Source: Paenibacillus sp. FSL K6-1330 (GTDB taxonomy: Bacteria; Bacillota; Bacilli; Paenibacillales; Paenibacillaceae). Taken from it: a stretch of 64,000 nt of DNA. Every line of letters begins with the position of its first letter. The first letter of the stretch is position 1. A program made the position numbers and the translations under genes. Below are positions 1 through 64,000 of this stretch, piece after piece. The notes below the pieces were generated by a model. The model did no database searches and had not been told where the DNA came from. It worked only from the letters and a program-made list of their open reading frames with translations. The stretch lies in assembly GCF_037976825.1 (NCBI RefSeq), contig NZ_CP150269.1, positions 3,609,501-3,673,500 of the forward strand. The letters are read 5' to 3'.

Positions 1-735
1 GGACCTCATATGCTGATCGGTGCGATTATTGCCGGATTGCTGACAGCGGTCCTCGTTCAATGGTTTCATTCCCGGGGCGTTCAGCAGGATGCATCTATCG
101 GTGTTGTGTTTACAACCTTGTTTGCGATTGGCGTCATCCTGATTGCAACTCAGGTGGGCAATGCGCATCTGGATACCAAGCATGCCCTCATGGGCGAGAT
201 TACGTTTGTGCCTTGGGAATTGATACACGTCCCTCTATTAGGGGAGGTGCCAAAAGCTACCTTCATGCTGGCAGCCGTGCTCCTCGTCGTGCTTATCGTC
301 ATCCTGGCTTTCTATAAGGAATGGAAGATTACGTCCTTTGATCCGGCTTTGGCGGCTAGTATCGGCATTCCTGTCGTACTCATGCACTATGTATTTATGT
401 CGCTGGTCTCCATCACAACGGTTGCATCGTTTGATGCCGTGGGAGCGATCATGGTGGTGGCTATGCTTATAACACCTGCCGCCGCGGCCTATCTATGGAC
501 GGATAAACTCTCCATCATGCTGGTGTTAAGCGGAGCATTCGGCGTCATTTCTGCATTCATGGGTTACTATGTCGCGTTATGGCTGGACACCTCCATCTCA
601 GGCTCTATGGCATTTGCCACAGGAATTGTATTTATTCTCAGCTTTCTGTTCTCTCCGAGACATGGCGTGCTTTCCCGTTATCTTCATAAATTTAATACGC
701 ACGGCAGCGAAGAGAAACTGAACGGTGTATCCTAA
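1..735 (+). CDS. Metal-ion ABC transporter permease (ZnuB/TroC/MntB type), 5' end outside window
   Basis: This is the membrane subunit of an ABC-3 family importer for zinc or manganese. It passes ions delivered by a surface lipoprotein into the cell, powered by a separate ATPase. The frame is open from base 1 (Gly-Pro-His before the first Met at 10), and the 240 or so visible residues are shorter than the usual 270-300, so the true start is upstream. Successive hydrophobic helices are visible, with the family-typical segments VQQDASIGVVFTTLFAIGV near the start and GAIMVVAMLITPAAAA near residue 150. The tail is short and hydrophilic. It is followed by a terminator, so it is the last gene of its operon. 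The metal cannot be told from this part alone. Confidence 0.9.
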   Translation, partial: GPHMLIGAIIAGLLTAVLVQWFHSRGVQQDASIGVVFTTLFAIGVILIATQVGNAHLDTKHALMGEITFVPWELIHVPLLGEVPKATFMLAAVLLVVLIVILAFYKEWKITSFDPALAASIGIPVVLMHYVFMSLVSITTVASFDAVGAIMVVAMLITPAAAAYLWTDKLSIMLVLSGAFGVISAFMGYYVALWLDTSISGSMAFATGIVFILSFLFSPRHGVLSRYLHKFNTHGSEEKLNGVS

Positions 736-752
736 AAAAAGGATGCTGTATG

Positions 753-787
753 AAGCTTGGGCGATAAGATGCCCAGGCTTCTTTTTG
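753..787 (+). terminator. Rho-independent terminator after metal permease
   Basis: A 10-bp stem (AAGCTTGGGC pairing with GCCCAGGCTT, one G-T pair) with an 8-nt loop is followed by CTTTTTG. It lies 17 nt after the permease stop. Confidence 0.85.
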
Positions 788-870
788 TCTTCCAAAATAT
801 GGGGTGTGGTATAATCAGGAAAAAATGTCGTGTTGTGATGAATGAAGATTATTTCAGGGAGTGAGTACAT

Positions 871-1398
871 ATGCAGATGGAGTCAACAAGACTGGTAATC
901 CGGGATTTTCAGGAGGAGGATTTTGCCAGTATTCATGCCTACGCCTCTGACCCGTTAGTGACCGAGTATACGATGTGGGGACCGAATACGGAAGAGGATA
1001 CCTTAGAATATTTAAAGGAAATCCGCCAAATGAAAGAGCAGAGTCCCCGTGACAGTTATGAACTGGCGATCGTGCTGAAAGATAGCGGCCGTTTAATCGG
1101 GGGTGTGGGTCTTCACCGATCGAAGACGAACGCAGAGCTTGGGTACTGCTTGAATTCCGCCTATTGGCGACAGGGTTATGCTACGGAAGCTGCTAGCGTC
1201 ATGTGCCGTTTTGGTTTTAAGGAGCTGGGAGTTCATCGGATCTACGCCACCTGCAGGCCGGGAAACATCGGGTCAGCAGCGGTTATGCGTCATATCGGAA
1301 TGAAGCAGGAAGGGCATCTTCGGCAGCACCTATGGTTTAAAGGGGCTTACCATGATTCCTATTTATTCTCCATCCTCAAAGATGAATTCGAGATCTAA
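871..1398 (+). CDS. GNAT N-acetyltransferase, RimJ/RimL type
   Basis: The 175-residue protein belongs to the GNAT superfamily, which transfers acetyl from acetyl-CoA to an amine; the RimJ/RimL branch often modifies protein N-termini, but the substrate here is unknown. The acetyl-CoA-binding motif A region is visible around residues 90-107 (ELGYCLNSAYWRQGYATEA), followed by the GVHRIYATCRPGNIGSAAVM segment and the conserved IGMKQEGHLRQ region. It starts at an ATG preceded by CAGGGAGTGAG. The NUDIX gene begins 33 nt downstream, so the two could share a transcript. Confidence 0.9.
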   Translation: MQMESTRLVIRDFQEEDFASIHAYASDPLVTEYTMWGPNTEEDTLEYLKEIRQMKEQSPRDSYELAIVLKDSGRLIGGVGLHRSKTNAELGYCLNSAYWRQGYATEAASVMCRFGFKELGVHRIYATCRPGNIGSAAVMRHIGMKQEGHLRQHLWFKGAYHDSYLFSILKDEFEI

Positions 1399-1431
1399 AA
1401 TCTATCATATTGTTAAGGAGCTCCTGCCTAC

Positions 1432-1941
1432 ATGGATAATACCGAATTGTTGATCCGTCATAACGGAATTTCGATTTACGAGGAAGCGTCAGGTAAAGTG
1501 TATTATACCAAAGAGAATCATGTGTCCGTTGTTGTTCTGGCTAAGCATGGCGATCAACTGCTGCTAATCCGTCAATATCGCGCCGCCGTGGATGACTACG
1601 TCATTCAGTTACCCGGCGGTGGCGTATTCGAGGAGGAGGACCTGGAATCGGCAGCACGCCGAGAGATGCTGGAAGAAACGGGCTGCACATGCGGCAAGCT
1701 TTATTATCTGGGCAAGCTGTATCCGGCGTCCTGGAGATGCAATGAAGTCGCCCATGTTTATTATACCGATGAGGTGATAAGTCAAGCGGATCAACAGCTC
1801 GAGGGATACGAGCGTATTGACGTAGTAAGAATGAGCGTAACGGAATGCCTGCACCGGATTAAGGAGAACGAGCTGCAGGACTCCGAGCTGGTCTTTGCGA
1901 TGATGCAAGGTTTGCTCAAGGGCTTCTTTCAGCATATATAA
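1432..1941 (+). CDS. NUDIX hydrolase, ADP-ribose pyrophosphatase-like
   Basis: This 169-residue NUDIX protein hydrolyses a nucleoside diphosphate linked to another group. A complete Nudix box is visible: Gly63, Glu69 and the core REMLEETGC at 77-85, matching GX5EX7REUXEEXGU. The upstream QYRAAVDDYVIQLPGGG segment is typical of ADP-ribose pyrophosphatases (NudF-like), which clear ADP-ribose; substrate assignment is inference. The small membrane-protein gene starts 15 nt after its stop, suggesting co-transcription. Confidence 0.92.
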   Translation: MDNTELLIRHNGISIYEEASGKVYYTKENHVSVVVLAKHGDQLLLIRQYRAAVDDYVIQLPGGGVFEEEDLESAARREMLEETGCTCGKLYYLGKLYPASWRCNEVAHVYYTDEVISQADQQLEGYERIDVVRMSVTECLHRIKENELQDSELVFAMMQGLLKGFFQHI

Positions 1942-1956
1942 CGGAGGTTCATATTT

Positions 1957-2142
1957 ATGGAGTTTGTTGGGATTTTTATGACTGTGTTAAGTATCATTGT
2001 TGCCATTATTGTCATTCGTTACGCGATCAATTCATCCAAAATCATCATTAGAATGGATGCCATGATTCAAGAGATGAGAATGCTGCGAAAGGACATTAAA
2101 GAGCTGAAAGGGAACAAGCATATCGTGAATAAAAGACTGTAG
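1957..2142 (+). CDS. Small single-pass membrane protein with coiled tail
   Basis: The 61-residue protein has a hydrophobic N-terminal helix (about residues 3-25) followed by a charged heptad-like stretch (MIQEMRMLRKDIKELKG), giving a membrane anchor with a short cytoplasmic coiled coil. A strong Shine-Dalgarno site (ACGGAGG) lies just before the ATG. It sits at the end of the GNAT-NUDIX run, before a terminator. No function is recognised. Confidence 0.75.
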   Translation: MEFVGIFMTVLSIIVAIIVIRYAINSSKIIIRMDAMIQEMRMLRKDIKELKGNKHIVNKRL

Positions 2143-2172
2143 TTATCAGTCAGATATAAATGAATTTTAATT

Positions 2173-2218
2173 GCTGCCTTTAGATGTAGATGCTTTCTAC
2201 ACTAAAGGCAGCTTTTTA
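2173..2218 (+). terminator. Rho-independent terminator
   Basis: A long hairpin with arms GCTGCCTTTAG and CTAAAGGCAGC and an inner TGTAGA/TCTACA pairing is followed by TTTTTATT. It closes the 0.9-2.1 kb gene group. Confidence 0.88.
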
Positions 2219-2318
2219 TTGTTAATGATAGACGGTTTCATCATTTTATGTTATCTCGCAAACTTGTCGGGAAGAAATCGAATATAATCTGTTAGGAGTG
2301 AGTAAGGGGGACAAAACT

Positions 2319-3263
2319 ATGGGAAGGCACTTGCTGATCTATGATGTAGACTGGTGGATCCTTGGCAAAAATGCCAAAGTTATTCAGCAGTACCATCCAT
2401 CTCTGGACCTAATGTCTATGAGTGAATTGGATCTGTATCTGGCGCATAAGAGCAGTGGGGCGTTAAATCACCAATATGAACACATATCTGCCATGTGTCT
2501 TGGCATTGCAGCTTATTGTATCTTCAAGAATGTACGGATCGATTCAGCAGTAGCCGTTTCCTACTATTATTTCAGTCAGCATTATGAAATCTTTCGAGAA
2601 TGGGTGGATGAACTTATTCCAGATCCTGACTTTCTTAGATTGGTTATTCCTAAAATTGGTAAGATAGGCGCCATAAATCAGAGGCTGGCTTTAACCTTGC
2701 AGGCCGTAGCTCCGAACGCATCTGTTGAATATATAGGTCATTTCGTGGATGAAAAGTTGTTTCAACCATCGCCTACAGCTCGATTAAACAACACTTCATT
2801 CGTTATTGGATGGGCTGGAGATCCCTCGAAAATCTCTAAAAATTACAACACATTGTACATGCGAATTAAAGAACATTTCAAGAATGAGGAACGGGTCACT
2901 TTTATTGAAACTTCTAGATCCTATACCTATGAGGATATGCCGAATTTTTATCATAAGCTGGATTTGTTGTTGATCACGGGGGCCAACGAAGGAAGTGGAG
3001 CAACGGCGCTGGAAGCGTATGCTTGCGGGGTACCGGTTCTTTCCACGAATGTTGGTAATGTAAAGAACGCAGCTCACCCGAATGCTTATGCGTTGATTCT
3101 GGATAGTGACGATCCTGATGATTTTATACGCTCGATTAGACATTGGTTGAATCACTCGGTAGAGCTTCAAGAAATTGGACGGCAATGCAGGAGACAAATA
3201 GAATCAGGCTGGAGCATTGAGCATGCAATGAGCCGATGGCTCAAGGTATTGTTCAAAAAATAA
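2319..3263 (+). CDS. Glycosyltransferase, GT4/GT1-like (GT-B fold)
   Basis: This protein of about 314 residues resembles retaining GT-B glycosyltransferases. The C-terminal half carries the donor-binding E-x7-E region (EGSGATALEAYACGVPVLST), and the middle has FVIGWAGDPSKISKNY, typical of the second Rossmann domain. The N-terminal half is divergent. An in-frame GTG lies 21 nt upstream, but AAGGGGG sits 8 nt before the ATG at 2319, so that ATG is preferred. It is the first of three tandem glycosyltransferase genes (gaps 30 and 28 nt) that probably form one operon ending at the 4.8-kb terminator. The acceptor is unknown; spore-surface glycan is a contextual guess. Confidence 0.85.
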   Translation: MGRHLLIYDVDWWILGKNAKVIQQYHPSLDLMSMSELDLYLAHKSSGALNHQYEHISAMCLGIAAYCIFKNVRIDSAVAVSYYYFSQHYEIFREWVDELIPDPDFLRLVIPKIGKIGAINQRLALTLQAVAPNASVEYIGHFVDEKLFQPSPTARLNNTSFVIGWAGDPSKISKNYNTLYMRIKEHFKNEERVTFIETSRSYTYEDMPNFYHKLDLLLITGANEGSGATALEAYACGVPVLSTNVGNVKNAAHPNAYALILDSDDPDDFIRSIRHWLNHSVELQEIGRQCRRQIESGWSIEHAMSRWLKVLFKK

Positions 3264-3293
3264 CATAGACATGTCGGCGAGGAGGAAGAGACG

Positions 3294-3977
3294 ATGTTTG
3301 ACCAAGTTTCCGTTCTGATTCCCTACCAGTCGGATAATGGGGGGCCGAGGGATGCTGCATTCAGGTGGGTATTGGATTTCTACACACGGACGATGCCGGA
3401 TATAGAAGTATGCATCGGAAAAGTCTCTGGTAATCCATTCAGCAGGTCGAAAGCCATTAACTGTGCAGCACGTCAAGCAACCAGAAATAAGTTCATCATT
3501 GCAGATTGCGATGTTGTATATGATCCAAATCTTGTGCTGGAATCTATATCTTACTTGAATGACTATCAATGGGTTATCCCATTCAGCCGTATTTTACGGC
3601 TGCCAGAGGAGGCTTCAAAGCTAGTCCTGGCTCAGACACCTGGTTGGCCGATCTCTACGGAGCTGGGAAATCGAGATGAGAATAGTGCTTATTATTTTGG
3701 AGGATTAAATGTATTACAACGAAGTGCATATGAAGCAGTCGGGGGATATGATGAACGGTTTATCGGCTGGGGTGGGGAGGATGAAGCGTTCGCATACGCA
3801 CTGGACACTCTTATCGGAACTCACGTCCGACTTGACGGGGAAATGGTGCACTTCTGGCACCCATTTGTTGGACCCGAAGGCAATCCCCATTATGAAACCA
3901 ACTATGCCTTATATAAAAAATACAAAGAGGCAAAGGGACTTGTTCAATCTATGCGCAAACTGATTCCAAAAAAATAA
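3294..3977 (+). CDS. GT-A glycosyltransferase, galactosyltransferase-like C-terminal motif
   Basis: The 227-residue protein is a compact GT2-type enzyme. It has an N-terminal VSVLIPYQSDNGGPRD strand, a metal-binding DxD in the form IADCDVVYD, and a C-terminal VGGYDERFIGWGGEDEAF motif. That last motif is the hallmark of the Glyco_transf_7C/galactosyltransferase C-terminal domain, where the GED acidic residues serve catalysis. The final part contains HFWHP, common in the same family. It is the second gene of a three-gene glycosyltransferase run. The sugar donor cannot be read from the sequence. Confidence 0.88.
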   Translation: MFDQVSVLIPYQSDNGGPRDAAFRWVLDFYTRTMPDIEVCIGKVSGNPFSRSKAINCAARQATRNKFIIADCDVVYDPNLVLESISYLNDYQWVIPFSRILRLPEEASKLVLAQTPGWPISTELGNRDENSAYYFGGLNVLQRSAYEAVGGYDERFIGWGGEDEAFAYALDTLIGTHVRLDGEMVHFWHPFVGPEGNPHYETNYALYKKYKEAKGLVQSMRKLIPKK

Positions 3978-4005
3978 TGGCCTAATTGAGAAGGAGAGGT
4001 TGTCT

Positions 4006-4764
4006 ATGAAACTGTCGGTGATTGTACCGGTATTGAATGAAGAAACGTTCGTCCCTTTATATATTGAAAGCGTGAGTCGTTTTGCTAATGAAATAATTAT
4101 AGTGGATGGAGGAAGCACAGATGACACTTTGAAGCATATTGAGCGGTTACAGAATCTTTGTACGATCCGGCTATTTCGTTTCCAGCAGATCGGGATGCCG
4201 TACACCGAGGATTGGAATGAATCCCTAGTACGTAATTTTCTGATTGATCAGGCACAAGGAGACTGGATCATGAACTTGGATATCGATGAACTAATGGATG
4301 ATCGTTTTAAGGAGGTACTGCCGCAACTTATGGGCAATAAAGAGGTGGATATATACCAGTTCCCGTTCGTCAATTTCTGGGGAGATCCGTGGACAATTCG
4401 GATTAACAGTCTAGGCGATGAGCGTTGGTCCAATGATATAACGAGGATGTGGAGGGCGAATAAAGGAATCCGTTATCGTGACGAGAAACATCATTGTACG
4501 CTAGAGGCGGCCGAGGGCCAGAGTATATGGAGCATTCCAAGAGGGCGAAGTGATGTGTTTATATACCACTACCATTACGCTTTAGGAAGAAAGATCAAAT
4601 TTAATGATAATCGGAGAAAAGACGTTAATTTACTCGAAAACGAAGGTATGCCAGATTGGAGTTACAAGCATTCCGAATACGAGATTGTCACAGCGCCGTT
4701 TCAAGGTCAGCATCCTGAAGTGGTTCGGCGTTACCTGAAGGCAATTGGATTCGAACCTCATTAA
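4006..4764 (+). CDS. Family 2 glycosyltransferase
   Basis: The 252-residue GT-A enzyme has the GT2 start KLSVIVPVLNEETFVPLY, the IIIVDGGSTDDT nucleotide-binding segment and the metal-binding LDIDEL motif. An in-frame TTG occurs at 4000, but AAGGAGAGG ends immediately before it and is correctly spaced (6 nt) for the ATG at 4006. It is the third gene of the run 2319-4764. The C-terminal part after residue 150 (aromatic and basic, RGRSDVFIYHYHYALGRK) is typical of GT2 proteins resembling glycan beta-glucosyltransferases. Specificity is unknown. Confidence 0.9.
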   Translation: MKLSVIVPVLNEETFVPLYIESVSRFANEIIIVDGGSTDDTLKHIERLQNLCTIRLFRFQQIGMPYTEDWNESLVRNFLIDQAQGDWIMNLDIDELMDDRFKEVLPQLMGNKEVDIYQFPFVNFWGDPWTIRINSLGDERWSNDITRMWRANKGIRYRDEKHHCTLEAAEGQSIWSIPRGRSDVFIYHYHYALGRKIKFNDNRRKDVNLLENEGMPDWSYKHSEYEIVTAPFQGQHPEVVRRYLKAIGFEPH

Positions 4765-4768
4765 AACT

Positions 4769-4836
4769 AAAAAGCCCCTAACCATGTTTCTGAACTAGCT
4801 TCTGAGCTAGCATCGGAAATTCATGGGGGGCTTTTA
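4769..4836. terminator. Bidirectional terminator between convergent glycosyltransferase genes
   Basis: AAAAAGCCCC and a distal GGGGGGCTTTT pair around an inner hairpin (CTAGCTTCTGAGCTAG). T-runs are present on both strands, so it can serve both the plus-strand run ending at 4764 and the minus-strand gene ending at 4845. Confidence 0.8.
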
Positions 4837-4844
4837 ATTTTCGT

Positions 4845-7436
4845 TTATATATTTTTTGTAAGCGAGATGACATTGCGGACAACTTGAGTCACTTGTGTGT
4901 CCTTCAACACATCGATTTCGGGTAAGCGGGATAAAAGAGCTATAAGCTGATGATCGTGATAACAAAGCGAATCCGCGACAAAGTGATCAGAATACAGGTG
5001 TGGGAAAATGTCGGTTGAACCGCAGTACAGCACATGATCAAATGTGACAAGCGAGAATAAATCGATTCGGTTTGTGAAGTACAGTTGAGGCCCCACTTTG
5101 CGCGTACCAATGACTTGGTTGCCGTGATATACATGCGTATATACGATGACATAAAGATTCTCATCCTCAGTCAATCCTTTGACGATTTTCTGCCATCGTC
5201 TTGAATTTGTCTCCCATATTTTTTCACCCAGAACCAATGCGAACTGCTTCCCTGTATCTCGGACTCGATTCGCAATATCCTCTGGCTGATCCGCTAAATG
5301 AAAGGTGCTGTGGGGACCTTTCGGTGTTCTCCAGGATTTGTTCCATTTCTGTTCATAGTATGCCTTATTATCATTCCATATCGATTCGTACACCTGCGGC
5401 CTCAATTCTTTAATGGTGGCACTGCCGTAATGATATACAAAAGCATCCTCAACGATAGCCAGACGGTATCCTGCATATCGGACACGCTCACAGTAATCAT
5501 CATCCTCGAACATGCCAATTCCATAGGCCGGATCAAGAGCCCCAACTTGTTCCCATACACTCCGTTTTATAGCCACACAGAAAAATCCAAGTAAATCGGT
5601 ATATCTGATTTTCTGACGGTACAATTCATAAAAATCATGTAACCAACGAGCATCGGCCCCGTATACTGTGTCGCCTATGAAATGATCAAGCGCTTGATCA
5701 TTACCCACACAATTGGACATGGGACCCGTCATTCCGATTTGCGGGTCTTCGTGAAATGGCCGAAGCAATCTGGAAATCCAACTGCCATCTGGTACGATGG
5801 TATCGTTGTTTAGCAGAATCATATACTGGCCCGTCGACTTCTGGCATCCAAGTGTGTTGCCTGCGGCAAAACCAAGATTATCAGGAGACGATATAACTTT
5901 AATTAGCGGATTGCTAAGTGCTTTAAGTTGTAGAGAAGTCTGATCCGTCGAGGCATTATCAACAATAACAACTTCAAGGTTAGGATAATGCCCCTTTTGA
6001 AACAAACTACGAAGACACTGCTCAGTGTATGACCATTTATTATGAACAACAATAATAACGCTAACCTTGGGAAACAGATGCTGGATAATGTTTTCGTTCA
6101 AAACCTTGTATCTTTGAACCCAGTTATTATGCCGGACGAAATCTTGCTTGCGTTTGATTAATTCCGTACCGGTGTCCTGAAGCGCTTCTTGAATCGCCTG
6201 CTCGAATTCCTTCGGTGTATGTGCTATGGAGACAATATCGGAAGCAATTGCTTCAACTTCTGGAAGGTGGGTAGATACGACTGGTTTTCCTGCAGCTAGA
6301 TATTCGTACAGTTTAACAGGATTGGTAGCCTTAGTAAGCATATTCTTCATGAAAGGAATTAACGCTACTTGGAATCGATGTAAATAGCTCGGAAGCTCAT
6401 GATAGGGCTTTTCGCCCAAAAATATTACGTTGTCCAGCTTCTCGATCTGAGAGGTATCACAACCAAAAGTGTGTCCGATCAGAACAAATGTCCATTCCGG
6501 TCGATTTCTAGCCACTGTTTCGATTAGACGTATATCGAACCAGTCGGAAATCGCCCCATAGTAACCGATTATCGGTTGCTCTATGGACTCAAGCTCCATC
6601 AAAGGTTCTTTGGGCGGCATCGAAAAGTGAGTAATATCTGCTGCGTTGCGGATAAGAACGGTGGATGGATTATATGCAGTAGCCCAATCATACAAGTGCT
6701 GAGAAGACGTTACGACAAGTCCCGCTTCCCGAAGCAGGCGTTCCTCCTGATGGAGCATTTCGGGCTCATTTGTCGAGAAGCCCGCATGATGATCCATGCA
6801 ATCATACACGATTTGATGTTGCTCCATAGCCATGACAAGTGGTGTCCAGAACGGCAAATCAACAATGGATACCAATTGGGATATGCCGAATTTGGCTCGT
6901 ACGTGCTCAATAGACCATTTCAGGTATTGGATATCCCAATGACTCATCTTATCTTTATATAGATTTAGAGGCTGATTTGCGCACAGAGTAACGAGCCATA
7001 CGTTTCGATCGATGTTCTTGATGTTGACTAAGCGGCTTACCTCTTCTTTGGAAGCCTCTTCCTTGCGTAAACCAATGATCTCTGTTGTTACATAGAAGAC
7101 ACGATGCCCCTGTTGAGCGAATTGTTCTGATAATTGTTGTGGACGTTGCCATCGGAACTGCCAGTCAATGACAGGAAAGCGAATAATATCGTATAGGGGA
7201 GCTTTCGTTGGCATGATAACCTCCGATACCGGAGGCGCAGACGATTTAGGAGCAGACGCGGATTGAAACGGGTCAGCGGATTGTTGATGAGTTGATTGTG
7301 ATAGGGATACCAGAGGTACCGAGTGAACCGACCGTTTCTTCTTGTTCACCTTAGGAGTTGATTTACGATGCTTAATCTGACGAGGCCTCATGCGATTAGT
7401 CGAAGATCTGCGACGGTTGACCATGATTTTATTCAA
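4845..7436 (-). CDS. Large bifunctional glycosyltransferase (GT4-like plus GT2) with basic N-terminus
   Basis: The 863-residue protein appears to carry two transferase modules. Residues 1-60 are very basic and low-complexity. About 85-440 form a GT-B module beginning IIRFPVIDWQFRWQRPQQL and including NPVKLYEYLAAGKPVVSTHL, the donor-site E-x-x-A-x-G-K-P pattern. About 455-720 form a GT2 module with VSVIIVVHNKWSYTEQCLRS, VIVDNASTDQTS, the metal motif LLNNDT and a catalytic FEDDDYC; this layout resembles rhamnosyltransferase-like GT2 enzymes. The last 120 residues match nothing I recognise. Start is TTG at 7436: GAGGAGG is 8 nt upstream, whereas the next in-frame ATG is too far. It is divergent from the 7.7-kb genes. 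Confidence 0.88.
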   Translation of the reverse strand: MNKIMVNRRRSSTNRMRPRQIKHRKSTPKVNKKKRSVHSVPLVSLSQSTHQQSADPFQSASAPKSSAPPVSEVIMPTKAPLYDIIRFPVIDWQFRWQRPQQLSEQFAQQGHRVFYVTTEIIGLRKEEASKEEVSRLVNIKNIDRNVWLVTLCANQPLNLYKDKMSHWDIQYLKWSIEHVRAKFGISQLVSIVDLPFWTPLVMAMEQHQIVYDCMDHHAGFSTNEPEMLHQEERLLREAGLVVTSSQHLYDWATAYNPSTVLIRNAADITHFSMPPKEPLMELESIEQPIIGYYGAISDWFDIRLIETVARNRPEWTFVLIGHTFGCDTSQIEKLDNVIFLGEKPYHELPSYLHRFQVALIPFMKNMLTKATNPVKLYEYLAAGKPVVSTHLPEVEAIASDIVSIAHTPKEFEQAIQEALQDTGTELIKRKQDFVRHNNWVQRYKVLNENIIQHLFPKVSVIIVVHNKWSYTEQCLRSLFQKGHYPNLEVVIVDNASTDQTSLQLKALSNPLIKVISSPDNLGFAAGNTLGCQKSTGQYMILLNNDTIVPDGSWISRLLRPFHEDPQIGMTGPMSNCVGNDQALDHFIGDTVYGADARWLHDFYELYRQKIRYTDLLGFFCVAIKRSVWEQVGALDPAYGIGMFEDDDYCERVRYAGYRLAIVEDAFVYHYGSATIKELRPQVYESIWNDNKAYYEQKWNKSWRTPKGPHSTFHLADQPEDIANRVRDTGKQFALVLGEKIWETNSRRWQKIVKGLTEDENLYVIVYTHVYHGNQVIGTRKVGPQLYFTNRIDLFSLVTFDHVLYCGSTDIFPHLYSDHFVADSLCYHDHQLIALLSRLPEIDVLKDTQVTQVVRNVISLTKNI

Positions 7437-7487
7437 GAGTAGCCTCCTCTCTCGTGTGTGATTGTCTCTTTAACAAAGTATGAATCA

Positions 7488-7506
7488 CCCATAGTATCTG
7501 TATGGG
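7488..7506. promoter_or_regulatory. Perfect dyad upstream of the bifunctional glycosyltransferase gene
   Basis: CCCATA and TATGGG arms around a 7-nt centre lie 52-70 bp before the TTG start at 7436. It may be an operator or part of the promoter for the minus-strand gene. No recognised regulator box matches. Confidence 0.35.
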
Positions 7507-7649
7507 TAGAACACCAATTGACATTGGATTTATCAAAATGGGTGCGGAAGTATCCAGTATTCAAATATCTTGGTGGATGATGTCCAGATCTATGCTGTAG
7601 GCCGTTTTCTTATCTTTGGTTATTCGAGTTTCCATTGTAATGATTTATA

Positions 7650-7658
7650 CATATTGTA
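7650..7658 (+). promoter_or_regulatory. Sigma-K-like -10 element
   Basis: CATATTGTA matches the sigma-K -10 consensus CATANNNTA exactly. It would start a transcript a few bases before the GGAGGGAGG ribosome site of the gene at 7689. No convincing -35 AC is seen at the ideal spacing, so this is only suggestive of mother-cell, late-sporulation expression. Confidence 0.35.
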
Positions 7659-7688
7659 CCAGTGACTATATGGAGGGAGGCCGCAATT

Positions 7689-8084
7689 GTGAGGAGATAT
7701 TGGAACCGAAGCCATCAAAGCGATTGCAAGGTCATTGTAGGTAAGAGAAAACGTAAGCATGGTAAAAAGCCAATTCCAGTATTGAGTAAGCTGAATAGGT
7801 TACGCTGGCGATTGATTAAGAGCATTTCTCAGATTAAATTACAGCTCAGACGACTTGCCATACGGGTAAATACACTTCAGGAGCAAGTAGAAAGCAGCTA
7901 TGCAGAGCGAGGTAATGTCATTGCCTATTTAAGATCGCGACTTAATACGCGTATAACCATCGAAACTCCTGCAGGTCCAATTTTCGGTACATTGGTATCC
8001 ATTGGTGAAGATTATATTCAAATCTCGGAGCCTAACGGAAGCATTGCCATTATACCGCAACGTAGTATCTTATCCATTGAATAA
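7689..8084 (+). CDS. DUF2642-like protein with C-terminal Sm-like barrel
   Basis: This 131-residue protein has a strongly basic N-terminal half (many Arg/Lys, then a helix with RRLAIRVNTLQEQVE) and a C-terminal barrel-like domain of about 50 residues (LNTRITIETPAGPIFGTLVS through IIPQRSILSIE). The latter resembles the DUF2642/YuzF group, small proteins often linked to spores in Bacilli. GTG at 7689 is chosen because GGAGGGAGG ends 8 nt before it; an earlier in-frame GTG at 7662 has no ribosome site. A related small protein follows 24 nt downstream. A spore-surface role is inferred from family and context. Confidence 0.7.
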   Translation: MRRYWNRSHQSDCKVIVGKRKRKHGKKPIPVLSKLNRLRWRLIKSISQIKLQLRRLAIRVNTLQEQVESSYAERGNVIAYLRSRLNTRITIETPAGPIFGTLVSIGEDYIQISEPNGSIAIIPQRSILSIE

Positions 8085-8108
8085 TGATAAATAGGGAGGG
8101 AAGAGAAG

Positions 8109-8312
8109 ATGGATTTTTCGGAGATACTGGCAACTTTCCTCGGTAGGACGGTAGAGGTTATCCAGGCCAATCAGTTCCTTCAAGGACAATTATTATCAGC
8201 TACAGCTGGATTGATCACGGTTCAGGTAGTAAGCTCAAATTATTTGCCAACATCAAGACAGGTTACCATAATTAACGATAATATATCGTTAGTCCGTATA
8301 CTTCCTCAGTGA
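8109..8312 (+). CDS. Small DUF2642-like protein
   Basis: The 67-residue protein consists almost only of the Sm-like barrel seen at the C-terminus of its upstream neighbour (FLGRTVEVIQANQFLQGQLL ... QVTIINDNISLVRILPQ). The ATG follows GGGAGGGAAGAGAAG. It is probably co-transcribed with the gene at 7689 and makes a matched pair of long and short versions. Possible spore-coat or exosporium scaffold or adaptor; function not established. Confidence 0.72.
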   Translation: MDFSEILATFLGRTVEVIQANQFLQGQLLSATAGLITVQVVSSNYLPTSRQVTIINDNISLVRILPQ

Positions 8313-8353
8313 TTTCTCGAATGGTGAACTTTACAAGATCTATTTCAATAAAT

Positions 8354-9661
8354 CTAATTCAATATGTCGCTCATGGCGTTCTTCCATTTCTCATAGTAAT
8401 TAAGATGCCGATGTGTCATGCTGGAGCTTCTTAACCTTCTATGATAGAGCGGTTGAGGAACATGATGAACCGGATGGAAGCAGGAAACCTTGGATAACAT
8501 CTCGATATCTTCGTATAGACGTCCTTCGAAAGGGACCATGGTGTTCCAACCTCCTACCTGCTTGAGTATAGAGACGTTGAACATTCTTGGGGCGACTGCA
8601 ACGGCTTCAGCGAGGAGTCGCCTGGAGGAGAAATGGGATGGTCCAGTTCTGATACCCTGGTAAAGGAGCTGTTTATTCATCCGCTCAAGCCATTCAACAT
8701 GATTCGCATAGAATACACCAACATTCCGCTCCTTGCATGCTTCATGTAGAAGGACTTCCAGACAATCAGGTGACATCCAATCATCGGCATCCAACTCAAG
8801 AAACCAGGAACCCCTCGCCATTTGAAGTGCTCTGTTCAGGGCATGAGCTTTACCCAGGTTTTGATTTTGTCTCACTGTATTTATTCTTGAATCAACAGGG
8901 AGTCTCGCCAGAATACTTGAAGTATCATCACTTGAACCGTCATCGACAATGATCAGCTCCCAAGCTGTGATCGTCTGTGATAATACGGAGCGAATAGCCC
9001 ATGGCAAGTATTCACCGTCGTTATATGTGCATAGAGCAATGGTAACTATTGGAGAGTTTTGTCTTTCATCTATATACTGAACACGGGATGAAGCATGGAG
9101 AAGCGGGGAGATTGCGTTCCATTCCTCAGCTTCCCTCATCCAAGCAGGGGCAGCGCGTTGATGGTATAGGATCCCATCGGAATCAACTTCCGTCCATTCA
9201 TATCGGGTGGACAGCTGGATCTGTTTATCGATCAACACGTACTTCTGGAATGGCAGCTGCTCTTTTGTCGTAAAACCCGGTATCTGCCCATTCATGACCA
9301 TCTCCGTGCGCCATAACAGGGGTCCACGGGGAAAAGGGGAGGATGGAAGATGACTGTGGTTGGATAGAGCCGGTTGACCTGTAATAGAAACGGGATTCAT
9401 TATGCAGCCGGCTGAGCGGTCACTGCATGTACTAAGCCATCGTTCGATTTCTTTGTTTGCATGTGGCTGAACAGAATCTCCCGCATAGAGGGTCACGAAC
9501 CACGGATCAGTCTCCAGGGATAGCGTCTCATTCATGATCGCTGCAGCCTCTTCTTCGCTAGGGATCACTATAGATTGGGCATATGAAAATACACGTTGAA
9601 CCGAGGACGCGGTATTTACGCTTAAATGAGGATATAAACCTGGAAGAATAAACACCAGCAT
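8354..9661 (-). CDS. Family 2 glycosyltransferase with degenerate N-terminal transferase-like domain
   Basis: The 435-residue protein has its active GT2 module at about residues 205-400: VTIALCTYNDGEYLPWAIRS, LIIVDDGSSDDTS, the metal motif LELDADDWM and the acidic YEDIEM. The first 200 residues resemble the outline of another GT-A domain (WFVTLYAGDSVQP) but lack a clear DxD, so they may bind acceptor or scaffold. The arrangement recalls the sporulation transferase CgeD of B. subtilis, though I cannot claim orthology. An ATG start is preceded by AAGGAGC. It converges on the DUF2642-like pair. Confidence 0.85.
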   Translation of the reverse strand: MLVFILPGLYPHLSVNTASSVQRVFSYAQSIVIPSEEEAAAIMNETLSLETDPWFVTLYAGDSVQPHANKEIERWLSTCSDRSAGCIMNPVSITGQPALSNHSHLPSSPFPRGPLLWRTEMVMNGQIPGFTTKEQLPFQKYVLIDKQIQLSTRYEWTEVDSDGILYHQRAAPAWMREAEEWNAISPLLHASSRVQYIDERQNSPIVTIALCTYNDGEYLPWAIRSVLSQTITAWELIIVDDGSSDDTSSILARLPVDSRINTVRQNQNLGKAHALNRALQMARGSWFLELDADDWMSPDCLEVLLHEACKERNVGVFYANHVEWLERMNKQLLYQGIRTGPSHFSSRRLLAEAVAVAPRMFNVSILKQVGGWNTMVPFEGRLYEDIEMLSKVSCFHPVHHVPQPLYHRRLRSSSMTHRHLNYYEKWKNAMSDILN

Positions 9662-9729
9662 GACCGTTCAGCTCCTTACTGTATTCATCTTAGTTGTTAC
9701 TAAACGGATATCTTTAACACAATTCTGTT

Positions 9730-9738
9730 TATCGTATG
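9730..9738 (-). promoter_or_regulatory. Sigma-K-like -10 element
   Basis: On the minus strand CATACGATA matches CATANNNTA exactly, about 70 nt before the start of the 435-residue glycosyltransferase gene. No clear -35 is visible. Together with the element at 7650 it hints at mother-cell expression of this cluster. Confidence 0.3.
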
Positions 9739-9856
9739 CCCACATGCGTAAGGCGGATACAACTCGCTTATAACATCCTCTAAGTTGCGACGTTATAGTA
9801 AATCAGGAATAATAGAGCTTAGAAGCAGGAAGCTGGGATGGGGGAAATTGAATCAA

Positions 9857-11668
9857 ATGAAATCAACTCATAGTCATATTATTCAGAAAGCTCAAGATTT
9901 TGCGCGCACAGTGCACGAAAGGGATGCAAGCGGTCATGATTGGTGGCATGTGCAGCGTGTCACCCGAATCGCCCGACTCCTGGCGTATCTTGAAGGCGCG
10001 AATCCATACATATGTGAATTGTCAGCATATCTCCATGACGTAGCTGACGAGAAGCTGAATGAATCAAAGGAAGCAGGTTACGAGCGGGTTCAGCAGTGGT
10101 TGCAGCAAGCCGGTGTGGAAGCATCTGACCAGGAAACCGTGTTGGAGATTATCAGCACGATGTCATTCTCTGGCGGAACGGGGAGCGCCATGCGTACATT
10201 AGAAGGGCAAATTGTACAGGATGCAGACCGTCTGGATGCGATTGGCGCAATCGGTATTGCCCGTACATTTGCTTATTCCGGATGGAAGGGACAAAGCATG
10301 TATGATCCATTCATTCCTCTTCGGGAGCAAATGACACCAGAGGAATATCGAAAAGGCAAAAGCACGGCCATTAACCACTTCTATGAAAAGCTATTAAAGC
10401 TGAAGGACAAGATGAATACGGAATCGGCAAGGCTGTTGGCAGATGGCAAGCATCAAAGTCTCGAGCTCTTTCTCCAGTTGTTCGATAAAGAGTGGGCAAT
10501 GGGGAATGAAGCCTACCTGCACGAATCCCCGATTCATCGCGGGAATGTATCGCGTGTCCATATTGCGTTCGATGATTCAACGGCAGGGTCGTTAAAGATG
10601 CTGCTGCGCTCGAAACCGGGAGAAATCGTAGTTACATTGCACGATGACCTCATGATCGGACCGCTCCCGAAGGACCATGATTTCTCCCGTTCGTTCTCTA
10701 TCCGAAATAAGTGGTTTCAGGAACGATATAGCATTACGCATGCGGATGACAGAAAATTAACGATGCTGCAAGCTGCCTTCGCTTGGCTGACCTTGCCCCA
10801 GCAGCTGAACGAGCTGCCGTGCTTGATATGGGCAGGGGATTCCGCCTCGGAACAACTTGGCTTACGCAGGTTGTTGTCTTTGATACCAGATCATCCTGAT
10901 GCCATATTGGTGAATGCGACAAGTGTGCTTCACAAGCAGAACCCGAACATTTGGTATCGGGGGACATTCGAGATGGCTATAGATAAACTTCAAACGGTGC
11001 TGGACACAGCCGAGCATGTTCCATTGTCGCCGCAAGCTCAGGCTGGCTATCGTGCGGATTGGCAGCGTCTCGTAAACGATGATGGGTTCCTGCGCGTGCT
11101 TCAAGGCGAGGAGTTACGCACCGTTCCTGAATCTTACTATGATGCAGATATACTGCAAGCCGCATATCGCCTTGAGGCTAGACACGGGTTCTTCAAGAAA
11201 TCAGCCCGCATTATTGGCGAGGTGATCGGAATGGGTGAATTAACCGTTTCCGACTCTTTCATTGAGTATCGGGTCCGACATCTGATTCAGGAAGGGGCTT
11301 TAACCTATAACGGCGAGCTGACAGCGATGCGAAACTACAGCATCTCCCTTGTAGATGCATCGACTCCCGAGGAGCGGTGGACCCATGCACAGCGCCTGGC
11401 CAAGGTCGTGAAGCTGAAGTCGCTGATGAGTGAGATGATGGAGATCCATTTTGCAGAAAGAGGTCTCATGGAAGAAATACGCCAGTTGGATGCAGAGGGA
11501 CTGGGATCATCTGTTTCCACCAACCCGGAAGCTTTTAGGAGCAGCATACAAACTCAAATCGATAACCTATTGAGGACTTATCAACATCATCAAGAACAAC
11601 GTGTGTCCTTCATGGGTTCCCTGGAGAAGGTGTTAACCCAGATCGATGAAACGACTTCTAAAGAATAG
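9857..11668 (+). CDS. HD-domain phosphohydrolase fused to DUF1835-DUF3658
   Basis: The 603-residue protein is a fusion. Residues 1-215 form an HD hydrolase like B. subtilis YpgQ (a nucleotide pyrophosphohydrolase family): SGHDWWHVQRV with H31, the HD pair H60-D61 and DADRLDAIGAIG supplying another metal-binding Asp. About 230-350 match DUF1835 (VHIAFDDSTAGSLKMLLR) and about 450-530 match DUF3658 (YDADILQAA, IGEVIG, SDSFIEYRVRHLI). DUF1835-DUF3658 proteins normally stand alone. A TTG at 9785 opens the frame, but homology to YpgQ begins at the ATG at 9857. The flavoprotein gene follows after about 56 nt. Substrate unknown. Confidence 0.85.
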   Translation: MKSTHSHIIQKAQDFARTVHERDASGHDWWHVQRVTRIARLLAYLEGANPYICELSAYLHDVADEKLNESKEAGYERVQQWLQQAGVEASDQETVLEIISTMSFSGGTGSAMRTLEGQIVQDADRLDAIGAIGIARTFAYSGWKGQSMYDPFIPLREQMTPEEYRKGKSTAINHFYEKLLKLKDKMNTESARLLADGKHQSLELFLQLFDKEWAMGNEAYLHESPIHRGNVSRVHIAFDDSTAGSLKMLLRSKPGEIVVTLHDDLMIGPLPKDHDFSRSFSIRNKWFQERYSITHADDRKLTMLQAAFAWLTLPQQLNELPCLIWAGDSASEQLGLRRLLSLIPDHPDAILVNATSVLHKQNPNIWYRGTFEMAIDKLQTVLDTAEHVPLSPQAQAGYRADWQRLVNDDGFLRVLQGEELRTVPESYYDADILQAAYRLEARHGFFKKSARIIGEVIGMGELTVSDSFIEYRVRHLIQEGALTYNGELTAMRNYSISLVDASTPEERWTHAQRLAKVVKLKSLMSEMMEIHFAERGLMEEIRQLDAEGLGSSVSTNPEAFRSSIQTQIDNLLRTYQHHQEQRVSFMGSLEKVLTQIDETTSKE

Positions 11669-11724
11669 ATTAAGCATATTCGTACAAGGTTGGAATCTTA
11701 ATATCACTAGGCAGAGAGAAGATT

Positions 11725-12816
11725 GTGGAAAGCGGTGGAGTTATGTTATTTACGGATCAGCAGATTCAAAGCATAAGAGAACAAGCGCTTGGGATGGACA
11801 AGCATCGACAAGTAACGCCCGAAGTGCTGGCAACTATATACGATCATCGTTTATTTCATTTGTTTGTGCCCGATGAGCTTGAAGGAAGAATGACCTCACT
11901 GCCGGAGGCTGCACGCATTTTTCAGGAGAGTGCCAGGATCGACGGTAACCTGGGATGGCTGGTTACGATTGGAGCAGGTGGAGGATTCTTCGCGGCACTG
12001 ATGAGCCAGGAGGTGAGTCGCCGCGTATTCGCACACCGCGAAGCGGTGATTGCGGGCAGCGGGATGCCGACAGGCACGGCAAGACAGGTGGACGGCGGAT
12101 ATATTGTGAACGGCAGCTGGAAGTATTGCAGCGGTTCTACCTATGCAACGACCTTTACAGCCAATGCAGTTATTGAACCGGATTCCGCGGTACAAGATAA
12201 AGCTGGCGTACCGACAACAGATCAGGGCGAGCCCCATATTCGTTCCTTTATCCTGAATCCTGATCAAGTCGAGATTCTGGAGGATTGGAATGCCTTCGGA
12301 CTGCGGGCAACGGCGAGTCATACGTTATCCGCTGTGGATGCATTCGTGCCGGTGGAGATGACGTTCTCCCTTACGGAAACCCAAGGGTATGAGAACGAAA
12401 TGATCTATCAATATCCCTTCCTTCCGTTTGCCCAAGTATCTTTTGCTGGAGTCGCCGTTGGGATCGCCGAGCATTTCCTGGAGGCAGCCGAATCACTTGC
12501 GACACAGAGAAGGAGCTCTTCTCATGTGATCGGCAAGCTGGAGGAGCGTAAAGCAATGTTGGAGCAATCCGTTTCGGATTTTTATAAGACGGTGGAAGGC
12601 TCTTGGGAGGAGCTGCTGAATAACGGTGAATTATCGAAAACAACAGAAGAAGAGGTGACCGCCCGCAGCATAGCAGCAGCCCAAACAGCGTTATCCTGCG
12701 GCCAACAGGTGTTCCCGCTCTTGGGTTTATCCGCTGCGATGGAAGATGCCGAAATCAATCGCTGCTGGAGGGATCTTCAGACGGCATGCTCGCATGCGCT
12801 GCTAAGAAACTTCTGA
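11725..12816 (+). CDS. Acyl-CoA-dehydrogenase-fold flavoprotein
   Basis: The protein of about 363 residues has the acyl-CoA dehydrogenase fold, in the branch that includes flavin-dependent monooxygenases and DszC-like enzymes rather than classical fatty-acid dehydrogenases. Visible are the N-terminal helical part with ARIFQESARIDGNLGWLVT, the mid-domain GTARQVDGGYIVNGSWKYCSG (flavin-binding beta domain) and WNAFGLRATASHTLSAVDAF, then the C-terminal helices. The usual catalytic Glu motif of acyl-CoA dehydrogenases is not apparent, so an oxygenase or reductase role is possible. GTG at 11725 has GAGAGAAG upstream; ATG at 11743 is an alternative. Confidence 0.78.
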   Translation: MESGGVMLFTDQQIQSIREQALGMDKHRQVTPEVLATIYDHRLFHLFVPDELEGRMTSLPEAARIFQESARIDGNLGWLVTIGAGGGFFAALMSQEVSRRVFAHREAVIAGSGMPTGTARQVDGGYIVNGSWKYCSGSTYATTFTANAVIEPDSAVQDKAGVPTTDQGEPHIRSFILNPDQVEILEDWNAFGLRATASHTLSAVDAFVPVEMTFSLTETQGYENEMIYQYPFLPFAQVSFAGVAVGIAEHFLEAAESLATQRRSSSHVIGKLEERKAMLEQSVSDFYKTVEGSWEELLNNGELSKTTEEEVTARSIAAAQTALSCGQQVFPLLGLSAAMEDAEINRCWRDLQTACSHALLRNF

Positions 12817-12856
12817 TGGAGAAGTAAACCATTGGGATGTATAACACTTTAGAAGC

Positions 12857-12894
12857 AAAACCATGAGCCGCATACCAAGCAGCTCATGGTTTTT
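12857..12894 (+). terminator. Rho-independent terminator
   Basis: AAAACCATGAGC pairs with GCTCATGGTTTTT around a 13-nt loop, ending in a T-run. It ends the 9.8-12.8 kb transcript. Confidence 0.85.
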
Positions 12895-13002
12895 ATGTTG
12901 ATCTGCTGCTAATTCCATACCCCGAAAAGCACAATTATTCAGTATTCCCGTAGGAGGCCCGGTCCTCACCCAACAAAGGTAGTGACACTGCCCATTCCCA
13001 TA

Positions 13003-14109
13003 TTACCGAAACTTTCCGTAATCTTTAATGTGCACATCAAACAAGCATTCCACCGGAATTTTTTGAAGCTCCTGCCGCCAGTTCATTTTTTTCCATTGTT
13101 CATAGCCAACCCGATTTCGAACATATGTGCCGATTCCGAGATTATCCACCTGATGTTTTTTCATCAACGCAATCATGGCATCGCCTTTTTTTGAAATATA
13201 TTGACTGATTCGCTGCTCCAGCTCGCGCCGTTCCCGGGCGTTATTTAACCTAGCATCTCCGATGTATTCCAGAACAGAGCCGGTAACCTTCACATGATAC
13301 GTAACCTTCTCAACGCCTTGAACTCCGCGGGTAACCTTGACTTTTCGTGTGCTGATCAATGAACTGAACATGACGTTTTCCTTCTTGCCGTTAATCTCCG
13401 TCAGATCAATACTAATTTGGCCTTCTCTGAATTTGCTTTTTAGAAAAGCGAAAACCAATGCGTCCTGAGGTTCGATCTTCGTAACATAACGATCGTCTCT
13501 AAACAAGGCGATGCCATTCGTGGTGATATAATTGTTCCCATGCTTCTTAATAATCGGAGCAACAGGGTCTACGCCTTGATCAAAAAAATCCCTGGCGAAG
13601 TTAAATAACGTGACCTTTGGAATGGTTTGTCCGAGTGCTTCCTTCTCAAGCAACATATCGATATATCGGCCGGTCCGCGGGTGCTGCTTGTAATCGTCAA
13701 TCAGCAATTCGCCTGCACTGCCTTCAACCACGCTGATTTTTACCTGTGAAGAGATGGAAGGATCCCGAAACAAGGTATCCAGATGACCGTGCAGTCCGTT
13801 TTCCGCCAACGAAATACCGAACAGCACATTACGCAATTGTCCACTCACCAGCAACATCCCCGTTTGTCTGGACATGATCATTCTCGCTTCCTTGCTGCTC
13901 TTGGCTGTTGCTATCAGCACTTCGCGCTTAGCGGAAGTCTCCGGATCCGCTTGGGGTATGGAGACCGAGAAGCTTAACTCGCCATTCGGGAGCATATCAT
14001 AGCTGGTCGTTTGGATGAATCCCAGATCTTCCAAAATGCGTTGATCCCCGCAGCCGAATATAGGGAGGATACACAGTAGGAGGAGCAAACACGTACATTT
14101 TTTTAACAT
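13003..14109 (-). CDS. gerAC: Spore germinant receptor C subunit, Ger(x)C lipoprotein
   Basis: The 368-residue lipoprotein of the Ger(x)C family is the outward-facing C component of a GerA-type nutrient receptor in the spore inner membrane. The signal peptide ends in a lipobox with Cys20 (LPIFGC). Family features include the N-terminal ILEDLGFIQTTSYDM region and the C-terminal helical/beta tail. It is last in a tight operon, starting 6 nt after the B gene stop. Ligand unknown. The symbol denotes the family, not proven orthology to B. subtilis gerA. Confidence 0.93.
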   Translation of the reverse strand: MLKKCTCLLLLLCILPIFGCGDQRILEDLGFIQTTSYDMLPNGELSFSVSIPQADPETSAKREVLIATAKSSKEARMIMSRQTGMLLVSGQLRNVLFGISLAENGLHGHLDTLFRDPSISSQVKISVVEGSAGELLIDDYKQHPRTGRYIDMLLEKEALGQTIPKVTLFNFARDFFDQGVDPVAPIIKKHGNNYITTNGIALFRDDRYVTKIEPQDALVFAFLKSKFREGQISIDLTEINGKKENVMFSSLISTRKVKVTRGVQGVEKVTYHVKVTGSVLEYIGDARLNNARERRELEQRISQYISKKGDAMIALMKKHQVDNLGIGTYVRNRVGYEQWKKMNWRQELQKIPVECLFDVHIKDYGKFR

Positions 14110-14115
14110 ATCACA

Positions 14116-15192
14116 TCACACTGCCTTTTTGCGCCGCTGCCATAGCAGCAGAAGAATTAATATCAACGGCATTATGTAGGCAAACCCTATCTGGATGTAT
14201 CCCAGATACATAAGCCATTCCCTGATCGTGTTCAATACGGTTGGAATGTAGGAGATGAGCAAAGCAACTAAAATGATAAAGAAATAGTGTACATTGATTT
14301 TGATCTTCGGGAAGACTCTTTGGGTGCTTTCGCCAGCCGCCCAGAAGTAAAGGACTAGGGTGATAATGGTTGTAAACAGGAAGAAGCCGTAGAAAAGGTT
14401 CTCGATTCGCTCAATGAATGGAAGCTTGATGTAAGCCAGAAGATCCAGTAACGGGAACAACATGACCTTAAGCATATCCGAGCCAATTACACCAAACGTA
14501 ACAAAGCCCGAGAGCGTATAGGATACCGTACGAATTAAATTTCCATAGAATACCGCCCTGAACAGTTTGGTCTTCTTATCGGTATAGGGAATCAAAAGTA
14601 AGCACAGCTCATAACCCAAGTATGCCAAATAAATTTGAAAAAGACCTTCGGTCATGCTGTAACTGTCTTTAAAAATATAGGGGGTTAATCTCTCTATTCT
14701 GAATTCCCCTACATAATAAAGCAAAAGCAAGCTCATCCAGATGGTGCTCCAGAAGAAAACGGTCGAAGCCTTGGAAATGTTATATAGCCCTTTGGTCAGC
14801 AGTATAAATGCAAGAACATCGATCGCAATCTTGAACACCATAGGGTTGGTTGTCGGAAACGCGAACATCTGAAAGATCAGTACATACTCCTTGGCGACGA
14901 GACAGCCGATCAGCGCCCATACCGTACTGATTGCCAGATAGAAGGGGGTTAGAATGAACTTGGGAATGCTTTTCTCCAATATGACGAAGATCGACTGTCC
15001 TTTGCCCAGCCGGTACACCCAATACATCATGTAAATATTCAGACAGACCAGAAGGGAAACCGGGATGGTGATAAGCCAACCGTTCGTACCAAAATATTTG
15101 GCTTCGACCTGGGTAATGCTGAATACATATACACCCGTTTGAATCATATAGATTAGGATCGCGGTATGAAACTGGGAGAGTTTTTCTTTCAA
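14116..15192 (-). CDS. gerAB: Spore germinant receptor B subunit, GerAB-type permease
   Basis: The 358-residue integral membrane protein belongs to the endospore germination permease family, related to amino-acid transporters, with about ten hydrophobic helices. In GerA-type receptors the B subunit binds the nutrient germinant. The start is TTG at 15192: GAGGTGAGG lies directly upstream and overlaps the end of the A gene, so the B gene is probably translationally coupled to it. It is the middle gene of the operon. Confidence 0.93.
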   Translation of the reverse strand: MKEKLSQFHTAILIYMIQTGVYVFSITQVEAKYFGTNGWLITIPVSLLVCLNIYMMYWVYRLGKGQSIFVILEKSIPKFILTPFYLAISTVWALIGCLVAKEYVLIFQMFAFPTTNPMVFKIAIDVLAFILLTKGLYNISKASTVFFWSTIWMSLLLLYYVGEFRIERLTPYIFKDSYSMTEGLFQIYLAYLGYELCLLLIPYTDKKTKLFRAVFYGNLIRTVSYTLSGFVTFGVIGSDMLKVMLFPLLDLLAYIKLPFIERIENLFYGFFLFTTIITLVLYFWAAGESTQRVFPKIKINVHYFFIILVALLISYIPTVLNTIREWLMYLGYIQIGFAYIMPLILILLLLWQRRKKAV

Positions 15193-15198
15193 TTGTCC

Positions 15199-16704
15199 TC
15201 ACCTCTTCATTTTTAACTTCACTTTGTTTCTGGCTTTGACTTGGGTTGGCCGCTTGGCCAATGCGGAAAAAGGCAGTCTCATGAATACGTCTTTCCAATC
15301 ATAGGGCTCAAAGGGAGCAATGGGTGATAAGTAGGAGGCGCCGACACTCGTCAAACCACTTAAGTGAATGACTATATAGGCCAATCCAAGAGCCAATCCC
15401 ATATTTCCCCATAATCCAGCCATTACAATAAGTGCGAAACGGAACAGGCGAAAGGATGCACTCATCACATAGTTGGGAATAACAAAGGAGGCAATCGCCG
15501 AAGAGGCGACGGCAATGATTAGAATGTTACTTGTTAATCCTGCTTGCACAGCAGCTTGTCCTATAACGATACCGCCTACGATACCAATGGTTTGACCGAT
15601 CTTGGTAGGCAGTCTCGCCCCGGCCTCCCGCAATAGCTCTATGGTAGTCTCCATCAGCAACGCTTCAAAAATCGGGGGGAAAGGCACTTTACTTCTGGAC
15701 TCTGTCAGTGTCAAGATAAGATTTTCCGGAATCATTTCATAGTGAAAGGAGGTCACTGATACGTAAAGGGCTGTCAACGTCACCGTAATCAGGAGCGCTG
15801 CAAACCTCAAGAACAAGGATGCCGTGCCTATGCTCCACCGTTGGTAATAATCATCGGAGGATGAGAAGAATTCAAAAAAGTTGACCGGGGCGCTGAAGGC
15901 AGTGGGGCTTCCGTCCATAATTCCCACGATACGACCCGAAACCAGCTTCGATGCGATCGTATCCGGCCGCTCGGTGGTCAGAAATTGTGCAAAGATCGAA
16001 TACGGATCATCATCAATGCACTGAATCAGCATGTTCGCATCATGGATAGCATCGATTTCGATATCCTCAATTCGCTTTATCACTTCTTTTACGTAGTTCT
16101 CATTTGCGATGTCTTGGATGTAAAGAACATAGACATCAGATTTGCTTACTTCACCAACGGACAATTTAATGACTTTGAGATGAGAACTCTGAACTCGCTT
16201 CCGGATCAACGACAGATTTGTATAAGCTTGTTCGGTAAAAGCCTCGTGCGGCCCGATAATGATGGATTCCGTTTCGGACTCAGCAACCGTACGTGATATT
16301 GGGAAAATAACATCGATCAGGTATGCTTTGTCCTCATAAAAGAATAGAGCCATGCCGTCAAGAATGCTCTCCACGCATTTTTTAGTATCCGTCACATGCT
16401 CATACTGGGATTGCTGCGTCAACGGTTCTAGCGGTGTATCGGAATTCAATAAAGGAGGAAGGAGATCACGCTCCAGTCGATCCTCATTGACTAAATGACT
16501 GAAATACAGTACATGCAAACGTTCATTATGATAGGTTTTATGGACAAAATCGGCGGCATGATCAAATTGGTCGATGATATGCTGCAGCGTCAGCCTATCA
16601 TCTTCCTGGGGGTTAGGATCTTGCTGATTTTCGTGAGTTTGGCCTTCTTCTGAATACTCATGGCTAACCAGAAAGATGGATTTTAATTTCTGTTTCATCC
16701 CCAC
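15199..16704 (-). CDS. gerAA: Spore germinant receptor A subunit, GerAA family
   Basis: The 501-residue GerA-family protein has a soluble N-terminal domain of about 270 residues, containing IVGIMDGSPTAFSAPVNFFE near its end, and a C-terminal membrane domain. The family signature ELLREAGARLPTKIGQTIGI is followed by VIGQAAVQAGLTS. A subunits form the oligomeric ion-conducting core of the receptor. GTG at 16704 is chosen because GAGGTG sits 7 nt upstream; an in-frame ATG two codons on is an alternative. It heads the A-B-C operon, which in spore-formers is normally forespore (sigma-G) expressed; I saw no convincing sigma-G box. Confidence 0.94.
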   Translation of the reverse strand: MGMKQKLKSIFLVSHEYSEEGQTHENQQDPNPQEDDRLTLQHIIDQFDHAADFVHKTYHNERLHVLYFSHLVNEDRLERDLLPPLLNSDTPLEPLTQQSQYEHVTDTKKCVESILDGMALFFYEDKAYLIDVIFPISRTVAESETESIIIGPHEAFTEQAYTNLSLIRKRVQSSHLKVIKLSVGEVSKSDVYVLYIQDIANENYVKEVIKRIEDIEIDAIHDANMLIQCIDDDPYSIFAQFLTTERPDTIASKLVSGRIVGIMDGSPTAFSAPVNFFEFFSSSDDYYQRWSIGTASLFLRFAALLITVTLTALYVSVTSFHYEMIPENLILTLTESRSKVPFPPIFEALLMETTIELLREAGARLPTKIGQTIGIVGGIVIGQAAVQAGLTSNILIIAVASSAIASFVIPNYVMSASFRLFRFALIVMAGLWGNMGLALGLAYIVIHLSGLTSVGASYLSPIAPFEPYDWKDVFMRLPFSALAKRPTQVKARNKVKLKMKR

Positions 16705-16817
16705 GCCTTTTCACCTCGGATTTCCTGCATAGTCTGTCACAGTGTGTGTACTTTGCGCTGGATTTATCCAACGAATCCCATGTCGAATGAAGAAGAATGT
16801 AAGCGGGGATCTTAGGC

Positions 16818-16844
16818 TTGACAGACGAACGCTAGATCATCTAG
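16818..16844 (+). promoter_or_regulatory. Possible promoter -35 and palindrome before the DUF3889 gene
   Basis: TTGACA at 16818-16823 could be a -35 box. The perfect palindrome CTAGATCATCTAG at 16832-16844 lies where a -10 would be, just before the GAGGAGG ribosome site. A repressor binding there would block transcription. No good -10 hexamer is visible. Confidence 0.3.
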
Positions 16845-16866
16845 AGGTGTAACGAGGAGGTTTAAT

Positions 16867-17649
16867 ATGCTGGGCAGCATCGTATTAGCCGGTGTTTTAT
16901 CGTTTGGGTTAAGCCCTGGTTATGAACAAGGTATAAAAAAACTTTCGGATTCCTATGATCAGCAAGCCATATTTGAATCCGGCGGTGAGCTTGTAGAGGA
17001 AGCTTTAAGGGCCTGTGAGAAACATTTCGGTACAGCCCTCTTCTTACCACCTCAATTGCCGTCCGTAGCTTTCACGCATCAGTATGGCCGCTGTTATGAC
17101 ATGGAAGGCGGATTGGACGAGCATTTGGAGGTTCACTATCAGAACCGATATAAACCTGAACATGACTACAAGATCGAGTTATATCCGCTGGAGAATAAAC
17201 AGCAGCTGAAGCATCTATCATTTCAAGAATCGGAGCTGGCAGATCATACGACTGCAAAGTTTTACAAGGGACCGATCAATACGCTTCAACTGTTAGTATT
17301 CGAAAAGGGGAACTGGCAATACCTTTTAACTGCTGCAAATCGCGCTTCGTCGAAAATCAGTCAGCAGGAATTGACAGAAATTGCAGAGTCCCTGACCCAA
17401 GCCATGAACAGTAAGGACCCTGTTTACGCTATGTGGGGAACGCTCGCCGTGACGGAAACGAAGCGTAAATACAATATGGATGTCGTCGACTACCTCTATA
17501 TGGGAAAAACTACGATATCCAATGAGATGGCGGAGGAGAAATTTAAGCTATGGCTTAAGAAAGGCGCTCGTGAATTCGGCGTATACGTAACCGTTGCGTT
17601 TCACCCGACAACCCATCAGTTCATATCGATTCGATACGAGGAATTCTAG
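16867..17649 (+). CDS. DUF3889-containing protein, probably exported
   Basis: The 260-residue protein starts with a hydrophobic segment (about residues 1-15) lacking positive charges, so an atypical signal or anchor is possible. Residues 30-180 are unassigned. The last 75 residues match DUF3889: TLAVTETKRKYNMDVVDYLY, FKLWLKKGAREFGVYVTV and a final ISIRYEEF. DUF3889 proteins are found in Bacilli and are mostly uncharacterised. The ATG follows ACGAGGAGG. It is divergent from the ger operon, so it may belong to sporulation, but this is only context. Confidence 0.75.
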   Translation: MLGSIVLAGVLSFGLSPGYEQGIKKLSDSYDQQAIFESGGELVEEALRACEKHFGTALFLPPQLPSVAFTHQYGRCYDMEGGLDEHLEVHYQNRYKPEHDYKIELYPLENKQQLKHLSFQESELADHTTAKFYKGPINTLQLLVFEKGNWQYLLTAANRASSKISQQELTEIAESLTQAMNSKDPVYAMWGTLAVTETKRKYNMDVVDYLYMGKTTISNEMAEEKFKLWLKKGAREFGVYVTVAFHPTTHQFISIRYEEF

Positions 17650-17821
17650 CTGGTTAGCAGGCACAAACACGATTTTCAGAAAGAGATTCACGTTTGCTGT
17701 TTTTGAAAGTGGTGTTTTCCTGCTGTTCAGACGCTTATATATGGTGTACCATATTTGGTGAAACTTGCCTCCGTGATTTCTACATTTTGCGCCAGTAATA
17801 GTGATTTAGGAGTGATTCGCT

Positions 17822-19384
17822 TTGTCGTTTATAGTACTTAAGCTCCTATTTGTTCCCTTGATATCGGTTTTTATCATGGTGTCGTCGGTTTATCTTGGAT
17901 ATCAAACGTCAATCCCTTGGATGCTGCTCACGGCATCGTTACTGTATGCATCCGTCATTTTGGATCGAAAGTTCGAATGGCTTCGCATTCTTCAATTTCT
18001 CTTTCTCGGGGCGTTTCATTATGTTAGCCAATTGAATTGGTGTATCTTGCTGTATTACATACTTATCATCAATCTCATTCATAAAAAGGAGCGTTTCATA
18101 GAAACGATGCCGCTGTGCCTCCTTATGGTACTTCAATATTCTATTATTCGTCTGACTTACGTGCCTTTTACAAAGTACAATATTCTGGTTTCGGTGTTTG
18201 ATTGCTTAGCATCCTTTGTCGTCGTGATTTCCTTTCATTTTGTTAACTTTCTCGAATCGGAAAAGAAGAAATTATATAAGCAAAACGATTACCTGACCTA
18301 TCATGATCCCTTGACGGGACTTCTGAATTATGATGGATATTTGCATAAAGTTCAGCATCTCATTGAGGTGAATAAGCCCTTTCAGTTGGTGTTACTGGAC
18401 ATCAACAACTTCAAATCGTTAAATGCCAAGGACATCTCCACAGCCAATGAGATTCTAATCAGTTTCTCACGGGCAGTGCGCAAACTGTTCCGAAACGATA
18501 TGCTGGCAGCCTCCCGATATGCGGGAGACCGCTTTGCCATACTGCTGCCCGAGCATGTCAACATCGACAGCAGCATGTTCAAATTTGAAAATATCGGCGT
18601 ACAGGTGACCTATAGCATCACTTGTTACCCGCATGAAGCCTTAACTTATCAAGAGATGATCAGCACGGCAGAAGACAGGATATTTCAAATGCGGCGTAAT
18701 TCCTGGATGAGAAGCCAGGAGGAGATGATCCGGACGGAAAAGATGAAGATGGTGGGGGAGTTGGCAGCCGGGATGGCCCATGAGATTCGAAATCCCCTTA
18801 CCTCCATTAAAGGGTTTATTCAACTCTCCAAAAATCAAAGTTATAACATTCAGCCCTGGTATGAAGTCATAATGGGGGAGATTACGCGGGTAGGGGAGCT
18901 GACGGCAGAATTTCTACACTTCTCAAAACCCCATGCCAGCAATATGAGGGTAGAATCCCTTATGGACTGTATGACACGAGTCTATTCGTTGTGTGAATCC
19001 GAAGCCGCTTCACATGGACATTTATTTATGCTGGATGTAAGCGATGAACCGATCCAGATCGTCATGGATCGTGATAAGATCATCCAGGTGCTGATTAACC
19101 TGATCCGTAATTCCTTTCAAGCGATGGAGCACACCGGCTCCGTCAGAATCTCGCTCAGAGCGGAAGAACGAATGGCTGTCGTGGAAATTCAGGACACCGG
19201 AAAAGGCATTGCCGATGAAAATCTGGCCAAGATATTTGACCCGTTTTATACAACCAAAGAAGAAGGAACCGGCCTTGGGCTGTCGTTGTGTCAAAAAATT
19301 GTGGAGGACCATGGGGGCAGAATAACGGTGCACAGTGAGCTAGGGATTGGCACGACGTTTACCCTGCGGATTCCACTCGCTTAG
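17822..19384 (+). CDS. Membrane histidine kinase with degenerate GGDEF domain
   Basis: The 520-residue protein has about six N-terminal membrane helices (residues 1-150), a GGDEF-like domain (about 160-285, HDPLTGLLNYDGYL) and a C-terminal kinase. The GGDEF signature reads AGDRF at 234-238, so cyclase activity is unlikely. The kinase has H-box AHEIRNPLTSIKGF with His320, N-box LINLIRNSFQAME, DTGKGI and TKEEGTGLGLSLC. It resembles sporulation phosphorelay kinases that have no adjacent response regulator; none is nearby here. Start is TTG with AGGAGTGA about 8 nt upstream. Confidence 0.88.
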   Translation: MSFIVLKLLFVPLISVFIMVSSVYLGYQTSIPWMLLTASLLYASVILDRKFEWLRILQFLFLGAFHYVSQLNWCILLYYILIINLIHKKERFIETMPLCLLMVLQYSIIRLTYVPFTKYNILVSVFDCLASFVVVISFHFVNFLESEKKKLYKQNDYLTYHDPLTGLLNYDGYLHKVQHLIEVNKPFQLVLLDINNFKSLNAKDISTANEILISFSRAVRKLFRNDMLAASRYAGDRFAILLPEHVNIDSSMFKFENIGVQVTYSITCYPHEALTYQEMISTAEDRIFQMRRNSWMRSQEEMIRTEKMKMVGELAAGMAHEIRNPLTSIKGFIQLSKNQSYNIQPWYEVIMGEITRVGELTAEFLHFSKPHASNMRVESLMDCMTRVYSLCESEAASHGHLFMLDVSDEPIQIVMDRDKIIQVLINLIRNSFQAMEHTGSVRISLRAEERMAVVEIQDTGKGIADENLAKIFDPFYTTKEEGTGLGLSLCQKIVEDHGGRITVHSELGIGTTFTLRIPLA

Positions 19385-19412
19385 AAAAAATGGATGGCAA
19401 TCTACCGAAATA

Positions 19413-19429
19413 TATCCTATGATAGGATA
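19413..19429. promoter_or_regulatory. 17-bp palindrome upstream of the MFS exporter gene
   Basis: TATCCTA-TGA-TAGGATA is a perfect dyad with 7-bp arms. It lies in the 127-bp gap between the kinase stop and the exporter start, a typical place for a drug-responsive repressor operator. No regulator gene is adjacent. Confidence 0.4.
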
Positions 19430-19433
19430 GCTA

Positions 19434-19460
19434 TTTAGCAATCCAAGATGGTTTGCTAAA
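19434..19460 (+). promoter_or_regulatory. Stem-loop in MFS leader or weak terminator of the kinase gene
   Basis: TTTAGCAA and TTGCTAAA form a perfect 8-bp stem with an 11-nt loop, followed by ATTTTATT. It could end the kinase transcript or sit in the exporter leader. Confidence 0.4.
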
Positions 19461-19511
19461 ATTTTATTACTCATGCATCAATGTGTTGCAGGAAAGGAAG
19501 TAACAGATCGT

Positions 19512-20762
19512 ATGTCGATGTCCACAAATGAAGCCGGTTCAGCCATGGTTCTAACTCGCAGGAAGAGGCTTCAGTTTGCCTTGATTCTCGGATCTCTTTC
19601 GGCTTTCGGGCCACTTTCCGTTGATATGTATTTACCTGCACTGCCGAAGCTCTCCGAAAGTTTGGGATCTCCAGCATCGTTGGCCCAATTAAGCCTGACG
19701 GCATTTTTACTTGGTCTTGCTCTGGGACAGCTTGTAGCAGGCCCGCTCAGCGATATCCGGGGGAGAAAAGCACCACTTATTATATCCTTGATTATTTATT
19801 CGATTACCTCCTTGCTGTGCGCGTTTGCTCCAACGATATGGGTTCTGGTTGCGCTTCGATTCGTGCAGGGAGCAAGCGGAGCAGCCGGTATCGTCATATC
19901 CAGGGCTGTCGTCCGGGATTTATACACCGGTTCGGAGCTGACCAAATTTTTTACGTTGCTGATGCTGATTAATGGATTGGCACCTATTATCGCTCCTGTA
20001 TTCGGGGCGTTTATCCTTAATTTCGTCTCTTGGCGCGGAGTTTTTGTCGTCCTGTTCCTAATTGGATTGCTGATGCTGCTCGCTGTATGGTTTGGTCTTC
20101 CGGAAACGCTCACTCGGGAGAAAAGGGCAAGCGGAGGGATTAAACAAACATTCCGTACCTTCGGCACGCTGGTGCGGGACCGCGTATTTGTCGGCTATGC
20201 GCTTTCTCAAGCGTTCGTATCCGCCGCGATGTTTGCGTATATCTCGGGGTCACCTTTCGTGCTGCAGGATATCTTTGGCGTATCCCCTCAAATGTACAGT
20301 CTGTTCTTTGCCGTTAATGGGGTTGGCATTGTCCTGTTCTCTCAAATTACGGGCAGATTGGCCTCCCGCACAGGGGAAACCAAATTGTTGACAACGGGTC
20401 TTGTCATTGCGGCCTTTGGCGGCACTTCGCTGTTCGCGATCACATGGCTTGGTGGCGGATTGCTGCTGATTGCACCGATGCTGTTCCTGATTGTTTCTGC
20501 CGTCGGCATGGTCAGTGCAACGACTACGTCACTGGCGATGCAGAAGCAAGCAGCCCACACTTCAGGCAGTGCGTCCGCACTTCTTGGATTACTGCCATTG
20601 TTATTAGGTGCAGCCGCAAGTCCACTTGTAGGCCTGGGAGACGGAACTACTGCTGTCCCAATGGGAACGGTCATCGGGATTGCAGAATTGCTGGCCGTAA
20701 GCTCGTTTTTGTTCCTTGTTATGCCCTTTAGTCATAGGAAAGAGACGCCAGTGTCCTTGTAA
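19512..20762 (+). CDS. MFS drug exporter, Bcr/CflA family
   Basis: The 416-residue major facilitator has twelve predicted helices. The N-terminal SAFGPLSVDMYLPALPKLSE is the Bcr/CflA hallmark, the cytoplasmic loop 2-3 carries GPLSDIRGRKAPL, and RFVQGASGAAGIVISRAVVR marks the antiporter-type helix 5 region. The family exports drugs such as bicyclomycin, sulfonamides or chloramphenicol by proton antiport. The start at 19512 follows AGGAAAGGAAG; a longer in-frame ATG at 19473 has no ribosome site. It stands alone between palindromic leader elements and a terminator. Confidence 0.92.
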   Translation: MSMSTNEAGSAMVLTRRKRLQFALILGSLSAFGPLSVDMYLPALPKLSESLGSPASLAQLSLTAFLLGLALGQLVAGPLSDIRGRKAPLIISLIIYSITSLLCAFAPTIWVLVALRFVQGASGAAGIVISRAVVRDLYTGSELTKFFTLLMLINGLAPIIAPVFGAFILNFVSWRGVFVVLFLIGLLMLLAVWFGLPETLTREKRASGGIKQTFRTFGTLVRDRVFVGYALSQAFVSAAMFAYISGSPFVLQDIFGVSPQMYSLFFAVNGVGIVLFSQITGRLASRTGETKLLTTGLVIAAFGGTSLFAITWLGGGLLLIAPMLFLIVSAVGMVSATTTSLAMQKQAAHTSGSASALLGLLPLLLGAAASPLVGLGDGTTAVPMGTVIGIAELLAVSSFLFLVMPFSHRKETPVSL

Positions 20763-20779
20763 AATAAGTCATAACATAC

Positions 20780-20816
20780 AAAAGAAACCCACACTTCATG
20801 GTGAGGGTTTCTTTTG
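20780..20816 (+). terminator. Rho-independent terminator
   Basis: AAAAGAAACCC pairs with GGGTTTCTTTT around a 14-nt loop. It terminates the MFS gene. Confidence 0.85.
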
Positions 20817-20938
20817 TTTATAAAACAATCTGAATGAATTACCTGCAATGCAATCATAATACCAGAGAGTAAACGAAACCGGACATATCACGTAAACGCC
20901 AATAGAGAAAAACACAACGATAAAGCAGGTGAACCAGC

Positions 20939-21871
20939 TTGAGATGGATGTCAGCCCTTGGTCTATTGTTTATGCTCCTGCAAGGGGATGAACCGGATAA
21001 CAGCGATTTAATGATAACGCAAGAAGGCAAAGTCATGGCAAGCGTGAGCCGAAGTGACCATGCGCTTGATGTTTTCCCATTGCTGGATATGGATAAATAC
21101 AATCAATGGGTAGATGCGCTTGATCGGAAAACCTATATGGAAGCCCGGAACGCCCGGATTGGCAGCAATGGTCAAATCATTCCCGGGCAGAATGGTCATA
21201 GACTGGATCGACGCAAACTGCTGGAGCAATATTATTCCTATTGGTACGGCACTGGGGGTGCTACCGTCGAAGCCCCGAGGTATCCGATTTATCCGAAGGT
21301 GGATACGGAGCTTTTGGCCTCCCTTCGGGTGAAGCCGATAGGTTACTATGTCACCTATTTTAATTCCAACAACAAAAATCGTTCCCATAATATCGCGTTA
21401 GCCGCTCAGGCGATTGACAGTGCAGTCGTGTTTCCCGGAGAAACCTTCTCTTTTAATCAGGTGGTTGGCATTAGAACGGTGGACAGAGGGTACAAACGTG
21501 CTGGCGTTATTGTCAGAGGCGAATTATCGGAGGGGGTGGGGGGAGGGATCTGTCAGGTCTCTTCCACACTGTATAATGCTATTGACCGTGCAGGCTTGCA
21601 GATTGTAAAGCGATACTCTCACAGCCGGAACGTACCTTATGTGCTGCCGGGGCGCGATGCTACGGTGAGCTGGGGAGGACCTGATTTTGTTTTTCAGAAC
21701 GCCTATAATCAGCCCATCCTCATCCGCGCATTCGGTAATGGGGGGAGAATGACCGTTGCCATCTACTCTTCTGAACTCATTGAATATAAGCCGCGTAATG
21801 TACCGAGCATATCCAACGTGCTGCCGCAGGAGACGAGTGACACCAATCATAATCCGGTTAACGGTGATTAA
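20939..21871 (+). CDS. VanW family protein
   Basis: The 310-residue protein begins with a short hydrophobic stretch, has a middle region of about 100 residues with partial similarity to peptidoglycan-binding modules, and a C-terminal VanW domain (about 125-290). VanW signatures are FNQVVGIRTVDRGYKRAGV, VGGGICQVSSTLYNAIDRAG and HSRNVPYVLPGRDATVSWGG. VanW occurs near vancomycin-resistance genes and widely in Firmicutes as a cell-envelope protein, but its activity is unsettled. The start is uncertain: TTG at 20939 has AGGTG upstream; ATG at 20948 is the alternative. Its last 4 bp overlap the convergent CtaG gene. Confidence 0.82.
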   Translation: MRWMSALGLLFMLLQGDEPDNSDLMITQEGKVMASVSRSDHALDVFPLLDMDKYNQWVDALDRKTYMEARNARIGSNGQIIPGQNGHRLDRRKLLEQYYSYWYGTGGATVEAPRYPIYPKVDTELLASLRVKPIGYYVTYFNSNNKNRSHNIALAAQAIDSAVVFPGETFSFNQVVGIRTVDRGYKRAGVIVRGELSEGVGGGICQVSSTLYNAIDRAGLQIVKRYSHSRNVPYVLPGRDATVSWGGPDFVFQNAYNQPILIRAFGNGGRMTVAIYSSELIEYKPRNVPSISNVLPQETSDTNHNPVNGD

Positions 21872-22695
21872 TCCAAGGTTTGGAGCATGGATGCAGCAGG
21901 TCGCGGGCGTACTGACTTATACCATTGCATACACAGCCAATACACTAGAAAGAGATCAATCGCGTCGCCGCCGTAATACATCAGCATTCCGCCCAGCTCG
22001 GCCTGTTCCGAAGAGGCGCCGTCTGGCGGATAGGCATATATGTATTTGGAGAGTATCCCATGCCCGGCCATGGCGATCATCAGGATGATCGCACGAGTCT
22101 GAAAGCTGAGACGATGCGGAGCCACATCCACATAGAGCAAAGAAACCGTAAATAAATACCCCGCTGCAAAAACATGGAAATGCACGACGATATACAGCAA
22201 AAGGCTATGGTGCATGGCCATGAATAAGCCGGTTGTGTACAAAACCCATAGTCCACCGATATTCAGCAAGGTCGCTGCTGCCGGATGAGCAACGATTTGG
22301 GCCGGTTTGCTCTTCAGCAAACGAGTGATCCGTCTGGCAAGAGGAACTGGAGTCGACCTGAGGAGCAGCGTCATCGGTGCGGAGAATGCAATCAACAGCG
22401 GCCCCAGCATTCCGAGCAGCAGATGTCCAAGCATATGGATCATAAAGTTCGTAGTGGAGAGTCGCGCTAGCGGACCAATCAGCGACAAACCAATGCAAAG
22501 CATTCCCACAACCCAACAAACATAACGATGGAGCGGCCAATTTCGGTAGTTTCGATTGGAGATCGCAGCAGCAACCATATATAGAAGAATGAGAAGCGCA
22601 AAGATTAAGCCACCCATGATCCATTCCCATGAGGTCCACGAAGCAGGGCCTCCAGACATTCCAGCCCCATGAACAAGCGTATGGTTACTCATCAT
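21868..22695 (-). CDS. ctaG: CtaG-type cytochrome c oxidase assembly factor
   Basis: The 275-residue multi-pass membrane protein belongs to the caa3_CtaG family, needed for maturation of caa3-type terminal oxidase, probably in copper delivery. About seven helices carry membrane histidines, including FMIHMLGHLLLGMLGPLL, VHFHVFAAGYLF and HRLSFQTRAIILMIAMAGHG. The start ATG follows GGGAGG. The DUF2243 gene is 4 nt upstream, so the two form an operon. No oxidase genes lie in the window. Confidence 0.9.
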   Translation of the reverse strand: MMSNHTLVHGAGMSGGPASWTSWEWIMGGLIFALLILLYMVAAAISNRNYRNWPLHRYVCWVVGMLCIGLSLIGPLARLSTTNFMIHMLGHLLLGMLGPLLIAFSAPMTLLLRSTPVPLARRITRLLKSKPAQIVAHPAAATLLNIGGLWVLYTTGLFMAMHHSLLLYIVVHFHVFAAGYLFTVSLLYVDVAPHRLSFQTRAIILMIAMAGHGILSKYIYAYPPDGASSEQAELGGMLMYYGGDAIDLFLVYWLCMQWYKSVRPRPAASMLQTLD

Positions 22696-22699
22696 GAGG

Positions 22700-23188
22700 T
22701 CAGGCCTCCCTGGATAGAGTTCGGTTTTGAGTTCGCACGATGAGAATTATACCAACTAGGATCATGCCCACAGCAATCAGGTTCCAGACCCAATCGTAGG
22801 GACGGATATCTACGTTATAACGAATCTGATGCAGCCGCATCCATTTATGCTGAATAATACCATCATACAGCTGGAAGGCGCCGCCTCCAAGCAGGATACC
22901 TCCAATCCACCGTTTCAACCAGAACGCATGCCGGCGGTGCAGATCGGCAAGCATGAACGAAGAGCCGATGGTCGCGAACCAGCTGAACGCGTGAAACAGT
23001 CCATCGGAGACAAGTCCAATATCGCTTGTAGACTTATCGTAGAAATGATGCCAGTGCAGCAATTGGTGGAACACAGCCTCATCGATAAAACCGACCAGAC
23101 CTAATCCGAATAAAATTCCTGACCATACATTACGCGCGGAGTATCTTATGCGCTGAGATTGATTTTCTTTGGTTTTAGCAGACTTCAT
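22700..23188 (-). CDS. DUF2243 membrane protein
   Basis: The 162-residue protein has four predicted helices. Family features visible are GLVGFIDEAVFHQLLHWHHF, the HAFSWFATIGSSFMLADL helix and GGAFQLYDGIIQHKWMRLHQ. DUF2243 genes are commonly paired with ctaG, as here (4-nt gap), and the conserved His residues suggest metal or heme chemistry, but the function is unknown. Upstream the ribosome site is weak (GAAAGAAG). Confidence 0.85.
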   Translation of the reverse strand: MKSAKTKENQSQRIRYSARNVWSGILFGLGLVGFIDEAVFHQLLHWHHFYDKSTSDIGLVSDGLFHAFSWFATIGSSFMLADLHRRHAFWLKRWIGGILLGGGAFQLYDGIIQHKWMRLHQIRYNVDIRPYDWVWNLIAVGMILVGIILIVRTQNRTLSREA

Positions 23189-23284
23189 TCGGCTCAGCTT
23201 CTTTCATTTAATGAAAACTTTGAGGTGTTTCGTTCTAAAAGGGTTCTACTAATTAATTTTACCCATTTTTGCCATATCAATAAC

Positions 23285-23310
23285 CCCTAGTCATGGAGCT
23301 TGGACTAGGG
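23285..23310. other. Stem-loop in intergenic region
   Basis: CCCTAGTC and GACTAGGG form a perfect 8-bp stem with a 10-nt loop between the DUF2243 promoter region and the monooxygenase remnant. There is only a weak T-run, so a terminator role for the remnant is possible but not clear. Confidence 0.4.
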
Positions 23311-23378
23311 ATCGATTTATTCCTTATTTAAGATTTAGGATCCGCTATCGTAGGATTTGACTTAACGAAACCGTTGGT

Positions 23379-23846
23379 TTACTGGATGTCCATGAAATGC
23401 TTTATAAGCTTTGGTGGGGTCATCGCGGTTTGAAGGAAGGCGTTCTCATCGATGAGTGCAAACCGATCCATATCGATTCGTTCATATATAGGAGGCAAAT
23501 GCTCTTCAATTAGATTCGCCATACGTGCCACAAATTCGGAAGAGTTCTTGATGCCTTTAAAAACATCCAATATCCCCTCAGGCACAGCTTCAATGAATAA
23601 GATGGTGGCACGACCTGTATCGGTAATAGCGGGAATCTCGAACATTTCACCGCTCCCAGGAAGAACTGTAATGGAAATACCTTCAGGCTCCACGGGCTGT
23701 ACTCCGGTAAAATAACCAACGATGCATTTTCTCTGAGGAGCTTGGTAGGGAGTGAGTCCCGTTTCTACAGGAAAGGGTGCCAGCGGCCCGGTCTTTCCCG
23801 TTGTGTCGATGATGAGATTGCCGGCATATGAACTAAGGGATTCATG
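23379..23846 (-). pseudogene. Remnant of a flavin-dependent monooxygenase (StyA/PHBH-like)
   Basis: About 155 codons survive of a FAD-dependent monooxygenase that is normally about 400-430 residues. The readable part runs from YAGNLIIDTTGKTGPLAPF through RKCIVGYFTGVQPVEPEG to the end at 23379. It has no start codon before an internal Met, and an in-frame TAA closes the frame upstream at about 23847. The N-terminal FAD-binding GxGxxG part and the C-terminal GD motif are both absent. Just upstream of the broken 5' end lies the palindrome at 23867-23888. The family call is by eye and moderately sure. Confidence 0.65.
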
Positions 23847-23863
23847 TTAATATAATGAAGTTT

Positions 23864-23890
23864 AGTTTACATAATAATTAATATGTAACC
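23864..23890 (+). repeat. dif-like palindromic site, copy A
   Basis: A 22-bp palindrome (TTACATA, 8-nt centre ATAATTAA, TATGTAA) sits within a 27-nt block that is 24/27 identical to a second copy at 58872-58898 in the same orientation. The first 11 bases, AGTTTACATAA, equal the XerD-side arm of the B. subtilis dif site as I remember it. The two copies differ mainly in the central bases. It lies between the P450 terminator and the truncated monooxygenase. Confidence 0.6.
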
Positions 23891-23910
23891 AATAAGACTG
23901 CAACATAGTC

Positions 23911-23944
23911 AAAAGGCGAATCCTGTTAGGGATTCGCCTTTTTC
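23911..23944 (-). terminator. Terminator of the P450 gene
   Basis: AAAAGGCGAATCC pairs with GGATTCGCCTTTTT around a short loop (13-bp stem). T-runs exist on both strands. It lies 30 nt after the P450 stop. Confidence 0.85.
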
Positions 23945-23973
23945 ATGGAAGAAGTCATTCATGTTGTTGCACA

Positions 23974-25170
23974 TTAGGCATGAAGTGAAATCGGAATTTC
24001 CTTTACACCGCGGACAATCATACCCGGTCTCCATTCAAGCTCATCGATGTCCCGTTGCAGCTCAAAGTTGGGGTAGCGGTGGAGCAGCGTGTTGATTGCG
24101 ATTTCACCCTCCAGTCTGGCAAGGGGAGCTCCCAGGCAGAGATGAATCCCTTTGCCAAAGGCTAAATGCTGGCTCTTCTCCCGGGTAATATCAAAGATAT
24201 CCGGGTCCTCAAATTGTGAGGCATCGCGATTAGCGGAGTTCAAAGCGATGACAACCAAGTCGCCTTTCTTCATATGAACACCATGAAAATCCATATCCTC
24301 CGCCGCGAAGCGGGAGGTGCTGAATTCAACGGGACCGTTGTAGCGAAGCATTTCCTCAATCGCACCATGAATGAGTTCGGGTTGTTCCTGCAGAAGCTTG
24401 CGTTGTTCGGGATGCTCCAATAAGGCAAGCACACCATTACCGATCAGGTTTACCGTCGTTTCATGACCGGCTATGATCATCAGGGTGACGACGCCATATA
24501 ACTCCTGTTCGGATAAGCGATCACCCTGATTCTCGGCAATGACAAGCTGACTGATCATATCATCGCCCGGCTGTTCGCGAACCTTGGCAAACCAATCCTT
24601 CAAATAAGCGATAAATTCATTCATATGCTGGACGACTTGCTCGTTCATTTCCTGGTTGGAAGCGCCGATGATGGAGTTGGACCATATCCGAAACTTGTCT
24701 TGGTCCTCCGTAGGCACGCCAAGGATTTCACTTATCACGATAATAGGAAGTTTGAACGCATATTCATCAATGAGATCTATGGTTTCTTTGGAGGAGACAG
24801 CATCCAGCAGGTTGTCCGCGATCTCTTGAATATGGTCCCGCATATCCGCAATTCGCTGCGGAGTAAAGCCCTTTTGGACTAATCCGCGAAGCCGTTTGTG
24901 ATCCGGCGGATCGGAGAACAGCATATTAGTGCTGAACACGCTAGTCTGTTCCTGCCCCATTGCTTTAGCGACGTCTTTACTAAATCGGACATCCTTGAGC
25001 GCTTCAACAGCTTCCTCGTAATTGCTGATCAGCCAGCCGAAACGTCCATCGGGAAATTGCAGATTCAGTATGGGATCGCTTTGCCTCAATTTCTCGTATA
25101 CAGGATAAGGGTTATGGGTAAATTCCTTCGTAAACAATGCATTTTTCAGAGATTCGTTCGCATTTGTCAT
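23974..25170 (-). CDS. Cytochrome P450
   Basis: The 398-residue soluble bacterial P450 inserts one oxygen atom into an organic substrate using electrons from a ferredoxin or flavodoxin. The heme-binding loop FGKGIHLCLGAPLARLEG supplies Cys345 as axial ligand. The I-helix oxygen-activating motif is IAGHETT. The ExxR motif is present in altered form near FSTSRFAAEDMDFHG. It resembles the CYP107 group (YjiB/BioI-like). No redox partner or biosynthetic cluster is adjacent. The ATG follows GAGAGGAGA. Confidence 0.94.
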   Translation of the reverse strand: MTNANESLKNALFTKEFTHNPYPVYEKLRQSDPILNLQFPDGRFGWLISNYEEAVEALKDVRFSKDVAKAMGQEQTSVFSTNMLFSDPPDHKRLRGLVQKGFTPQRIADMRDHIQEIADNLLDAVSSKETIDLIDEYAFKLPIIVISEILGVPTEDQDKFRIWSNSIIGASNQEMNEQVVQHMNEFIAYLKDWFAKVREQPGDDMISQLVIAENQGDRLSEQELYGVVTLMIIAGHETTVNLIGNGVLALLEHPEQRKLLQEQPELIHGAIEEMLRYNGPVEFSTSRFAAEDMDFHGVHMKKGDLVVIALNSANRDASQFEDPDIFDITREKSQHLAFGKGIHLCLGAPLARLEGEIAINTLLHRYPNFELQRDIDELEWRPGMIVRGVKEIPISLHA

Positions 25171-25403
25171 ATAGGGTCTCCTCTCGAAAATGATAGTTTC
25201 CTATCCAGTATAAGGGAAGGAGAAGGAGATAACCAATTTACGGATGAAATGCCGACAGTCTCCAAATGATTGTTTTTATCAAACTTGTGATGGGAATGGT
25301 GTTCAAGATTGACTCTAAAAAGTGCCTTTTGGTCTACTGACTATACGTCGTTTTCTTTGTTATATTGGATCATATCTGAAGGGATGAAAGGGGGATTAAA
25401 GCG

Positions 25404-27713
25404 GTGAAATCCGTTTCCGGGGAGAAAGCAGCGCTGCTGGTTCGATTTTTTATACCGTATGCTGTCATTTTGGTGGGCTCCCTATTGGTTGGATGGTTTG
25501 CTTATGGGAAGACTGCAGGTCTTATCGAAAGCGAGACGGTAAGAAGCACCTCCGCCGCTCTGCAGCAAATCCAGGAAGCGCTGGATCAGAGATTCGCTGA
25601 AATCGAGAACATGGCACGACAGATGTCGAGCGAATCGAAGGTGCTGTCTTTTCAATTTGAGAAAGAACCGTTTGTCGGAACAGGTCCTTACCGTCTATGG
25701 GATTTGGAAAAGAGTTTGTTTAATTACAAATTGTTCAATCATTTCATATTGGATTATTACATTGCTTACAGGAACAGCAACATGATCGTTTCACCTCGTA
25801 AGGTGTATACGGCGGACCAGTATTATCGTTTGCAGCTGCGCTATGACGACCAGTCATTAAGCGAGTGGAAGCAAGCTCTGTTTGGGCAGTATCATTATAA
25901 AACGTATGCCCCGGGCCGTTCGGTCGTGTATGAAGGCAAACCTTACTCGGTTGTCAGCTATATGCAATCCTTCGGGAATAAAATGAGCAGCGGGGTTGTT
26001 ACTGTACTGATTAACAACATGCAGATTCAGGACATGCTTCGCAAAGTCGATCCGGAACAAGAGGGTTTTGCCTACATAGCGGATCAGAACGGCAACTTGA
26101 TCAGTTCCATAGGTTTGAAAGAACCGGATATTGTGAAAGCGCTTCCCAAACGAGGGGGCTACTCCCATATCCAATTGGGCGGACAGGAAATGCTGGTGAC
26201 GCAATCCACGTCCAAATACAATGGCTGGAGCTATGTATCCGCTCAACCGAAATCCGTGGTGCTGCAAAAGGTGAATTATATTAAACAGCTGACATTGACG
26301 ATCTTTATTACAGCTCTTCTGCTGGGGTTTGGGATCGCCGGTTATTTTGCATATCGAAGCAGCAGACCATTCCTTAAGATCCTCCAGCTTCTGCCGTCAT
26401 CCTCACGGGATGCAAAACATGTGGTTTCTCGTAACGCGGTTGATTATATCGGACATTCCGTGTCCGAGCTGATTGAAAGTCATGATACGCTAAAGGAACG
26501 GTTGGAAGAGCAGATTCCGATGCTGCGAAATGTCGTGGTTGACAGGCTTCTGAAGGGTAGCTTCACGTCGATGCAGGAGATAGAGGCTGCCATGGAACAC
26601 GCACAAGTCCAGCTTCGGGGATCTCACCATGCGGTTGCGCTTCTTCATATTCGGGGATATCAGGAGCCGTTTATGGAAGAGATGCTGATGGAGCTCGATA
26701 TTGTAAAAATCAACCTCCGCGACCGGCTTCAAGCATTATGCGGGGAGGAGGTGCTGCTGCATGATTTTGGTGAAAACCAATTGGTCCTGATCCTGTCGGG
26801 AACGGCAGTAGATAATGCGGATTTTATGACACAGATGCGAGCGAATATACGGGTAATTTACGAGCAATTGAGCGGAATCTCAGATACAGGCCTGTATATG
26901 GCTGTAGGCGAGTGCCAGTCCAGCATTGCTGAGTTATACCGTTCCTACGGGGAGGCCAGGTTTGTGCTTCATCATGCAGGATGGAGCGAGAAGGCTCCTA
27001 TCTTATATCATGCTGAGATGGAAACGCCGGCCTTCTCCTATTATTACCCGGCCGATGAAGAGATGAGGTTGATCCAGCTTGTAAAGGCAGGCAATGTGGA
27101 TGAGACGCAGCAGTTGCTGCTGCAGATCAAGGAGAAGAACAGGTCGGAGCGGCAATTGCCGATGGCCGTGGAGAAGCTCCTTGCCCAGGAACTTAGCGGT
27201 ACCTTAATGAAATGCTGCGAACCCACAGGGAAAGATGGAAGCGGCAGAACGGAGGAAATGGAAGCCGTCATCCGAGCATTAAATCCGGTTCTGCCCCCAG
27301 CCGAAGCCATGAACATACTCTATGCTGCTTTTATTCGGCTCTGTCGGAAAAACGAGGAGAGGAAGAAGAGCCATAATGACCATTTAACGAGCCGACTGCT
27401 TACCTATATCGAGAGGCACTATGGGGAAAGTGATTTGAGTTTAACCGCGCTCGCCCGGGAAACACGCACCTCTGAGGCTTATGTATCTTACTTCTTTAAG
27501 GAGCAAACAGGCTTGAATTTCTCGGACTATCTGGAGCAACTCCGAATGGATGAGGCGAAGCGGGAATTGGCGTCAAGCGACAGGCCGGTAAGTGACATTG
27601 CTGCTTCTGTTGGCTATCTCTCACTCAACACCTTCAGCCGTGCGTTTAAACGGGTAAACGGCATTAGCGCGACCGAGTATAGACGTCTTCAACGCGCAGA
27701 AGAACATGCTTAA
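25404..27713 (+). CDS. Membrane-bound AraC-family transcriptional regulator
   Basis: The 769-residue protein combines an N-terminal membrane helix (about 12-32), an extracellular sensor of about 260 residues, a second helix (about 295-318), a long cytoplasmic linker and a C-terminal AraC-type pair of helix-turn-helix motifs (about 660-765: LTALARETRTSEAYVSYFFK and VSDIAASVGYLSLNTFSRAF). Such one-component regulators are typical of Paenibacillus and sit next to sugar ABC operons, which they activate on sensing extracellular sugar. It lies directly upstream of permease and binding-protein genes. The GTG start follows AAAGGGGG. Confidence 0.92.
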   Translation: MKSVSGEKAALLVRFFIPYAVILVGSLLVGWFAYGKTAGLIESETVRSTSAALQQIQEALDQRFAEIENMARQMSSESKVLSFQFEKEPFVGTGPYRLWDLEKSLFNYKLFNHFILDYYIAYRNSNMIVSPRKVYTADQYYRLQLRYDDQSLSEWKQALFGQYHYKTYAPGRSVVYEGKPYSVVSYMQSFGNKMSSGVVTVLINNMQIQDMLRKVDPEQEGFAYIADQNGNLISSIGLKEPDIVKALPKRGGYSHIQLGGQEMLVTQSTSKYNGWSYVSAQPKSVVLQKVNYIKQLTLTIFITALLLGFGIAGYFAYRSSRPFLKILQLLPSSSRDAKHVVSRNAVDYIGHSVSELIESHDTLKERLEEQIPMLRNVVVDRLLKGSFTSMQEIEAAMEHAQVQLRGSHHAVALLHIRGYQEPFMEEMLMELDIVKINLRDRLQALCGEEVLLHDFGENQLVLILSGTAVDNADFMTQMRANIRVIYEQLSGISDTGLYMAVGECQSSIAELYRSYGEARFVLHHAGWSEKAPILYHAEMETPAFSYYYPADEEMRLIQLVKAGNVDETQQLLLQIKEKNRSERQLPMAVEKLLAQELSGTLMKCCEPTGKDGSGRTEEMEAVIRALNPVLPPAEAMNILYAAFIRLCRKNEERKKSHNDHLTSRLLTYIERHYGESDLSLTALARETRTSEAYVSYFFKEQTGLNFSDYLEQLRMDEAKRELASSDRPVSDIAASVGYLSLNTFSRAFKRVNGISATEYRRLQRAEEHA

Positions 27714-27875
27714 TCTAAAGAAATGCACAGTGCATGATTGATGAATAACAGCCCATTCTAAAATTCTGAATAATCGACCGGGAACATGAAGATTTACGCT
27801 GATCCACGCAGCTGTATATACTCCAATCACGGACCGCACCCGGGACGAATCCATTGAAGATTGGAGTGGTAGCCG

Positions 27876-28784
27876 CTGAGTGGCTGGAAGAGCATCATCC
27901 GTAGCTGGCAGTTGTATGCGCTTTTTTTTCTTCCGCTGCTGTACATCATTATTTTCAAGTATGTGCCGATGTACGGCGCGCAAATTGCGTTTAAAGAGTT
28001 CAACGTCACGAAGGGGATCAACGGAAGTCCATGGGTAGGATTTACCCAGTTCGAACGCTTCTTTGAATCGCATGAATTCTGGCGATTGCTGAAGAATACG
28101 TTCTCCATCAGCTTGTACACACTGATAGCCAGTTTCCCGTTTCCCATTATGCTTGCGCTTGGACTGAATTATGTAAGGAACCGGCGCTTCAAGAACACCG
28201 TCCAAATGGTTACATACGCGCCTTATTTCATCTCTCTGGTCGTGCTGGTGGGCTTGATGCTGCAGTTTATGGATCCAAGAACGGGACTCATCAATACGAT
28301 GCTCGGCTGGATCGGCCTGGGTCCGTTTCATTTCATGGCGGAGGCCTCCTGGTTTCAGTCGATTTATGTATGGTCCCATATTTGGCAGAATGTCGGGTTT
28401 TCCTGCATCATTTTTTTGGCAACGCTTTCAGGGATTGATCCGGCTCTCCATGAAGCAGCCGTCATGGATGGAGCCACGAAGATGCAGCGGATGCGCCACA
28501 TTGATCTCCCGGGCATCATGCCCATCGCCATGATTTTACTCATTCTGAATACGGGGCAAATGCTCGAGACCGGCTTCGAAAAAATTCTGTTAATGCAGAA
28601 TGCACTGAATTTGCGTTCATCCGAAGTCATTGACACGTACGTGTACAAGGTGGGATTGGTATCCCAAGCAATGAATTTTTCATATGCCACGGCGATTGGG
28701 TTGTTTAAAGCGATCATCGGTTTCGTGCTGCTGTTGATCGTGAATCAAACGGCCAAAAAGCTGAAGCAGGAGAGTCTATGGTAA
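27876..28784 (+). CDS. Sugar ABC transporter permease, LplB type
   Basis: This inner-membrane permease has six helices and the EAA loop DPALHEAAVMDGATKMQRMRHI, which docks on the ATPase. The start is unusual: an in-frame TAG at 27870 limits the gene, no ATG or GTG lies before the first helix, and TTG at 27912 has no ribosome site and would remove the cytoplasmic N-terminus. CTG at 27876, 9 nt after GGAG, gives a normal N-terminus. It is followed by the second permease after 16 nt. No ATPase gene is present; relatives use a shared MsmX-type ATPase. Confidence 0.85.
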   Translation: MSGWKSIIRSWQLYALFFLPLLYIIIFKYVPMYGAQIAFKEFNVTKGINGSPWVGFTQFERFFESHEFWRLLKNTFSISLYTLIASFPFPIMLALGLNYVRNRRFKNTVQMVTYAPYFISLVVLVGLMLQFMDPRTGLINTMLGWIGLGPFHFMAEASWFQSIYVWSHIWQNVGFSCIIFLATLSGIDPALHEAAVMDGATKMQRMRHIDLPGIMPIAMILLILNTGQMLETGFEKILLMQNALNLRSSEVIDTYVYKVGLVSQAMNFSYATAIGLFKAIIGFVLLLIVNQTAKKLKQESLW

Positions 28785-28800
28785 GGAAGGGGGGACTTGT

Positions 28801-29697
28801 ATGCAATCACCTGCCATGAAGGAATCCGGCTCGGATCGCGTTTTTACGGTGGTCAACTACGCGATGTTATCCGTTTTCCTAATCATTGTGTTGTATCCGC
28901 TGATATATGTAGTCAGCGCCTCATTCAGTTCCAGCAGCGCGGTCTTGTCGGGAAAGGTATGGCTGTGGCCCGTCGAACCGACCCTCGAAGGCTACCGTGC
29001 GGTATTCAAAAATACGATGGTTGCCAAAGGCTTTATGAACACGCTGTTCTATACGCTGGCAGGCACGATGATCAATCTCATTCTGTCCGTCATGGCAGCA
29101 TACCCGTTGTCACGCAAAGATTTTCGGGGTAGAAACATGTTCATGCTGCTGTTCGTGTTCACGATGCTGTTTAATGGAGGGTTGATCCCGACCTACCTGC
29201 TGGTGAAGGATCTCGGCATGATTGACACGATATGGTCGATGCTGATTCCGGGGGCGCTGTCGGTGTGGAATGTCATCATCATGCGCACGTATTTCCAGAC
29301 GACCATCCCGCAGGAACTGCTGGAGGCTTCACAGCTGGACGGCTGTACGGATTTTCGCTTCCTGTGGCGCATCGTGCTGCCTCTTTCGGGTCCGATCTTG
29401 GCTGTCATTGCCTTGTTCTATGCCGTTGGACACTGGAATCAATATTTCAACGCGATGATTTATTTGAAGAGCGCGGATTTGTACCCGCTCCAGCTCGTGC
29501 TTCGCGATATTCTGGTGCAGAACGAGGTGAATATCGAAATGCTCGGCGATGCCAAAACCGCTGCGGCCCGGCAAGGGCTGCGGGAGCTGCTGAAATATTC
29601 GCTGATCGTGGTGACCTCGGTACCGCTGTTGATCGTATATCCGTTTTTGCAGAAATTTTTTGTCAAAGGGGTCATGATCGGATCATTAAAGGGATAA
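28801..29697 (+). CDS. Sugar ABC transporter permease, YtcP/MalG type
   Basis: The 298-residue permease is the partner of the upstream LplB-type protein. Six helices are visible, with the EAA loop PQELLEASQLDGCTDFRFLW and the family end motif QKFFVKGVMIGSLKG. The ATG follows AAGGAAGGGGGG. The substrate is probably an oligosaccharide taken from the binding protein encoded next. Confidence 0.93.
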   Translation: MQSPAMKESGSDRVFTVVNYAMLSVFLIIVLYPLIYVVSASFSSSSAVLSGKVWLWPVEPTLEGYRAVFKNTMVAKGFMNTLFYTLAGTMINLILSVMAAYPLSRKDFRGRNMFMLLFVFTMLFNGGLIPTYLLVKDLGMIDTIWSMLIPGALSVWNVIIMRTYFQTTIPQELLEASQLDGCTDFRFLWRIVLPLSGPILAVIALFYAVGHWNQYFNAMIYLKSADLYPLQLVLRDILVQNEVNIEMLGDAKTAAARQGLRELLKYSLIVVTSVPLLIVYPFLQKFFVKGVMIGSLKG

Positions 29698-29727
29698 AAC
29701 ATCCATATTTCAGGAGGGCGGGACGTT

Positions 29728-31398
29728 ATGAGAAAAAGAACACGGGTGATCATGGGGGCATTCACCGCATTCAGTATCCTTCTTGCAGGTTGTACGGGTT
29801 CACAGAGCCCGAAGGGCTCGGATGAGACGCCAAATGCGGGTACCGAGCCAATCGCCTTATCCGCACCGGGGACCTATCCGCTGGTTCAAGAGAAAACCAC
29901 GTTAAAGGTGATGGTGCGGGGAAATCCGCTGGTCGAGAATTTCGAAACGAATGAATTCACCAAATGGTATGAAGAAAAAACGAATGTGCACATCGAGTGG
30001 GAGGTCGTTCCGGAGCAGAGCATGCAGGAGAAGCTGAATCTCGTTCTTGCCAGCGAGGATTATCCCGACGTCATTATGGGTTTAAATATTTCGCCGGCGC
30101 AGCAGATGATATACGGCTCGCAAGGCGCCTTTCTTCCGTTGAATGATTTGATTGAGAAGCAGGGGCCGAATACGAAGAAAATATTCCAGAATAACCCGGA
30201 GATCCAATCCACAATAACGGCGCTGGACGGCAATATTTATGCGCTTCCGGAAGTGAATGAATGCTACCACTGTTCCATGAGCCAGAAAATGTGGATATAC
30301 GAGCCTTGGCTGAAGAAACTCAATTTGGAGATGCCGGAAACCACGGATGAGTTGTACGAGGTGCTGAAAGCTTTTAAAGAACAAGACCCGAACGGGAATG
30401 GCGTCCAGGATGAAATTCCGTTGTCGATTTCACCGAAATCCTGGAGCTCTTCCATTGATGCGTTCCTGTTGAACTCCTTCATCTATAATCCGGTTTACGG
30501 CTCAAGTTACAAGCATATATTCATAAAAGACGATAAGCTTGACGTCGCCTTCAACAAACCGGAGTGGAGGGAAGGCTTGCGGTACATGAATAAGCTGTAC
30601 GCTGAGGGGCTGCTCGCTCCGGAGTCATTCACGCAGGATGACAATCAGCTGATCCAGATCGGCGAGAACCCCGATAACGTACTTCTTGGCGCTTCAACCG
30701 GCGGGCACCAGGGTATATTTACCCAACTCCTCGGCGAAAGCGGAAGATGGTTGGAATATAAGACGGTACCGCCGCTCAAAGGACCGAACGGAGTTCGCTA
30801 TGCTGCTCTGGATTCCACCGGATTGAATCCGGGTGCCTTTGTCATCACGAAGAAGGCCAAGCATCCTGAGCTTGCCCTGCGATGGGCGGATGGGCTGTAC
30901 GAACGGGAGCATACGCTGCGAAGCGTGTATGGTCGCCCGGACGAGGAATGGCGGGAAGCAAAGGACGGAGAGATCGGCATCAACGGAGAGCCCGCGGTCT
31001 GGTCAGAGCTGAAGTCTTACGGCACGGTACAGAATATAGCCTGGATTCAAACCGGTCCGAGTCTGCGGACGAATGATTTCCGCCTGAGCGCCGTTGCCAA
31101 AGGAGACGACGATCTAGAAGTCATTCTGTACAATGAAACGAAAAATAAATACGAACCTTACAAACCTACGGATGTCAGCACCGTGCCGCCGTTATTTCTA
31201 ACGAACGAGCAGGCGTCCGAGGTAGCGGATCTGTCCAAGACGATCAATGATTATGTTGACGAAATGATGGCCCGCTTCGTGATCGGCGATGCCGATCTGG
31301 ATAAGGACTGGGATGGTTACGTTAAGCAATTGGAAGCAATGAACGTAGCGCGCTATCTGGAAATTTATCAGGAAGCGTATGATGGAAGAAGCAAATAA
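29728..31398 (+). CDS. Sugar-binding lipoprotein of ABC transporter (LipO/YtcQ type)
   Basis: The 556-residue extracellular solute-binding protein (family 1) has a signal peptide with lipobox LLAGC (Cys22), so it is anchored to the outer face of the membrane. The body has family features: EWEVVPEQSMQEKLNLVLAS, DYPDVIMG and a C-terminal DADLDKDWDGYVKQLEAMNV. It delivers sugar to the two permeases encoded upstream (30-nt gap). The ligand cannot be read from the sequence. Confidence 0.93.
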   Translation: MRKRTRVIMGAFTAFSILLAGCTGSQSPKGSDETPNAGTEPIALSAPGTYPLVQEKTTLKVMVRGNPLVENFETNEFTKWYEEKTNVHIEWEVVPEQSMQEKLNLVLASEDYPDVIMGLNISPAQQMIYGSQGAFLPLNDLIEKQGPNTKKIFQNNPEIQSTITALDGNIYALPEVNECYHCSMSQKMWIYEPWLKKLNLEMPETTDELYEVLKAFKEQDPNGNGVQDEIPLSISPKSWSSSIDAFLLNSFIYNPVYGSSYKHIFIKDDKLDVAFNKPEWREGLRYMNKLYAEGLLAPESFTQDDNQLIQIGENPDNVLLGASTGGHQGIFTQLLGESGRWLEYKTVPPLKGPNGVRYAALDSTGLNPGAFVITKKAKHPELALRWADGLYEREHTLRSVYGRPDEEWREAKDGEIGINGEPAVWSELKSYGTVQNIAWIQTGPSLRTNDFRLSAVAKGDDDLEVILYNETKNKYEPYKPTDVSTVPPLFLTNEQASEVADLSKTINDYVDEMMARFVIGDADLDKDWDGYVKQLEAMNVARYLEIYQEAYDGRSK

Positions 31399-31413
31399 AG
31401 GAGGGATTGCAGG

Positions 31414-32286
31414 ATGAGAGTTGGCGTAAGCACCTACAGTTTGCTGCCCGCTATCCGTGCAGGAGAGATGACGGTGCTGGATGTGGTGGATTGGATCGCG
31501 GAGAACGGCGGTCAGCACATGGAGATCGTGCCCTACGGATTTACGCTGGAGGACAATCCCGGGCTTGCCGATGCGGTGCGTGAGCGGGCGGCGAAAGTCG
31601 GCATCGCGTTATCCAACTATTCGATGCCCGCTAATTTTGTCCAGGAGAGCCGGGACGCCTTCGATGTCGAGGTTGAGCGGATCAAGCGCCATGTGGATAC
31701 GGTGAATCGGTTAGGAATGAAGCATATGCGTCATGACGTGACGGCGTTCACGCTGCCGCCGGAGAAGATGGGCATTGATTATGTGGAAACCCATCTGGAT
31801 ATGATTGTGGAAGGATGTCGGCTCATAGCAGATTACGCAGACTTTTATGGTATTACGACAACAATCGAGAACCATGGCGTGAGCGTACAGGCGAGCGATC
31901 GTGTACAGCGTGTGCTTCAGGCGGTCGACCGCCTGAACTTCAAGACGACGCTGGATATCGGGAACTTCCTATGCGTTGACGAGCAGCCGCTTGTTGGTGT
32001 GAAACGAAATTTACCGTTTGCCTCGCTCATCCATGTGAAAGACTTCTATTATCGTCCGTTTGATCAGGACCCGGGTGGGGGGAAATGGTTCAGAACATCA
32101 CACGGCAATTACCTTCGAGGCTCGATCTTCGGCCAGGGTGATATCGATGTTCGCCGGATTCTGCGTCTCATTAAGACTGAAGGTTATGACGGAGATATTA
32201 CGCTGGAATTTGAGGGCATGGAGGAGTGCCGGGAAGGAACCCGGCTGGGTCTGGACAATCTGAAGCGGTTATGGGATGAAGCATAG
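31414..32286 (+). CDS. Sugar phosphate isomerase/epimerase, xylose-isomerase-like TIM barrel
   Basis: The 290-residue protein of the AP endonuclease-2/xylose-isomerase fold has metal-site strands TTTIENHG (Glu), TTLDIGNFL (Asp), LIHVKDFYY (His, Asp) and ITLEFEGMEE (Glu). Members interconvert keto/aldose sugars or inosose-like compounds. It is the last gene of the 25.4-32.3 kb sugar operon (16-nt gap, GGAGGG ribosome site), so it probably acts on the imported sugar. The exact reaction is unknown. Confidence 0.9.
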   Translation: MRVGVSTYSLLPAIRAGEMTVLDVVDWIAENGGQHMEIVPYGFTLEDNPGLADAVRERAAKVGIALSNYSMPANFVQESRDAFDVEVERIKRHVDTVNRLGMKHMRHDVTAFTLPPEKMGIDYVETHLDMIVEGCRLIADYADFYGITTTIENHGVSVQASDRVQRVLQAVDRLNFKTTLDIGNFLCVDEQPLVGVKRNLPFASLIHVKDFYYRPFDQDPGGGKWFRTSHGNYLRGSIFGQGDIDVRRILRLIKTEGYDGDITLEFEGMEECREGTRLGLDNLKRLWDEA

Positions 32287-32615
32287 GTGGTTGCGTTACG
32301 GAAATTATATGCTCATAGCGAAATATACATGGAATAACAGAACAGCCTGAAAGTCGCGCTTAGCGCGACTTTTTTATTTTATGAGACCTTGAGTTAGAGG
32401 CGTTTATTTCATCATATGAACTAATGACTTGGCACTTGGATATAGATTGGTTGTTTTTCTCATTGCATCAGATTGGCAATGATTTTACATTCGGTTCGAA
32501 TTCATATAAGATATAACGTGGATATTGTTTATCTGCTTTAGTCGTGAATGGATAGATGCGTATGTAGTTTAGATAACGAACGAACTGATATTTTCGTGAA
32601 TTGAGGTGCTGTTAG
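32287..32615. other. 329-bp intergenic region before the Rrf2 gene
   Basis: Apart from the terminator at 32350-32378 this AT-rich stretch shows no gene. It must hold the promoter of the Rrf2-oxidoreductase pair; several TA-rich hexamers occur around 32500-32560 but none has a good partner at the right spacing. Confidence 0.5.
32350..32378 (+). terminator. Rho-independent terminator of the sugar operon
   Basis: AAAGTCGCGCT and AGCGCGACTTT form a compact GC-rich hairpin followed by TTTTATTTT, 64 nt after the isomerase stop. Confidence 0.93.
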
Positions 32616-33098
32616 ATGCATATGAAAACCGGCGTGGAACAGTCGGTGTATGCCCTGGTTCTATTGAATATGCTGCCGGACAAGGCGGTACTGCCCGGGG
32701 AAGCGATTAGCCAGCAGTTGGGTACATCGGCAACCTATTTTCAGAAACTGTTGAGGAAGCTGGTAACAGCAGACATCATCACATCAGTACCCGGTATCAA
32801 GGGCGGTTTTAGATTAAAAAAGAAACCGGAGGATATCCGTGTATACGACGTATACCTCGCGGTGGAAGGACAGCAGTCCCTCTATTCATGCAACGGAATT
32901 CTGGTAGACATGCTGGATTTGGAAAAAGAAGAGAGCTGCTGTCTGTTATCCGATTTAATGGCGGAAGCGGAATCTTCCTGGAAGGCTGTATTAAAGCGGG
33001 AGACCATTGCTTCGCTGTCAGTGGAGATGTGCGGTGAACGCTTTAAGGATAAGGTTGCGGCTTTAGAGGAATGGATCAACAACAAAATGGTCATCTAA
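32616..33098 (+). CDS. Rrf2-family transcriptional regulator
   Basis: The 160-residue protein has the Rrf2 winged helix at about residues 5-75 (EAISQQLGTSATYFQKLLRK, then GIKGGFRLKKKPEDIRVYDV). The middle has cysteines in YSCNG and ESCCLL, so an iron-sulfur or thiol-based redox switch is possible, though spacing differs from IscR. It is 21 nt upstream of the luciferase-like oxidoreductase gene and probably controls it. Confidence 0.88.
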   Translation: MHMKTGVEQSVYALVLLNMLPDKAVLPGEAISQQLGTSATYFQKLLRKLVTADIITSVPGIKGGFRLKKKPEDIRVYDVYLAVEGQQSLYSCNGILVDMLDLEKEESCCLLSDLMAEAESSWKAVLKRETIASLSVEMCGERFKDKVAALEEWINNKMVI

Positions 33099-33119
33099 CC
33101 GAGGAAGGGATGAAATTTC

Positions 33120-34112
33120 ATGAGACTAAGCGTATTGGATCAGGCACCCGTAACAAGCGGCAACACAGCGGAAGGCGCCTTGAAAAAAGCGGAAGAACTG
33201 GCTATTCTGGCAGATGAATTGGGATACAGCCGAATGTGGATGGCCGAGCATCATGGGGGAAATACGTTTGCCAGCTCCGCACCCGAAGTGACGGCAGCCC
33301 GGCTTGCGGCAAAAACCGATCGGATTCGCATCGGTACCGGCGGCGTCATGATGATGCATTATTCTCCCCTAAAACTCGCGGAAGTGTTTAAGACGTTAAG
33401 CGCTTTTACTCCGGGCAGGATTGATTTCGGTGTAGGACGAGCGCCAGGCGGTGATACAAGTGCGATGTACGCTTTGTCTGAAGGGCGGCAGCTGATGCTT
33501 CATAACATGTATGATAAGCTGGCCGTAACCATGCAGCTCCTTCGTGATGAGGTTCCGGAAGATGAGCTGTATGCTAAAAACGCCGCTGCTCCAACCGAAG
33601 TTGCCCTGCCGGAAGTGTGGCTGCTCGGTTCCAGCGGCAACAGTGCCTTAAAAGCGGCTCAGATGGGGGTCGGGTACTCCTTCGCGCAATTCTTTAACGG
33701 AGCGATGAGCAACGAGATATTAGATCATTACCGCGATAACTACCAACCATCCATATTCATGGAAAAGCCTGAGATTAACGTATCCTATATGGTGACAACG
33801 GCCGAAACGAAGGAAGAAGCCGAGTATGAAGCGCTGCCGCAGGATATTTTCCGATTGATGATGAGCAAGGGCCGGATTACGCAGGTGCTGACGCCCGAAG
33901 AAGCTCAGAATGTGTCCTTAACGGAAATCGACCGGATGGCTATTCAGGAAGGCCGCAAGATTCATCTTGTGGGAGCGGTAAAGGATATCGCGGCACGCTT
34001 ACAGGAAGAGCAAGCGCACTACGGATTCCAGGAAGCGATGATATGCAGCATTCCGCATTCGCAGGAAAAGCGGCTGGAGGTTTATCGCCTGCTTGCACGC
34101 GAGCTGCTTTAA
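33120..34112 (+). CDS. LLM-class flavin-dependent oxidoreductase
   Basis: The 330-residue member of the bacterial luciferase-like superfamily (MsnO8-type) has LSVLDQAPVTSGNTAEGA at its start, MWMAEHHGGNTFASSAPEV, IRIGTGGVMMMHYSPLKLAE and IDFGVGRAPGGD. These are typical FMN-binding strands of the TIM barrel. It oxidises a small molecule using reduced flavin and oxygen; the substrate is unknown. It is co-transcribed with the Rrf2 regulator, and a terminator follows 14 nt after the stop. Confidence 0.92.
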   Translation: MRLSVLDQAPVTSGNTAEGALKKAEELAILADELGYSRMWMAEHHGGNTFASSAPEVTAARLAAKTDRIRIGTGGVMMMHYSPLKLAEVFKTLSAFTPGRIDFGVGRAPGGDTSAMYALSEGRQLMLHNMYDKLAVTMQLLRDEVPEDELYAKNAAAPTEVALPEVWLLGSSGNSALKAAQMGVGYSFAQFFNGAMSNEILDHYRDNYQPSIFMEKPEINVSYMVTTAETKEEAEYEALPQDIFRLMMSKGRITQVLTPEEAQNVSLTEIDRMAIQEGRKIHLVGAVKDIAARLQEEQAHYGFQEAMICSIPHSQEKRLEVYRLLARELL

Positions 34113-34125
34113 TTCAATAAAGGGG

Positions 34126-34155
34126 AAGGGATAGACAAATGCCTATCCCTTTTTA
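34126..34155 (+). terminator. Rho-independent terminator
   Basis: AAGGGATAG pairs with CTATCCCTT around an 8-nt loop, then TTTTA. Confidence 0.85.
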
Positions 34156-34250
34156 TAAAGGTGAAATTATCTTCATCCCTTACGAGAGCGAATCTGTTAG
34201 AATAGTAAGAAATTAGCTATTGCCATCGTTCGTAGCAGTTAGGAGATCTT

Positions 34251-34996
34251 ATGCCGTTTACATTCGCTCATCCCGTCATCACGATGCCTTGGTGGAAGAA
34301 GAAATCGCTGCCGGTGTCAGCCCTCATTATTGGCTGCATGGCACCGGATTTTGAATATTTCATCCGATTTCGAGCTGCTGGCTTATGGAGCCACGAGGGT
34401 CCTGGAATCTTGCTGTTCAATCTTCCCATGATCTTGTTCCTGTATGTTATATTCGAGGCAGTGATAAGATCCGTTCTATTCGCATATTTGCCTTCCGGGT
34501 TCCCCTACCGCTGGAATCGGGAAGGGAAGCTGCCGGCCTCTCTTAAGGGTTGGCTTACCGTACTTCTCGTCGGATTGGTAGGTGTTGGCACACATCTGCT
34601 ATGGGATCAGTTTACGCACAAGGGCGCCTGGATCGTCAATCAGATTCCCTTCCTCACCCAATTGATACATATCGGCCCCGTACAAATTCCGGTGTATAAA
34701 TTATGTCAGCATGCAGTAGTCTGTTTGGGTTGATCCTGATCTTATGCTGGATTCATCGCCACTTGTTTGTAGCATCAACGCAAAGAGATCATTCGTATCC
34801 GGTTCTACCTTTTTGGTGTGTATTTGTGGTGATCTATATTCTGGTTATGCTCATGGCCATGATGACGGTTGTTGATGGTGAAGGGATGACGTTTGTATTA
34901 CAGCTTGTCGTTCCGGCAATCAGCAGCTTCCTAATCGCACTGCTTATAACGTGTCTTGCATTTTATAGCGCTGCAAGGCGTAAATTGCAAATCTAG
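34251..34996 (+). pseudogene. DUF4184 membrane protein gene with a frameshift
   Basis: Two overlapping frames together encode one DUF4184 protein of about 248 residues. The first (34251-34733) begins MPFTFAHPVITMPWW, includes GCMAPDFEYFIRF and HLLWDQFTHKGAW, and runs out after KLCQHAVVCLG. The second (from about 34712 to 34996) continues SSLFGLILILCWIHRHL and further hydrophobic helices. Restoring one base in CATGCAGTAGT near 34711 (giving Gln-His-Gly-Ser-Ser) joins the two frames into a family-like sequence. It could be a true mutation or a sequencing error. Function of the family is unknown; the N-terminal His/Asp pattern resembles membrane-bound hydrolases. Confidence 0.75.
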
Positions 34997-35027
34997 TAAA
35001 TAAAATTAGATCAACAGGAGGATGGTT

Positions 35028-35882
35028 ATGGTAACCGTTGAGCAATTCACGCATAGGGGAATCCATTTCTTGAATGAAGATGCGCTTGTCATAAACGAGC
35101 TAGCCGCAGTGTATGGCGTGTTAGATGGGGTTTCATCCATCGTCCCATACCTCAGCGACAAGAAGGAAACCGGAGGTTACATCGCTGCTCAAGCCGTGAA
35201 GAACTACTTCGAATCACTGGACCGGGTCGAACAGCTTACGGAGCATGCTGCGGCAGCGAACCAAAAGCTAAGAGAACTTATGCTGCAAGCCAATATCAAC
35301 ATGGAGAAAAAAGACGGGCTTTGGGGTACTGCTCTTGCTCTTGTACGAATTCAAGAGGATCGCGTGGAATTTATACAGACAGGCGACTGCATGATTCTTG
35401 CCATATACCAAGATGGGGAGGTTCGCCCGTTAACCTGGAGGCAAGTCGCTCATTTAGAATCTCCGGCGATCGCAAAATGGGAGGAGGGCGTGAGTAAGGG
35501 ATTGTCCAATCAAAAAGACCTCCACGGGACGGTGATTGATATCATCAGGGAGAATCGCTTTCAGAGTAACATAAATGGGGGTTATGGAGTACTGAACGGG
35601 GAGGCCCATGCCGTTCACTTTCTCGAATGCGGAAAGATCAACAGGTCACGATTAAAGCACGTAATTTTGTTAACGGATGGTTTATTCTGGCCTGAGAGCG
35701 ATGTACCGAGTGATCGATTCTATTGGGATTATATCGCGCAGCGGATCCTCGAAAAGGGCGTTGAGCAGTATGCACTTGAATTACTAGAGATCGAAGAGGC
35801 TGACCCTGAGTGCTTAACATATGCAAGATTCAAAAAATCCGATGACAAAACAGGCATGGTGCTTCACTTTAACAACCCATAG
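35028..35882 (+). CDS. PP2C-like protein phosphatase
   Basis: This protein of about 284 residues has the PP2C outline: RGIHFLNEDALV (first metal Asp region), YGVLDGVSS (DG metal motif), ALALVRIQEDRVEFIQTGDC and ILLTDGLFWPE (second DG). The usual GDSR reads GDCM here, so the family is divergent. PP2C enzymes remove phosphate from Ser/Thr; many spore-formers use them in stress or sporulation control. ATG at 35028 is chosen over one at 35022 because AGGAGG ends 6 nt before the former. No kinase or antisigma partner is adjacent. Confidence 0.8.
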   Translation: MVTVEQFTHRGIHFLNEDALVINELAAVYGVLDGVSSIVPYLSDKKETGGYIAAQAVKNYFESLDRVEQLTEHAAAANQKLRELMLQANINMEKKDGLWGTALALVRIQEDRVEFIQTGDCMILAIYQDGEVRPLTWRQVAHLESPAIAKWEEGVSKGLSNQKDLHGTVIDIIRENRFQSNINGGYGVLNGEAHAVHFLECGKINRSRLKHVILLTDGLFWPESDVPSDRFYWDYIAQRILEKGVEQYALELLEIEEADPECLTYARFKKSDDKTGMVLHFNNP

Positions 35883-35977
35883 TTGGTCGAATACGATATA
35901 AGCGTACTTTGCCTAACAACATTTTCATGTCCAATTCATATTTTATGGTAATGGCATGGAAGCGGGAGGTATGTAGT

Positions 35978-36145
35978 ATGGGCCAAGGAACGCAAAGAAA
36001 ACGCAGACAAGGAAATTCGAAAAAAGCGACGGTTAAACAATTGGCGTTTATTGCAGCCATTTTAATATTGATTGCCTCAGCTATAGGCCTCTACGTTGCG
36101 TATGATGATTTGTTCGAGGAAGACGGCGTTGAAGTTGTCGTATAA
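35978..36145 (+). CDS. Tiny single-pass membrane protein with basic N-terminus
   Basis: The 55-residue protein has a very basic first 20 residues (GQGTQRKRRQGNSKKATVKQ), one membrane helix (about 21-42) and an acidic tail, EEDGVEVV. The ATG at 35978 follows CGGGAGGT with 7-nt spacing; the frame is open further upstream, but no ribosome site supports a longer form. Charges favour the N-terminus inside. No family recognised. Confidence 0.65.
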   Translation: MGQGTQRKRRQGNSKKATVKQLAFIAAILILIASAIGLYVAYDDLFEEDGVEVVV

Positions 36146-36228
36146 CTAAATGGGTTTAAATAAACCAATCTCCATAAACGTTTATTTATCTTTCATATAT
36201 ATGACATATCGAATTTACGCTTCAATAT

Positions 36229-36267
36229 GAAGGCAGCCGTTCTGATCATTAGAACAGGCTGCCTTTG
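36229..36267. terminator. Bidirectional terminator between small membrane gene and ger operon
   Basis: AAGGCAGCC pairs with GGCTGCCTT, with inner TTCT/AGAA pairing. T-rich sequence on both sides lets it serve both converging transcripts. Confidence 0.85.
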
Positions 36268-36290
36268 TCATGGATTCCTTTATAGCTGAA

Positions 36291-37478
36291 TTAGGAGTTT
36301 GGTTTTGGGGTATTCGGACCTTTATGATGAGGCAGCAACTTCATGCCGGCATGCTCCAGATGGACTTTTACTTGAACCGATTCCAGAGCGCCTGGATCAA
36401 TCGGTTGGGAAGACGACTGATATGTTTTTTTCCAAAGTCGGGAATCTTTCTTAAAAAAAAGGTGCTCCAAGCTGAATAGGTCCGTTTTTGAAGCAACCCC
36501 GTTTTTAAACGTAGTTAGAATTTCCTCCCGCACTTCCGCTGCTGCCTGTATTTCGATTTCAGCCTTGGTCATGTCATCGAGAGCTTCATCCACGCTTCCA
36601 TTTAACTTCAGATGAACACGGTATTTGGGCATGCCGTTAACAATAACTAATTCTTTGCGAACTTTGGGATTTGTTAATACCACGACCCCTGCATATTCGC
36701 CGCGCTTATTCGTGAACAGGATGTGAGATCGTTTCGTATCGGTTTCCAGCCAACGCAAGCCTGTGAGTTTATCATTGGTGAATAGTCCATTCGATACCCC
36801 TTTAGATATAGCAAATACTCCGTTAATCACCAATTTCGGATTATCTTTTTGGTTTAAGCTCCAGGTCTTTTTATCAACCGACAGATTAGGAAGCAACACC
36901 GTGCTGGCTGGTTCTGTAATCAGCGCCATGAAATCGAAATATCGAATCGGTACGATATAGGATTTTTGTTTAAACTCCTCAGTAGGTTCATGAGCTAACG
37001 TATTCAATTGGGAGAGGTTGAAAAACGCAGGGACAGTAAACAATTGATCGATGGAGTCTTTTGTACCATATACCCAAGGTGTCATACGAACCTCCTGATA
37101 CCGGCCGATGGTATCCAGTTTGGTTAGGACATTTGATTTCAGCACGTTCTCACTAAGTAGAATACAGGAAATATGGCTCCAGCTGGTTCGTTCCTGTAAG
37201 GTATCGTATAGGGCGTTTACCGCCATGTCCAATGTTTTACCCTTTGTTTTGGAAGTCCACACCTGGGATGGCTTTTCCGCCTTTCCGGTTTCGGTTTTGG
37301 CTACGGATGTAAAATCCATCATTTGGGTATATACAACGAAGTTACCGTCCTCCTGATCGATGCCGATGGCTGTGATGTAATTCATGTCTTGTATTTCCTT
37401 GATGTCCCAGCAACCCGTTAACAGATTTAGAATTACCATTAACAACATTAATTTTATGATTCTGACGCAAATTGTCAT
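36291..37478 (-). CDS. Spore germinant receptor C subunit, Ger(x)C lipoprotein (second operon)
   Basis: The 395-residue Ger(x)C lipoprotein has lipobox LLTGC (Cys23) and the family start WDIKEIQDMNYITAIGID. It is the C component of a second GerA-type receptor. The ATG at 37478 is chosen: it lies one base after the A-gene stop and GAAAGGGAA precedes it; a longer frame reaching 37511 overlaps the A gene and lacks a ribosome site. It is last in the B-A-C operon, followed by a terminator. Confidence 0.92.
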   Translation of the reverse strand: MTICVRIIKLMLLMVILNLLTGCWDIKEIQDMNYITAIGIDQEDGNFVVYTQMMDFTSVAKTETGKAEKPSQVWTSKTKGKTLDMAVNALYDTLQERTSWSHISCILLSENVLKSNVLTKLDTIGRYQEVRMTPWVYGTKDSIDQLFTVPAFFNLSQLNTLAHEPTEEFKQKSYIVPIRYFDFMALITEPASTVLLPNLSVDKKTWSLNQKDNPKLVINGVFAISKGVSNGLFTNDKLTGLRWLETDTKRSHILFTNKRGEYAGVVVLTNPKVRKELVIVNGMPKYRVHLKLNGSVDEALDDMTKAEIEIQAAAEVREEILTTFKNGVASKTDLFSLEHLFFKKDSRLWKKTYQSSSQPIDPGALESVQVKVHLEHAGMKLLPHHKGPNTPKPNS

Positions 37479-37479
37479 C

Positions 37480-39009
37480 TCATGTAGGTTCCCTTTCTTC
37501 AGATGTGTCATCTATCGTCTGAAACATTTCCGGTCGGTTTTTGTTGAAAGCCCATGGTTTTTTTAAGAGGGAGCTCAACAGATCCTTGTAGGTTAATGGT
37601 GATAGAGGAGCTAGATACGGAAGACCGAAGGATTCCAATACAGAGAGGTAGGCAATGAGACTTAATATTCCGATGAAGAATCCGAGCATGCCTAGCAAGG
37701 AAGACCATAACAGCACATATAGACGAATAATGCTGACCGTCCCGCTTAGTGTTTGATTGACTAATGTAAAAGTCGCAACTGCGGTTGTTGCAGATACAAC
37801 CAGCATGGTGGGTGACGTAAGGCCCGCGCGGATGGCAGCATCGCCGATAATCAGACCGCCCAGGACAGCAATGGTTTGACCGACTGCTTTGGGCAGCCTG
37901 ATCCCAGCCTCCCTGAATAATTCGAACATGCCCAGCATTAATAAGATCTCCATTGGCGCGGAGAGCGGAAGCCCGAATCTGGAGACGGTGACGGTCGCAA
38001 GAAGGAGAAAGGGAAGCTGATCCATGTTGTAGCATGTCAAGGCAACCCAAAATCCCGGGAGCATAATGGCAAGAGATAGACCTAACAACCTGAGAAGTCG
38101 CTCAAAGATTACAAAGTGGTAAGGGAAATAAGAATCTTCTGGTGTTTTTAATAATTCCAGTAAGTTGCATGGTGCAATCAATGCCATTGGCGATCCATCC
38201 ACAAGAATGGTAAAACGTCCTCTAAGCAAGCACTCCACGACAAAATCCGGCCTGCCAATGTAGTCCATAAGTGGAAACAGGGACAGGGTAGAATCGGAAA
38301 GCGCCTCCTCCAGCTGACCGCTGGTTACCAGAGCATCGACTTTGATCCCTTTTAAACGCTCTTTAGCCTCGTCGACAATCTCCGGGCGTATAATATCGGA
38401 AACATACAGAAGCGCTACTCTGGTCTGACTGCGATCGCCGATGATCATTTGTTCATTGTGGAGTGTGGCCGTGCGAAGTCGTTTTCGAACAAGTGCCACG
38501 TTCATGTTTAAATCCTCCGTAAAAGCGTCTCGCGCCCCTTTGATAGCCACCTCCGTATTGGATTCCTCAGGTTGTCTATTAGGACGCGCGGCGAGATCGA
38601 TGGAATAAAAGCATTTTTCTGTTAAAAAAAATAGTATCATTCGTCCTGCAAACAGAAACTTTACAACATCGGCAGGCTGTTTAATTTTGCTCCATTCCAT
38701 CGATTTATCCAGTTCTCTGGCTAACGGCTCCCAATCATTGAAGTGTTCCAGTTTTTCTTCCAGATCTGGCAGCACATATTGGGTCATCAGCTTGGAATCA
38801 ACCATGCCTTCGCTGTAGAGCAGCAATACGGGAATACCATCTTCATGCTTTCCCGGGAAAGATTTGATGACGACATCCGCAGAATTGGCAAACATGGAAC
38901 GCAGGGATTCCTCATCCAACGTGTCGGATGCGGGCTCACGGTCCAGAATGAACCTGGTTTGTTTCGATTTTCGGCGGAACATACCGTTTCGAGGTCTGTG
39001 ATTTGTCAT
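37480..39009 (-). CDS. Spore germinant receptor A subunit, GerAA family (second operon)
   Basis: The 509-residue GerA-family protein has a soluble N-terminal domain with FTILVDGSPMALIAPCNLLE near its end and a membrane domain with ELFREAGIRLPKAVGQTIAV and LIIGDAAIRAGLTSPTMLVV. It is the middle gene of the operon, starting 3 nt after the B-gene stop, and its own stop nearly touches the C-gene start. It is clearly diverged from the A subunit at 15.2 kb (different N-terminus), so it is an independent receptor rather than a recent copy. Confidence 0.94.
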   Translation of the reverse strand: MTNHRPRNGMFRRKSKQTRFILDREPASDTLDEESLRSMFANSADVVIKSFPGKHEDGIPVLLLYSEGMVDSKLMTQYVLPDLEEKLEHFNDWEPLARELDKSMEWSKIKQPADVVKFLFAGRMILFFLTEKCFYSIDLAARPNRQPEESNTEVAIKGARDAFTEDLNMNVALVRKRLRTATLHNEQMIIGDRSQTRVALLYVSDIIRPEIVDEAKERLKGIKVDALVTSGQLEEALSDSTLSLFPLMDYIGRPDFVVECLLRGRFTILVDGSPMALIAPCNLLELLKTPEDSYFPYHFVIFERLLRLLGLSLAIMLPGFWVALTCYNMDQLPFLLLATVTVSRFGLPLSAPMEILLMLGMFELFREAGIRLPKAVGQTIAVLGGLIIGDAAIRAGLTSPTMLVVSATTAVATFTLVNQTLSGTVSIIRLYVLLWSSLLGMLGFFIGILSLIAYLSVLESFGLPYLAPLSPLTYKDLLSSLLKKPWAFNKNRPEMFQTIDDTSEEREPT

Positions 39010-39012
39010 CTT

Positions 39013-40098
39013 CTATCCTCCGTTTGTTTTAGGTTTAAATGCTACTGCAATCGCAATGAAAAGCGTCAGCACGGAAAGAAAGCCTAAGAATGCCAGCGAG
39101 TATTTGCCCAGAACGAATAACTCGATTTGTCTATCGATTACCGGAATTAAAGAGAAGACAGACAGTGCGATACCCACCCCTAACAAATACCAGAAGCGTC
39201 GCTTGGATTTTTTAAAGGATATGCCATCGGCCATAATAAACAGGAACAGAGAAATACGAATTAATGTGCCCGATATCCATTGGTACAAAGCCAGAAAATC
39301 AACATGCGTTATATATTTGGTAATGGTGACCAGCATCCACTGTTCGTATGCGGGATAGCGTGATTCCATGGCGGGAACAGGTCCGAATGCGGCGATAGCT
39401 CCCATCAATGGTCCCAGCGTGAGTCCGCCCAGAAGAACAGATAATATGACAATCGAGAGGTAGTTCATCTTTCGTTTCATGTGATGCTGAAGAAAGATCA
39501 GCACGATCATCTCCATAAACCCGCCGCCGGCTACGATCATGCTTTTGAGCATAGGCGTGTATCCTTCCACGAGTAGGGGCGTCAACAATGAATAGTCCTT
39601 ATATTGAAGATTCGACACAGCTACAAAATGTCCCAACACCCATACAATGGGAAGCAGGATTCCGGATATGATGGCTATCGAGCGAATACCGTTATTTGCC
39701 ACATAAACGCACAAAAGGATAAGGGTGAGCGAGACGACCGTTTTGGGCGTTCTCGGCAAGTAGGTGACATGAATCCAGGTCGCCGTTTCTCTTAATATCA
39801 CCATGGACATCCAAAAAAAGTAGAGTGTTATTATGCTGGCGAATATCCAACCCATGACCGGACCAAAAGAATCTTTGAACCAGGCGATTATAGACTGTTG
39901 GTGTGTTCGCTTCATGATAAAAAACAAAATGTAAACCCAGCCGATATGAAGGATCATGGTCATCAGGGTGCCCATCCATGCATCGCGGCCTGCGGTTTGC
40001 AGAAGAAGAGGGATCAGGATTACGTGATTGGTTATCCCCAAGGATAACAGCATGATGAAATATACATCGATCAAGGATATCTTTTTGGTTGTGGCCAT
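39013..40098 (-). CDS. Spore germinant receptor B subunit, GerAB-type permease (second operon)
   Basis: The 361-residue endospore germination permease has about ten helices, starting KKISLIDVYFIMLLSLGITN. It is the first gene of the operon, unlike the usual A-B-C order. The ATG at 40098 has GGAGAG 7 nt upstream; a frame-extending ATG at 40113 has no ribosome site. The B subunit is expected to bind the nutrient germinant. Upstream is the 640-bp region with the large inverted repeat. Confidence 0.92.
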   Translation of the reverse strand: MATTKKISLIDVYFIMLLSLGITNHVILIPLLLQTAGRDAWMGTLMTMILHIGWVYILFFIMKRTHQQSIIAWFKDSFGPVMGWIFASIITLYFFWMSMVILRETATWIHVTYLPRTPKTVVSLTLILLCVYVANNGIRSIAIISGILLPIVWVLGHFVAVSNLQYKDYSLLTPLLVEGYTPMLKSMIVAGGGFMEMIVLIFLQHHMKRKMNYLSIVILSVLLGGLTLGPLMGAIAAFGPVPAMESRYPAYEQWMLVTITKYITHVDFLALYQWISGTLIRISLFLFIMADGISFKKSKRRFWYLLGVGIALSVFSLIPVIDRQIELFVLGKYSLAFLGFLSVLTLFIAIAVAFKPKTNGG

Positions 40099-40516
40099 TA
40101 TACTACTCTCCATATGAGGGAATACATGCTAATTCGATACAGTGAGTATTCTCCATTATCCGCATTTTATGTATGAGGTGAAGAAGTACAACCATCCTGT
40201 ATGTGGCTGCGAACAGAATGGGGAGGGGATATCAGGTCATTAATTACTTACTAAGTTGGGACCGGGAATGCGAATCGGTTTCATGGAAAAGTCGGATCGC
40301 CTGTCGAATGGATGTGGTTTTTGCGATTACCCAAGAAATAATCAGGGGAAATCATCTGTCTGTTAAATAGCGAAACATTGAAAATCGGGTTGGCAATTGT
40401 GTGGAGTGGGGGGAGCCGTTCTGGTTTTTAGAGGATGCATGGAGAACATGAAGTCGTGGGTTTTTACTGCTCTAAGAAAATGATTTCTATCCAGTAACCA
40501 TACCGTTGACCTCAAC

Positions 40517-40557
40517 TATTTAATGTGATTAATTAAAATGATTAATCACATTAAATA
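40517..40557. repeat. Perfect inverted repeat, 17-bp arms, 7-nt loop
   Basis: The left arm TATTTAATGTGATTAAT and the right arm ATTAATCACATTAAATA are exact reverse complements, separated by TAAAATG. It is followed within 60 bp by CGTCA-ATTAA-TGACG and by the palindrome ATTAAATATATTTAAT. It is too AT-rich to be a good terminator and has no T-run; an operator cluster, a small RNA hairpin or a relic of a mobile element are all possible. Confidence 0.75.
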
Positions 40558-40674
40558 TAATCAATGAATGGCGAAAGTATCGTCAATTAATGACGTTAAT
40601 TAAATATATTTAATATCATTAACTATTGTCTCCAAAGCCCGTAACCAAGGGTTGGGGCAGTAGTTCTATTGCAT

Positions 40675-40717
40675 AACAAAAGCATCGCAGATCCAATTAT
40701 AATCGGACCTGCGATGC
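40675..40717 (-). terminator. Terminator of the GxGYxYP gene
   Basis: On the minus strand GCATCGCAGGTCC and GGATCTGCGATGC pair around a short AT loop, followed by TTTTGTT, 35 nt after the gene's stop. Confidence 0.85.
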
Positions 40718-40751
40718 CCTTAAATATCTGTCACTTGTTTAACGGGAATGA

Positions 40752-42806
40752 TCATTTCTTGTTTGGCAAGTTGTAGCTTTCACGGATCAAGGAGAAATAA
40801 TGATCGGCGCGAACGACTTTGAAATCTGCCCCGAGCTGTTCGGTCAGGGCCAGCGCATCGGATGGAGTCATACTCCATGCTAACATACCGAGCGAGACGA
40901 ACAACGGTGACTTACCATCCCAATTCGCTTTGGCTTCATTGAGCACCTGCAATCCGTCTTGAACGGTGCTGATCCCGCGGATCGTAGACACGGGCAGGCT
41001 GTCGCCGATAATTTCAATTCCGTATTTGTCTTCATAACTAATAAATAACCCAGGTACGTTATATTCCTCCTCATAAGCTTTTGCTTTATCCGGTGACAAC
41101 GGCACATTCTCGCTATCAACTCGGTTCAGTACATAAGGGATTGTCATTCCTGTCTTTCTCATATACCTTTCGGTTTGCTGCAAAAACGCCCGGAAGCTTG
41201 CATCAGGCCATGGACTCGGATAGAAGTAACCGGCACCGGAAGGCCCGGCAATAAGCAAATCATTCTCCGTTGCCGTGTTTTGATAGTAATTCAATATGGC
41301 AGGGGCACCTTCATAGAGCAGTGGGCTTGAAGTCCAGTTTATCGGAACCTTGCCTCTGGCCGGGTCATCCCACATGACGCGCATGCGATGCTGGTTATAT
41401 TGAAAGTTGTCGCCTTCCGTAAAGGTGTATGTTACGTAAATTTTGTTCTCAAGCGCCGGCCGAGGAGGCGTTTTCGCCAGCTTGAAATCCGGCTTGGTTC
41501 CCGAGAAGACCGTCAGATTGCTGAACCAATCGGCTGCAAGCACATAGACGCCGTAACGGGAGGCAATCTCGACCGAGCTGAACTCACCTTCCACATCATT
41601 GCTGAACCAGCCGAGATAAGGGGTGCCCGGCTTCACATCGGACATAATTTTCTCGAAGAGCGCCTTTTGCTCAGGTACATTGGAATCGAGCCAGAATACC
41701 ATCGCTTTATTGGCGACGGCGTAATCTCTTAAATAGCCATAGGGTTCCTGCTGCTCGGCAGAGGGAGGACGGATATTCCCTGCCGAAACCTTGTACTGGT
41801 TCCACATATCGACTTCAGCGGTCAGTTTCTGAGTTCCCGCAGGCGGAGTGAATTCATACACAAAATAACTGCCGTTATCGGCAAAGCGGTGACCGCCTTG
41901 GCCTTCACTGAACTTCGAGTTTTGCCGATCATAGAGATAAGAGTCTTCTTCAGGGGTTCCTGCAATGAATCTCGCTATCTCTTTGTCGTCAGCCTTGACC
42001 GTAACTTCATGTACTGCGGGTCCCCAACCATCCTGGGTGAAAGCATCATCAAAGCGCAGATAAACCGCTGATTCTCCCAAGAGCGAGGAGAGGTCGAGGT
42101 TATAAGTATCACGGTTGCTTGCATCCCGCACCTGTTGCTTCTCTTCGGCAATCGTCACGAACGATTCAGGCATTCCGGAAGGAATACGAATCGCTGTATC
42201 CGGATCCAGCCCGATCAGCATCTGATGAGTCGTCTGCTTCCACAGATGCTCATATTGCCAGGTGTAAGCATCAAGCCGGTTATTGAATTTGCCGCGAAGA
42301 TCGTCTAGGATCTTCAAATTATGCGGGGCTTTGGACAATTGGGCGGCCAGATCCGGACTGGCAACGACCGCATTCTTCAAACCTGCGAGCGTGGTGGCGA
42401 CATTAATCGTATCAGGAACTTTTGGATCATATACAATCATGCCTTTAACCTCGCTCCGATAAGCGGAGAACACGTCCCAATAATCTTCATGAAGCGTGTA
42501 AGGCACCTTTATATCCGCAAGCCAGGTTAATTTCCCTTCTTCCTGGGATTCAATCAAATAGATTCGGGGCTCTTCCCTGTTAACGATTCCCTGCAAAGTC
42601 CCTAACAACAATTTAATGTCACCTGGCGCATTATAAATATCTGCGACATCCAGATGCTTAGGCTTCTTGAAGTTTGGCAGTTCGCGGTTCTTGGAGCCGT
42701 TAGGTTGCGCTGACTGTGCATTCGTTCCCGAAGCGTAAGCTGCGCCGGTCGTTAATGAAAAAGCGCATAGGATAGCTAAACAGAGAATCGTGACTCTACG
42801 AGCCAT
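40752..42806 (-). CDS. Secreted GxGYxYP-family putative glycoside hydrolase
   Basis: The 684-residue protein has a cleavable signal peptide (ILCLAILCAFSLTTGAAYAS). Its name motif is present as GPSGAGYFYPSPWPD, and the N-terminal GxGYxYP domain start is seen as LGTLQGIVNREEPRIYLI. The family is found in glycan-degrading bacteria and is suspected to be a glycoside hydrolase, without a proven activity known to me. An inserted region of about 120 residues (225-345) looks like a carbohydrate-binding beta domain. It is divergent from the GntR-type regulator gene, and the shared gap has operator-like dyads. Confidence 0.85.
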   Translation of the reverse strand: MARRVTILCLAILCAFSLTTGAAYASGTNAQSAQPNGSKNRELPNFKKPKHLDVADIYNAPGDIKLLLGTLQGIVNREEPRIYLIESQEEGKLTWLADIKVPYTLHEDYWDVFSAYRSEVKGMIVYDPKVPDTINVATTLAGLKNAVVASPDLAAQLSKAPHNLKILDDLRGKFNNRLDAYTWQYEHLWKQTTHQMLIGLDPDTAIRIPSGMPESFVTIAEEKQQVRDASNRDTYNLDLSSLLGESAVYLRFDDAFTQDGWGPAVHEVTVKADDKEIARFIAGTPEEDSYLYDRQNSKFSEGQGGHRFADNGSYFVYEFTPPAGTQKLTAEVDMWNQYKVSAGNIRPPSAEQQEPYGYLRDYAVANKAMVFWLDSNVPEQKALFEKIMSDVKPGTPYLGWFSNDVEGEFSSVEIASRYGVYVLAADWFSNLTVFSGTKPDFKLAKTPPRPALENKIYVTYTFTEGDNFQYNQHRMRVMWDDPARGKVPINWTSSPLLYEGAPAILNYYQNTATENDLLIAGPSGAGYFYPSPWPDASFRAFLQQTERYMRKTGMTIPYVLNRVDSENVPLSPDKAKAYEEEYNVPGLFISYEDKYGIEIIGDSLPVSTIRGISTVQDGLQVLNEAKANWDGKSPLFVSLGMLAWSMTPSDALALTEQLGADFKVVRADHYFSLIRESYNLPNKK

Positions 42807-42913
42807 GGCGAATTCACTCCTTGTTATGGTCTATGGTCAGAAATGGAAACGTGTGTATCCGTAAACATCGATCCTCCTTTTGCGGCCCAATAGCCGTCAA
42901 CACTACGCTTATC

Positions 42914-42942
42914 AACACATATTTAATATATTCAAATGTGTT
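42914..42942. promoter_or_regulatory. Operator-like dyad between the GxGYxYP and GntR-type genes
   Basis: AACACAT and ATGTGTT arms flank a 15-nt centre that contains AATATATTCAA. The reverse complement, TTGAATATATT, recurs exactly at 44344-44354 before the operon at 44.4 kb. It is a candidate binding site of the regulator encoded at 43.1 kb. Confidence 0.5.
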
Positions 42943-43072
42943 TTTACAAGTAGTTCGACAAAACTTCCTATAATTCTTGAAAATCAGGCAATTTAAACGT
43001 AGGCATATCAAGGGTTTGTCGTAATGGGCTGTTGATCGACTCATGCTTGTTTATTGCGCTTGTATGTGTAAG

Positions 43073-43097
43073 GATATATTATATATTTCAAATATCA
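43073..43097. promoter_or_regulatory. Operator-like AT-rich dyad before the GntR-type gene
   Basis: GATAT and ATATC arms flank an AT-rich centre containing ATTTCAAAT, close to the core found at 42914 and 44344. It lies 17-41 bp before the regulator's start and could give autoregulation. Confidence 0.4.
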
Positions 43098-43113
43098 TGA
43101 ATGAATTGGTGAT

Positions 43114-44271
43114 GTGATTAGAATGAGTGCAAACGATCGAATTCCGTTGTATCAGCAAATCCAGGACTATATCCGACACGTCATAGCAGCAGAAAATATG
43201 AAGCCAGGTGACCGCATTCCGACAGAAAAGGAGCTGATGGATCAGTTTCATGTCAGTAAAATAACCGTTGCCAATGCCCTAACCGGATTAGCGAATGAGA
43301 AATTGATTGCCCGTGTGCCGGGTAAAGGCAGTTTTGTAGCAGAGGAGGCTGACTTCTCACCTGCTGGCCAGTCATCGACAACGCTGCTTAGGGGAAGAGA
43401 CGGGAAACTGGCCACGGGCATGATTGGCGTGATTATGCCCACCATCCATGATTATTTCGCGATCAGACTCATTGAGGGAATCCAAGAGGCACTGAATCAC
43501 GAAGGTTATCGCAGCATGATCATGTTGACCGATGGCAAGCTGGAGAAAGAAAAGGATGCCATCAAAGAGCTGAAGGCTCTCGGAGCCGAAGGGCTGTTGA
43601 TTTTCCCGGTCGACGAGGAGAACTACAACGAGGAAATACTGGGTATGAAGCTATCCGGTTTTCCTTTTGTGCTGATCGATCGGTATTTACCTGGGGTCGA
43701 GACCCACTATATTGCCGCCGATGGAAGGCGGGGTACGAGACTTGCCGTTGAACATCTATGGGAGCTTGGACACCGGGACATCGCCATATGCTCGGATTCT
43801 CCCCTTCAAACCGTCACGGTTCAGGAGCGGATCGAAGGTTACATTGATGCTTTAAAAGACAAAGGCGCATTAATCAATCCGGCGCATATGATTACGGATT
43901 TCAAACCGCTGAGCGTGCTCAAGGATGCCGAAGCTCATCCACTGTACCGGTATATCCGAAACCGCATGGTTACCGCCTATATTTCGCTGAATGGGAGATT
44001 GGGCGTACAAATCTATCAAATGGCCAAGCAAGCGGGGCTTAACGTGCCGGAAGACGTTTCGATCGTCAGCTTCGACGATCCGACTTCCATCGTGGAGGAA
44101 TTCAGCATATTTACCCATGTGAAGCAGTTTGAATGGGATATGGGATATCAAGCAGCCGGAAAACTGCTCGAAGTATTGCGCGGTCATGGAGAAGTGAAGA
44201 GTTACAGCAAATTGCTGATTGAGCCTGAGCTTGTGATCCGCCAAACGTCGAGTCATGTTCCACAAACTTAA
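43114..44271 (+). CDS. GntR-type regulator with LacI-like sugar-sensing domain (AraR-like)
   Basis: The 385-residue protein joins a GntR winged helix (about 5-75: IPLYQQIQDYIRHVIAAE, FHVSKITVANALTGLANEKL) to a LacI/periplasmic-binding-protein-type effector domain (about 95-380: MIGVIMPTIHDYFAIRLIEG, FPFVLIDRYLPGV, VSIVSFDDPTSIVEEF). B. subtilis AraR has this architecture. It probably represses the neighbouring hydrolase and transport genes until its sugar binds. GTG at 43114 or ATG at 43123 may start it; the ribosome site is weak. Confidence 0.9.
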   Translation: MIRMSANDRIPLYQQIQDYIRHVIAAENMKPGDRIPTEKELMDQFHVSKITVANALTGLANEKLIARVPGKGSFVAEEADFSPAGQSSTTLLRGRDGKLATGMIGVIMPTIHDYFAIRLIEGIQEALNHEGYRSMIMLTDGKLEKEKDAIKELKALGAEGLLIFPVDEENYNEEILGMKLSGFPFVLIDRYLPGVETHYIAADGRRGTRLAVEHLWELGHRDIAICSDSPLQTVTVQERIEGYIDALKDKGALINPAHMITDFKPLSVLKDAEAHPLYRYIRNRMVTAYISLNGRLGVQIYQMAKQAGLNVPEDVSIVSFDDPTSIVEEFSIFTHVKQFEWDMGYQAAGKLLEVLRGHGEVKSYSKLLIEPELVIRQTSSHVPQT

Positions 44272-44286
44272 TATTTACGCTAAGGA

Positions 44287-44323
44287 AAAGCCTTTTCCGT
44301 TAACTAACGGAGAAGGCTTTTTT
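44287..44323 (+). terminator. Rho-independent terminator of the regulator gene
   Basis: AAAAGCCTTTTCCGTT pairs with AACGGAGAAGGCTTTT around a 4-nt loop, followed by TTAATT. Confidence 0.92.
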
Positions 44324-44338
44324 AATTCTCTCTAAAAA

Positions 44339-44375
44339 ACATATTGAATATATTGATACTATATATTATATTCTA
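44339..44375. promoter_or_regulatory. Operator-like region before the glycan operon
   Basis: CATATTGAATATATTGATA contains TTGAATATATT (44344-44354), identical on the opposite strand to the core of the dyad at 42914. A further TATATATTATATT follows and may include the -10 region. It lies about 80 bp before the first gene of the 44.4-58.8 kb operon. Confidence 0.45.
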
Positions 44376-44435
44376 GAAAATGATGGCTAACCAAGAAACA
44401 AAAGTACATCTAACCTGAGCAGGGAGGTTTAGAAC

Positions 44436-46670
44436 GTGCCAAAAGACCGCAGAGAAGAGCGAACCGGGTTTCAGGAATCGGCTCTGTATCATCCCGACTA
44501 TGATCTTCAGACTGACTTTGTGATGGTCTACGGAATTGATGAAACGATGCCGGAGCGCATTCAGAAATGGAAGGAAAAAGGATATATCGTCCATTTGATG
44601 ACAGGAGTCGCATGGGGGACATACAACAACTACCTGGACGGAGAGGTTGACGGCTTATCACATTGGGATGAAGCGCAGACCGATCGTCATGGTGAGATGA
44701 TCCTGCATGGGAAACGACCGGTTATTCCATACATGGTGCCAACGATTTCCTTTGGCCGATATCTAGCGGATCGAATACGCATTGCGGTTGATGCGGGTGT
44801 AGAGGCCATCCATCTGGAGGAGCCCGAATTCTGGGTGAATGGCGGATATTCGGAAGCGTTTAAGCGGGAATGGCTTCTGTATTACAAAGAACCATGGATT
44901 CCGCCACACGCTTCACCTGACGCACAATACCGAGCTTCTAAATTGAAAGCGCATTTATACACACGCGTGCTGGACCGGTTATGTGCAGAGATGAAGGAAT
45001 ACGCGCTAACTCGTTACGGCCGAGTCCTTCGCTTTTACGTTCCGACCCATAGTTTGATCAATTATACGCAGTGGCGAATTGTCAGCCCGCAATCCGGCCT
45101 CGTTGAGCTTCCATCCATTGACGGGTACATTGCACAGATCTGGACGGGGACATCAAGGACGCCGAACGTGTATGAAGGGCAACGCAAGGAACGGACGTTT
45201 GAAACCGCTTACCTCGAATATGGCGTGATGCAGGAGCTGGTTCGCGGAACCGACAGACGCATGTGGTTTTTGCATGATCCGATCGAGGATAACCCGAACC
45301 ACACTTGGGCGGATTACAAACAGAACTACTTAAAGACCGTTGTCGCCTCACTGCTGCATCCCGGAGTTGCCCATTACGAAGTTTCACCCTGGCCGCGAAG
45401 AATCTTTCAAGGAACTTATCCATCCGAAGATGGCTCCGGTAAGGAGTCCATCCCGTCTGACTATGCAACGACGCTGCTCCAGGTCATGCACACGCTGGGC
45501 AACATGGACCAGGAAGTGATCGAATCGGCAGAAGATGACTTGCAAGTTGGCGTTCTGATTGCCGACTCCGCGATGTTTCAGCGGATGAAGCCGGAACCAC
45601 AAGCGCCCGATGCCGGTAAATACGACGGTACGGACCCTGAAGGATTTCAGGCGGAAGGAGATACAGAGCTTCTTGATTTCTCCCCTTTTTACGGTCTGTC
45701 GCTCCCGCTGCTGAAGCATGGATTACCGGTTCGTCCGCTTCAGCTGGATAATGTAAGGCGGTATCCGGGTTATTTGGATCCTTACCGCGTGCTGGTTCTA
45801 AGCTATGAATTCATCAAACCGGAGTATCCGGACATTCATAATGCTCTTGCCCAGTGGGTGCAGGATGGCGGGGCGTTGATTTATGTTGGCGATGATAGCG
45901 ACCCGTATCATGGCATTCGTTCATGGTGGAACAATGACCACAAGGATAACCTGTTTGGCCCGAAGTATAACTCGCCGCGGGAGCATTTGTTTGAGCAGCT
46001 TGGTCTGAAGGAGAAAGCGGACGGTATCCATCAGGCAGGAAAAGGCGTCGTGTGCTGGTTAGATCAACATCCAACTGACCTCACCCTATCCAAAGCAGGG
46101 GCAGACCAGCTGCGGCACGCCGTTCAAGCCACGCTGGAAGCACTTCACGGCGCAGAACGACCGTTGAATTCCAAACATTATTTCAAGCTCAAGCGCGGCC
46201 CTTATCTGATCGCTTCGGTTCTGGAGGAATCGATTACCGATGAGCCGTTGAACATCTCAGGCCCGATCGTGAACTTGTTCGATTCGAAGCTATCCGTTCT
46301 GGATCAGGTTACGTTAAGTCCAGGGCAACAAGCGCTGCTCTATGATGTTGAGGCTGGACGTCCTTCGGACGGCAAGGTATCCGTCATTGCTGCTTCCTCC
46401 CGAATCGAGGAGCTTGCCCAGACGGAATCAGGCTTCCGATTCATTGCTAGAGGGCCGTCCAATCTGCAGGCAAGCGCGAGATTGTATTGCCCAATAGAGC
46501 CGATATCTGTCCAGTACGTTATTCAGGATCAAGTCTTAACTGCTGGGTGGGTATGGGATCCGCAGTCGCTAACCGTGCTGCTGCAGTATGAACATGGGGG
46601 CGCGAACCATGCAGAGATCCAGGTTGATTGGAAGCCAGCGAAATTCATACCTGAACCTGCAGCCGATTGA
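44436..46670 (+). CDS. Unassigned glycosidase-like protein, 744 residues
   Basis: I do not recognise the family with confidence. The N-terminal 350 residues look like a TIM-barrel hydrolase: strands such as FVMVYGIDETMPERIQKWKE, an acidic AIHLEEPEFWVNGGY, and WFLHDPIEDNPNHTW. About residues 430-530 resemble a glutamine-amidotransferase-like domain as in beta-galactosidase trimerisation modules (LDPYRVLVLSYEFIKPEYPD, GGALIYVGDDSDPY). The C-terminal part is beta-rich. There is no signal peptide, so it acts in the cytoplasm. GTG start with GGGAGG 8 nt upstream. It heads the operon with GH38 next (23-nt gap), so it probably hydrolyses an imported glycan. Confidence 0.65.
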   Translation: MPKDRREERTGFQESALYHPDYDLQTDFVMVYGIDETMPERIQKWKEKGYIVHLMTGVAWGTYNNYLDGEVDGLSHWDEAQTDRHGEMILHGKRPVIPYMVPTISFGRYLADRIRIAVDAGVEAIHLEEPEFWVNGGYSEAFKREWLLYYKEPWIPPHASPDAQYRASKLKAHLYTRVLDRLCAEMKEYALTRYGRVLRFYVPTHSLINYTQWRIVSPQSGLVELPSIDGYIAQIWTGTSRTPNVYEGQRKERTFETAYLEYGVMQELVRGTDRRMWFLHDPIEDNPNHTWADYKQNYLKTVVASLLHPGVAHYEVSPWPRRIFQGTYPSEDGSGKESIPSDYATTLLQVMHTLGNMDQEVIESAEDDLQVGVLIADSAMFQRMKPEPQAPDAGKYDGTDPEGFQAEGDTELLDFSPFYGLSLPLLKHGLPVRPLQLDNVRRYPGYLDPYRVLVLSYEFIKPEYPDIHNALAQWVQDGGALIYVGDDSDPYHGIRSWWNNDHKDNLFGPKYNSPREHLFEQLGLKEKADGIHQAGKGVVCWLDQHPTDLTLSKAGADQLRHAVQATLEALHGAERPLNSKHYFKLKRGPYLIASVLEESITDEPLNISGPIVNLFDSKLSVLDQVTLSPGQQALLYDVEAGRPSDGKVSVIAASSRIEELAQTESGFRFIARGPSNLQASARLYCPIEPISVQYVIQDQVLTAGWVWDPQSLTVLLQYEHGGANHAEIQVDWKPAKFIPEPAAD

Positions 46671-46693
46671 GCAATTGAGAGGAGCAAATCATC

Positions 46694-49600
46694 ATGCCAT
46701 ACGAACCGATAAGGCCGGAACGATTAAAACAAATGTTAAACCATCTTCGGGAAGCGATATATGAGCCGGTTGCCGAGTTGGAAGTGACTGCATGGGTTAC
46801 GCCCGAGCCCGTATCGTTCATGGATCGAATGAAGGGCACGCAAATGACGCTTGTCCATGGCAAGCGATGGGGGAGCCTGTGGGACTGTGCCTGGTTCCGA
46901 TTTACCGGCAGCCTTCCGGAAAATAGCCGTAAGGAAGACCTCGTTCTCTTACTCGACATCAACGGCGAGTTGTGCCTGGTGGATCCGGAAGGATCGCCGG
47001 TCCAGGGATTGACTACCGTGAATTCGGAATTCGATTTTTCATTAGGACTCCCCGGCAAGCGTGTTGTCCAGCTTCATGACATGTACCTGAACGGATCTGA
47101 CATTGAAGTATGGGCAGATGCGGGCAATAACGATCTCTTCGGCAAATATCAGGGAGGAACCTTGAAAGAGGCTGTCATCGCGAACTGCCGGGAAGATATT
47201 CGAGCCCTTTATTACGATGTCGAAGTGCTCTTGGAAGCTGCCGAGCAGCTCCATGCTGGAACCGCGCGCAAAGAAAGAATCTATCAGGCGCTCTATGACG
47301 TTTCATTGCAGCTTACGGATTTCTCGCCGGAACTGGTGAATCAAGTGAAGAAGCAATTGGATAAACAATTAAGCTTGCAGGGGGGCGATCCGGTCTTAAC
47401 GATCAGCGCGGTGGGTCATGCGCATATCGATTTGGCTTGGTTGTGGCCGATCCGCGAAACGATCCGGAAAGGCGCCAGAACGTTCTCTACCGCGCTTCGC
47501 ATGATGGAACGCTATCCGGAGTATGTATTTGGCGCAAGCCAGCCCCAGCTATACGACTGGATGAAGTTGCATTATCCCGCGTTATATGAACAGATCAAGG
47601 AGCGGGTACGTGAGGGCAGATGGGAACCGCAAGGTGCCATGTGGGTGGAGTCGGATACCAATGTGCCGGGCGGTGAATCCTTGGTACGCCAGATCCTGTA
47701 CGGTAAGCGATATTTTCAGCAGGAATTCGGCTTGGAGATGAAATCGCTCTGGATGCCGGACGTATTCGGTTACTCCGCAAGCCTGCCACAGCTGCTCAAG
47801 AAGTCGGGCGTGGATTATATGATGACCCAGAAGCTTTCCTGGAGCGAGTATAACCGGCACCCTCACCATTCCTTTCTGTGGGAAGGGATTGATGGCTCCG
47901 CTGTATTAACGCATATGCCGCCTGAAGATACATACAACAGCCCGGCAGCCCCTCGTTCCATCGCCAAAGCGGAGCGGGAATATTTAGATAAAAATGTATC
48001 CAGCCATGCCCTGATGCTCTTCGGCATTGGAGACGGCGGTGGGGGTCCTGGTGAAGAGCATTTGGAGCGGCTGGCACGCGAGAAGAACCTGCTTGGTCTG
48101 TCCCCTGTCATACAGGAGCCCTCGTGGAAGTTCTTTGAGCGATTGAATGAAGAACGCGAGTCGTTCCAGACATGGCGCGGTGAACTTTATCTGGAAAAGC
48201 ATCAAGGCACTCTGACCAGTCAGGCGCGAAGCAAGCGGTACAACCGGAAGATGGAGAAAGCGCTGCGTGAGTTGGAGTTCGCTTCCGTGCTGGCTGCCCA
48301 GTTAGGCAGGACATACCCGTCCGAGACGCTGGAGACGATCTGGAAAGAAGTCCTGCTGTATCAGTTCCACGACATTCTTCCGGGCTCTTCAATAAAGCGG
48401 GTATACGATGAGTCGTTAGTGCGGTATGAAGAGCTGCTATCCCAAACGGAAGCGATGATTGCCGATACCTATCGCTATTTGGCAGAACACATTTCACACG
48501 ATGCCGAAGCTTCTCCCGGGACGGTCGTTTTCAATTCGCTGCCTTGGGAACGCCGGGAGTGGCTGCACGCGAATGGACAATGGCATAACGTGTTGGTTCC
48601 ATCGATGGGCTACGTCATCATATCAGATGTCGCCGATCCTGGAACCGAAGATGAAGTGGCATCTGGCATTGAAATGCTTCTAGAAAAACCGGAAGCGGAA
48701 TTAGACATTACAGTTTCGGAACGAACCCTGGAGAACGATAAATTGATCGTGAAATTTGATCAAAACGGAGGCATTCTATCGATCTTGGATAAGGCGGTAG
48801 CTCGTGAAGTCATTCAGCAAGGCCAATCGGGTAACGATCTTCGTGTGTATCATGACGAAGGAGATGCATGGGATTTCCGTCATGACTATTCAGCGAATCC
48901 GGGCAAGCCGTTAAATCTCCTTCATATTCAGGAGCTACGGGACGGACCGCGAAACGGGCTGGTTTTCGAATACGCTTATGGTGAATCTACGCTGACGCAG
49001 ACCGTTGTACTGACGGAGGGAAGCCGGCGCATCGATTTCGAGACGGCCGTCGATTGGAGAGAGAATGGCAAGATGCTAAGAACCTCGTTCCCGGTCAATA
49101 TACGCACGGATCAGGTTCAATGCGAGATTCAGTTCGGCAGCTTGAGCAGGCCGACTCACCGCAATACGATGTGGGATTTTGCGAAGGACGAGATTTGTGC
49201 TCATCAATGGGTTGACTTATCGGAGCCGGATTATGGTGTCGCGCTGCTCAATGATTGCAAATATGGCCATCGGGCGATCCATAACGTGCTGGATCTGCAT
49301 TTGCTCCGCAGCAGCTCTTATCCGGATCCGGATGCGGACCGAGCGGCGCACCGATTCACATATTCGTTATATCCGCATCAAGGGAGCCATGTGCAAGCCG
49401 AAATCTATCGACGAGGCAATGAGCTGAATATCCCGCTTCGTACGGTGTCCTTGCCTTCCATGCCTAATCAAGAGACAGGAGAGCTACCGTCATCTCAAGC
49501 ATTTCTGAGACCGGATCATGCGAACATTATGGTGGAATCCGTCAAGAAAGCCGAGGATGGCGACGACATCATGGTTCGTCTGTACGAAACTTCGGGAACA

Positions 49601-49765
49601 CATGCGGGCACGACACTCCATTTCGGATTTGAAGTGGTCGAAGCCTGGACTACGGATCTGATGGAAAACATCCTTACCGCACTGCCGATTGACAAAACAT
49701 CCAACACAATTGCGCTTTCCTTCACGCCGTTTGAAATCATCACGCTGCGTTTGAGATTCCGTTAA
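46694..49765 (+). CDS. GH38 alpha-mannosidase
   Basis: The 1023-residue cytoplasmic glycoside hydrolase family 38 enzyme removes alpha-mannose from oligosaccharides. The zinc-binding HAHIDLAWLWP gives His244/Asp246, and the nucleophile Asp356 is in SLWMPDVFGYS. Further family blocks are VESDTNVPGGESLVRQILYG and YQFHDILPGSSIKRVYDE. The C-terminal beta domains are complete. It is preceded by the unassigned glycosidase-like gene and followed by a hairpin and the transport genes, indicating breakdown of imported mannose-containing glycans. Confidence 0.95.
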   Translation: MPYEPIRPERLKQMLNHLREAIYEPVAELEVTAWVTPEPVSFMDRMKGTQMTLVHGKRWGSLWDCAWFRFTGSLPENSRKEDLVLLLDINGELCLVDPEGSPVQGLTTVNSEFDFSLGLPGKRVVQLHDMYLNGSDIEVWADAGNNDLFGKYQGGTLKEAVIANCREDIRALYYDVEVLLEAAEQLHAGTARKERIYQALYDVSLQLTDFSPELVNQVKKQLDKQLSLQGGDPVLTISAVGHAHIDLAWLWPIRETIRKGARTFSTALRMMERYPEYVFGASQPQLYDWMKLHYPALYEQIKERVREGRWEPQGAMWVESDTNVPGGESLVRQILYGKRYFQQEFGLEMKSLWMPDVFGYSASLPQLLKKSGVDYMMTQKLSWSEYNRHPHHSFLWEGIDGSAVLTHMPPEDTYNSPAAPRSIAKAEREYLDKNVSSHALMLFGIGDGGGGPGEEHLERLAREKNLLGLSPVIQEPSWKFFERLNEERESFQTWRGELYLEKHQGTLTSQARSKRYNRKMEKALRELEFASVLAAQLGRTYPSETLETIWKEVLLYQFHDILPGSSIKRVYDESLVRYEELLSQTEAMIADTYRYLAEHISHDAEASPGTVVFNSLPWERREWLHANGQWHNVLVPSMGYVIISDVADPGTEDEVASGIEMLLEKPEAELDITVSERTLENDKLIVKFDQNGGILSILDKAVAREVIQQGQSGNDLRVYHDEGDAWDFRHDYSANPGKPLNLLHIQELRDGPRNGLVFEYAYGESTLTQTVVLTEGSRRIDFETAVDWRENGKMLRTSFPVNIRTDQVQCEIQFGSLSRPTHRNTMWDFAKDEICAHQWVDLSEPDYGVALLNDCKYGHRAIHNVLDLHLLRSSSYPDPDADRAAHRFTYSLYPHQGSHVQAEIYRRGNELNIPLRTVSLPSMPNQETGELPSSQAFLRPDHANIMVESVKKAEDGDDIMVRLYETSGTHAGTTLHFGFEVVEAWTTDLMENILTALPIDKTSNTIALSFTPFEIITLRLRFR

Positions 49766-49772
49766 TGTAACC

Positions 49773-49791
49773 GGGGCGGTCAATCCGCCCC
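49773..49791 (+). other. Intra-operon stem-loop between mannosidase and permease genes
   Basis: GGGGCGG and CCGCCCC form a perfect 7-bp GC stem with a 5-nt loop. No T-run follows, so it is unlikely to stop transcription. It may mark an mRNA processing or stabilising point between enzyme and transport genes. Confidence 0.7.
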
Positions 49792-49812
49792 ACTGAAAGG
49801 AGAGGTGGGAAT

Positions 49813-50739
49813 GTGAGCAAGTCACGATTAACAAACAACCGATTCATGAAACGAATCTGGCAGCACAAGCTCTTTTACTTGTTCATGCTGCCAGGCATCG
49901 TCTGGTTTTTTCTGTTCTCTTACGTGCCCTTATACGGAATTCAAGTTGCTTTCAGGGACTATACCTTCGTTGGCGGATTTACCGGGAGTCCCTGGGCAGG
50001 ATTTAAGTATTTTGAACAATTCTTCAATTACTATCAATCTGGTGACATCATTCGCAACACAGTCATCATCAGTCTCATGAAGCTGCTGATTGGATTTCCG
50101 ATGCCGATCGTTCTTGCGCTCCTGTTAAATGAAGTGCGGAAGATGAAATTCAAGAAGACGATTCAGACTCTTTCTTATTTACCTTATTTCGTATCCTGGA
50201 TTGTGGTTGTCACGCTCATGCAGCGTTTACTGACTCCATATGGCGGTCCGGTCAATGACTTGCTGGGGTCATTTGGAGCTGAATCGATTCAGTTCCTGAA
50301 CAACCCTACCTGGTTCTATCAGATGATTGTCGGGTCTGACATCTGGAAGAATATCGGCTGGAATTCGATTATCTTCATGGCCGCCATTGCGGGTATTGAT
50401 CAGCAGCTTTACGAAGCTGCCAAGATAGATGGCGCAGGACGTTTCAAGCAGATGTGGCATGTGACACTTCCAGGTATCCGCAATGTCGCCATCATCTTAT
50501 TTATTCTCGCCGTAGGGAATCTGATGAGCGCCGGGTATGAACAGCTGCTTCTCCTGAATGGACCTGCAACTGCCAGCATGGGCAGCGTACTGGACGTGCA
50601 TGCCATCAATTCAGGTATCCGGGAAGGTCGTCTTAGTTACGCCGCTGCGGTCGGGCTATTCCAAAGCATCATCGGGCTCATCCTGGTTCTGACCGTTAAT
50701 CGCATCGCCCGCAAAGTCAGTGATGTATCCCTGTTCTAA
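49813..50739 (+). CDS. Sugar ABC transporter permease, LplB type (second system)
   Basis: The 308-residue permease has six helices, the segment LFYLFMLPGIVWFFLFSYVP and the EAA loop DQQLYEAAKIDGAGRFKQMW. The GTG start follows GGAGAGGTGGG. It pairs with the permease encoded 12 nt downstream and the binding protein at 51.7 kb. As in the first system, no ATPase gene is present. Confidence 0.94.
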   Translation: MSKSRLTNNRFMKRIWQHKLFYLFMLPGIVWFFLFSYVPLYGIQVAFRDYTFVGGFTGSPWAGFKYFEQFFNYYQSGDIIRNTVIISLMKLLIGFPMPIVLALLLNEVRKMKFKKTIQTLSYLPYFVSWIVVVTLMQRLLTPYGGPVNDLLGSFGAESIQFLNNPTWFYQMIVGSDIWKNIGWNSIIFMAAIAGIDQQLYEAAKIDGAGRFKQMWHVTLPGIRNVAIILFILAVGNLMSAGYEQLLLLNGPATASMGSVLDVHAINSGIREGRLSYAAAVGLFQSIIGLILVLTVNRIARKVSDVSLF

Positions 50740-50751
50740 GGAGGTGACGTT

Positions 50752-51648
50752 ATGAAACGTAAATGGTCTTTATTCTCGGTGTTCAATTATACCGTTCTCG
50801 CTATCATCGGATTTTCCATGATCTATCCGTTTATTTACATTTTGGCGTATTCCCTTAACGACGGAAAGGATTCGATGATGGGGGCGATTTATTTTTTGCC
50901 CCGTAAATTCACGCTGGAGAACTACGCGCAGGTATTCGATAATGCCCGCATCTGGAAGGCGTACCAAATTACGCTCATGCGCACCGTGCTGGGGACATTC
51001 CTTCATGTTGTGCTGAGTACGCTCATGGCCTATGCACTTTCCAAAAAGACATTGCCGGGCCGCTCTTTTTTCACCTTTTACATCTTTTTGCCGACGATTT
51101 TCAGTGCCGGGTTCATTCCGTTCTTCATCACGCTGCAAAAACTGCATCTGATCAACAGCTTCTGGGTGTATGTTCTGCCGATGCTGTTCAATTTCATGCA
51201 CATCGTCATTATCCGAACCTTTCTGCAAGGCATACCCGAAGAACTGGAAGAGTCTGCTCGCATTGACGGGTATGGCGATTTTCAAATCTTCGTGCGGATT
51301 ATACTGCCGCTTTCGGGACCGGTGCTTGCCACCATCTCCCTGTTCATCGGGGTGGCCCATTGGAATGATTGGTTCTCAGGTGCTTACTACGTATCCAACA
51401 AAGACTTGATCCCGGTGCAGACCCTCTTGCAAGAAATGCTTACGGAAGCTGAGGCACTGTCCAATTCGATGCAGCGAGCCGCGCAGCAGGGCGGGCAGAC
51501 GATTGGCGGAACCAGCGGCGCTGGTGCTACTCCGGAATCACTCCGGATGGCCTTGCTTGTCATTACGGTCTTTCCGATCTTGTGCATTTATCCGTTCTTA
51601 CAACGATATTTCGTAAAGGGGGTTATGATCGGTTCGGTTAAAGGTTAG
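50752..51648 (+). CDS. Sugar ABC transporter permease, YtcP/MalG type (second system)
   Basis: The 298-residue partner permease has the EAA loop PEELEESARIDGYGDFQIFV and end motif QRYFVKGVMIGSVKG. The stretch between helices 5 and 6 has a Gly/Ala/Gln-rich insertion (AAQQGGQTIGGTSGAGATPE) that the first system's permease lacks. AAGGAGG precedes the ATG. Confidence 0.94.
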   Translation: MKRKWSLFSVFNYTVLAIIGFSMIYPFIYILAYSLNDGKDSMMGAIYFLPRKFTLENYAQVFDNARIWKAYQITLMRTVLGTFLHVVLSTLMAYALSKKTLPGRSFFTFYIFLPTIFSAGFIPFFITLQKLHLINSFWVYVLPMLFNFMHIVIIRTFLQGIPEELEESARIDGYGDFQIFVRIILPLSGPVLATISLFIGVAHWNDWFSGAYYVSNKDLIPVQTLLQEMLTEAEALSNSMQRAAQQGGQTIGGTSGAGATPESLRMALLVITVFPILCIYPFLQRYFVKGVMIGSVKG

Positions 51649-51720
51649 GTCATCCTGACCCGGAATTTGTCTAAAGCTTTACCAAGATCATTGATATCCA
51701 TATTCCAGGAGGCGATAGGT

Positions 51721-53379
51721 TTGAAGAGGATTTGGTCGAAAGGCGTATCCGCATTGCTCGTGTCCATCATGGTTGGAGGTTTGCTGATCAGCTGCACGAA
51801 TTCATCAGGGAACGGAGATAACGGAGAAGGGGCAGAAGGAGAGAATTCATACAAACTCAAAATACTGCACAATTGGAATGGTTCAAACGGTTCGGATGCC
51901 ATGACGCCCGTGGAGGAAGTCATCAAGGAGAAAACCGGCGTTACTCTCGAATGGGAATATACGAAAGGCAGTGAGACGGAGAAGGTAAACCAGATCTTCG
52001 CCACGCAGGATTTGCCGGATATTTATACAGGGCCAGCCTGGGGCGGAGAATTGGATGGCATCATTAAGGCAGCTAAAGAGGGACAATTGGTGGATATATC
52101 GGACAAGCTAAAGGATTATCCGAACCTGTCCAAATCCATCGCGGAAGAAAATGTGCCGCCGGCATTATATGAGAAAGCGATTGATGCTTACGAAGGCAAA
52201 AAATATTTGATGCTGCAAAATCAGCCGGCCACAAACGAAGACGGCATGGATTGGCTCTATGGCTTCTACGTGCGCAAAGACATCGCCGAGAAAGTTGGCG
52301 TCGATCCGCAATCCGTTGTCACGAAGGACGATTTCTACAACTTCCTCAAAAAAATCAAGGATGCCAACCTGCAAGAGAACGGCCAGCCGGTCTTTCCGCT
52401 GGGCGGTTTCAGTAACGGCTGGGCTGTTGGCATCGGTAACACCATGTTCTACTCGGGTGCAAGCTATGTAGACAAGGGCGATGGCACGGTTGAGCGTGAC
52501 TTTTTTACTAAAGGCTATGAAGAATACACCCTGTTTTATCGGAAGCTGGTTGAAGAAGGGCTGCTGGACCCGGAAGCCTTTACCCAGACAGACCCGATCG
52601 CCAAGGAAAAAATCAACCAAGGCCGCATCGCCATCCTCGCCGCACACTATCCGGCCATTCTGGATGCCTCCAAGGAGTATGCCGCTTCGCATCCTGGAAG
52701 CGAGTACATTCCTCTAGGCCCATTGGAGCGCGCTGACGTCGAGCCGGACAGGCCGGTTGATCTCGGAATCCAAGGCAACAACGTGACGGCGATCACGAAG
52801 AACTGTAAAGGCGCTTGCGTTGACGCAGCGCTGAAGTTCCTGGACTTCATGGCCTCGGACGAAGGCTTCATGCTGGCCAGATATGGAGTTCAGGGCGTTC
52901 ACTGGGACATGAAAGATGGCAAGCCGGTTGCCAACCAGGAATGGTTTGACAAATTCAGCACGGACACCAACATGAAGCTGCGCAAGAACGAAGGCATCAG
53001 CATCGGCCTGGAATCACTAACGGGTCTTGATCGCATCAATTCGGTAGCTGGCGGAGACATCTGGGCCGAACAGGAACGGCTTGACGCCATGGAGAATGCC
53101 CGCAAAATCCTCCGACCGAACGGCATTCACGTGATTACCGCCTATAACCCGGGCGATGTTATCACGAAGGCGCCGGAATGGGAAATGCTGAAGCCATCGA
53201 TGGATCGAATGGGGGATGCCTGGAAGGAAGCGGTATTCGCCAAATCGGATGAAGCGGCGATGAGCATCATTAATGAACTACGAGAACAGCTCCGCAAGAC
53301 CGGATATGAGAAAGCGATGCAGTTCACGAACGAAAATCTGAAGGGGAAAGACGTGGTAACCGTTCAGATGCCGAACTGA
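51721..53379 (+). CDS. Sugar-binding lipoprotein of ABC transporter (second system)
   Basis: The 552-residue extracellular binding protein has a lipobox GGLLISC (Cys25). TTG at 51721 is chosen because AGGAGG is 8 nt upstream and the signal peptide then starts properly with Lys-Arg; the frame is open to 51667, but that start has no ribosome site. Body motifs include TGVTLEWEYTKGSETEKVNQ and GQLVDISDKLKDYPNL. It captures the glycan fragment handled by the enzymes of this locus, presumably a mannose- or rhamnose-containing oligosaccharide. Confidence 0.93.
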   Translation: MKRIWSKGVSALLVSIMVGGLLISCTNSSGNGDNGEGAEGENSYKLKILHNWNGSNGSDAMTPVEEVIKEKTGVTLEWEYTKGSETEKVNQIFATQDLPDIYTGPAWGGELDGIIKAAKEGQLVDISDKLKDYPNLSKSIAEENVPPALYEKAIDAYEGKKYLMLQNQPATNEDGMDWLYGFYVRKDIAEKVGVDPQSVVTKDDFYNFLKKIKDANLQENGQPVFPLGGFSNGWAVGIGNTMFYSGASYVDKGDGTVERDFFTKGYEEYTLFYRKLVEEGLLDPEAFTQTDPIAKEKINQGRIAILAAHYPAILDASKEYAASHPGSEYIPLGPLERADVEPDRPVDLGIQGNNVTAITKNCKGACVDAALKFLDFMASDEGFMLARYGVQGVHWDMKDGKPVANQEWFDKFSTDTNMKLRKNEGISIGLESLTGLDRINSVAGGDIWAEQERLDAMENARKILRPNGIHVITAYNPGDVITKAPEWEMLKPSMDRMGDAWKEAVFAKSDEAAMSIINELREQLRKTGYEKAMQFTNENLKGKDVVTVQMPN

Positions 53380-53414
53380 TGACTTCCATCATCAAGGGAG
53401 CCCTGTTTAATACG

Positions 53415-53460
53415 AAAGGTTTCGCAGCACCTTGGCAACCAAGGGGGCGGAGCCTTTTGT
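53415..53460 (+). terminator. Hairpin after the binding-protein gene, partial terminator
   Basis: AAAGGTTTCGC pairs with GCGGAGCCTTT (two G-T pairs), with an inner CCTTGG/CCAAGG hairpin and a short TTTTG run. Such hairpins after binding-protein genes often protect the mRNA and lower expression of later genes. Confidence 0.65.
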
Positions 53461-53552
53461 GCTCTCCTTGCCATAGTTTCTAAAGTTTCCAAACCGCAAG
53501 GAGATGGAAGGGATTATCAAGAATTAACAAAACATGAAGGAGTTGAAGTTAA

Positions 53553-55565
53553 ATGATAACAAAATTCAGACCTCCATCCGTTCCGCTGGTGACCGTAGAT
53601 CCTTATTTCAGCGTATGGTCGGCTGCGGATCATCTCTACGATGATCATACCCGTCATTGGACGAACAAGATCCAAGGCATGGTCGGCCTTGCGATCATCG
53701 ATGGCATGCCTAGACGATTTATGGGGAAGGCAGCAACAGCGGGTTCAACAGACCGTCCCGAGCTCGAAATTCTTCAACAAACCGATCTGACAGTTGAACC
53801 GGTAACCACCCGTTATACGTTTCAAGGGGAAGGCATTGAGCTTCAGGTTAAGTTCACCACGCCTTTATTACTGGATGATCTTGATCTGTTATCCCGGCCT
53901 GTAACCTATGTGACTGTTCAGGTTCGTTCGATGGATGGGCGTGAACATGATGTAAAGATCTACTTCGATGTCACAGGCGAGTGGTGCGTGCATACACCGG
54001 ATCAGCAAGTGACCTGGGAGCATCGCGTAATCGATGGACAATTGAATATGATGTCGATGGGTACTGTCGAACAGCCCATCCTGCAGCGTGCCGGAGATGA
54101 TACTCGAATCGATTGGGGGTATATGGTTCTGGCGGTTCCCCGTACGGAACGGATTCAGACGGTGATTCATTCTGTAGCGAGCCGGGAGTCGTATGTCGGA
54201 TCCGGTCTGTTACCGTCCGAAGACGATCCGCAGAAGCCGAGGGCCGTATCCAATCATACTCCTGTTATGGCAGTCGAAATCGATCTAGGCCAGGTACGAG
54301 AAGAATGGGTATCCGAGTATCTGATGCTTGCGTATGACGATATTCATGCCATCGAATATTTTAACCAGCCGCTGGATGCTTACTGGAAGCGAAACGGATT
54401 GACGTTCCACGATATGCTGTTACAGTCCGCCGCCCAATATGAAGACATCATGCAGTTATGCGAGAGCTTCAATCGCGAGCTGATGGCGGAGAGCCTTGCC
54501 GCAGGCGGCGAACAATACCGGGATATCTTGGCATTGACGTATCGACAGGCGATAGCCGCGCATAAATTAGTTGCAGATGAAGCGGGGCATGTGTTGTTTT
54601 TTTCCAAGGAGAATTTCAGTAACGGATGCATCGCTACGGTCGATGTCAGTTACCCGTCGATTCCGCTGTTCTTAAGATACAATCCTGAACTGGTCAAGGG
54701 TATGATGCGCCCGATTTATAAGTATGCCATGAGCCCTGATTGGCCGTTTGACTTTGCGCCTCATGACGTGGGAACGTACCCCAAAGCTAACGGTCAGGTG
54801 TATGGCGAGAATAAGCTGGAATACCAGATGCCGATTGAGGAATGCGGGAATATGCTCTTGATGGCTGCTGCGGTGTGCAAGTATGAAGGGAATACGGATT
54901 TTGCCCGGGAACACTGGGAGCCTCTTACCGCATGGGCGGGGTATTTACTGCAGCATGGGCTCGATCCGGAAAATCAGCTGTGCACGGATGATTTTGCCGG
55001 ACATTTGGCGCATAATGCGAATTTGTCCATTAAAGCGATCCTGGGCATTGCTGCGTATTCGTACATGTGTGACCAGCTGGGCTTGCAGGAAGGAGCCTCT
55101 TATCCTGCAGCCGCACGAAATATGGCAAATGAGTGGATGTCCATGGCCGATGCAGGAGACCATTATAAACTTACGTTTGACAGTGCCAACGATTCCTGGA
55201 GCATGAAATACAATCTGGTATGGGATCGTCTGCTGGAATTAAACCTGTTTCCAAAAGAAGTTGCAGCTCAAGAGCTGGAATATTATAAGCAGAAACAAAA
55301 TCGTTACGGTCTTCCGCTGGATAGCCGTGATACGTATACAAAAGCGGATTGGCTCGTATGGTGTGCCTCCATGAGTGCTACCCAATCCCAGTTTGAAGCC
55401 ATGATTGCGCCCTTATGGGATTTCATGAATGAAACCGCTGCTCGCGTTCCGGTGACCGATTGGTATGACACGATGAGCGGAAAGCAGATGAATTTCCAGA
55501 ACCGCTCCGTCGTCGGTGGATTTTTCATCCAATTGCTGATGTCCCGGTCTGGATTAAATTCGTGA
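53553..55565 (+). CDS. DUF5127/DUF4965 glutaminase-like protein
   Basis: The 670-residue protein matches the glutaminase A-like family (DUF4964/5127 N-terminal, DUF4965 and DUF1793 helical C-terminal). Seen are PPSVPLVTVDPYFSVWS, RHWTNKIQGMVGLAIIDG, FFSKENFSNGCIATVDVSYP, PFDFAPHDVGTYPKANGQVY and KADWLVWCASMSATQSQF. Despite the name, bacterial members lie in glycan loci and have an (alpha/alpha)6 barrel like glycosidases. No signal peptide is visible, so it is probably intracellular. AAGGAG lies 10 nt before the ATG. The GH106-like gene follows after 18 nt. Confidence 0.88.
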   Translation: MITKFRPPSVPLVTVDPYFSVWSAADHLYDDHTRHWTNKIQGMVGLAIIDGMPRRFMGKAATAGSTDRPELEILQQTDLTVEPVTTRYTFQGEGIELQVKFTTPLLLDDLDLLSRPVTYVTVQVRSMDGREHDVKIYFDVTGEWCVHTPDQQVTWEHRVIDGQLNMMSMGTVEQPILQRAGDDTRIDWGYMVLAVPRTERIQTVIHSVASRESYVGSGLLPSEDDPQKPRAVSNHTPVMAVEIDLGQVREEWVSEYLMLAYDDIHAIEYFNQPLDAYWKRNGLTFHDMLLQSAAQYEDIMQLCESFNRELMAESLAAGGEQYRDILALTYRQAIAAHKLVADEAGHVLFFSKENFSNGCIATVDVSYPSIPLFLRYNPELVKGMMRPIYKYAMSPDWPFDFAPHDVGTYPKANGQVYGENKLEYQMPIEECGNMLLMAAAVCKYEGNTDFAREHWEPLTAWAGYLLQHGLDPENQLCTDDFAGHLAHNANLSIKAILGIAAYSYMCDQLGLQEGASYPAAARNMANEWMSMADAGDHYKLTFDSANDSWSMKYNLVWDRLLELNLFPKEVAAQELEYYKQKQNRYGLPLDSRDTYTKADWLVWCASMSATQSQFEAMIAPLWDFMNETAARVPVTDWYDTMSGKQMNFQNRSVVGGFFIQLLMSRSGLNS

Positions 55566-55583
55566 AAAGACAGGTGATGCATT

Positions 55584-58500
55584 GTGAATAACGTTAATGT
55601 TCAGGAGGAAGTAGTCCATAAGGATCTAACGCAGCTGAAGGTGCAATTCGAGAATCCGGACGCCACGTATCGCCCGCAGCCGTTCTGGTTCCTGAATCAT
55701 GAACTCACGAAGCCGGAGCTGGAAAGCCAGATACAATCGATGTATGAAGCGGGTGTCGGCGGTGTTGTTCTGCATGCTCGTCATGGGATGCAAACCTCGT
55801 ACCTGTCACCGGCATTTATGGAAGCGTTGGAGTTCTGTACCCTGGAGTGCGAGAAGCGCAGCATGGTGGTCTGGCTGTACGATGAGGACAATTGGCCAAG
55901 CGGAACGCTGGGCGGCAAGCTGACCCGTCAGCATCCGGAATATCGCATGCGATACTTAAGGGTCGAAGAGAAAAGATATACGCACGACGGACAGCAGGAA
56001 GGCTTGAGGCTGGACTTTGCACGCTGTGATCATAATGAGCTTATAGCCATTCTGGCTTATCGCGCTGTGGAGCAGGACGGGGAATGGCTGCTCTGTGATA
56101 AACCCGAGGATCTCACGCATGAATGGGGAGGAGATTGGACGCCGACAACGGAGGATTCTTATATCGTGCTGGCCTGCTGGTCCTGCGAGATCGCGGAAGG
56201 CATCACGTTTGCTAAAGGGTACTACTTGGATACGCTGAATCCGGAAGCTGTCCAGGCTTTCATCCGGCTGTCCTATGAGCCGTTTCAGTCTTTGCAGAAA
56301 TACTTTGGCACAACGATTCAAGGGGTATTTACCGACGAACCCGGGCTTATGATCCACGACGGTTTCTTCGGGGTGGAAGCGATCCGCACGACCGTTCACG
56401 ATGTAGACGCTACCCTGCCGGGCATGGTCTTCGCTTGGACAGAAGGGATGGCGGAGCGATATCAGCAAGAGAATGGGTATGATCTCATCCCGCGGTTAGG
56501 CGCATTGTTATATAACATGGCAGACGGCAGCCGGTCAACGAAACAGCAATACTATGATACGATTACGCGCTGGTATGTTGAGGGTTATCATCATGCGATT
56601 CGTACATGGTGTGAGCGGCATGGACTGCTGTACATCGGTCATACGCTCGAAGAGCCGGTCTGGGGACAGGCGAGATCGCAAGGCAATCAGACCCGGGTGC
56701 TGCAGCAGTTTCACTACGCAGGTGTGGATTATTTAACGCCTGGCATCGGTACGAAGGAGAATCCGCATCGGATTGTGTCCGTGAAGACAGCCGCTTCTGT
56801 CGCGCAGTTGAACAGCAAGGCACGGGTGATCTGCGAATCGTTTGGCGCAAGCGGTCACGGCTATTCCATGCGTCAACGGCGACTCGATGCGAATTTCATG
56901 GCATTCCTGGGCGTTAATCTGTTTATCCCGCATGCGTTCTATTACTCGTTTGCCGGGTATCGAAAGACCGATTTCCCGCCGACGGAATTCAAACACGCGC
57001 CTCATTGGCCGCATTATCGTGCTTTTGCTGATTATCTCGGACGACTGAGTCTGCTCGGCGCGAGCGGTAAACGTATGCCGGAGGTTCTTCTGCTGTCGCC
57101 CATCCATACGGTATACGAAAATATGTTCGTATCCGGTCAATCGAATAAACATCCCGCTTCCGATGTTCTGTTCTCGCTCCTGTCGGATCACATGCTTCGG
57201 AGATCCATTGATTACGACTATGTAGACGAGTGTCAGCTTCGCGAAGCCACCCTTATTGATGGGGAAGGGGTGCGATTTAACCAGGGTGGGAACATATATT
57301 CGGTTTTGGTTATGCCTGAGATTGAGGTCATGTCGAAGGACATTGCCGCACTTCTTGTTGCCTATGTTAAGCAAGGGGGTACTCTCGTTGCTGTAGGAGC
57401 GGTACCGCGGCATAGCGAGTGCTTGCATCATGATCCGGAATTGGCGAAGCATGTGCATGCGCTGTTTGGTTCGACACCGCAGCACGGGGCATTACGCCCC
57501 GTTGGCAAAGGGTATAGTCTGTTTTATTCCCTAGAGAATACGCCTCTTGATGATCCATTGGACTCGTTGTGTGAACGTATAAGCGGGTTATTAAGGAACC
57601 CCTCTGTTTTACGATGGAAGTTGATCGAAGGACAACATGAGGATTTGATTAGTGTAGAACGTGTGTTCGGAGATCGGGTATATGTGTGGCTGATGAACTG
57701 GTCAGAGAAGCCCGTTTCCATGAAGCTTGATGCAAGGGGGGCGAAGTACCGAATCGAAGAATGGGACTTGGAATGCGGGAACATACGCCGGTTAGCCAGC
57801 GATTCCGTTCTTATCTATGCACCTGGAGAGCTGCGAGTTCTCTCGGTTGTACCCGAGGAGTGCCCAATCGGTACAGCGGAACAAGTGTTCGATATGACAC
57901 GGGATTCCACGGATGTCATCGTTCTTGAAGAGCTGTGGCGTTTCCGGACACTTGAACCCAACGTTTGTTTACTGGACCAATGGCAGGTTACGCTCAATGA
58001 CAGAAAATCCAGGATGAACGCAACGATGCCTGGGCAAGTGAATACGTATCGTACAACGTTTACCTTGACCCAGGAATTGATGGAACGATTGCAATCTCCG
58101 AGTTATCGAGTTCATTCAAATCCATCGCATGACGACGAATCCCATAAAATGTTGTTGATTCTGGACGATGTGGAGCAGAATATCCCATCCCATATCGGCT
58201 TCCTGCAGCGCAGGCGCAATCTTGAAATCTTCGTGAATGGCGTAAGGCAGAATGCGCTGCAGCCCTCTAACTGGCAGGATCAACACTATAGTAGCGTGGA
58301 TATCACACCTCATCTATTGGCAGGCGAGAACGAACTTGAAATTCTGACGGTTTCATTGCTGGAACCGATGCCGGCGATTTCATTCCCTGCATTTTTGATT
58401 GGACCCTTTGTTATAGAAGATCGAGAAGATCGGATGAGGCTAAACGCGAGTTCAGAACATATGTTTGGTTATTGGTCTTCTGCCGGCTATCCTTATTATG

Positions 58501-58808
58501 CGGGAGCGGGAGAATACTCGCAGCAAGTGGATCTGACCCAAGTTAGCTTGGCTCCAGATGAGGAATTATGGCTGGAAGCTGACGATATTAGGGAGACGGC
58601 TTGTTTATATGTAAATGATATGCAGGCAGGAATCCGATTGTGGCCGTCTTATCACTGGAACATCACGCCATATGTTGAGCAGGGGAATAATCACATTACC
58701 ATCCGTGCCGCCAATACGCTGGAGAATTTATATGGTAAGTCTGCTTTACCTTCAGGGGTGAATGGAAGGGTAAAGTTGGTTCATCGAACTTTATCAAAAA
58801 GAATGTAA
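55584..58808 (+). CDS. GH106-like glycoside hydrolase (alpha-L-rhamnosidase type)
   Basis: The 1074-residue protein has the start of a large TIM-barrel hydrolase of the GH106 type: ATYRPQPFWFLNHELTKPEL, YEAGVGGVVLHARHGM, VVWLYDEDNWPSGTLGGKLT and IQGVFTDEPGLMIHD, where acidic residues are candidate catalytic ones. A GATase-like domain (about 500-620) and a C-terminal beta-sandwich with FVNGVRQNALQPSNWQD follow. Many proteins of this class are annotated only as glycosyl hydrolases, so rhamnosidase activity is a guess. GTG start with AGGTGAT upstream. It is last in the operon, before a strong terminator. Confidence 0.85.
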   Translation: MNNVNVQEEVVHKDLTQLKVQFENPDATYRPQPFWFLNHELTKPELESQIQSMYEAGVGGVVLHARHGMQTSYLSPAFMEALEFCTLECEKRSMVVWLYDEDNWPSGTLGGKLTRQHPEYRMRYLRVEEKRYTHDGQQEGLRLDFARCDHNELIAILAYRAVEQDGEWLLCDKPEDLTHEWGGDWTPTTEDSYIVLACWSCEIAEGITFAKGYYLDTLNPEAVQAFIRLSYEPFQSLQKYFGTTIQGVFTDEPGLMIHDGFFGVEAIRTTVHDVDATLPGMVFAWTEGMAERYQQENGYDLIPRLGALLYNMADGSRSTKQQYYDTITRWYVEGYHHAIRTWCERHGLLYIGHTLEEPVWGQARSQGNQTRVLQQFHYAGVDYLTPGIGTKENPHRIVSVKTAASVAQLNSKARVICESFGASGHGYSMRQRRLDANFMAFLGVNLFIPHAFYYSFAGYRKTDFPPTEFKHAPHWPHYRAFADYLGRLSLLGASGKRMPEVLLLSPIHTVYENMFVSGQSNKHPASDVLFSLLSDHMLRRSIDYDYVDECQLREATLIDGEGVRFNQGGNIYSVLVMPEIEVMSKDIAALLVAYVKQGGTLVAVGAVPRHSECLHHDPELAKHVHALFGSTPQHGALRPVGKGYSLFYSLENTPLDDPLDSLCERISGLLRNPSVLRWKLIEGQHEDLISVERVFGDRVYVWLMNWSEKPVSMKLDARGAKYRIEEWDLECGNIRRLASDSVLIYAPGELRVLSVVPEECPIGTAEQVFDMTRDSTDVIVLEELWRFRTLEPNVCLLDQWQVTLNDRKSRMNATMPGQVNTYRTTFTLTQELMERLQSPSYRVHSNPSHDDESHKMLLILDDVEQNIPSHIGFLQRRRNLEIFVNGVRQNALQPSNWQDQHYSSVDITPHLLAGENELEILTVSLLEPMPAISFPAFLIGPFVIEDREDRMRLNASSEHMFGYWSSAGYPYYAGAGEYSQQVDLTQVSLAPDEELWLEADDIRETACLYVNDMQAGIRLWPSYHWNITPYVEQGNNHITIRAANTLENLYGKSALPSGVNGRVKLVHRTLSKRM

Positions 58809-58826
58809 TATTATGCGATACCTACG

Positions 58827-58867
58827 AAAATGACTACAGCCGAGTTCAGGTCGTAGTCATTCTTTTA
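58827..58867 (+). terminator. Rho-independent terminator of the glycan operon
   Basis: AAATGACTAC pairs with GTAGTCATT around a loop of about 14 nt, followed by CTTTTATT. Confidence 0.85.
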
Positions 58868-58871
58868 TTAT

Positions 58872-58898
58872 AGTTTACATAATATATAATATGTAATC
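58872..58898 (+). repeat. dif-like palindromic site, copy B
   Basis: A 22-bp palindrome (TTACATA, centre ATATATAA, TATGTAA) within a block 24/27 identical and parallel to the one at 23864-23890. Its first 17 bases, AGTTTACATAATATATA, match the XerD arm and centre of B. subtilis dif as remembered; the other arm differs from the XerC arm and is instead a mirror of the XerD arm. It lies between the glycan operon's terminator and the PHP gene. Confidence 0.6.
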
Positions 58899-59073
58899 TC
58901 GATTCGCAGGATTTGTGTATTCCGAGTTTCAAAGGTGGGATTTTTTCATAGGGACATACAGGATCGGAAACTCCATTCTTACAAACTCATCGATTTACGA
59001 TAACATTCTCTTAATCCTGAAGACTTACACTTAAGAAGTTTTACGGACGATAACAACTCGGAGGTGCCATGAA

Positions 59074-60675
59074 ATGCAGCTAAAGAAGAAAACCATCATG
59101 GTTTTGGCGCTCAGCTTATCCATTCTTTCGCAAGGTATGATCGTTCATGCCAAGGAAGATGGCGCTAGGTTTAAGCCGGAAGGAAACGGCAAATGGATGA
59201 CAGGAGAGTATCACGCGCATACGTATCAATCCGATGATGCCAGTCAATCCTTACAGGAATTGCTGGATAACGGTTTCCAAAAGTATGGTCTGGATTGGAT
59301 CGCGGTCTCCGACCATCTTAGAGTTTCTAAACGGGACGATGAGGGAAATCCCCTTACCGGCGGATCTATTCCGTTCTCCAAAGGAATGGCTCAGTATCAG
59401 ATTCCCAAAATCCAGCAGCTTCAGGAAGCAGGGAAATACAAGGACAACATTATCTTCTCAGGCTTTGAGTGGGACATGCCTACATATGAACATGTGGGAA
59501 TTGGCATTATAGCAGGCAAATTCGGTTCAGAATCGAGCCTGAAGGCAGCTCGTCAGTTCGAGTATCTGTTCACCGATCGCGATGAAGCGATGTTTGATCC
59601 CAAAGACGTGGCCGATTGGAAAAAACAAGACAGCCGGGCCAATACGACGCCTGAAGATGCCCGAACAGCACTAGCCTGGCTCCAGAAAAACTACGCAAAC
59701 AGCAGTTATGCATTGCTCAACCATCCTTCCAGAAAAACCGTGTATACGATCGCCGATATACGGGATTTCAATAATATCGCGCCGAATGTTGTATTCGGAA
59801 TGGAAGGCATGCCCGGGAATCAGATGGAACCGGATCGCGGTGGACTTAACTTAACCACACCGGAGAACAGAACCTACGGCGGTGCTGATTTCATGATCGC
59901 CAAGGTTGGCGGCGTATGGGATGCGCTGCTTGGCGAAGGACGCGAATTTTGGAACTTTGCGAACTCGGATTCTCATTTTGAGATTAGTGAAAACCGTTTA
60001 TACTCCAGCGGGTATTGGCCGGGACAATATGCCAAAAACTACACTTGGGTGAATGGAAAAGATATGCAAAGCGTATTGGACGGGATGCGTTCGGGTAAAT
60101 CGTTCTCCGTCTACGGCGATTTGATTAACGCGCTGGATTATCGCGTTCGTCACGGGAACAAGCAGGCCGAGATGGGAAGTAACCTGCAAGTGAAAAAAGG
60201 GAGCCCGATCGAAATTACGATCCGATTCAAAAGCCCAAATAAAAACAACAACGGTGATTCTGTAACCGTAGATCATGTCGATTTGATCTCTGGTGACGTA
60301 ACGGGTAAAGTCCAACCAGGTACGGCGGCTTACAGCAAAAGCACCAACGATTCGACCAAAGTGGTGAAACGGTTTACGAGCAAGGATTGGAAAACCGATC
60401 GGGATGGATACAACGTCATTACTTATCGAACGAAAGCGACGAAGGATCAATATTTCCGATTAAGAGGAACTAATCTTGGCGTAAATGTTGCTGGAGAAAC
60501 CAGCAATGGCAATCCGCTCATAGATCCAAAAACAGACATCGAAGACAACGAAAAGCGTTTTGAGGAAATAAACAAGCGGAATTATAGTGATCTGTGGTTT
60601 TATTCTAATCCGATCTTTGTCAGCGTTGACGACAAGCTGGTTAAAAACTCTAACAAACAGGGGAAGCATCAGTAG
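59074..60675 (+). CDS. Secreted CehA/McbA-family PHP metallohydrolase
   Basis: The 533-residue protein starts with a signal peptide (TIMVLALSLSILSQGMIVHA). The PHP domain follows: GEYHAHTYQSDDASQSLQEL with the metal HxH, DWIAVSDHLRVS, and later LLNHPSRKTVYTI and FANSDSHFEIS carrying the remaining metal ligands. The family hydrolyses phospho- or other esters; CehA itself is a carbaryl esterase. The C-terminal 150 residues are a beta domain. GGAGGTG is 7 nt before the ATG. It is monocistronic with a strong terminator. Confidence 0.88.
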   Translation: MQLKKKTIMVLALSLSILSQGMIVHAKEDGARFKPEGNGKWMTGEYHAHTYQSDDASQSLQELLDNGFQKYGLDWIAVSDHLRVSKRDDEGNPLTGGSIPFSKGMAQYQIPKIQQLQEAGKYKDNIIFSGFEWDMPTYEHVGIGIIAGKFGSESSLKAARQFEYLFTDRDEAMFDPKDVADWKKQDSRANTTPEDARTALAWLQKNYANSSYALLNHPSRKTVYTIADIRDFNNIAPNVVFGMEGMPGNQMEPDRGGLNLTTPENRTYGGADFMIAKVGGVWDALLGEGREFWNFANSDSHFEISENRLYSSGYWPGQYAKNYTWVNGKDMQSVLDGMRSGKSFSVYGDLINALDYRVRHGNKQAEMGSNLQVKKGSPIEITIRFKSPNKNNNGDSVTVDHVDLISGDVTGKVQPGTAAYSKSTNDSTKVVKRFTSKDWKTDRDGYNVITYRTKATKDQYFRLRGTNLGVNVAGETSNGNPLIDPKTDIEDNEKRFEEINKRNYSDLWFYSNPIFVSVDDKLVKNSNKQGKHQ

Positions 60676-60699
60676 GATGCGACTCGCGCTCTATTCAGA

Positions 60700-60730
60700 A
60701 GACTGCCGATTATTCGGCAGTCTTTTTGTT
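60700..60730 (+). terminator. Rho-independent terminator
   Basis: AGACTGCCGA and TCGGCAGTCT pair around a short loop, followed by TTTTGTTTTTTT. Confidence 0.95.
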
Positions 60731-60863
60731 TTTTTCACACGTAGTATAATGATGCATGCATGTCATATAGCTGATCACGTGGATTGTATTTTGCTGCATA
60801 TCCTATCATTTTATTGTACAAATTGAACGAGGGGTATAGTCTGTTAAGGAGAGGAGAGATGAT

Positions 60864-61679
60864 ATGTTTACGATCGGTGAGATATCCAAGCTGTTTCAGA
60901 TCGATATCCGCACCCTCCGGTATTACGATGATATTGATTTATTTAAACCGGCATCCGTGGATCATCTGACAAATTACCGTTATTATTCGGTCGATCAATT
61001 CGAGCAGCTGAACACCATTCTGTATCTCAAGGCGCTTGGCATCCCTTTAAAAGACATTAAGCTTTTTCTGGATGATCGGGAGATTGAACATATACTAACC
61101 CTGCTCAAGGAGCAGCAGCGCAGAACGGAGGAGAAAATTGAGGAATATCAAAGAATCCAGGCGAAGATCAAAAGTCGAATTGATCAGATCGAAGATGCCT
61201 CAAATAAGGAAGAACTCTATAAAATTCGGGAAGTGGAGCTTCCCGAGAGAGTGATGGTTTTGCTGAAACAGAAAATACATAAAAGCGACAATCTGGATAT
61301 GCCGATCCGTTTATTGGAGAATAGTACGAAGATGAAGTCCACCATTTTTCTGGGTAAAGTAGGATTATCGATCTCGATCGATCGTTTAATACAACGCAAA
61401 TTTGATGAATACGACTCCATTTTTGTTATTGTGGAGCAGGAGAGTGAGCATAGCAGCTCCGAAGTCGAAGAGAAGATCTGGCGGAAAGGTACCTATACTT
61501 CGATTCGGTTTGCCGGGACACACGAAGATGCAGCGCCTTATTACAGAAAGCTCCTGGATTATATCGAGGAAAAAGGTTACACCCTGATCGAAGATGCGTT
61601 AGAGATTACGTACATTGACTATGGGCTTACCGGTGATCCTTCTCAATTCGTAACCGAAATTCAAATGCTTGCTAAATAA
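60864..61679 (+). CDS. MerR-family regulator with effector-binding domain
   Basis: The 271-residue protein has the MerR winged helix (1-70: FTIGEISKLFQIDIRTLRYY, LTNYRYYSVDQFEQLNTILY), a dimerising coiled coil (about 75-120) and a C-terminal GyrI-like effector domain (about 125-271), as in BmrR-type multidrug sensors. MerR regulators untwist a promoter with a long spacer when ligand binds. GGAGAGGAGAG precedes the ATG. A terminator follows; the DUF554 gene downstream has its own ribosome site 70 nt on. Confidence 0.92.
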   Translation: MFTIGEISKLFQIDIRTLRYYDDIDLFKPASVDHLTNYRYYSVDQFEQLNTILYLKALGIPLKDIKLFLDDREIEHILTLLKEQQRRTEEKIEEYQRIQAKIKSRIDQIEDASNKEELYKIREVELPERVMVLLKQKIHKSDNLDMPIRLLENSTKMKSTIFLGKVGLSISIDRLIQRKFDEYDSIFVIVEQESEHSSSEVEEKIWRKGTYTSIRFAGTHEDAAPYYRKLLDYIEEKGYTLIEDALEITYIDYGLTGDPSQFVTEIQMLAK

Positions 61680-61686
61680 ACGATTG

Positions 61687-61716
61687 ACCCTCCAGCTGCT
61701 GGAGGGTTTATTCTTT
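61687..61716 (+). terminator. Rho-independent terminator
   Basis: ACCCTCCAGC and GCTGGAGGGT form a tight hairpin followed by TTATTCTTT, 7 nt after the MerR stop. Confidence 0.88.
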
Positions 61717-61748
61717 GTATCAAAACATATTAGTAGGAGAGAACGACT

Positions 61749-62432
61749 GTGATAGGAACAATTGTAAACGTAACAACCATTGTTGTAGGCAGCACGATTG
61801 GAAATGTATTTAAGAAGGGGATGAGCGAAACCTATCAGGACATCCTGATGCAGGCGATGGGTTTGGCCGTCATGGCACTCGGTGTGAATTCGATTGTGAA
61901 GTATATGCCGGATAGCCAATATCCCGTCTTATTCATTATAAGTCTTGCCATAGGCGGTCTGATCGGGGAGAAGCTGAATCTGGAGCAGGGATTTAAAAAG
62001 GCGGTGTCGAGGTTTACCAAGGGAAATTTGGCTGAAGGACTAACTACGGCGATTCTGTTGTTCTGTATTGGAACACTTTCTATTATCGGACCGATCGAGA
62101 GTGCTTTGAACAATAATCATACCTATCTGTTCACCAATGCCATCCTGGATGGCGTGACGTCGATCGTACTGGCTTCAACCTTTGGCATTGGGATCGTTCT
62201 ATCAGCCGTGGCCACATTTTGTTGGCAAGGGTTATTGTACGTTATGGCCGGTGCAGCCTCTAGCTTTATCACGACGGAGCTGTTAACCGAAATATCCATT
62301 ATTGGCGCCATTTTAATTTTTGCTTCAGGCTTAAACATTTTGGGCATTCGGAACTTCAAAACCATGAATCTTACGCCAGCGCTGTTAGTCCCAGTCGTAT
62401 TCATTACGGTTAAAAATCTGCTCGGTTTTTAA
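61749..62432 (+). CDS. DUF554 family membrane protein
   Basis: The 227-residue protein has about seven helices and the DUF554 pattern: GTIVNVTTIVVGSTIGNVFK, IGGLIGEKLNLEQGFKKAV, FCIGTLSIIGPIESALNNNH and FASGLNILGIRNFKTMNLTP. It resembles B. subtilis YdfK; the family is thought to be a transporter but no substrate is established. GTG start with AGGAGAG upstream. Confidence 0.9.
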   Translation: MIGTIVNVTTIVVGSTIGNVFKKGMSETYQDILMQAMGLAVMALGVNSIVKYMPDSQYPVLFIISLAIGGLIGEKLNLEQGFKKAVSRFTKGNLAEGLTTAILLFCIGTLSIIGPIESALNNNHTYLFTNAILDGVTSIVLASTFGIGIVLSAVATFCWQGLLYVMAGAASSFITTELLTEISIIGAILIFASGLNILGIRNFKTMNLTPALLVPVVFITVKNLLGF

Positions 62433-62471
62433 CATGAAGCAGGGATTCATACTTATCTCGATTTCAAGGAT

Positions 62472-62498
62472 AACCCGCCTACGGAAGGCGGGTTTTTT
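62472..62498 (+). terminator. Rho-independent terminator
   Basis: AACCCGCCT pairs with AGGCGGGTT around a 5-nt loop, followed by TTTTGC. Confidence 0.92.
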
Positions 62499-62638
62499 GC
62501 TGTTATTCTATACCTTGCACGTTGAATAATCCATTGTTTACCTTGGTGCATAAGTTTTGTGACAATTTCAATAATATAGGAGACCGACAGCATCAAGGAA
62601 TTGGACTAGGTGGATAGAGAGAAGGAGGCTTCATCATT

Positions 62639-64000
62639 ATGAATATAGCTGAACATAAACTGCTAGTCGCAGCGCTAGGCGGCGTTAATGAAATTGGAAA
62701 AAACATGTACTTCATTCAGTACGATCAAGATATCGTGGTCATTGATTGCGGCTCCAAATTTCCTGACGAAAACCTGCCCGGCATCGATTTGATTGTTCCT
62801 GACTTCACCTATTTGCTGGACAATGCGGATAAAGTCAGAGCTCTTATCGTCACCCATGGACATGAGGACCATATCGGAGGGATACCTTATTTACTGAAGC
62901 AGCTCCCGATCCCTGTGTATGGGACGAAGCTCACGATTGAGCTCATTAAAATCAAGCTGAAAGAGCATCGCATTCTGCGTGAATCCGAGCTTCACACGAT
63001 CGATGCGAATTCTACCATTCAAGCGGGTGCCATCCACGCCTCTTTTTTTTCGACCAGCCACAGCATCCCGGACTGCGTGGGCATCGTTTTTCAGACCCCG
63101 GAAGGCAATGTTGTCCACACGGGGGACTTTAAATTTGACATGTCTCCTGTGAAGGGGCCTTATCCGGATCTGCATCGAATGGCTGATATCGGCAAGCAGG
63201 GGGTTAAGGTGTTATTGTCCGAAAGCACAAACGCCGAGAGACCGGGATTTACGCCTTCGGAACGTCTGGTTGGCGGACATATCCTGGAAGCATTCGCGCA
63301 GGCCAAACAGCAGGTATTCATCTCTACGTTTGCTTCCAACGTGAACCGCGTTCAGCAGATCATCGATGCCGCCGCGGAAACAGGGCGAAAACTAATTCTG
63401 CTCGGCCGCAGCATGGTCAATGTCGTTACCGTTTCCAAGGAGCATGGCTATTTAAACATCCCCGATGACTTACTGATTGATGCAGGCGACAGCGAGCGGT
63501 ATCCACCGGACAAAATCGCCGTGTTATGCACGGGGAGTCAAGGCGAGCCTATGGCAGCATTATCACGCTTAGCCAACTCCAAGCATCCCCATATCGAGAT
63601 TTTGCCTGGCGATACCGTCATCATTGCTGCAGGAGCCATACCGGGAAATGAACGGAACCTTGCTCATGTGATCGATAATTTGTATGTGTTGGGTGCCCAG
63701 GTTATCTATGGGTCCGGTTCAGCTTCAGGGATGCACGTATCTGGGCATGGCAGCCAAGAAGAATTGAAATTAATGCTCACCTTGATGAAACCGGACTATT
63801 TGATTCCGGTTCATGGTGAATTCCGAATGCTGTATCAGCATCGTCAGCTGGCGGATTCCGTGGGGATCCCCAATGAAAATGTGTTCATCATCCAGAATGG
63901 CGACACGATACAAATCCAGCAGGGAATGGCATCCTTGGGTCCGAAAATCCCTTCAGGTAACAGCCTGGTGGATGGATTGATGATCGGGAACGTAGGCAAT
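62639..64000 (+). CDS. rnj: Ribonuclease J, 3' end outside window
   Basis: The first 454 codons of an RNase J (usual length about 555) are present; the frame is open to the last base. The metallo-beta-lactamase core carries the zinc motif VTHGHEDHIGG, HTGDFKFDMSPV, the beta-CASP domain segment FISTFASNVNRVQQI, LCTGSQGEPMAALSRLA and LIPVHGEFRMLYQH. RNase J is an endo- and 5'-3' exonuclease that matures and decays RNA in Firmicutes. Whether this is the J1 or J2 paralogue is uncertain. GAGAGAAGGAGG lies 8 nt or so before the ATG, after a gap of about 140 bp from the preceding terminator. Confidence 0.95.
   Translation, partial: MNIAEHKLLVAALGGVNEIGKNMYFIQYDQDIVVIDCGSKFPDENLPGIDLIVPDFTYLLDNADKVRALIVTHGHEDHIGGIPYLLKQLPIPVYGTKLTIELIKIKLKEHRILRESELHTIDANSTIQAGAIHASFFSTSHSIPDCVGIVFQTPEGNVVHTGDFKFDMSPVKGPYPDLHRMADIGKQGVKVLLSESTNAERPGFTPSERLVGGHILEAFAQAKQQVFISTFASNVNRVQQIIDAAAETGRKLILLGRSMVNVVTVSKEHGYLNIPDDLLIDAGDSERYPPDKIAVLCTGSQGEPMAALSRLANSKHPHIEILPGDTVIIAAGAIPGNERNLAHVIDNLYVLGAQVIYGSGSASGMHVSGHGSQEELKLMLTLMKPDYLIPVHGEFRMLYQHRQLADSVGIPNENVFIIQNGDTIQIQQGMASLGPKIPSGNSLVDGLMIGNVGN

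Follow-up and report, generated by a model that had tools for sequence, protein, structure and literature searches.

The 64,000-nucleotide stretch of the Paenibacillus sp. FSL K6-1330 chromosome analyzed here (the window) carries two nearly identical palindromes, A and B, on either side of about 35 kb, which raises the question of what such sites do. An initial annotation described the two blocks as 24/27 identical and in the same orientation, which was confirmed at positions 23864 and 58872, and as 22-bp palindromes, in place of which the natural unit proved to be a 28-bp palindrome with an 11-6-11 layout. A third site, C, lies outside the window.

23864..23891, forward strand: site A, palindrome with the XerD-type arm, AGTTTACATAA-TAATTA-ATATGTAACCA, found by pattern search.
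58872..58899, forward strand: site B, palindrome with the XerD-type arm, AGTTTACATAA-TATATA-ATATGTAATCT, found by pattern search; of the three sites, the closest to the GC-skew peak.
G000:C1:3555922-3555949, opposite orientation to A and B: site C, a third exact copy, 53.6 kb left of the window.

Exactly two copies of the 25-bp core pattern are present in the window. A search allowing up to three mismatches gave three window matches, of which the third is the reverse-strand reading of site B, whereas 0.02 matches were expected from shuffles and none of 100 shuffles reached three. The initial annotation saw no third copy, which holds for exact matches within the window but not for the whole 7.43-Mb genome, where the pattern is found at three places (A, B and C) and not dozens of times at promoters, the finding that would have refuted the initial reading. 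The stronger arm of the sites is identical, in 11 of 11 bases, to what we take to be the XerD arm of B. subtilis dif, which upholds the initial assignment of the sites to the Xer type with a XerD left arm. The centre of site B is presumably that of B. subtilis dif as well, and site B, the top-scoring of the three, differs from the dif that we assume at 7 of 28 positions. Read from the strong arm, the centres are TAATTA in A, TATATA in B and TATTTA in C. Central differences had first been taken to fit recombinase core sites; three different centres speak instead against recombination between them.

The GC skew of the genome peaks at 3,684,901, 11.4 kb from the end of the window, which hence adjoins the terminus. 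All three sites are located left of the peak and within 129 kb of it, site B at 16.5 kb, and random placement would bring the three sites of a 7.43-Mb genome within 112,450 bp of sequence with a probability of about 0.0007. Sites of the same kind recur near the terminus across Paenibacillus. In four other genomes they were found 55 kb to about 0.3 Mb off the skew switch, and in G018, G017 and G026 the switch was not found within the 200 kb examined.

A second genome of the same species (G070) keeps A, B and C. Site B is identical there and site A has one changed base, in the centre, with both arms identical; the stronger arm is unchanged (11/11) in all three sites of both genomes, while the centre of A and the weaker arm of C vary. 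Every one of the 18 Paenibacillus genomes searched carries one to five such sites. Of the 38 sites in 12 of these 18 genomes, 30 are no more than 75 kb from a XerS gene, where 1.1 would be expected; G006, G015, G016, G024, G029 and G070 were dropped from this count as split assemblies, and the genome length of G013 and G020 was taken as that of the main contig. In G028 and G033, none of six sites is near XerS. The same centre is shared by only 2 of 33 same-genome site pairs (27 sites in 8 genomes, G070 being excluded as the same species).

The Xer complement of the genome was examined by profile search. XerS is present (380.5 bits, with a curated cut-off of 267), XerD scores just at its cut-off, and no XerC was found above the cut-off, as in all 16 Paenibacillus examined for it. 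The first catalytic Arg of XerD is replaced by Lys, as in 8 of 16 Paenibacillus. A difSL-like site (G000:C1:3683718-3683742) is located immediately before xerS and 1.2 kb from the skew peak, in a stretch that resembles, as judged by eye, the one upstream of xerS in Anaerobacillus. A comparison with the genome's own dif, proposed in the initial annotation, hence leads to a candidate of different sequence beside xerS. Because this difSL-like site is beside xerS at the skew peak, A, B and C are probably not the dif of this genome.

Perfect palindromes were also found in 46 non-Paenibacillus genomes, 23 of which encode XerS, in particular Streptococcus, Lactococcus and Gemella. In 18 of 18 site-bearing genomes of Streptococcus, Lactococcus, Gemella, Peribacillus and Anaerobacillus, the pattern occurs one to five times with no control match, and all 18 encode XerS above the cut-off. 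The closest site is within 6 kb of the XerS gene in 17 of them, sometimes within 20 bp, the exception being Peribacillus at 155 kb. Furthermore, all 12 Streptococcus, Lactococcus and Gemella genomes examined encode a XerD-like protein which lacks catalytic residues, namely the first Arg and the two His; in all 12 its gene precedes scpA-scpB; Pfam searches on sampled neighbours confirmed five ScpA and three ScpB.

We consider it likely that A, B and C are XerD-specific SMC-unloading sites, equivalent to the XDS of B. subtilis, in a genome where chromosome dimers are resolved separately by XerS. XerD would bind both palindrome arms at each site, where SMC-ScpAB complexes arriving from the origin along both chromosome arms would be released from the DNA, with no strand exchange. 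Because none would be needed, the 6-bp centres may differ and XerC would not be required. Dimer resolution would be left to XerS, acting at the difSL-like site upstream of its gene. XerD binding, SMC unloading and a working XerS resolvase are predicted from sequence; the points computed in favour are the sites themselves, their terminus position, conservation and recurrence, the lack of XerC above the cut-off, the separate XerS with its difSL-like site and, in streptococci, lactococci and Gemella, the XerD-like genes that have lost the catalytic residues and adjoin scpA-scpB. The 23 of 46 palindrome-bearing genomes without XerS, 18 of them Clostridia or other Bacillota and 5 from other phyla, are an observation against the XerD reading, as are the sites away from XerS in G028 and G033 and the sites 55 kb to about 0.3 Mb off the skew switch in four other genomes.

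Karaboja et al. reportedly described the XDS of B. subtilis in 2021 as needing neither XerC nor dif. The sites studied here resemble XDS in their position at the terminus, their XerD arm and their occurrence as several sites; the lack of XerC above the cut-off and the separate dif candidate would agree with a similar independence of XerC and dif. Apparently unlike XDS, they are near-perfect two-arm palindromes in genomes with XerS and no XerC above the cut-off. Unloading of SMC by XerD near the B. subtilis terminus is described in PMC12322038, PMC8357415 and PMC10945525, the last of which names XDS; in PMC13342612 the main unloading site is taken to be dif itself, which counts against the reading. 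The E. coli matS/MatP system is similar in its dispersed terminus sites, at which a bound protein removes an SMC-type complex according to PMC8669397 and PMC10945525, but has an unrelated protein and motif and more sites.

The palindromes could instead be targets of another Xer protein, XerS or a XerA-like recombinase, and serve as a palindromic single-recombinase dif, which we regard as unlikely. The short distance to the XerS gene in 17 of the 18 non-Paenibacillus site-bearers is in its favour. Furthermore, 12 of 16 Paenibacillus encode, within or next to the site cluster, a tyrosine recombinase (about 304-342 aa; 187-196 bits against the XerC model), so that a different Xer protein could bind the sites. 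However, the stronger arm presumably is the XerD arm of B. subtilis dif, XerS is missing from 23 site-bearing genomes, and the XerA-like gene of this genome is 444 kb from the closest site. At E 1e-45, no full-length XerA-like match was found in G070, which has A, B and C, and no XerA-like gene in seven of seven Streptococcus, Lactococcus and Gemella genomes. In addition, the streptococci and lactococci examined carry difSL, the site of XerS, upstream of the xerS gene, and a similar stretch is present upstream of xerS here. PMC5357621 describes this XerS/difSL system; the genome likewise encodes XerS and has, at the skew peak, a difSL-like site immediately before the gene, but the sequence of A and B differs from difSL.

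It is less likely again that B is the chromosomal dif of the lineage, with A and C as spare or relic dif sites. Site B scores best, is closest to the skew peak and has what is presumably the B. subtilis dif centre. A B. subtilis-type dif elsewhere between 3.44 and 3.88 Mb was rejected, as the best matches to it (7 mismatches) were sites B and C themselves. The 28-bp 11-6-11 layout with one arm assumed to be the XerD arm of B. subtilis dif is shared with dif/XerCD, but here there are two XerD-like arms, no XerC-type arm and differing centres. In place of the single copy at the skew switch by which dif is recognized, there are three copies, the nearest 16.5 kb from the peak. XerC is absent above the cut-off, several sites with differing centres occur per genome throughout the genus, and the difSL-like site by XerS is nearer to the skew peak. 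Directly repeated working dif sites lead to the deletion of the DNA between them, hence A and B as two such sites should have lost the intervening 35 kb.

That A, B and C are Ter sites for the replication terminator RTP, forming a fork trap, is highly improbable. As in the RTP/Ter system of B. subtilis, an rtp gene is present (RTP is encoded in 30 of 31 Paenibacillus, this genome included) and a few sites surround the terminus, which gives the appearance of a fork trap. However, the best match to the B. subtilis Ter consensus within 440 kb has 6 mismatches, the rtp gene of this genome is located 1.08 Mb right of the skew peak, and RTP was found in none of the 18 site-bearing Streptococcus, Lactococcus, Gemella, Peribacillus and Anaerobacillus genomes. 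A Ter identity was set aside on the misfit to the consensus and on these 18 genomes. No shared palindrome was seen upstream of rtp in the two upstream regions inspected, out of four.

The initial annotation proposed a Xer-integrated region bounded by A and B. The features next to the two sites are as follows.

22700..23188, reverse strand: gene for a DUF2243 membrane protein (Pfam PF10002), the first annotated left of A, its start 676 bp from A; context.
23911..23944, no strand assigned: terminator-like inverted repeat just right of A, 3′ of the P450 gene, read from the sequence.
23974..25170, reverse strand: cytochrome P450 gene (Pfam PF00067), the first right of A; context only, outside the system.
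55584..58808, forward strand: Glyco_hydro_106 family gene (Pfam PF17132), the last left of B; context.
58828..58866, forward strand: terminator-like inverted repeat just left of B, 3′ of the rhamnosidase-type gene, read from the sequence.
59074..60675, forward strand: 533-aa ORF with its start 175 bp to the right of B and no Pfam match at 1e-8; context.

Pfam searches on 20 of the ORFs identified the P450, a gerA-type operon, glycosidases and two groups of ABC transporter components that include solute-binding proteins, bearing out the gene content first reported. None of the eight tyrosine-recombinase matches of the genome is in the window, in agreement with the earlier statement that the interval has no integrase. 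The accessory-type content and the direct orientation of A and B are what an integrated region would have, but the matching core expected of one is not seen (TAATTA in A, TATATA in B). Comparison with relatives, rightly named in the initial annotation as the deciding test, was made with one same-species genome. The initial annotation suggested a search for strains with the flanks joined at a single site; G070 instead has the interval, with A and B 36.3 kb apart. Apart from local insertions or deletions, it matches this genome collinearly at about 95% identity across the interval, the left flank and some 10 kb to the right of B. Because G070 keeps the sites and a collinear interval, A and B are not the ends of a mobile element, and a 35-kb Xer-integrated region is hardly tenable. 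An AT-rich island of about 51 kb between two such sites in G017 resembles such an element but was rejected as one, its edges failing to reach the palindromes by 2.1 and 1.4 kb. A perfect palindrome is also present in five viral contigs, which represent one related phage locus, and no integrase was recognized by eye in the one of them whose ORFs were inspected.

A chance palindromic transcription terminator or regulator's operator has a practically negligible probability: A and B are each beside a terminator-like hairpin and A and T runs flank some streptococcal copies, but hairpins formed by A-T palindromes are weak, the arms have a specific sequence, all three copies are at the terminus and A is 676 bp from the closest annotated downstream start.

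If A, B and C are indeed XerD-dependent unloading sites, a site-specific recombinase would have turned into a pure SMC off-loader. It is an evenly balanced proposition that XerD was kept as a dedicated SMC unloader wherever XerS took over dimer resolution, in streptococci, lactococci, Gemella and Paenibacillus. Its chemistry would be lost in the first three and perhaps weakened in the half of the Paenibacillus examined with the Arg to Lys change, its gene adjoins scpA-scpB in these three groups, and it would act on symmetric palindromes clustered near xerS. Removal of condensin at the terminus is understood in few bacteria. The XerD reading, if right, would provide a simple 28-bp unloading motif for the genus, reaching into the streptococci, and would give a role to the catalytically defective XerD-like protein that streptococci encode next to scpAB. 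SMC unloading and dimer resolution would then have been split by natural evolution, so that the two roles of XerD could be tested apart.

Three palindromes of the XerD type are present in the single-contig genome of Paenibacillus sp. FSL K6-1330 (7,427,485 bp):

Site A, window 23864-23891
Site B, window 58872-58899
Site C, G000:C1:3555922-3555949, outside the window, orientation opposite to A and B

As the initial annotation had it, A and B are palindromes identical at 24 of 27 bases in direct orientation. Its 22-bp unit was too short, the full symmetric unit being 28 bp (arm of 11, centre of 6, arm of 11), and a third copy, which it did not see, came to light in a whole-genome search, in which exact matches fell at three places (A, B and C). 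With up to 3 mismatches, the 25-bp core matched three times in the window, at A, at B and at B in the reverse reading, where 0.02 matches were expected; the whole genome gave 13 matches compared to 9 in the backward-read control, hence only near-exact genome matches are informative. A profile built from the sites of 30 relatives and scanned over 440 kb scored 31.2 for B, 30.0 for C and 29.4 for A, followed by 12.6 for the next best place; the top score of the reversed sequence was 23.9.

The cumulative GC skew climbs to 3,684,901 (3,685,001 when stepped at 500 bp) and falls beyond. Within 440 kb, the octamer GAGAAGGG, which we take to be the SpoIIIE signal, occurs 10 times forward and 0 times reverse left of 3.68 Mb, and once forward and 5 times reverse on the right. 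All three sites are to the left of the skew peak, at distances of 16.5 kb (B), 51.5 kb (A) and 129 kb (C), and together they span 112,450 bp, a span that three randomly placed sites would match or undercut with p ~0.0007. The sites are also left of the skew switch in the same-species genome G070, 55-72 kb to its right in the relatives G020 and G013, and roughly 0.15-0.3 Mb to its right in G019 and G008; no switch was found within the 200 kb examined in each of G018, G017 and G026. Because the offset varies among genomes, a general rule placing the sites at the skew switch was rejected. In the genomes whose switch was located, they are terminus-region sites.

The palindrome recurs across Paenibacillus. 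A 25-mer with at most 2 mismatches was matched in 96 of 100 genomes, and a 28-mer with at most 3 was found at 1-5 sites in each of 18 chosen genomes (62 in total), compared to 4 control places in 4 of them. The 12 of these genomes that have a single main contig hold 38 sites, 30 of them no farther than 75 kb from a XerS gene, where 1.1 were expected; the more distant ones are C, one of four in G007, both in G028 and all four in G033. Centres are identical in 2 of 33 same-genome pairs (27 sites, 8 genomes).

Exact palindromes in the genome collection amounted to 106 stretches (going by their titles, 52 Paenibacillus, 18 Streptococcus, 5 Gemella, 3 Lactococcus and 28 others). The 54 from outside Paenibacillus belong to 46 genomes, 23 of which carry XerS above cut-off (18/18 in one set, 5/28 in the remainder), the base rate being 4 in a phylum-wide sample of 149 genomes, this genome counted. 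Of the 23 others, 5 belong to other phyla and the remaining 18 are Clostridia or further Bacillota. The 18 genomes of the first set hold the pattern 1-5 times each, with 0 control matches, and 17 of them have a site no more than 6 kb from a XerS gene. The replication terminator protein RTP was found in none of these 18, compared to 30 of 31 Paenibacillus; unlike in B. subtilis, the RTP gene studied here (L075, G000:C1:4763517-4763867) lies far from the terminus. The viral contigs L184-L188 share one related phage locus, in which a perfect palindrome stands next to a terminase-like gene. Peribacillus loiseleuriae has one XerS copy interrupted by four stop codons (G116:C1:2633684-2634721), an intact XerS on another contig, and both XerC and XerD.

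In all 12 genomes read for ORFs (Streptococcus 7, Lactococcus 3, Gemella 2), scpA and scpB come after a XerD-like gene, Pfam confirming 5/5 ScpA and 3/3 ScpB submitted. All 12 XerD-like proteins retain the second catalytic Arg and a Tyr, with other residues in place of the first Arg and of both His; the two from Gemella score below the cut-off of the family used. A two-mismatch palindrome between the XerD-like gene and scpA of Lactococcus hodotermopsidis (G113:C7:51450-51477) is possibly autoregulatory.

The tyrosine-recombinase search returned eight matches in the genome studied: XerD (329.7 bits, cut-off 329.6), two XerS, a XerA-like protein, two further proteins (393 aa and 411 aa) and a pair of sub-cut-off fragments. 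None lies in the window; the initial annotation likewise saw no integrase between A and B.

G000:C1:3683718-3684873, XerS gene immediately preceded by a difSL-like site, at the GC-skew peak, ~10 kb beyond the right end of the window
G000:C1:3030010-3031074, second XerS paralog (L067), 0.65 Mb to the left of that peak
3,111,853, XerA-like protein gene, away from the palindrome cluster

None of 16 Paenibacillus has a XerC above cut-off; second genes at 261 (G019), 250 (G008) and 219 bits (G033) could be diverged XerC. In XerD of 8 of the 16, this genome included, the first catalytic Arg is Lys, the other catalytic positions being intact. The stretch 3683718-3683742, upstream of XerS at 3,683,806, resembles in layout, by eye, difSL, the XerS site of streptococci and lactococci (arms as given in PMC5357621). 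This putative recombination site lies 1.2 kb from the skew peak; it is the better dif candidate and, with XerS, a candidate dimer-resolution module. By eye, the stretch also occurs in G070 and, nearly identical, upstream of xerS in two Anaerobacillus; it was not recognised upstream of the second XerS or in seven other Paenibacillus inspected, some of these having another stretch in common.

A third Xer protein might bind the palindrome. In 12 of 16 Paenibacillus, a recombinase of ~304-342 aa, identified by score and length, falls inside the cluster or next to it (e.g., G018:C1:3472892-3473719), but this is the case neither in this genome nor in G070; its equivalent here is likely the gene at 3,111,853.

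The initial proposal of a Xer-integrated region bounded by A and B is disfavoured by the single genome compared, G070, in which the interval is kept collinear. The accessory-type genes noted between them are present (20 window ORFs scanned). Collinearity extends over 3,556,086-3,679,160 at ~94-96% identity, in blocks separated by at most a few kb, and the order breaks up right of xerS, beside which the G070 skew peak also lies. The distance from A to B in G070 is 36.3 kb; B is unchanged, A differs by one base in the centre, and C keeps its strong arm and centre, its weaker arm showing 3 changes. A stretch of about 400 bp just to the left of A (window 23426-23820) is unalignable to G070, which carries ~1.2 kb of other sequence in its place. 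G070 also lacks ~4.5 kb (G000:C1:3679160-3683689), a segment that stops just short of the difSL-like site, and has a truncated sigma-like ORF there. In G017, an AT-rich island of ~51 kb (G017:C1 ~3225000-3276400; ~34% G+C, surroundings 50%) lies between two palindromes, its edges 1.4-2.1 kb away from them.

XerD of B. subtilis reportedly needs neither its catalytic activity nor XerC or dif to unload SMC at sites in the terminus (Karaboja et al. 2021). XerD is also the protein common to the XerS-bearing lineages and fitting the arm. On these grounds, A, B and C are read as resembling XDS, the XerD-specific SMC-unloading sites of B. subtilis; what the analysis itself shows is their anatomy, position and conservation, and the linkage of genes. 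The later papers PMC12322038, PMC8357415 and PMC10945525 state the unloading and name XDS; PMC13342612 places it at dif instead. In the literature collection searched, no paper was found joining XerD and a dif site, or the XerS recombinase, with Paenibacillus; others in it mention XerD alongside XDS and B. subtilis, ScpA, ScpB and Streptococcus, or SMC and Lactococcus, or a XerD-like protein in connection with Streptococcus, and the idea may be in print elsewhere. A, B and C are probably XDS-type sites, at which XerD would bind and SMC would be unloaded.
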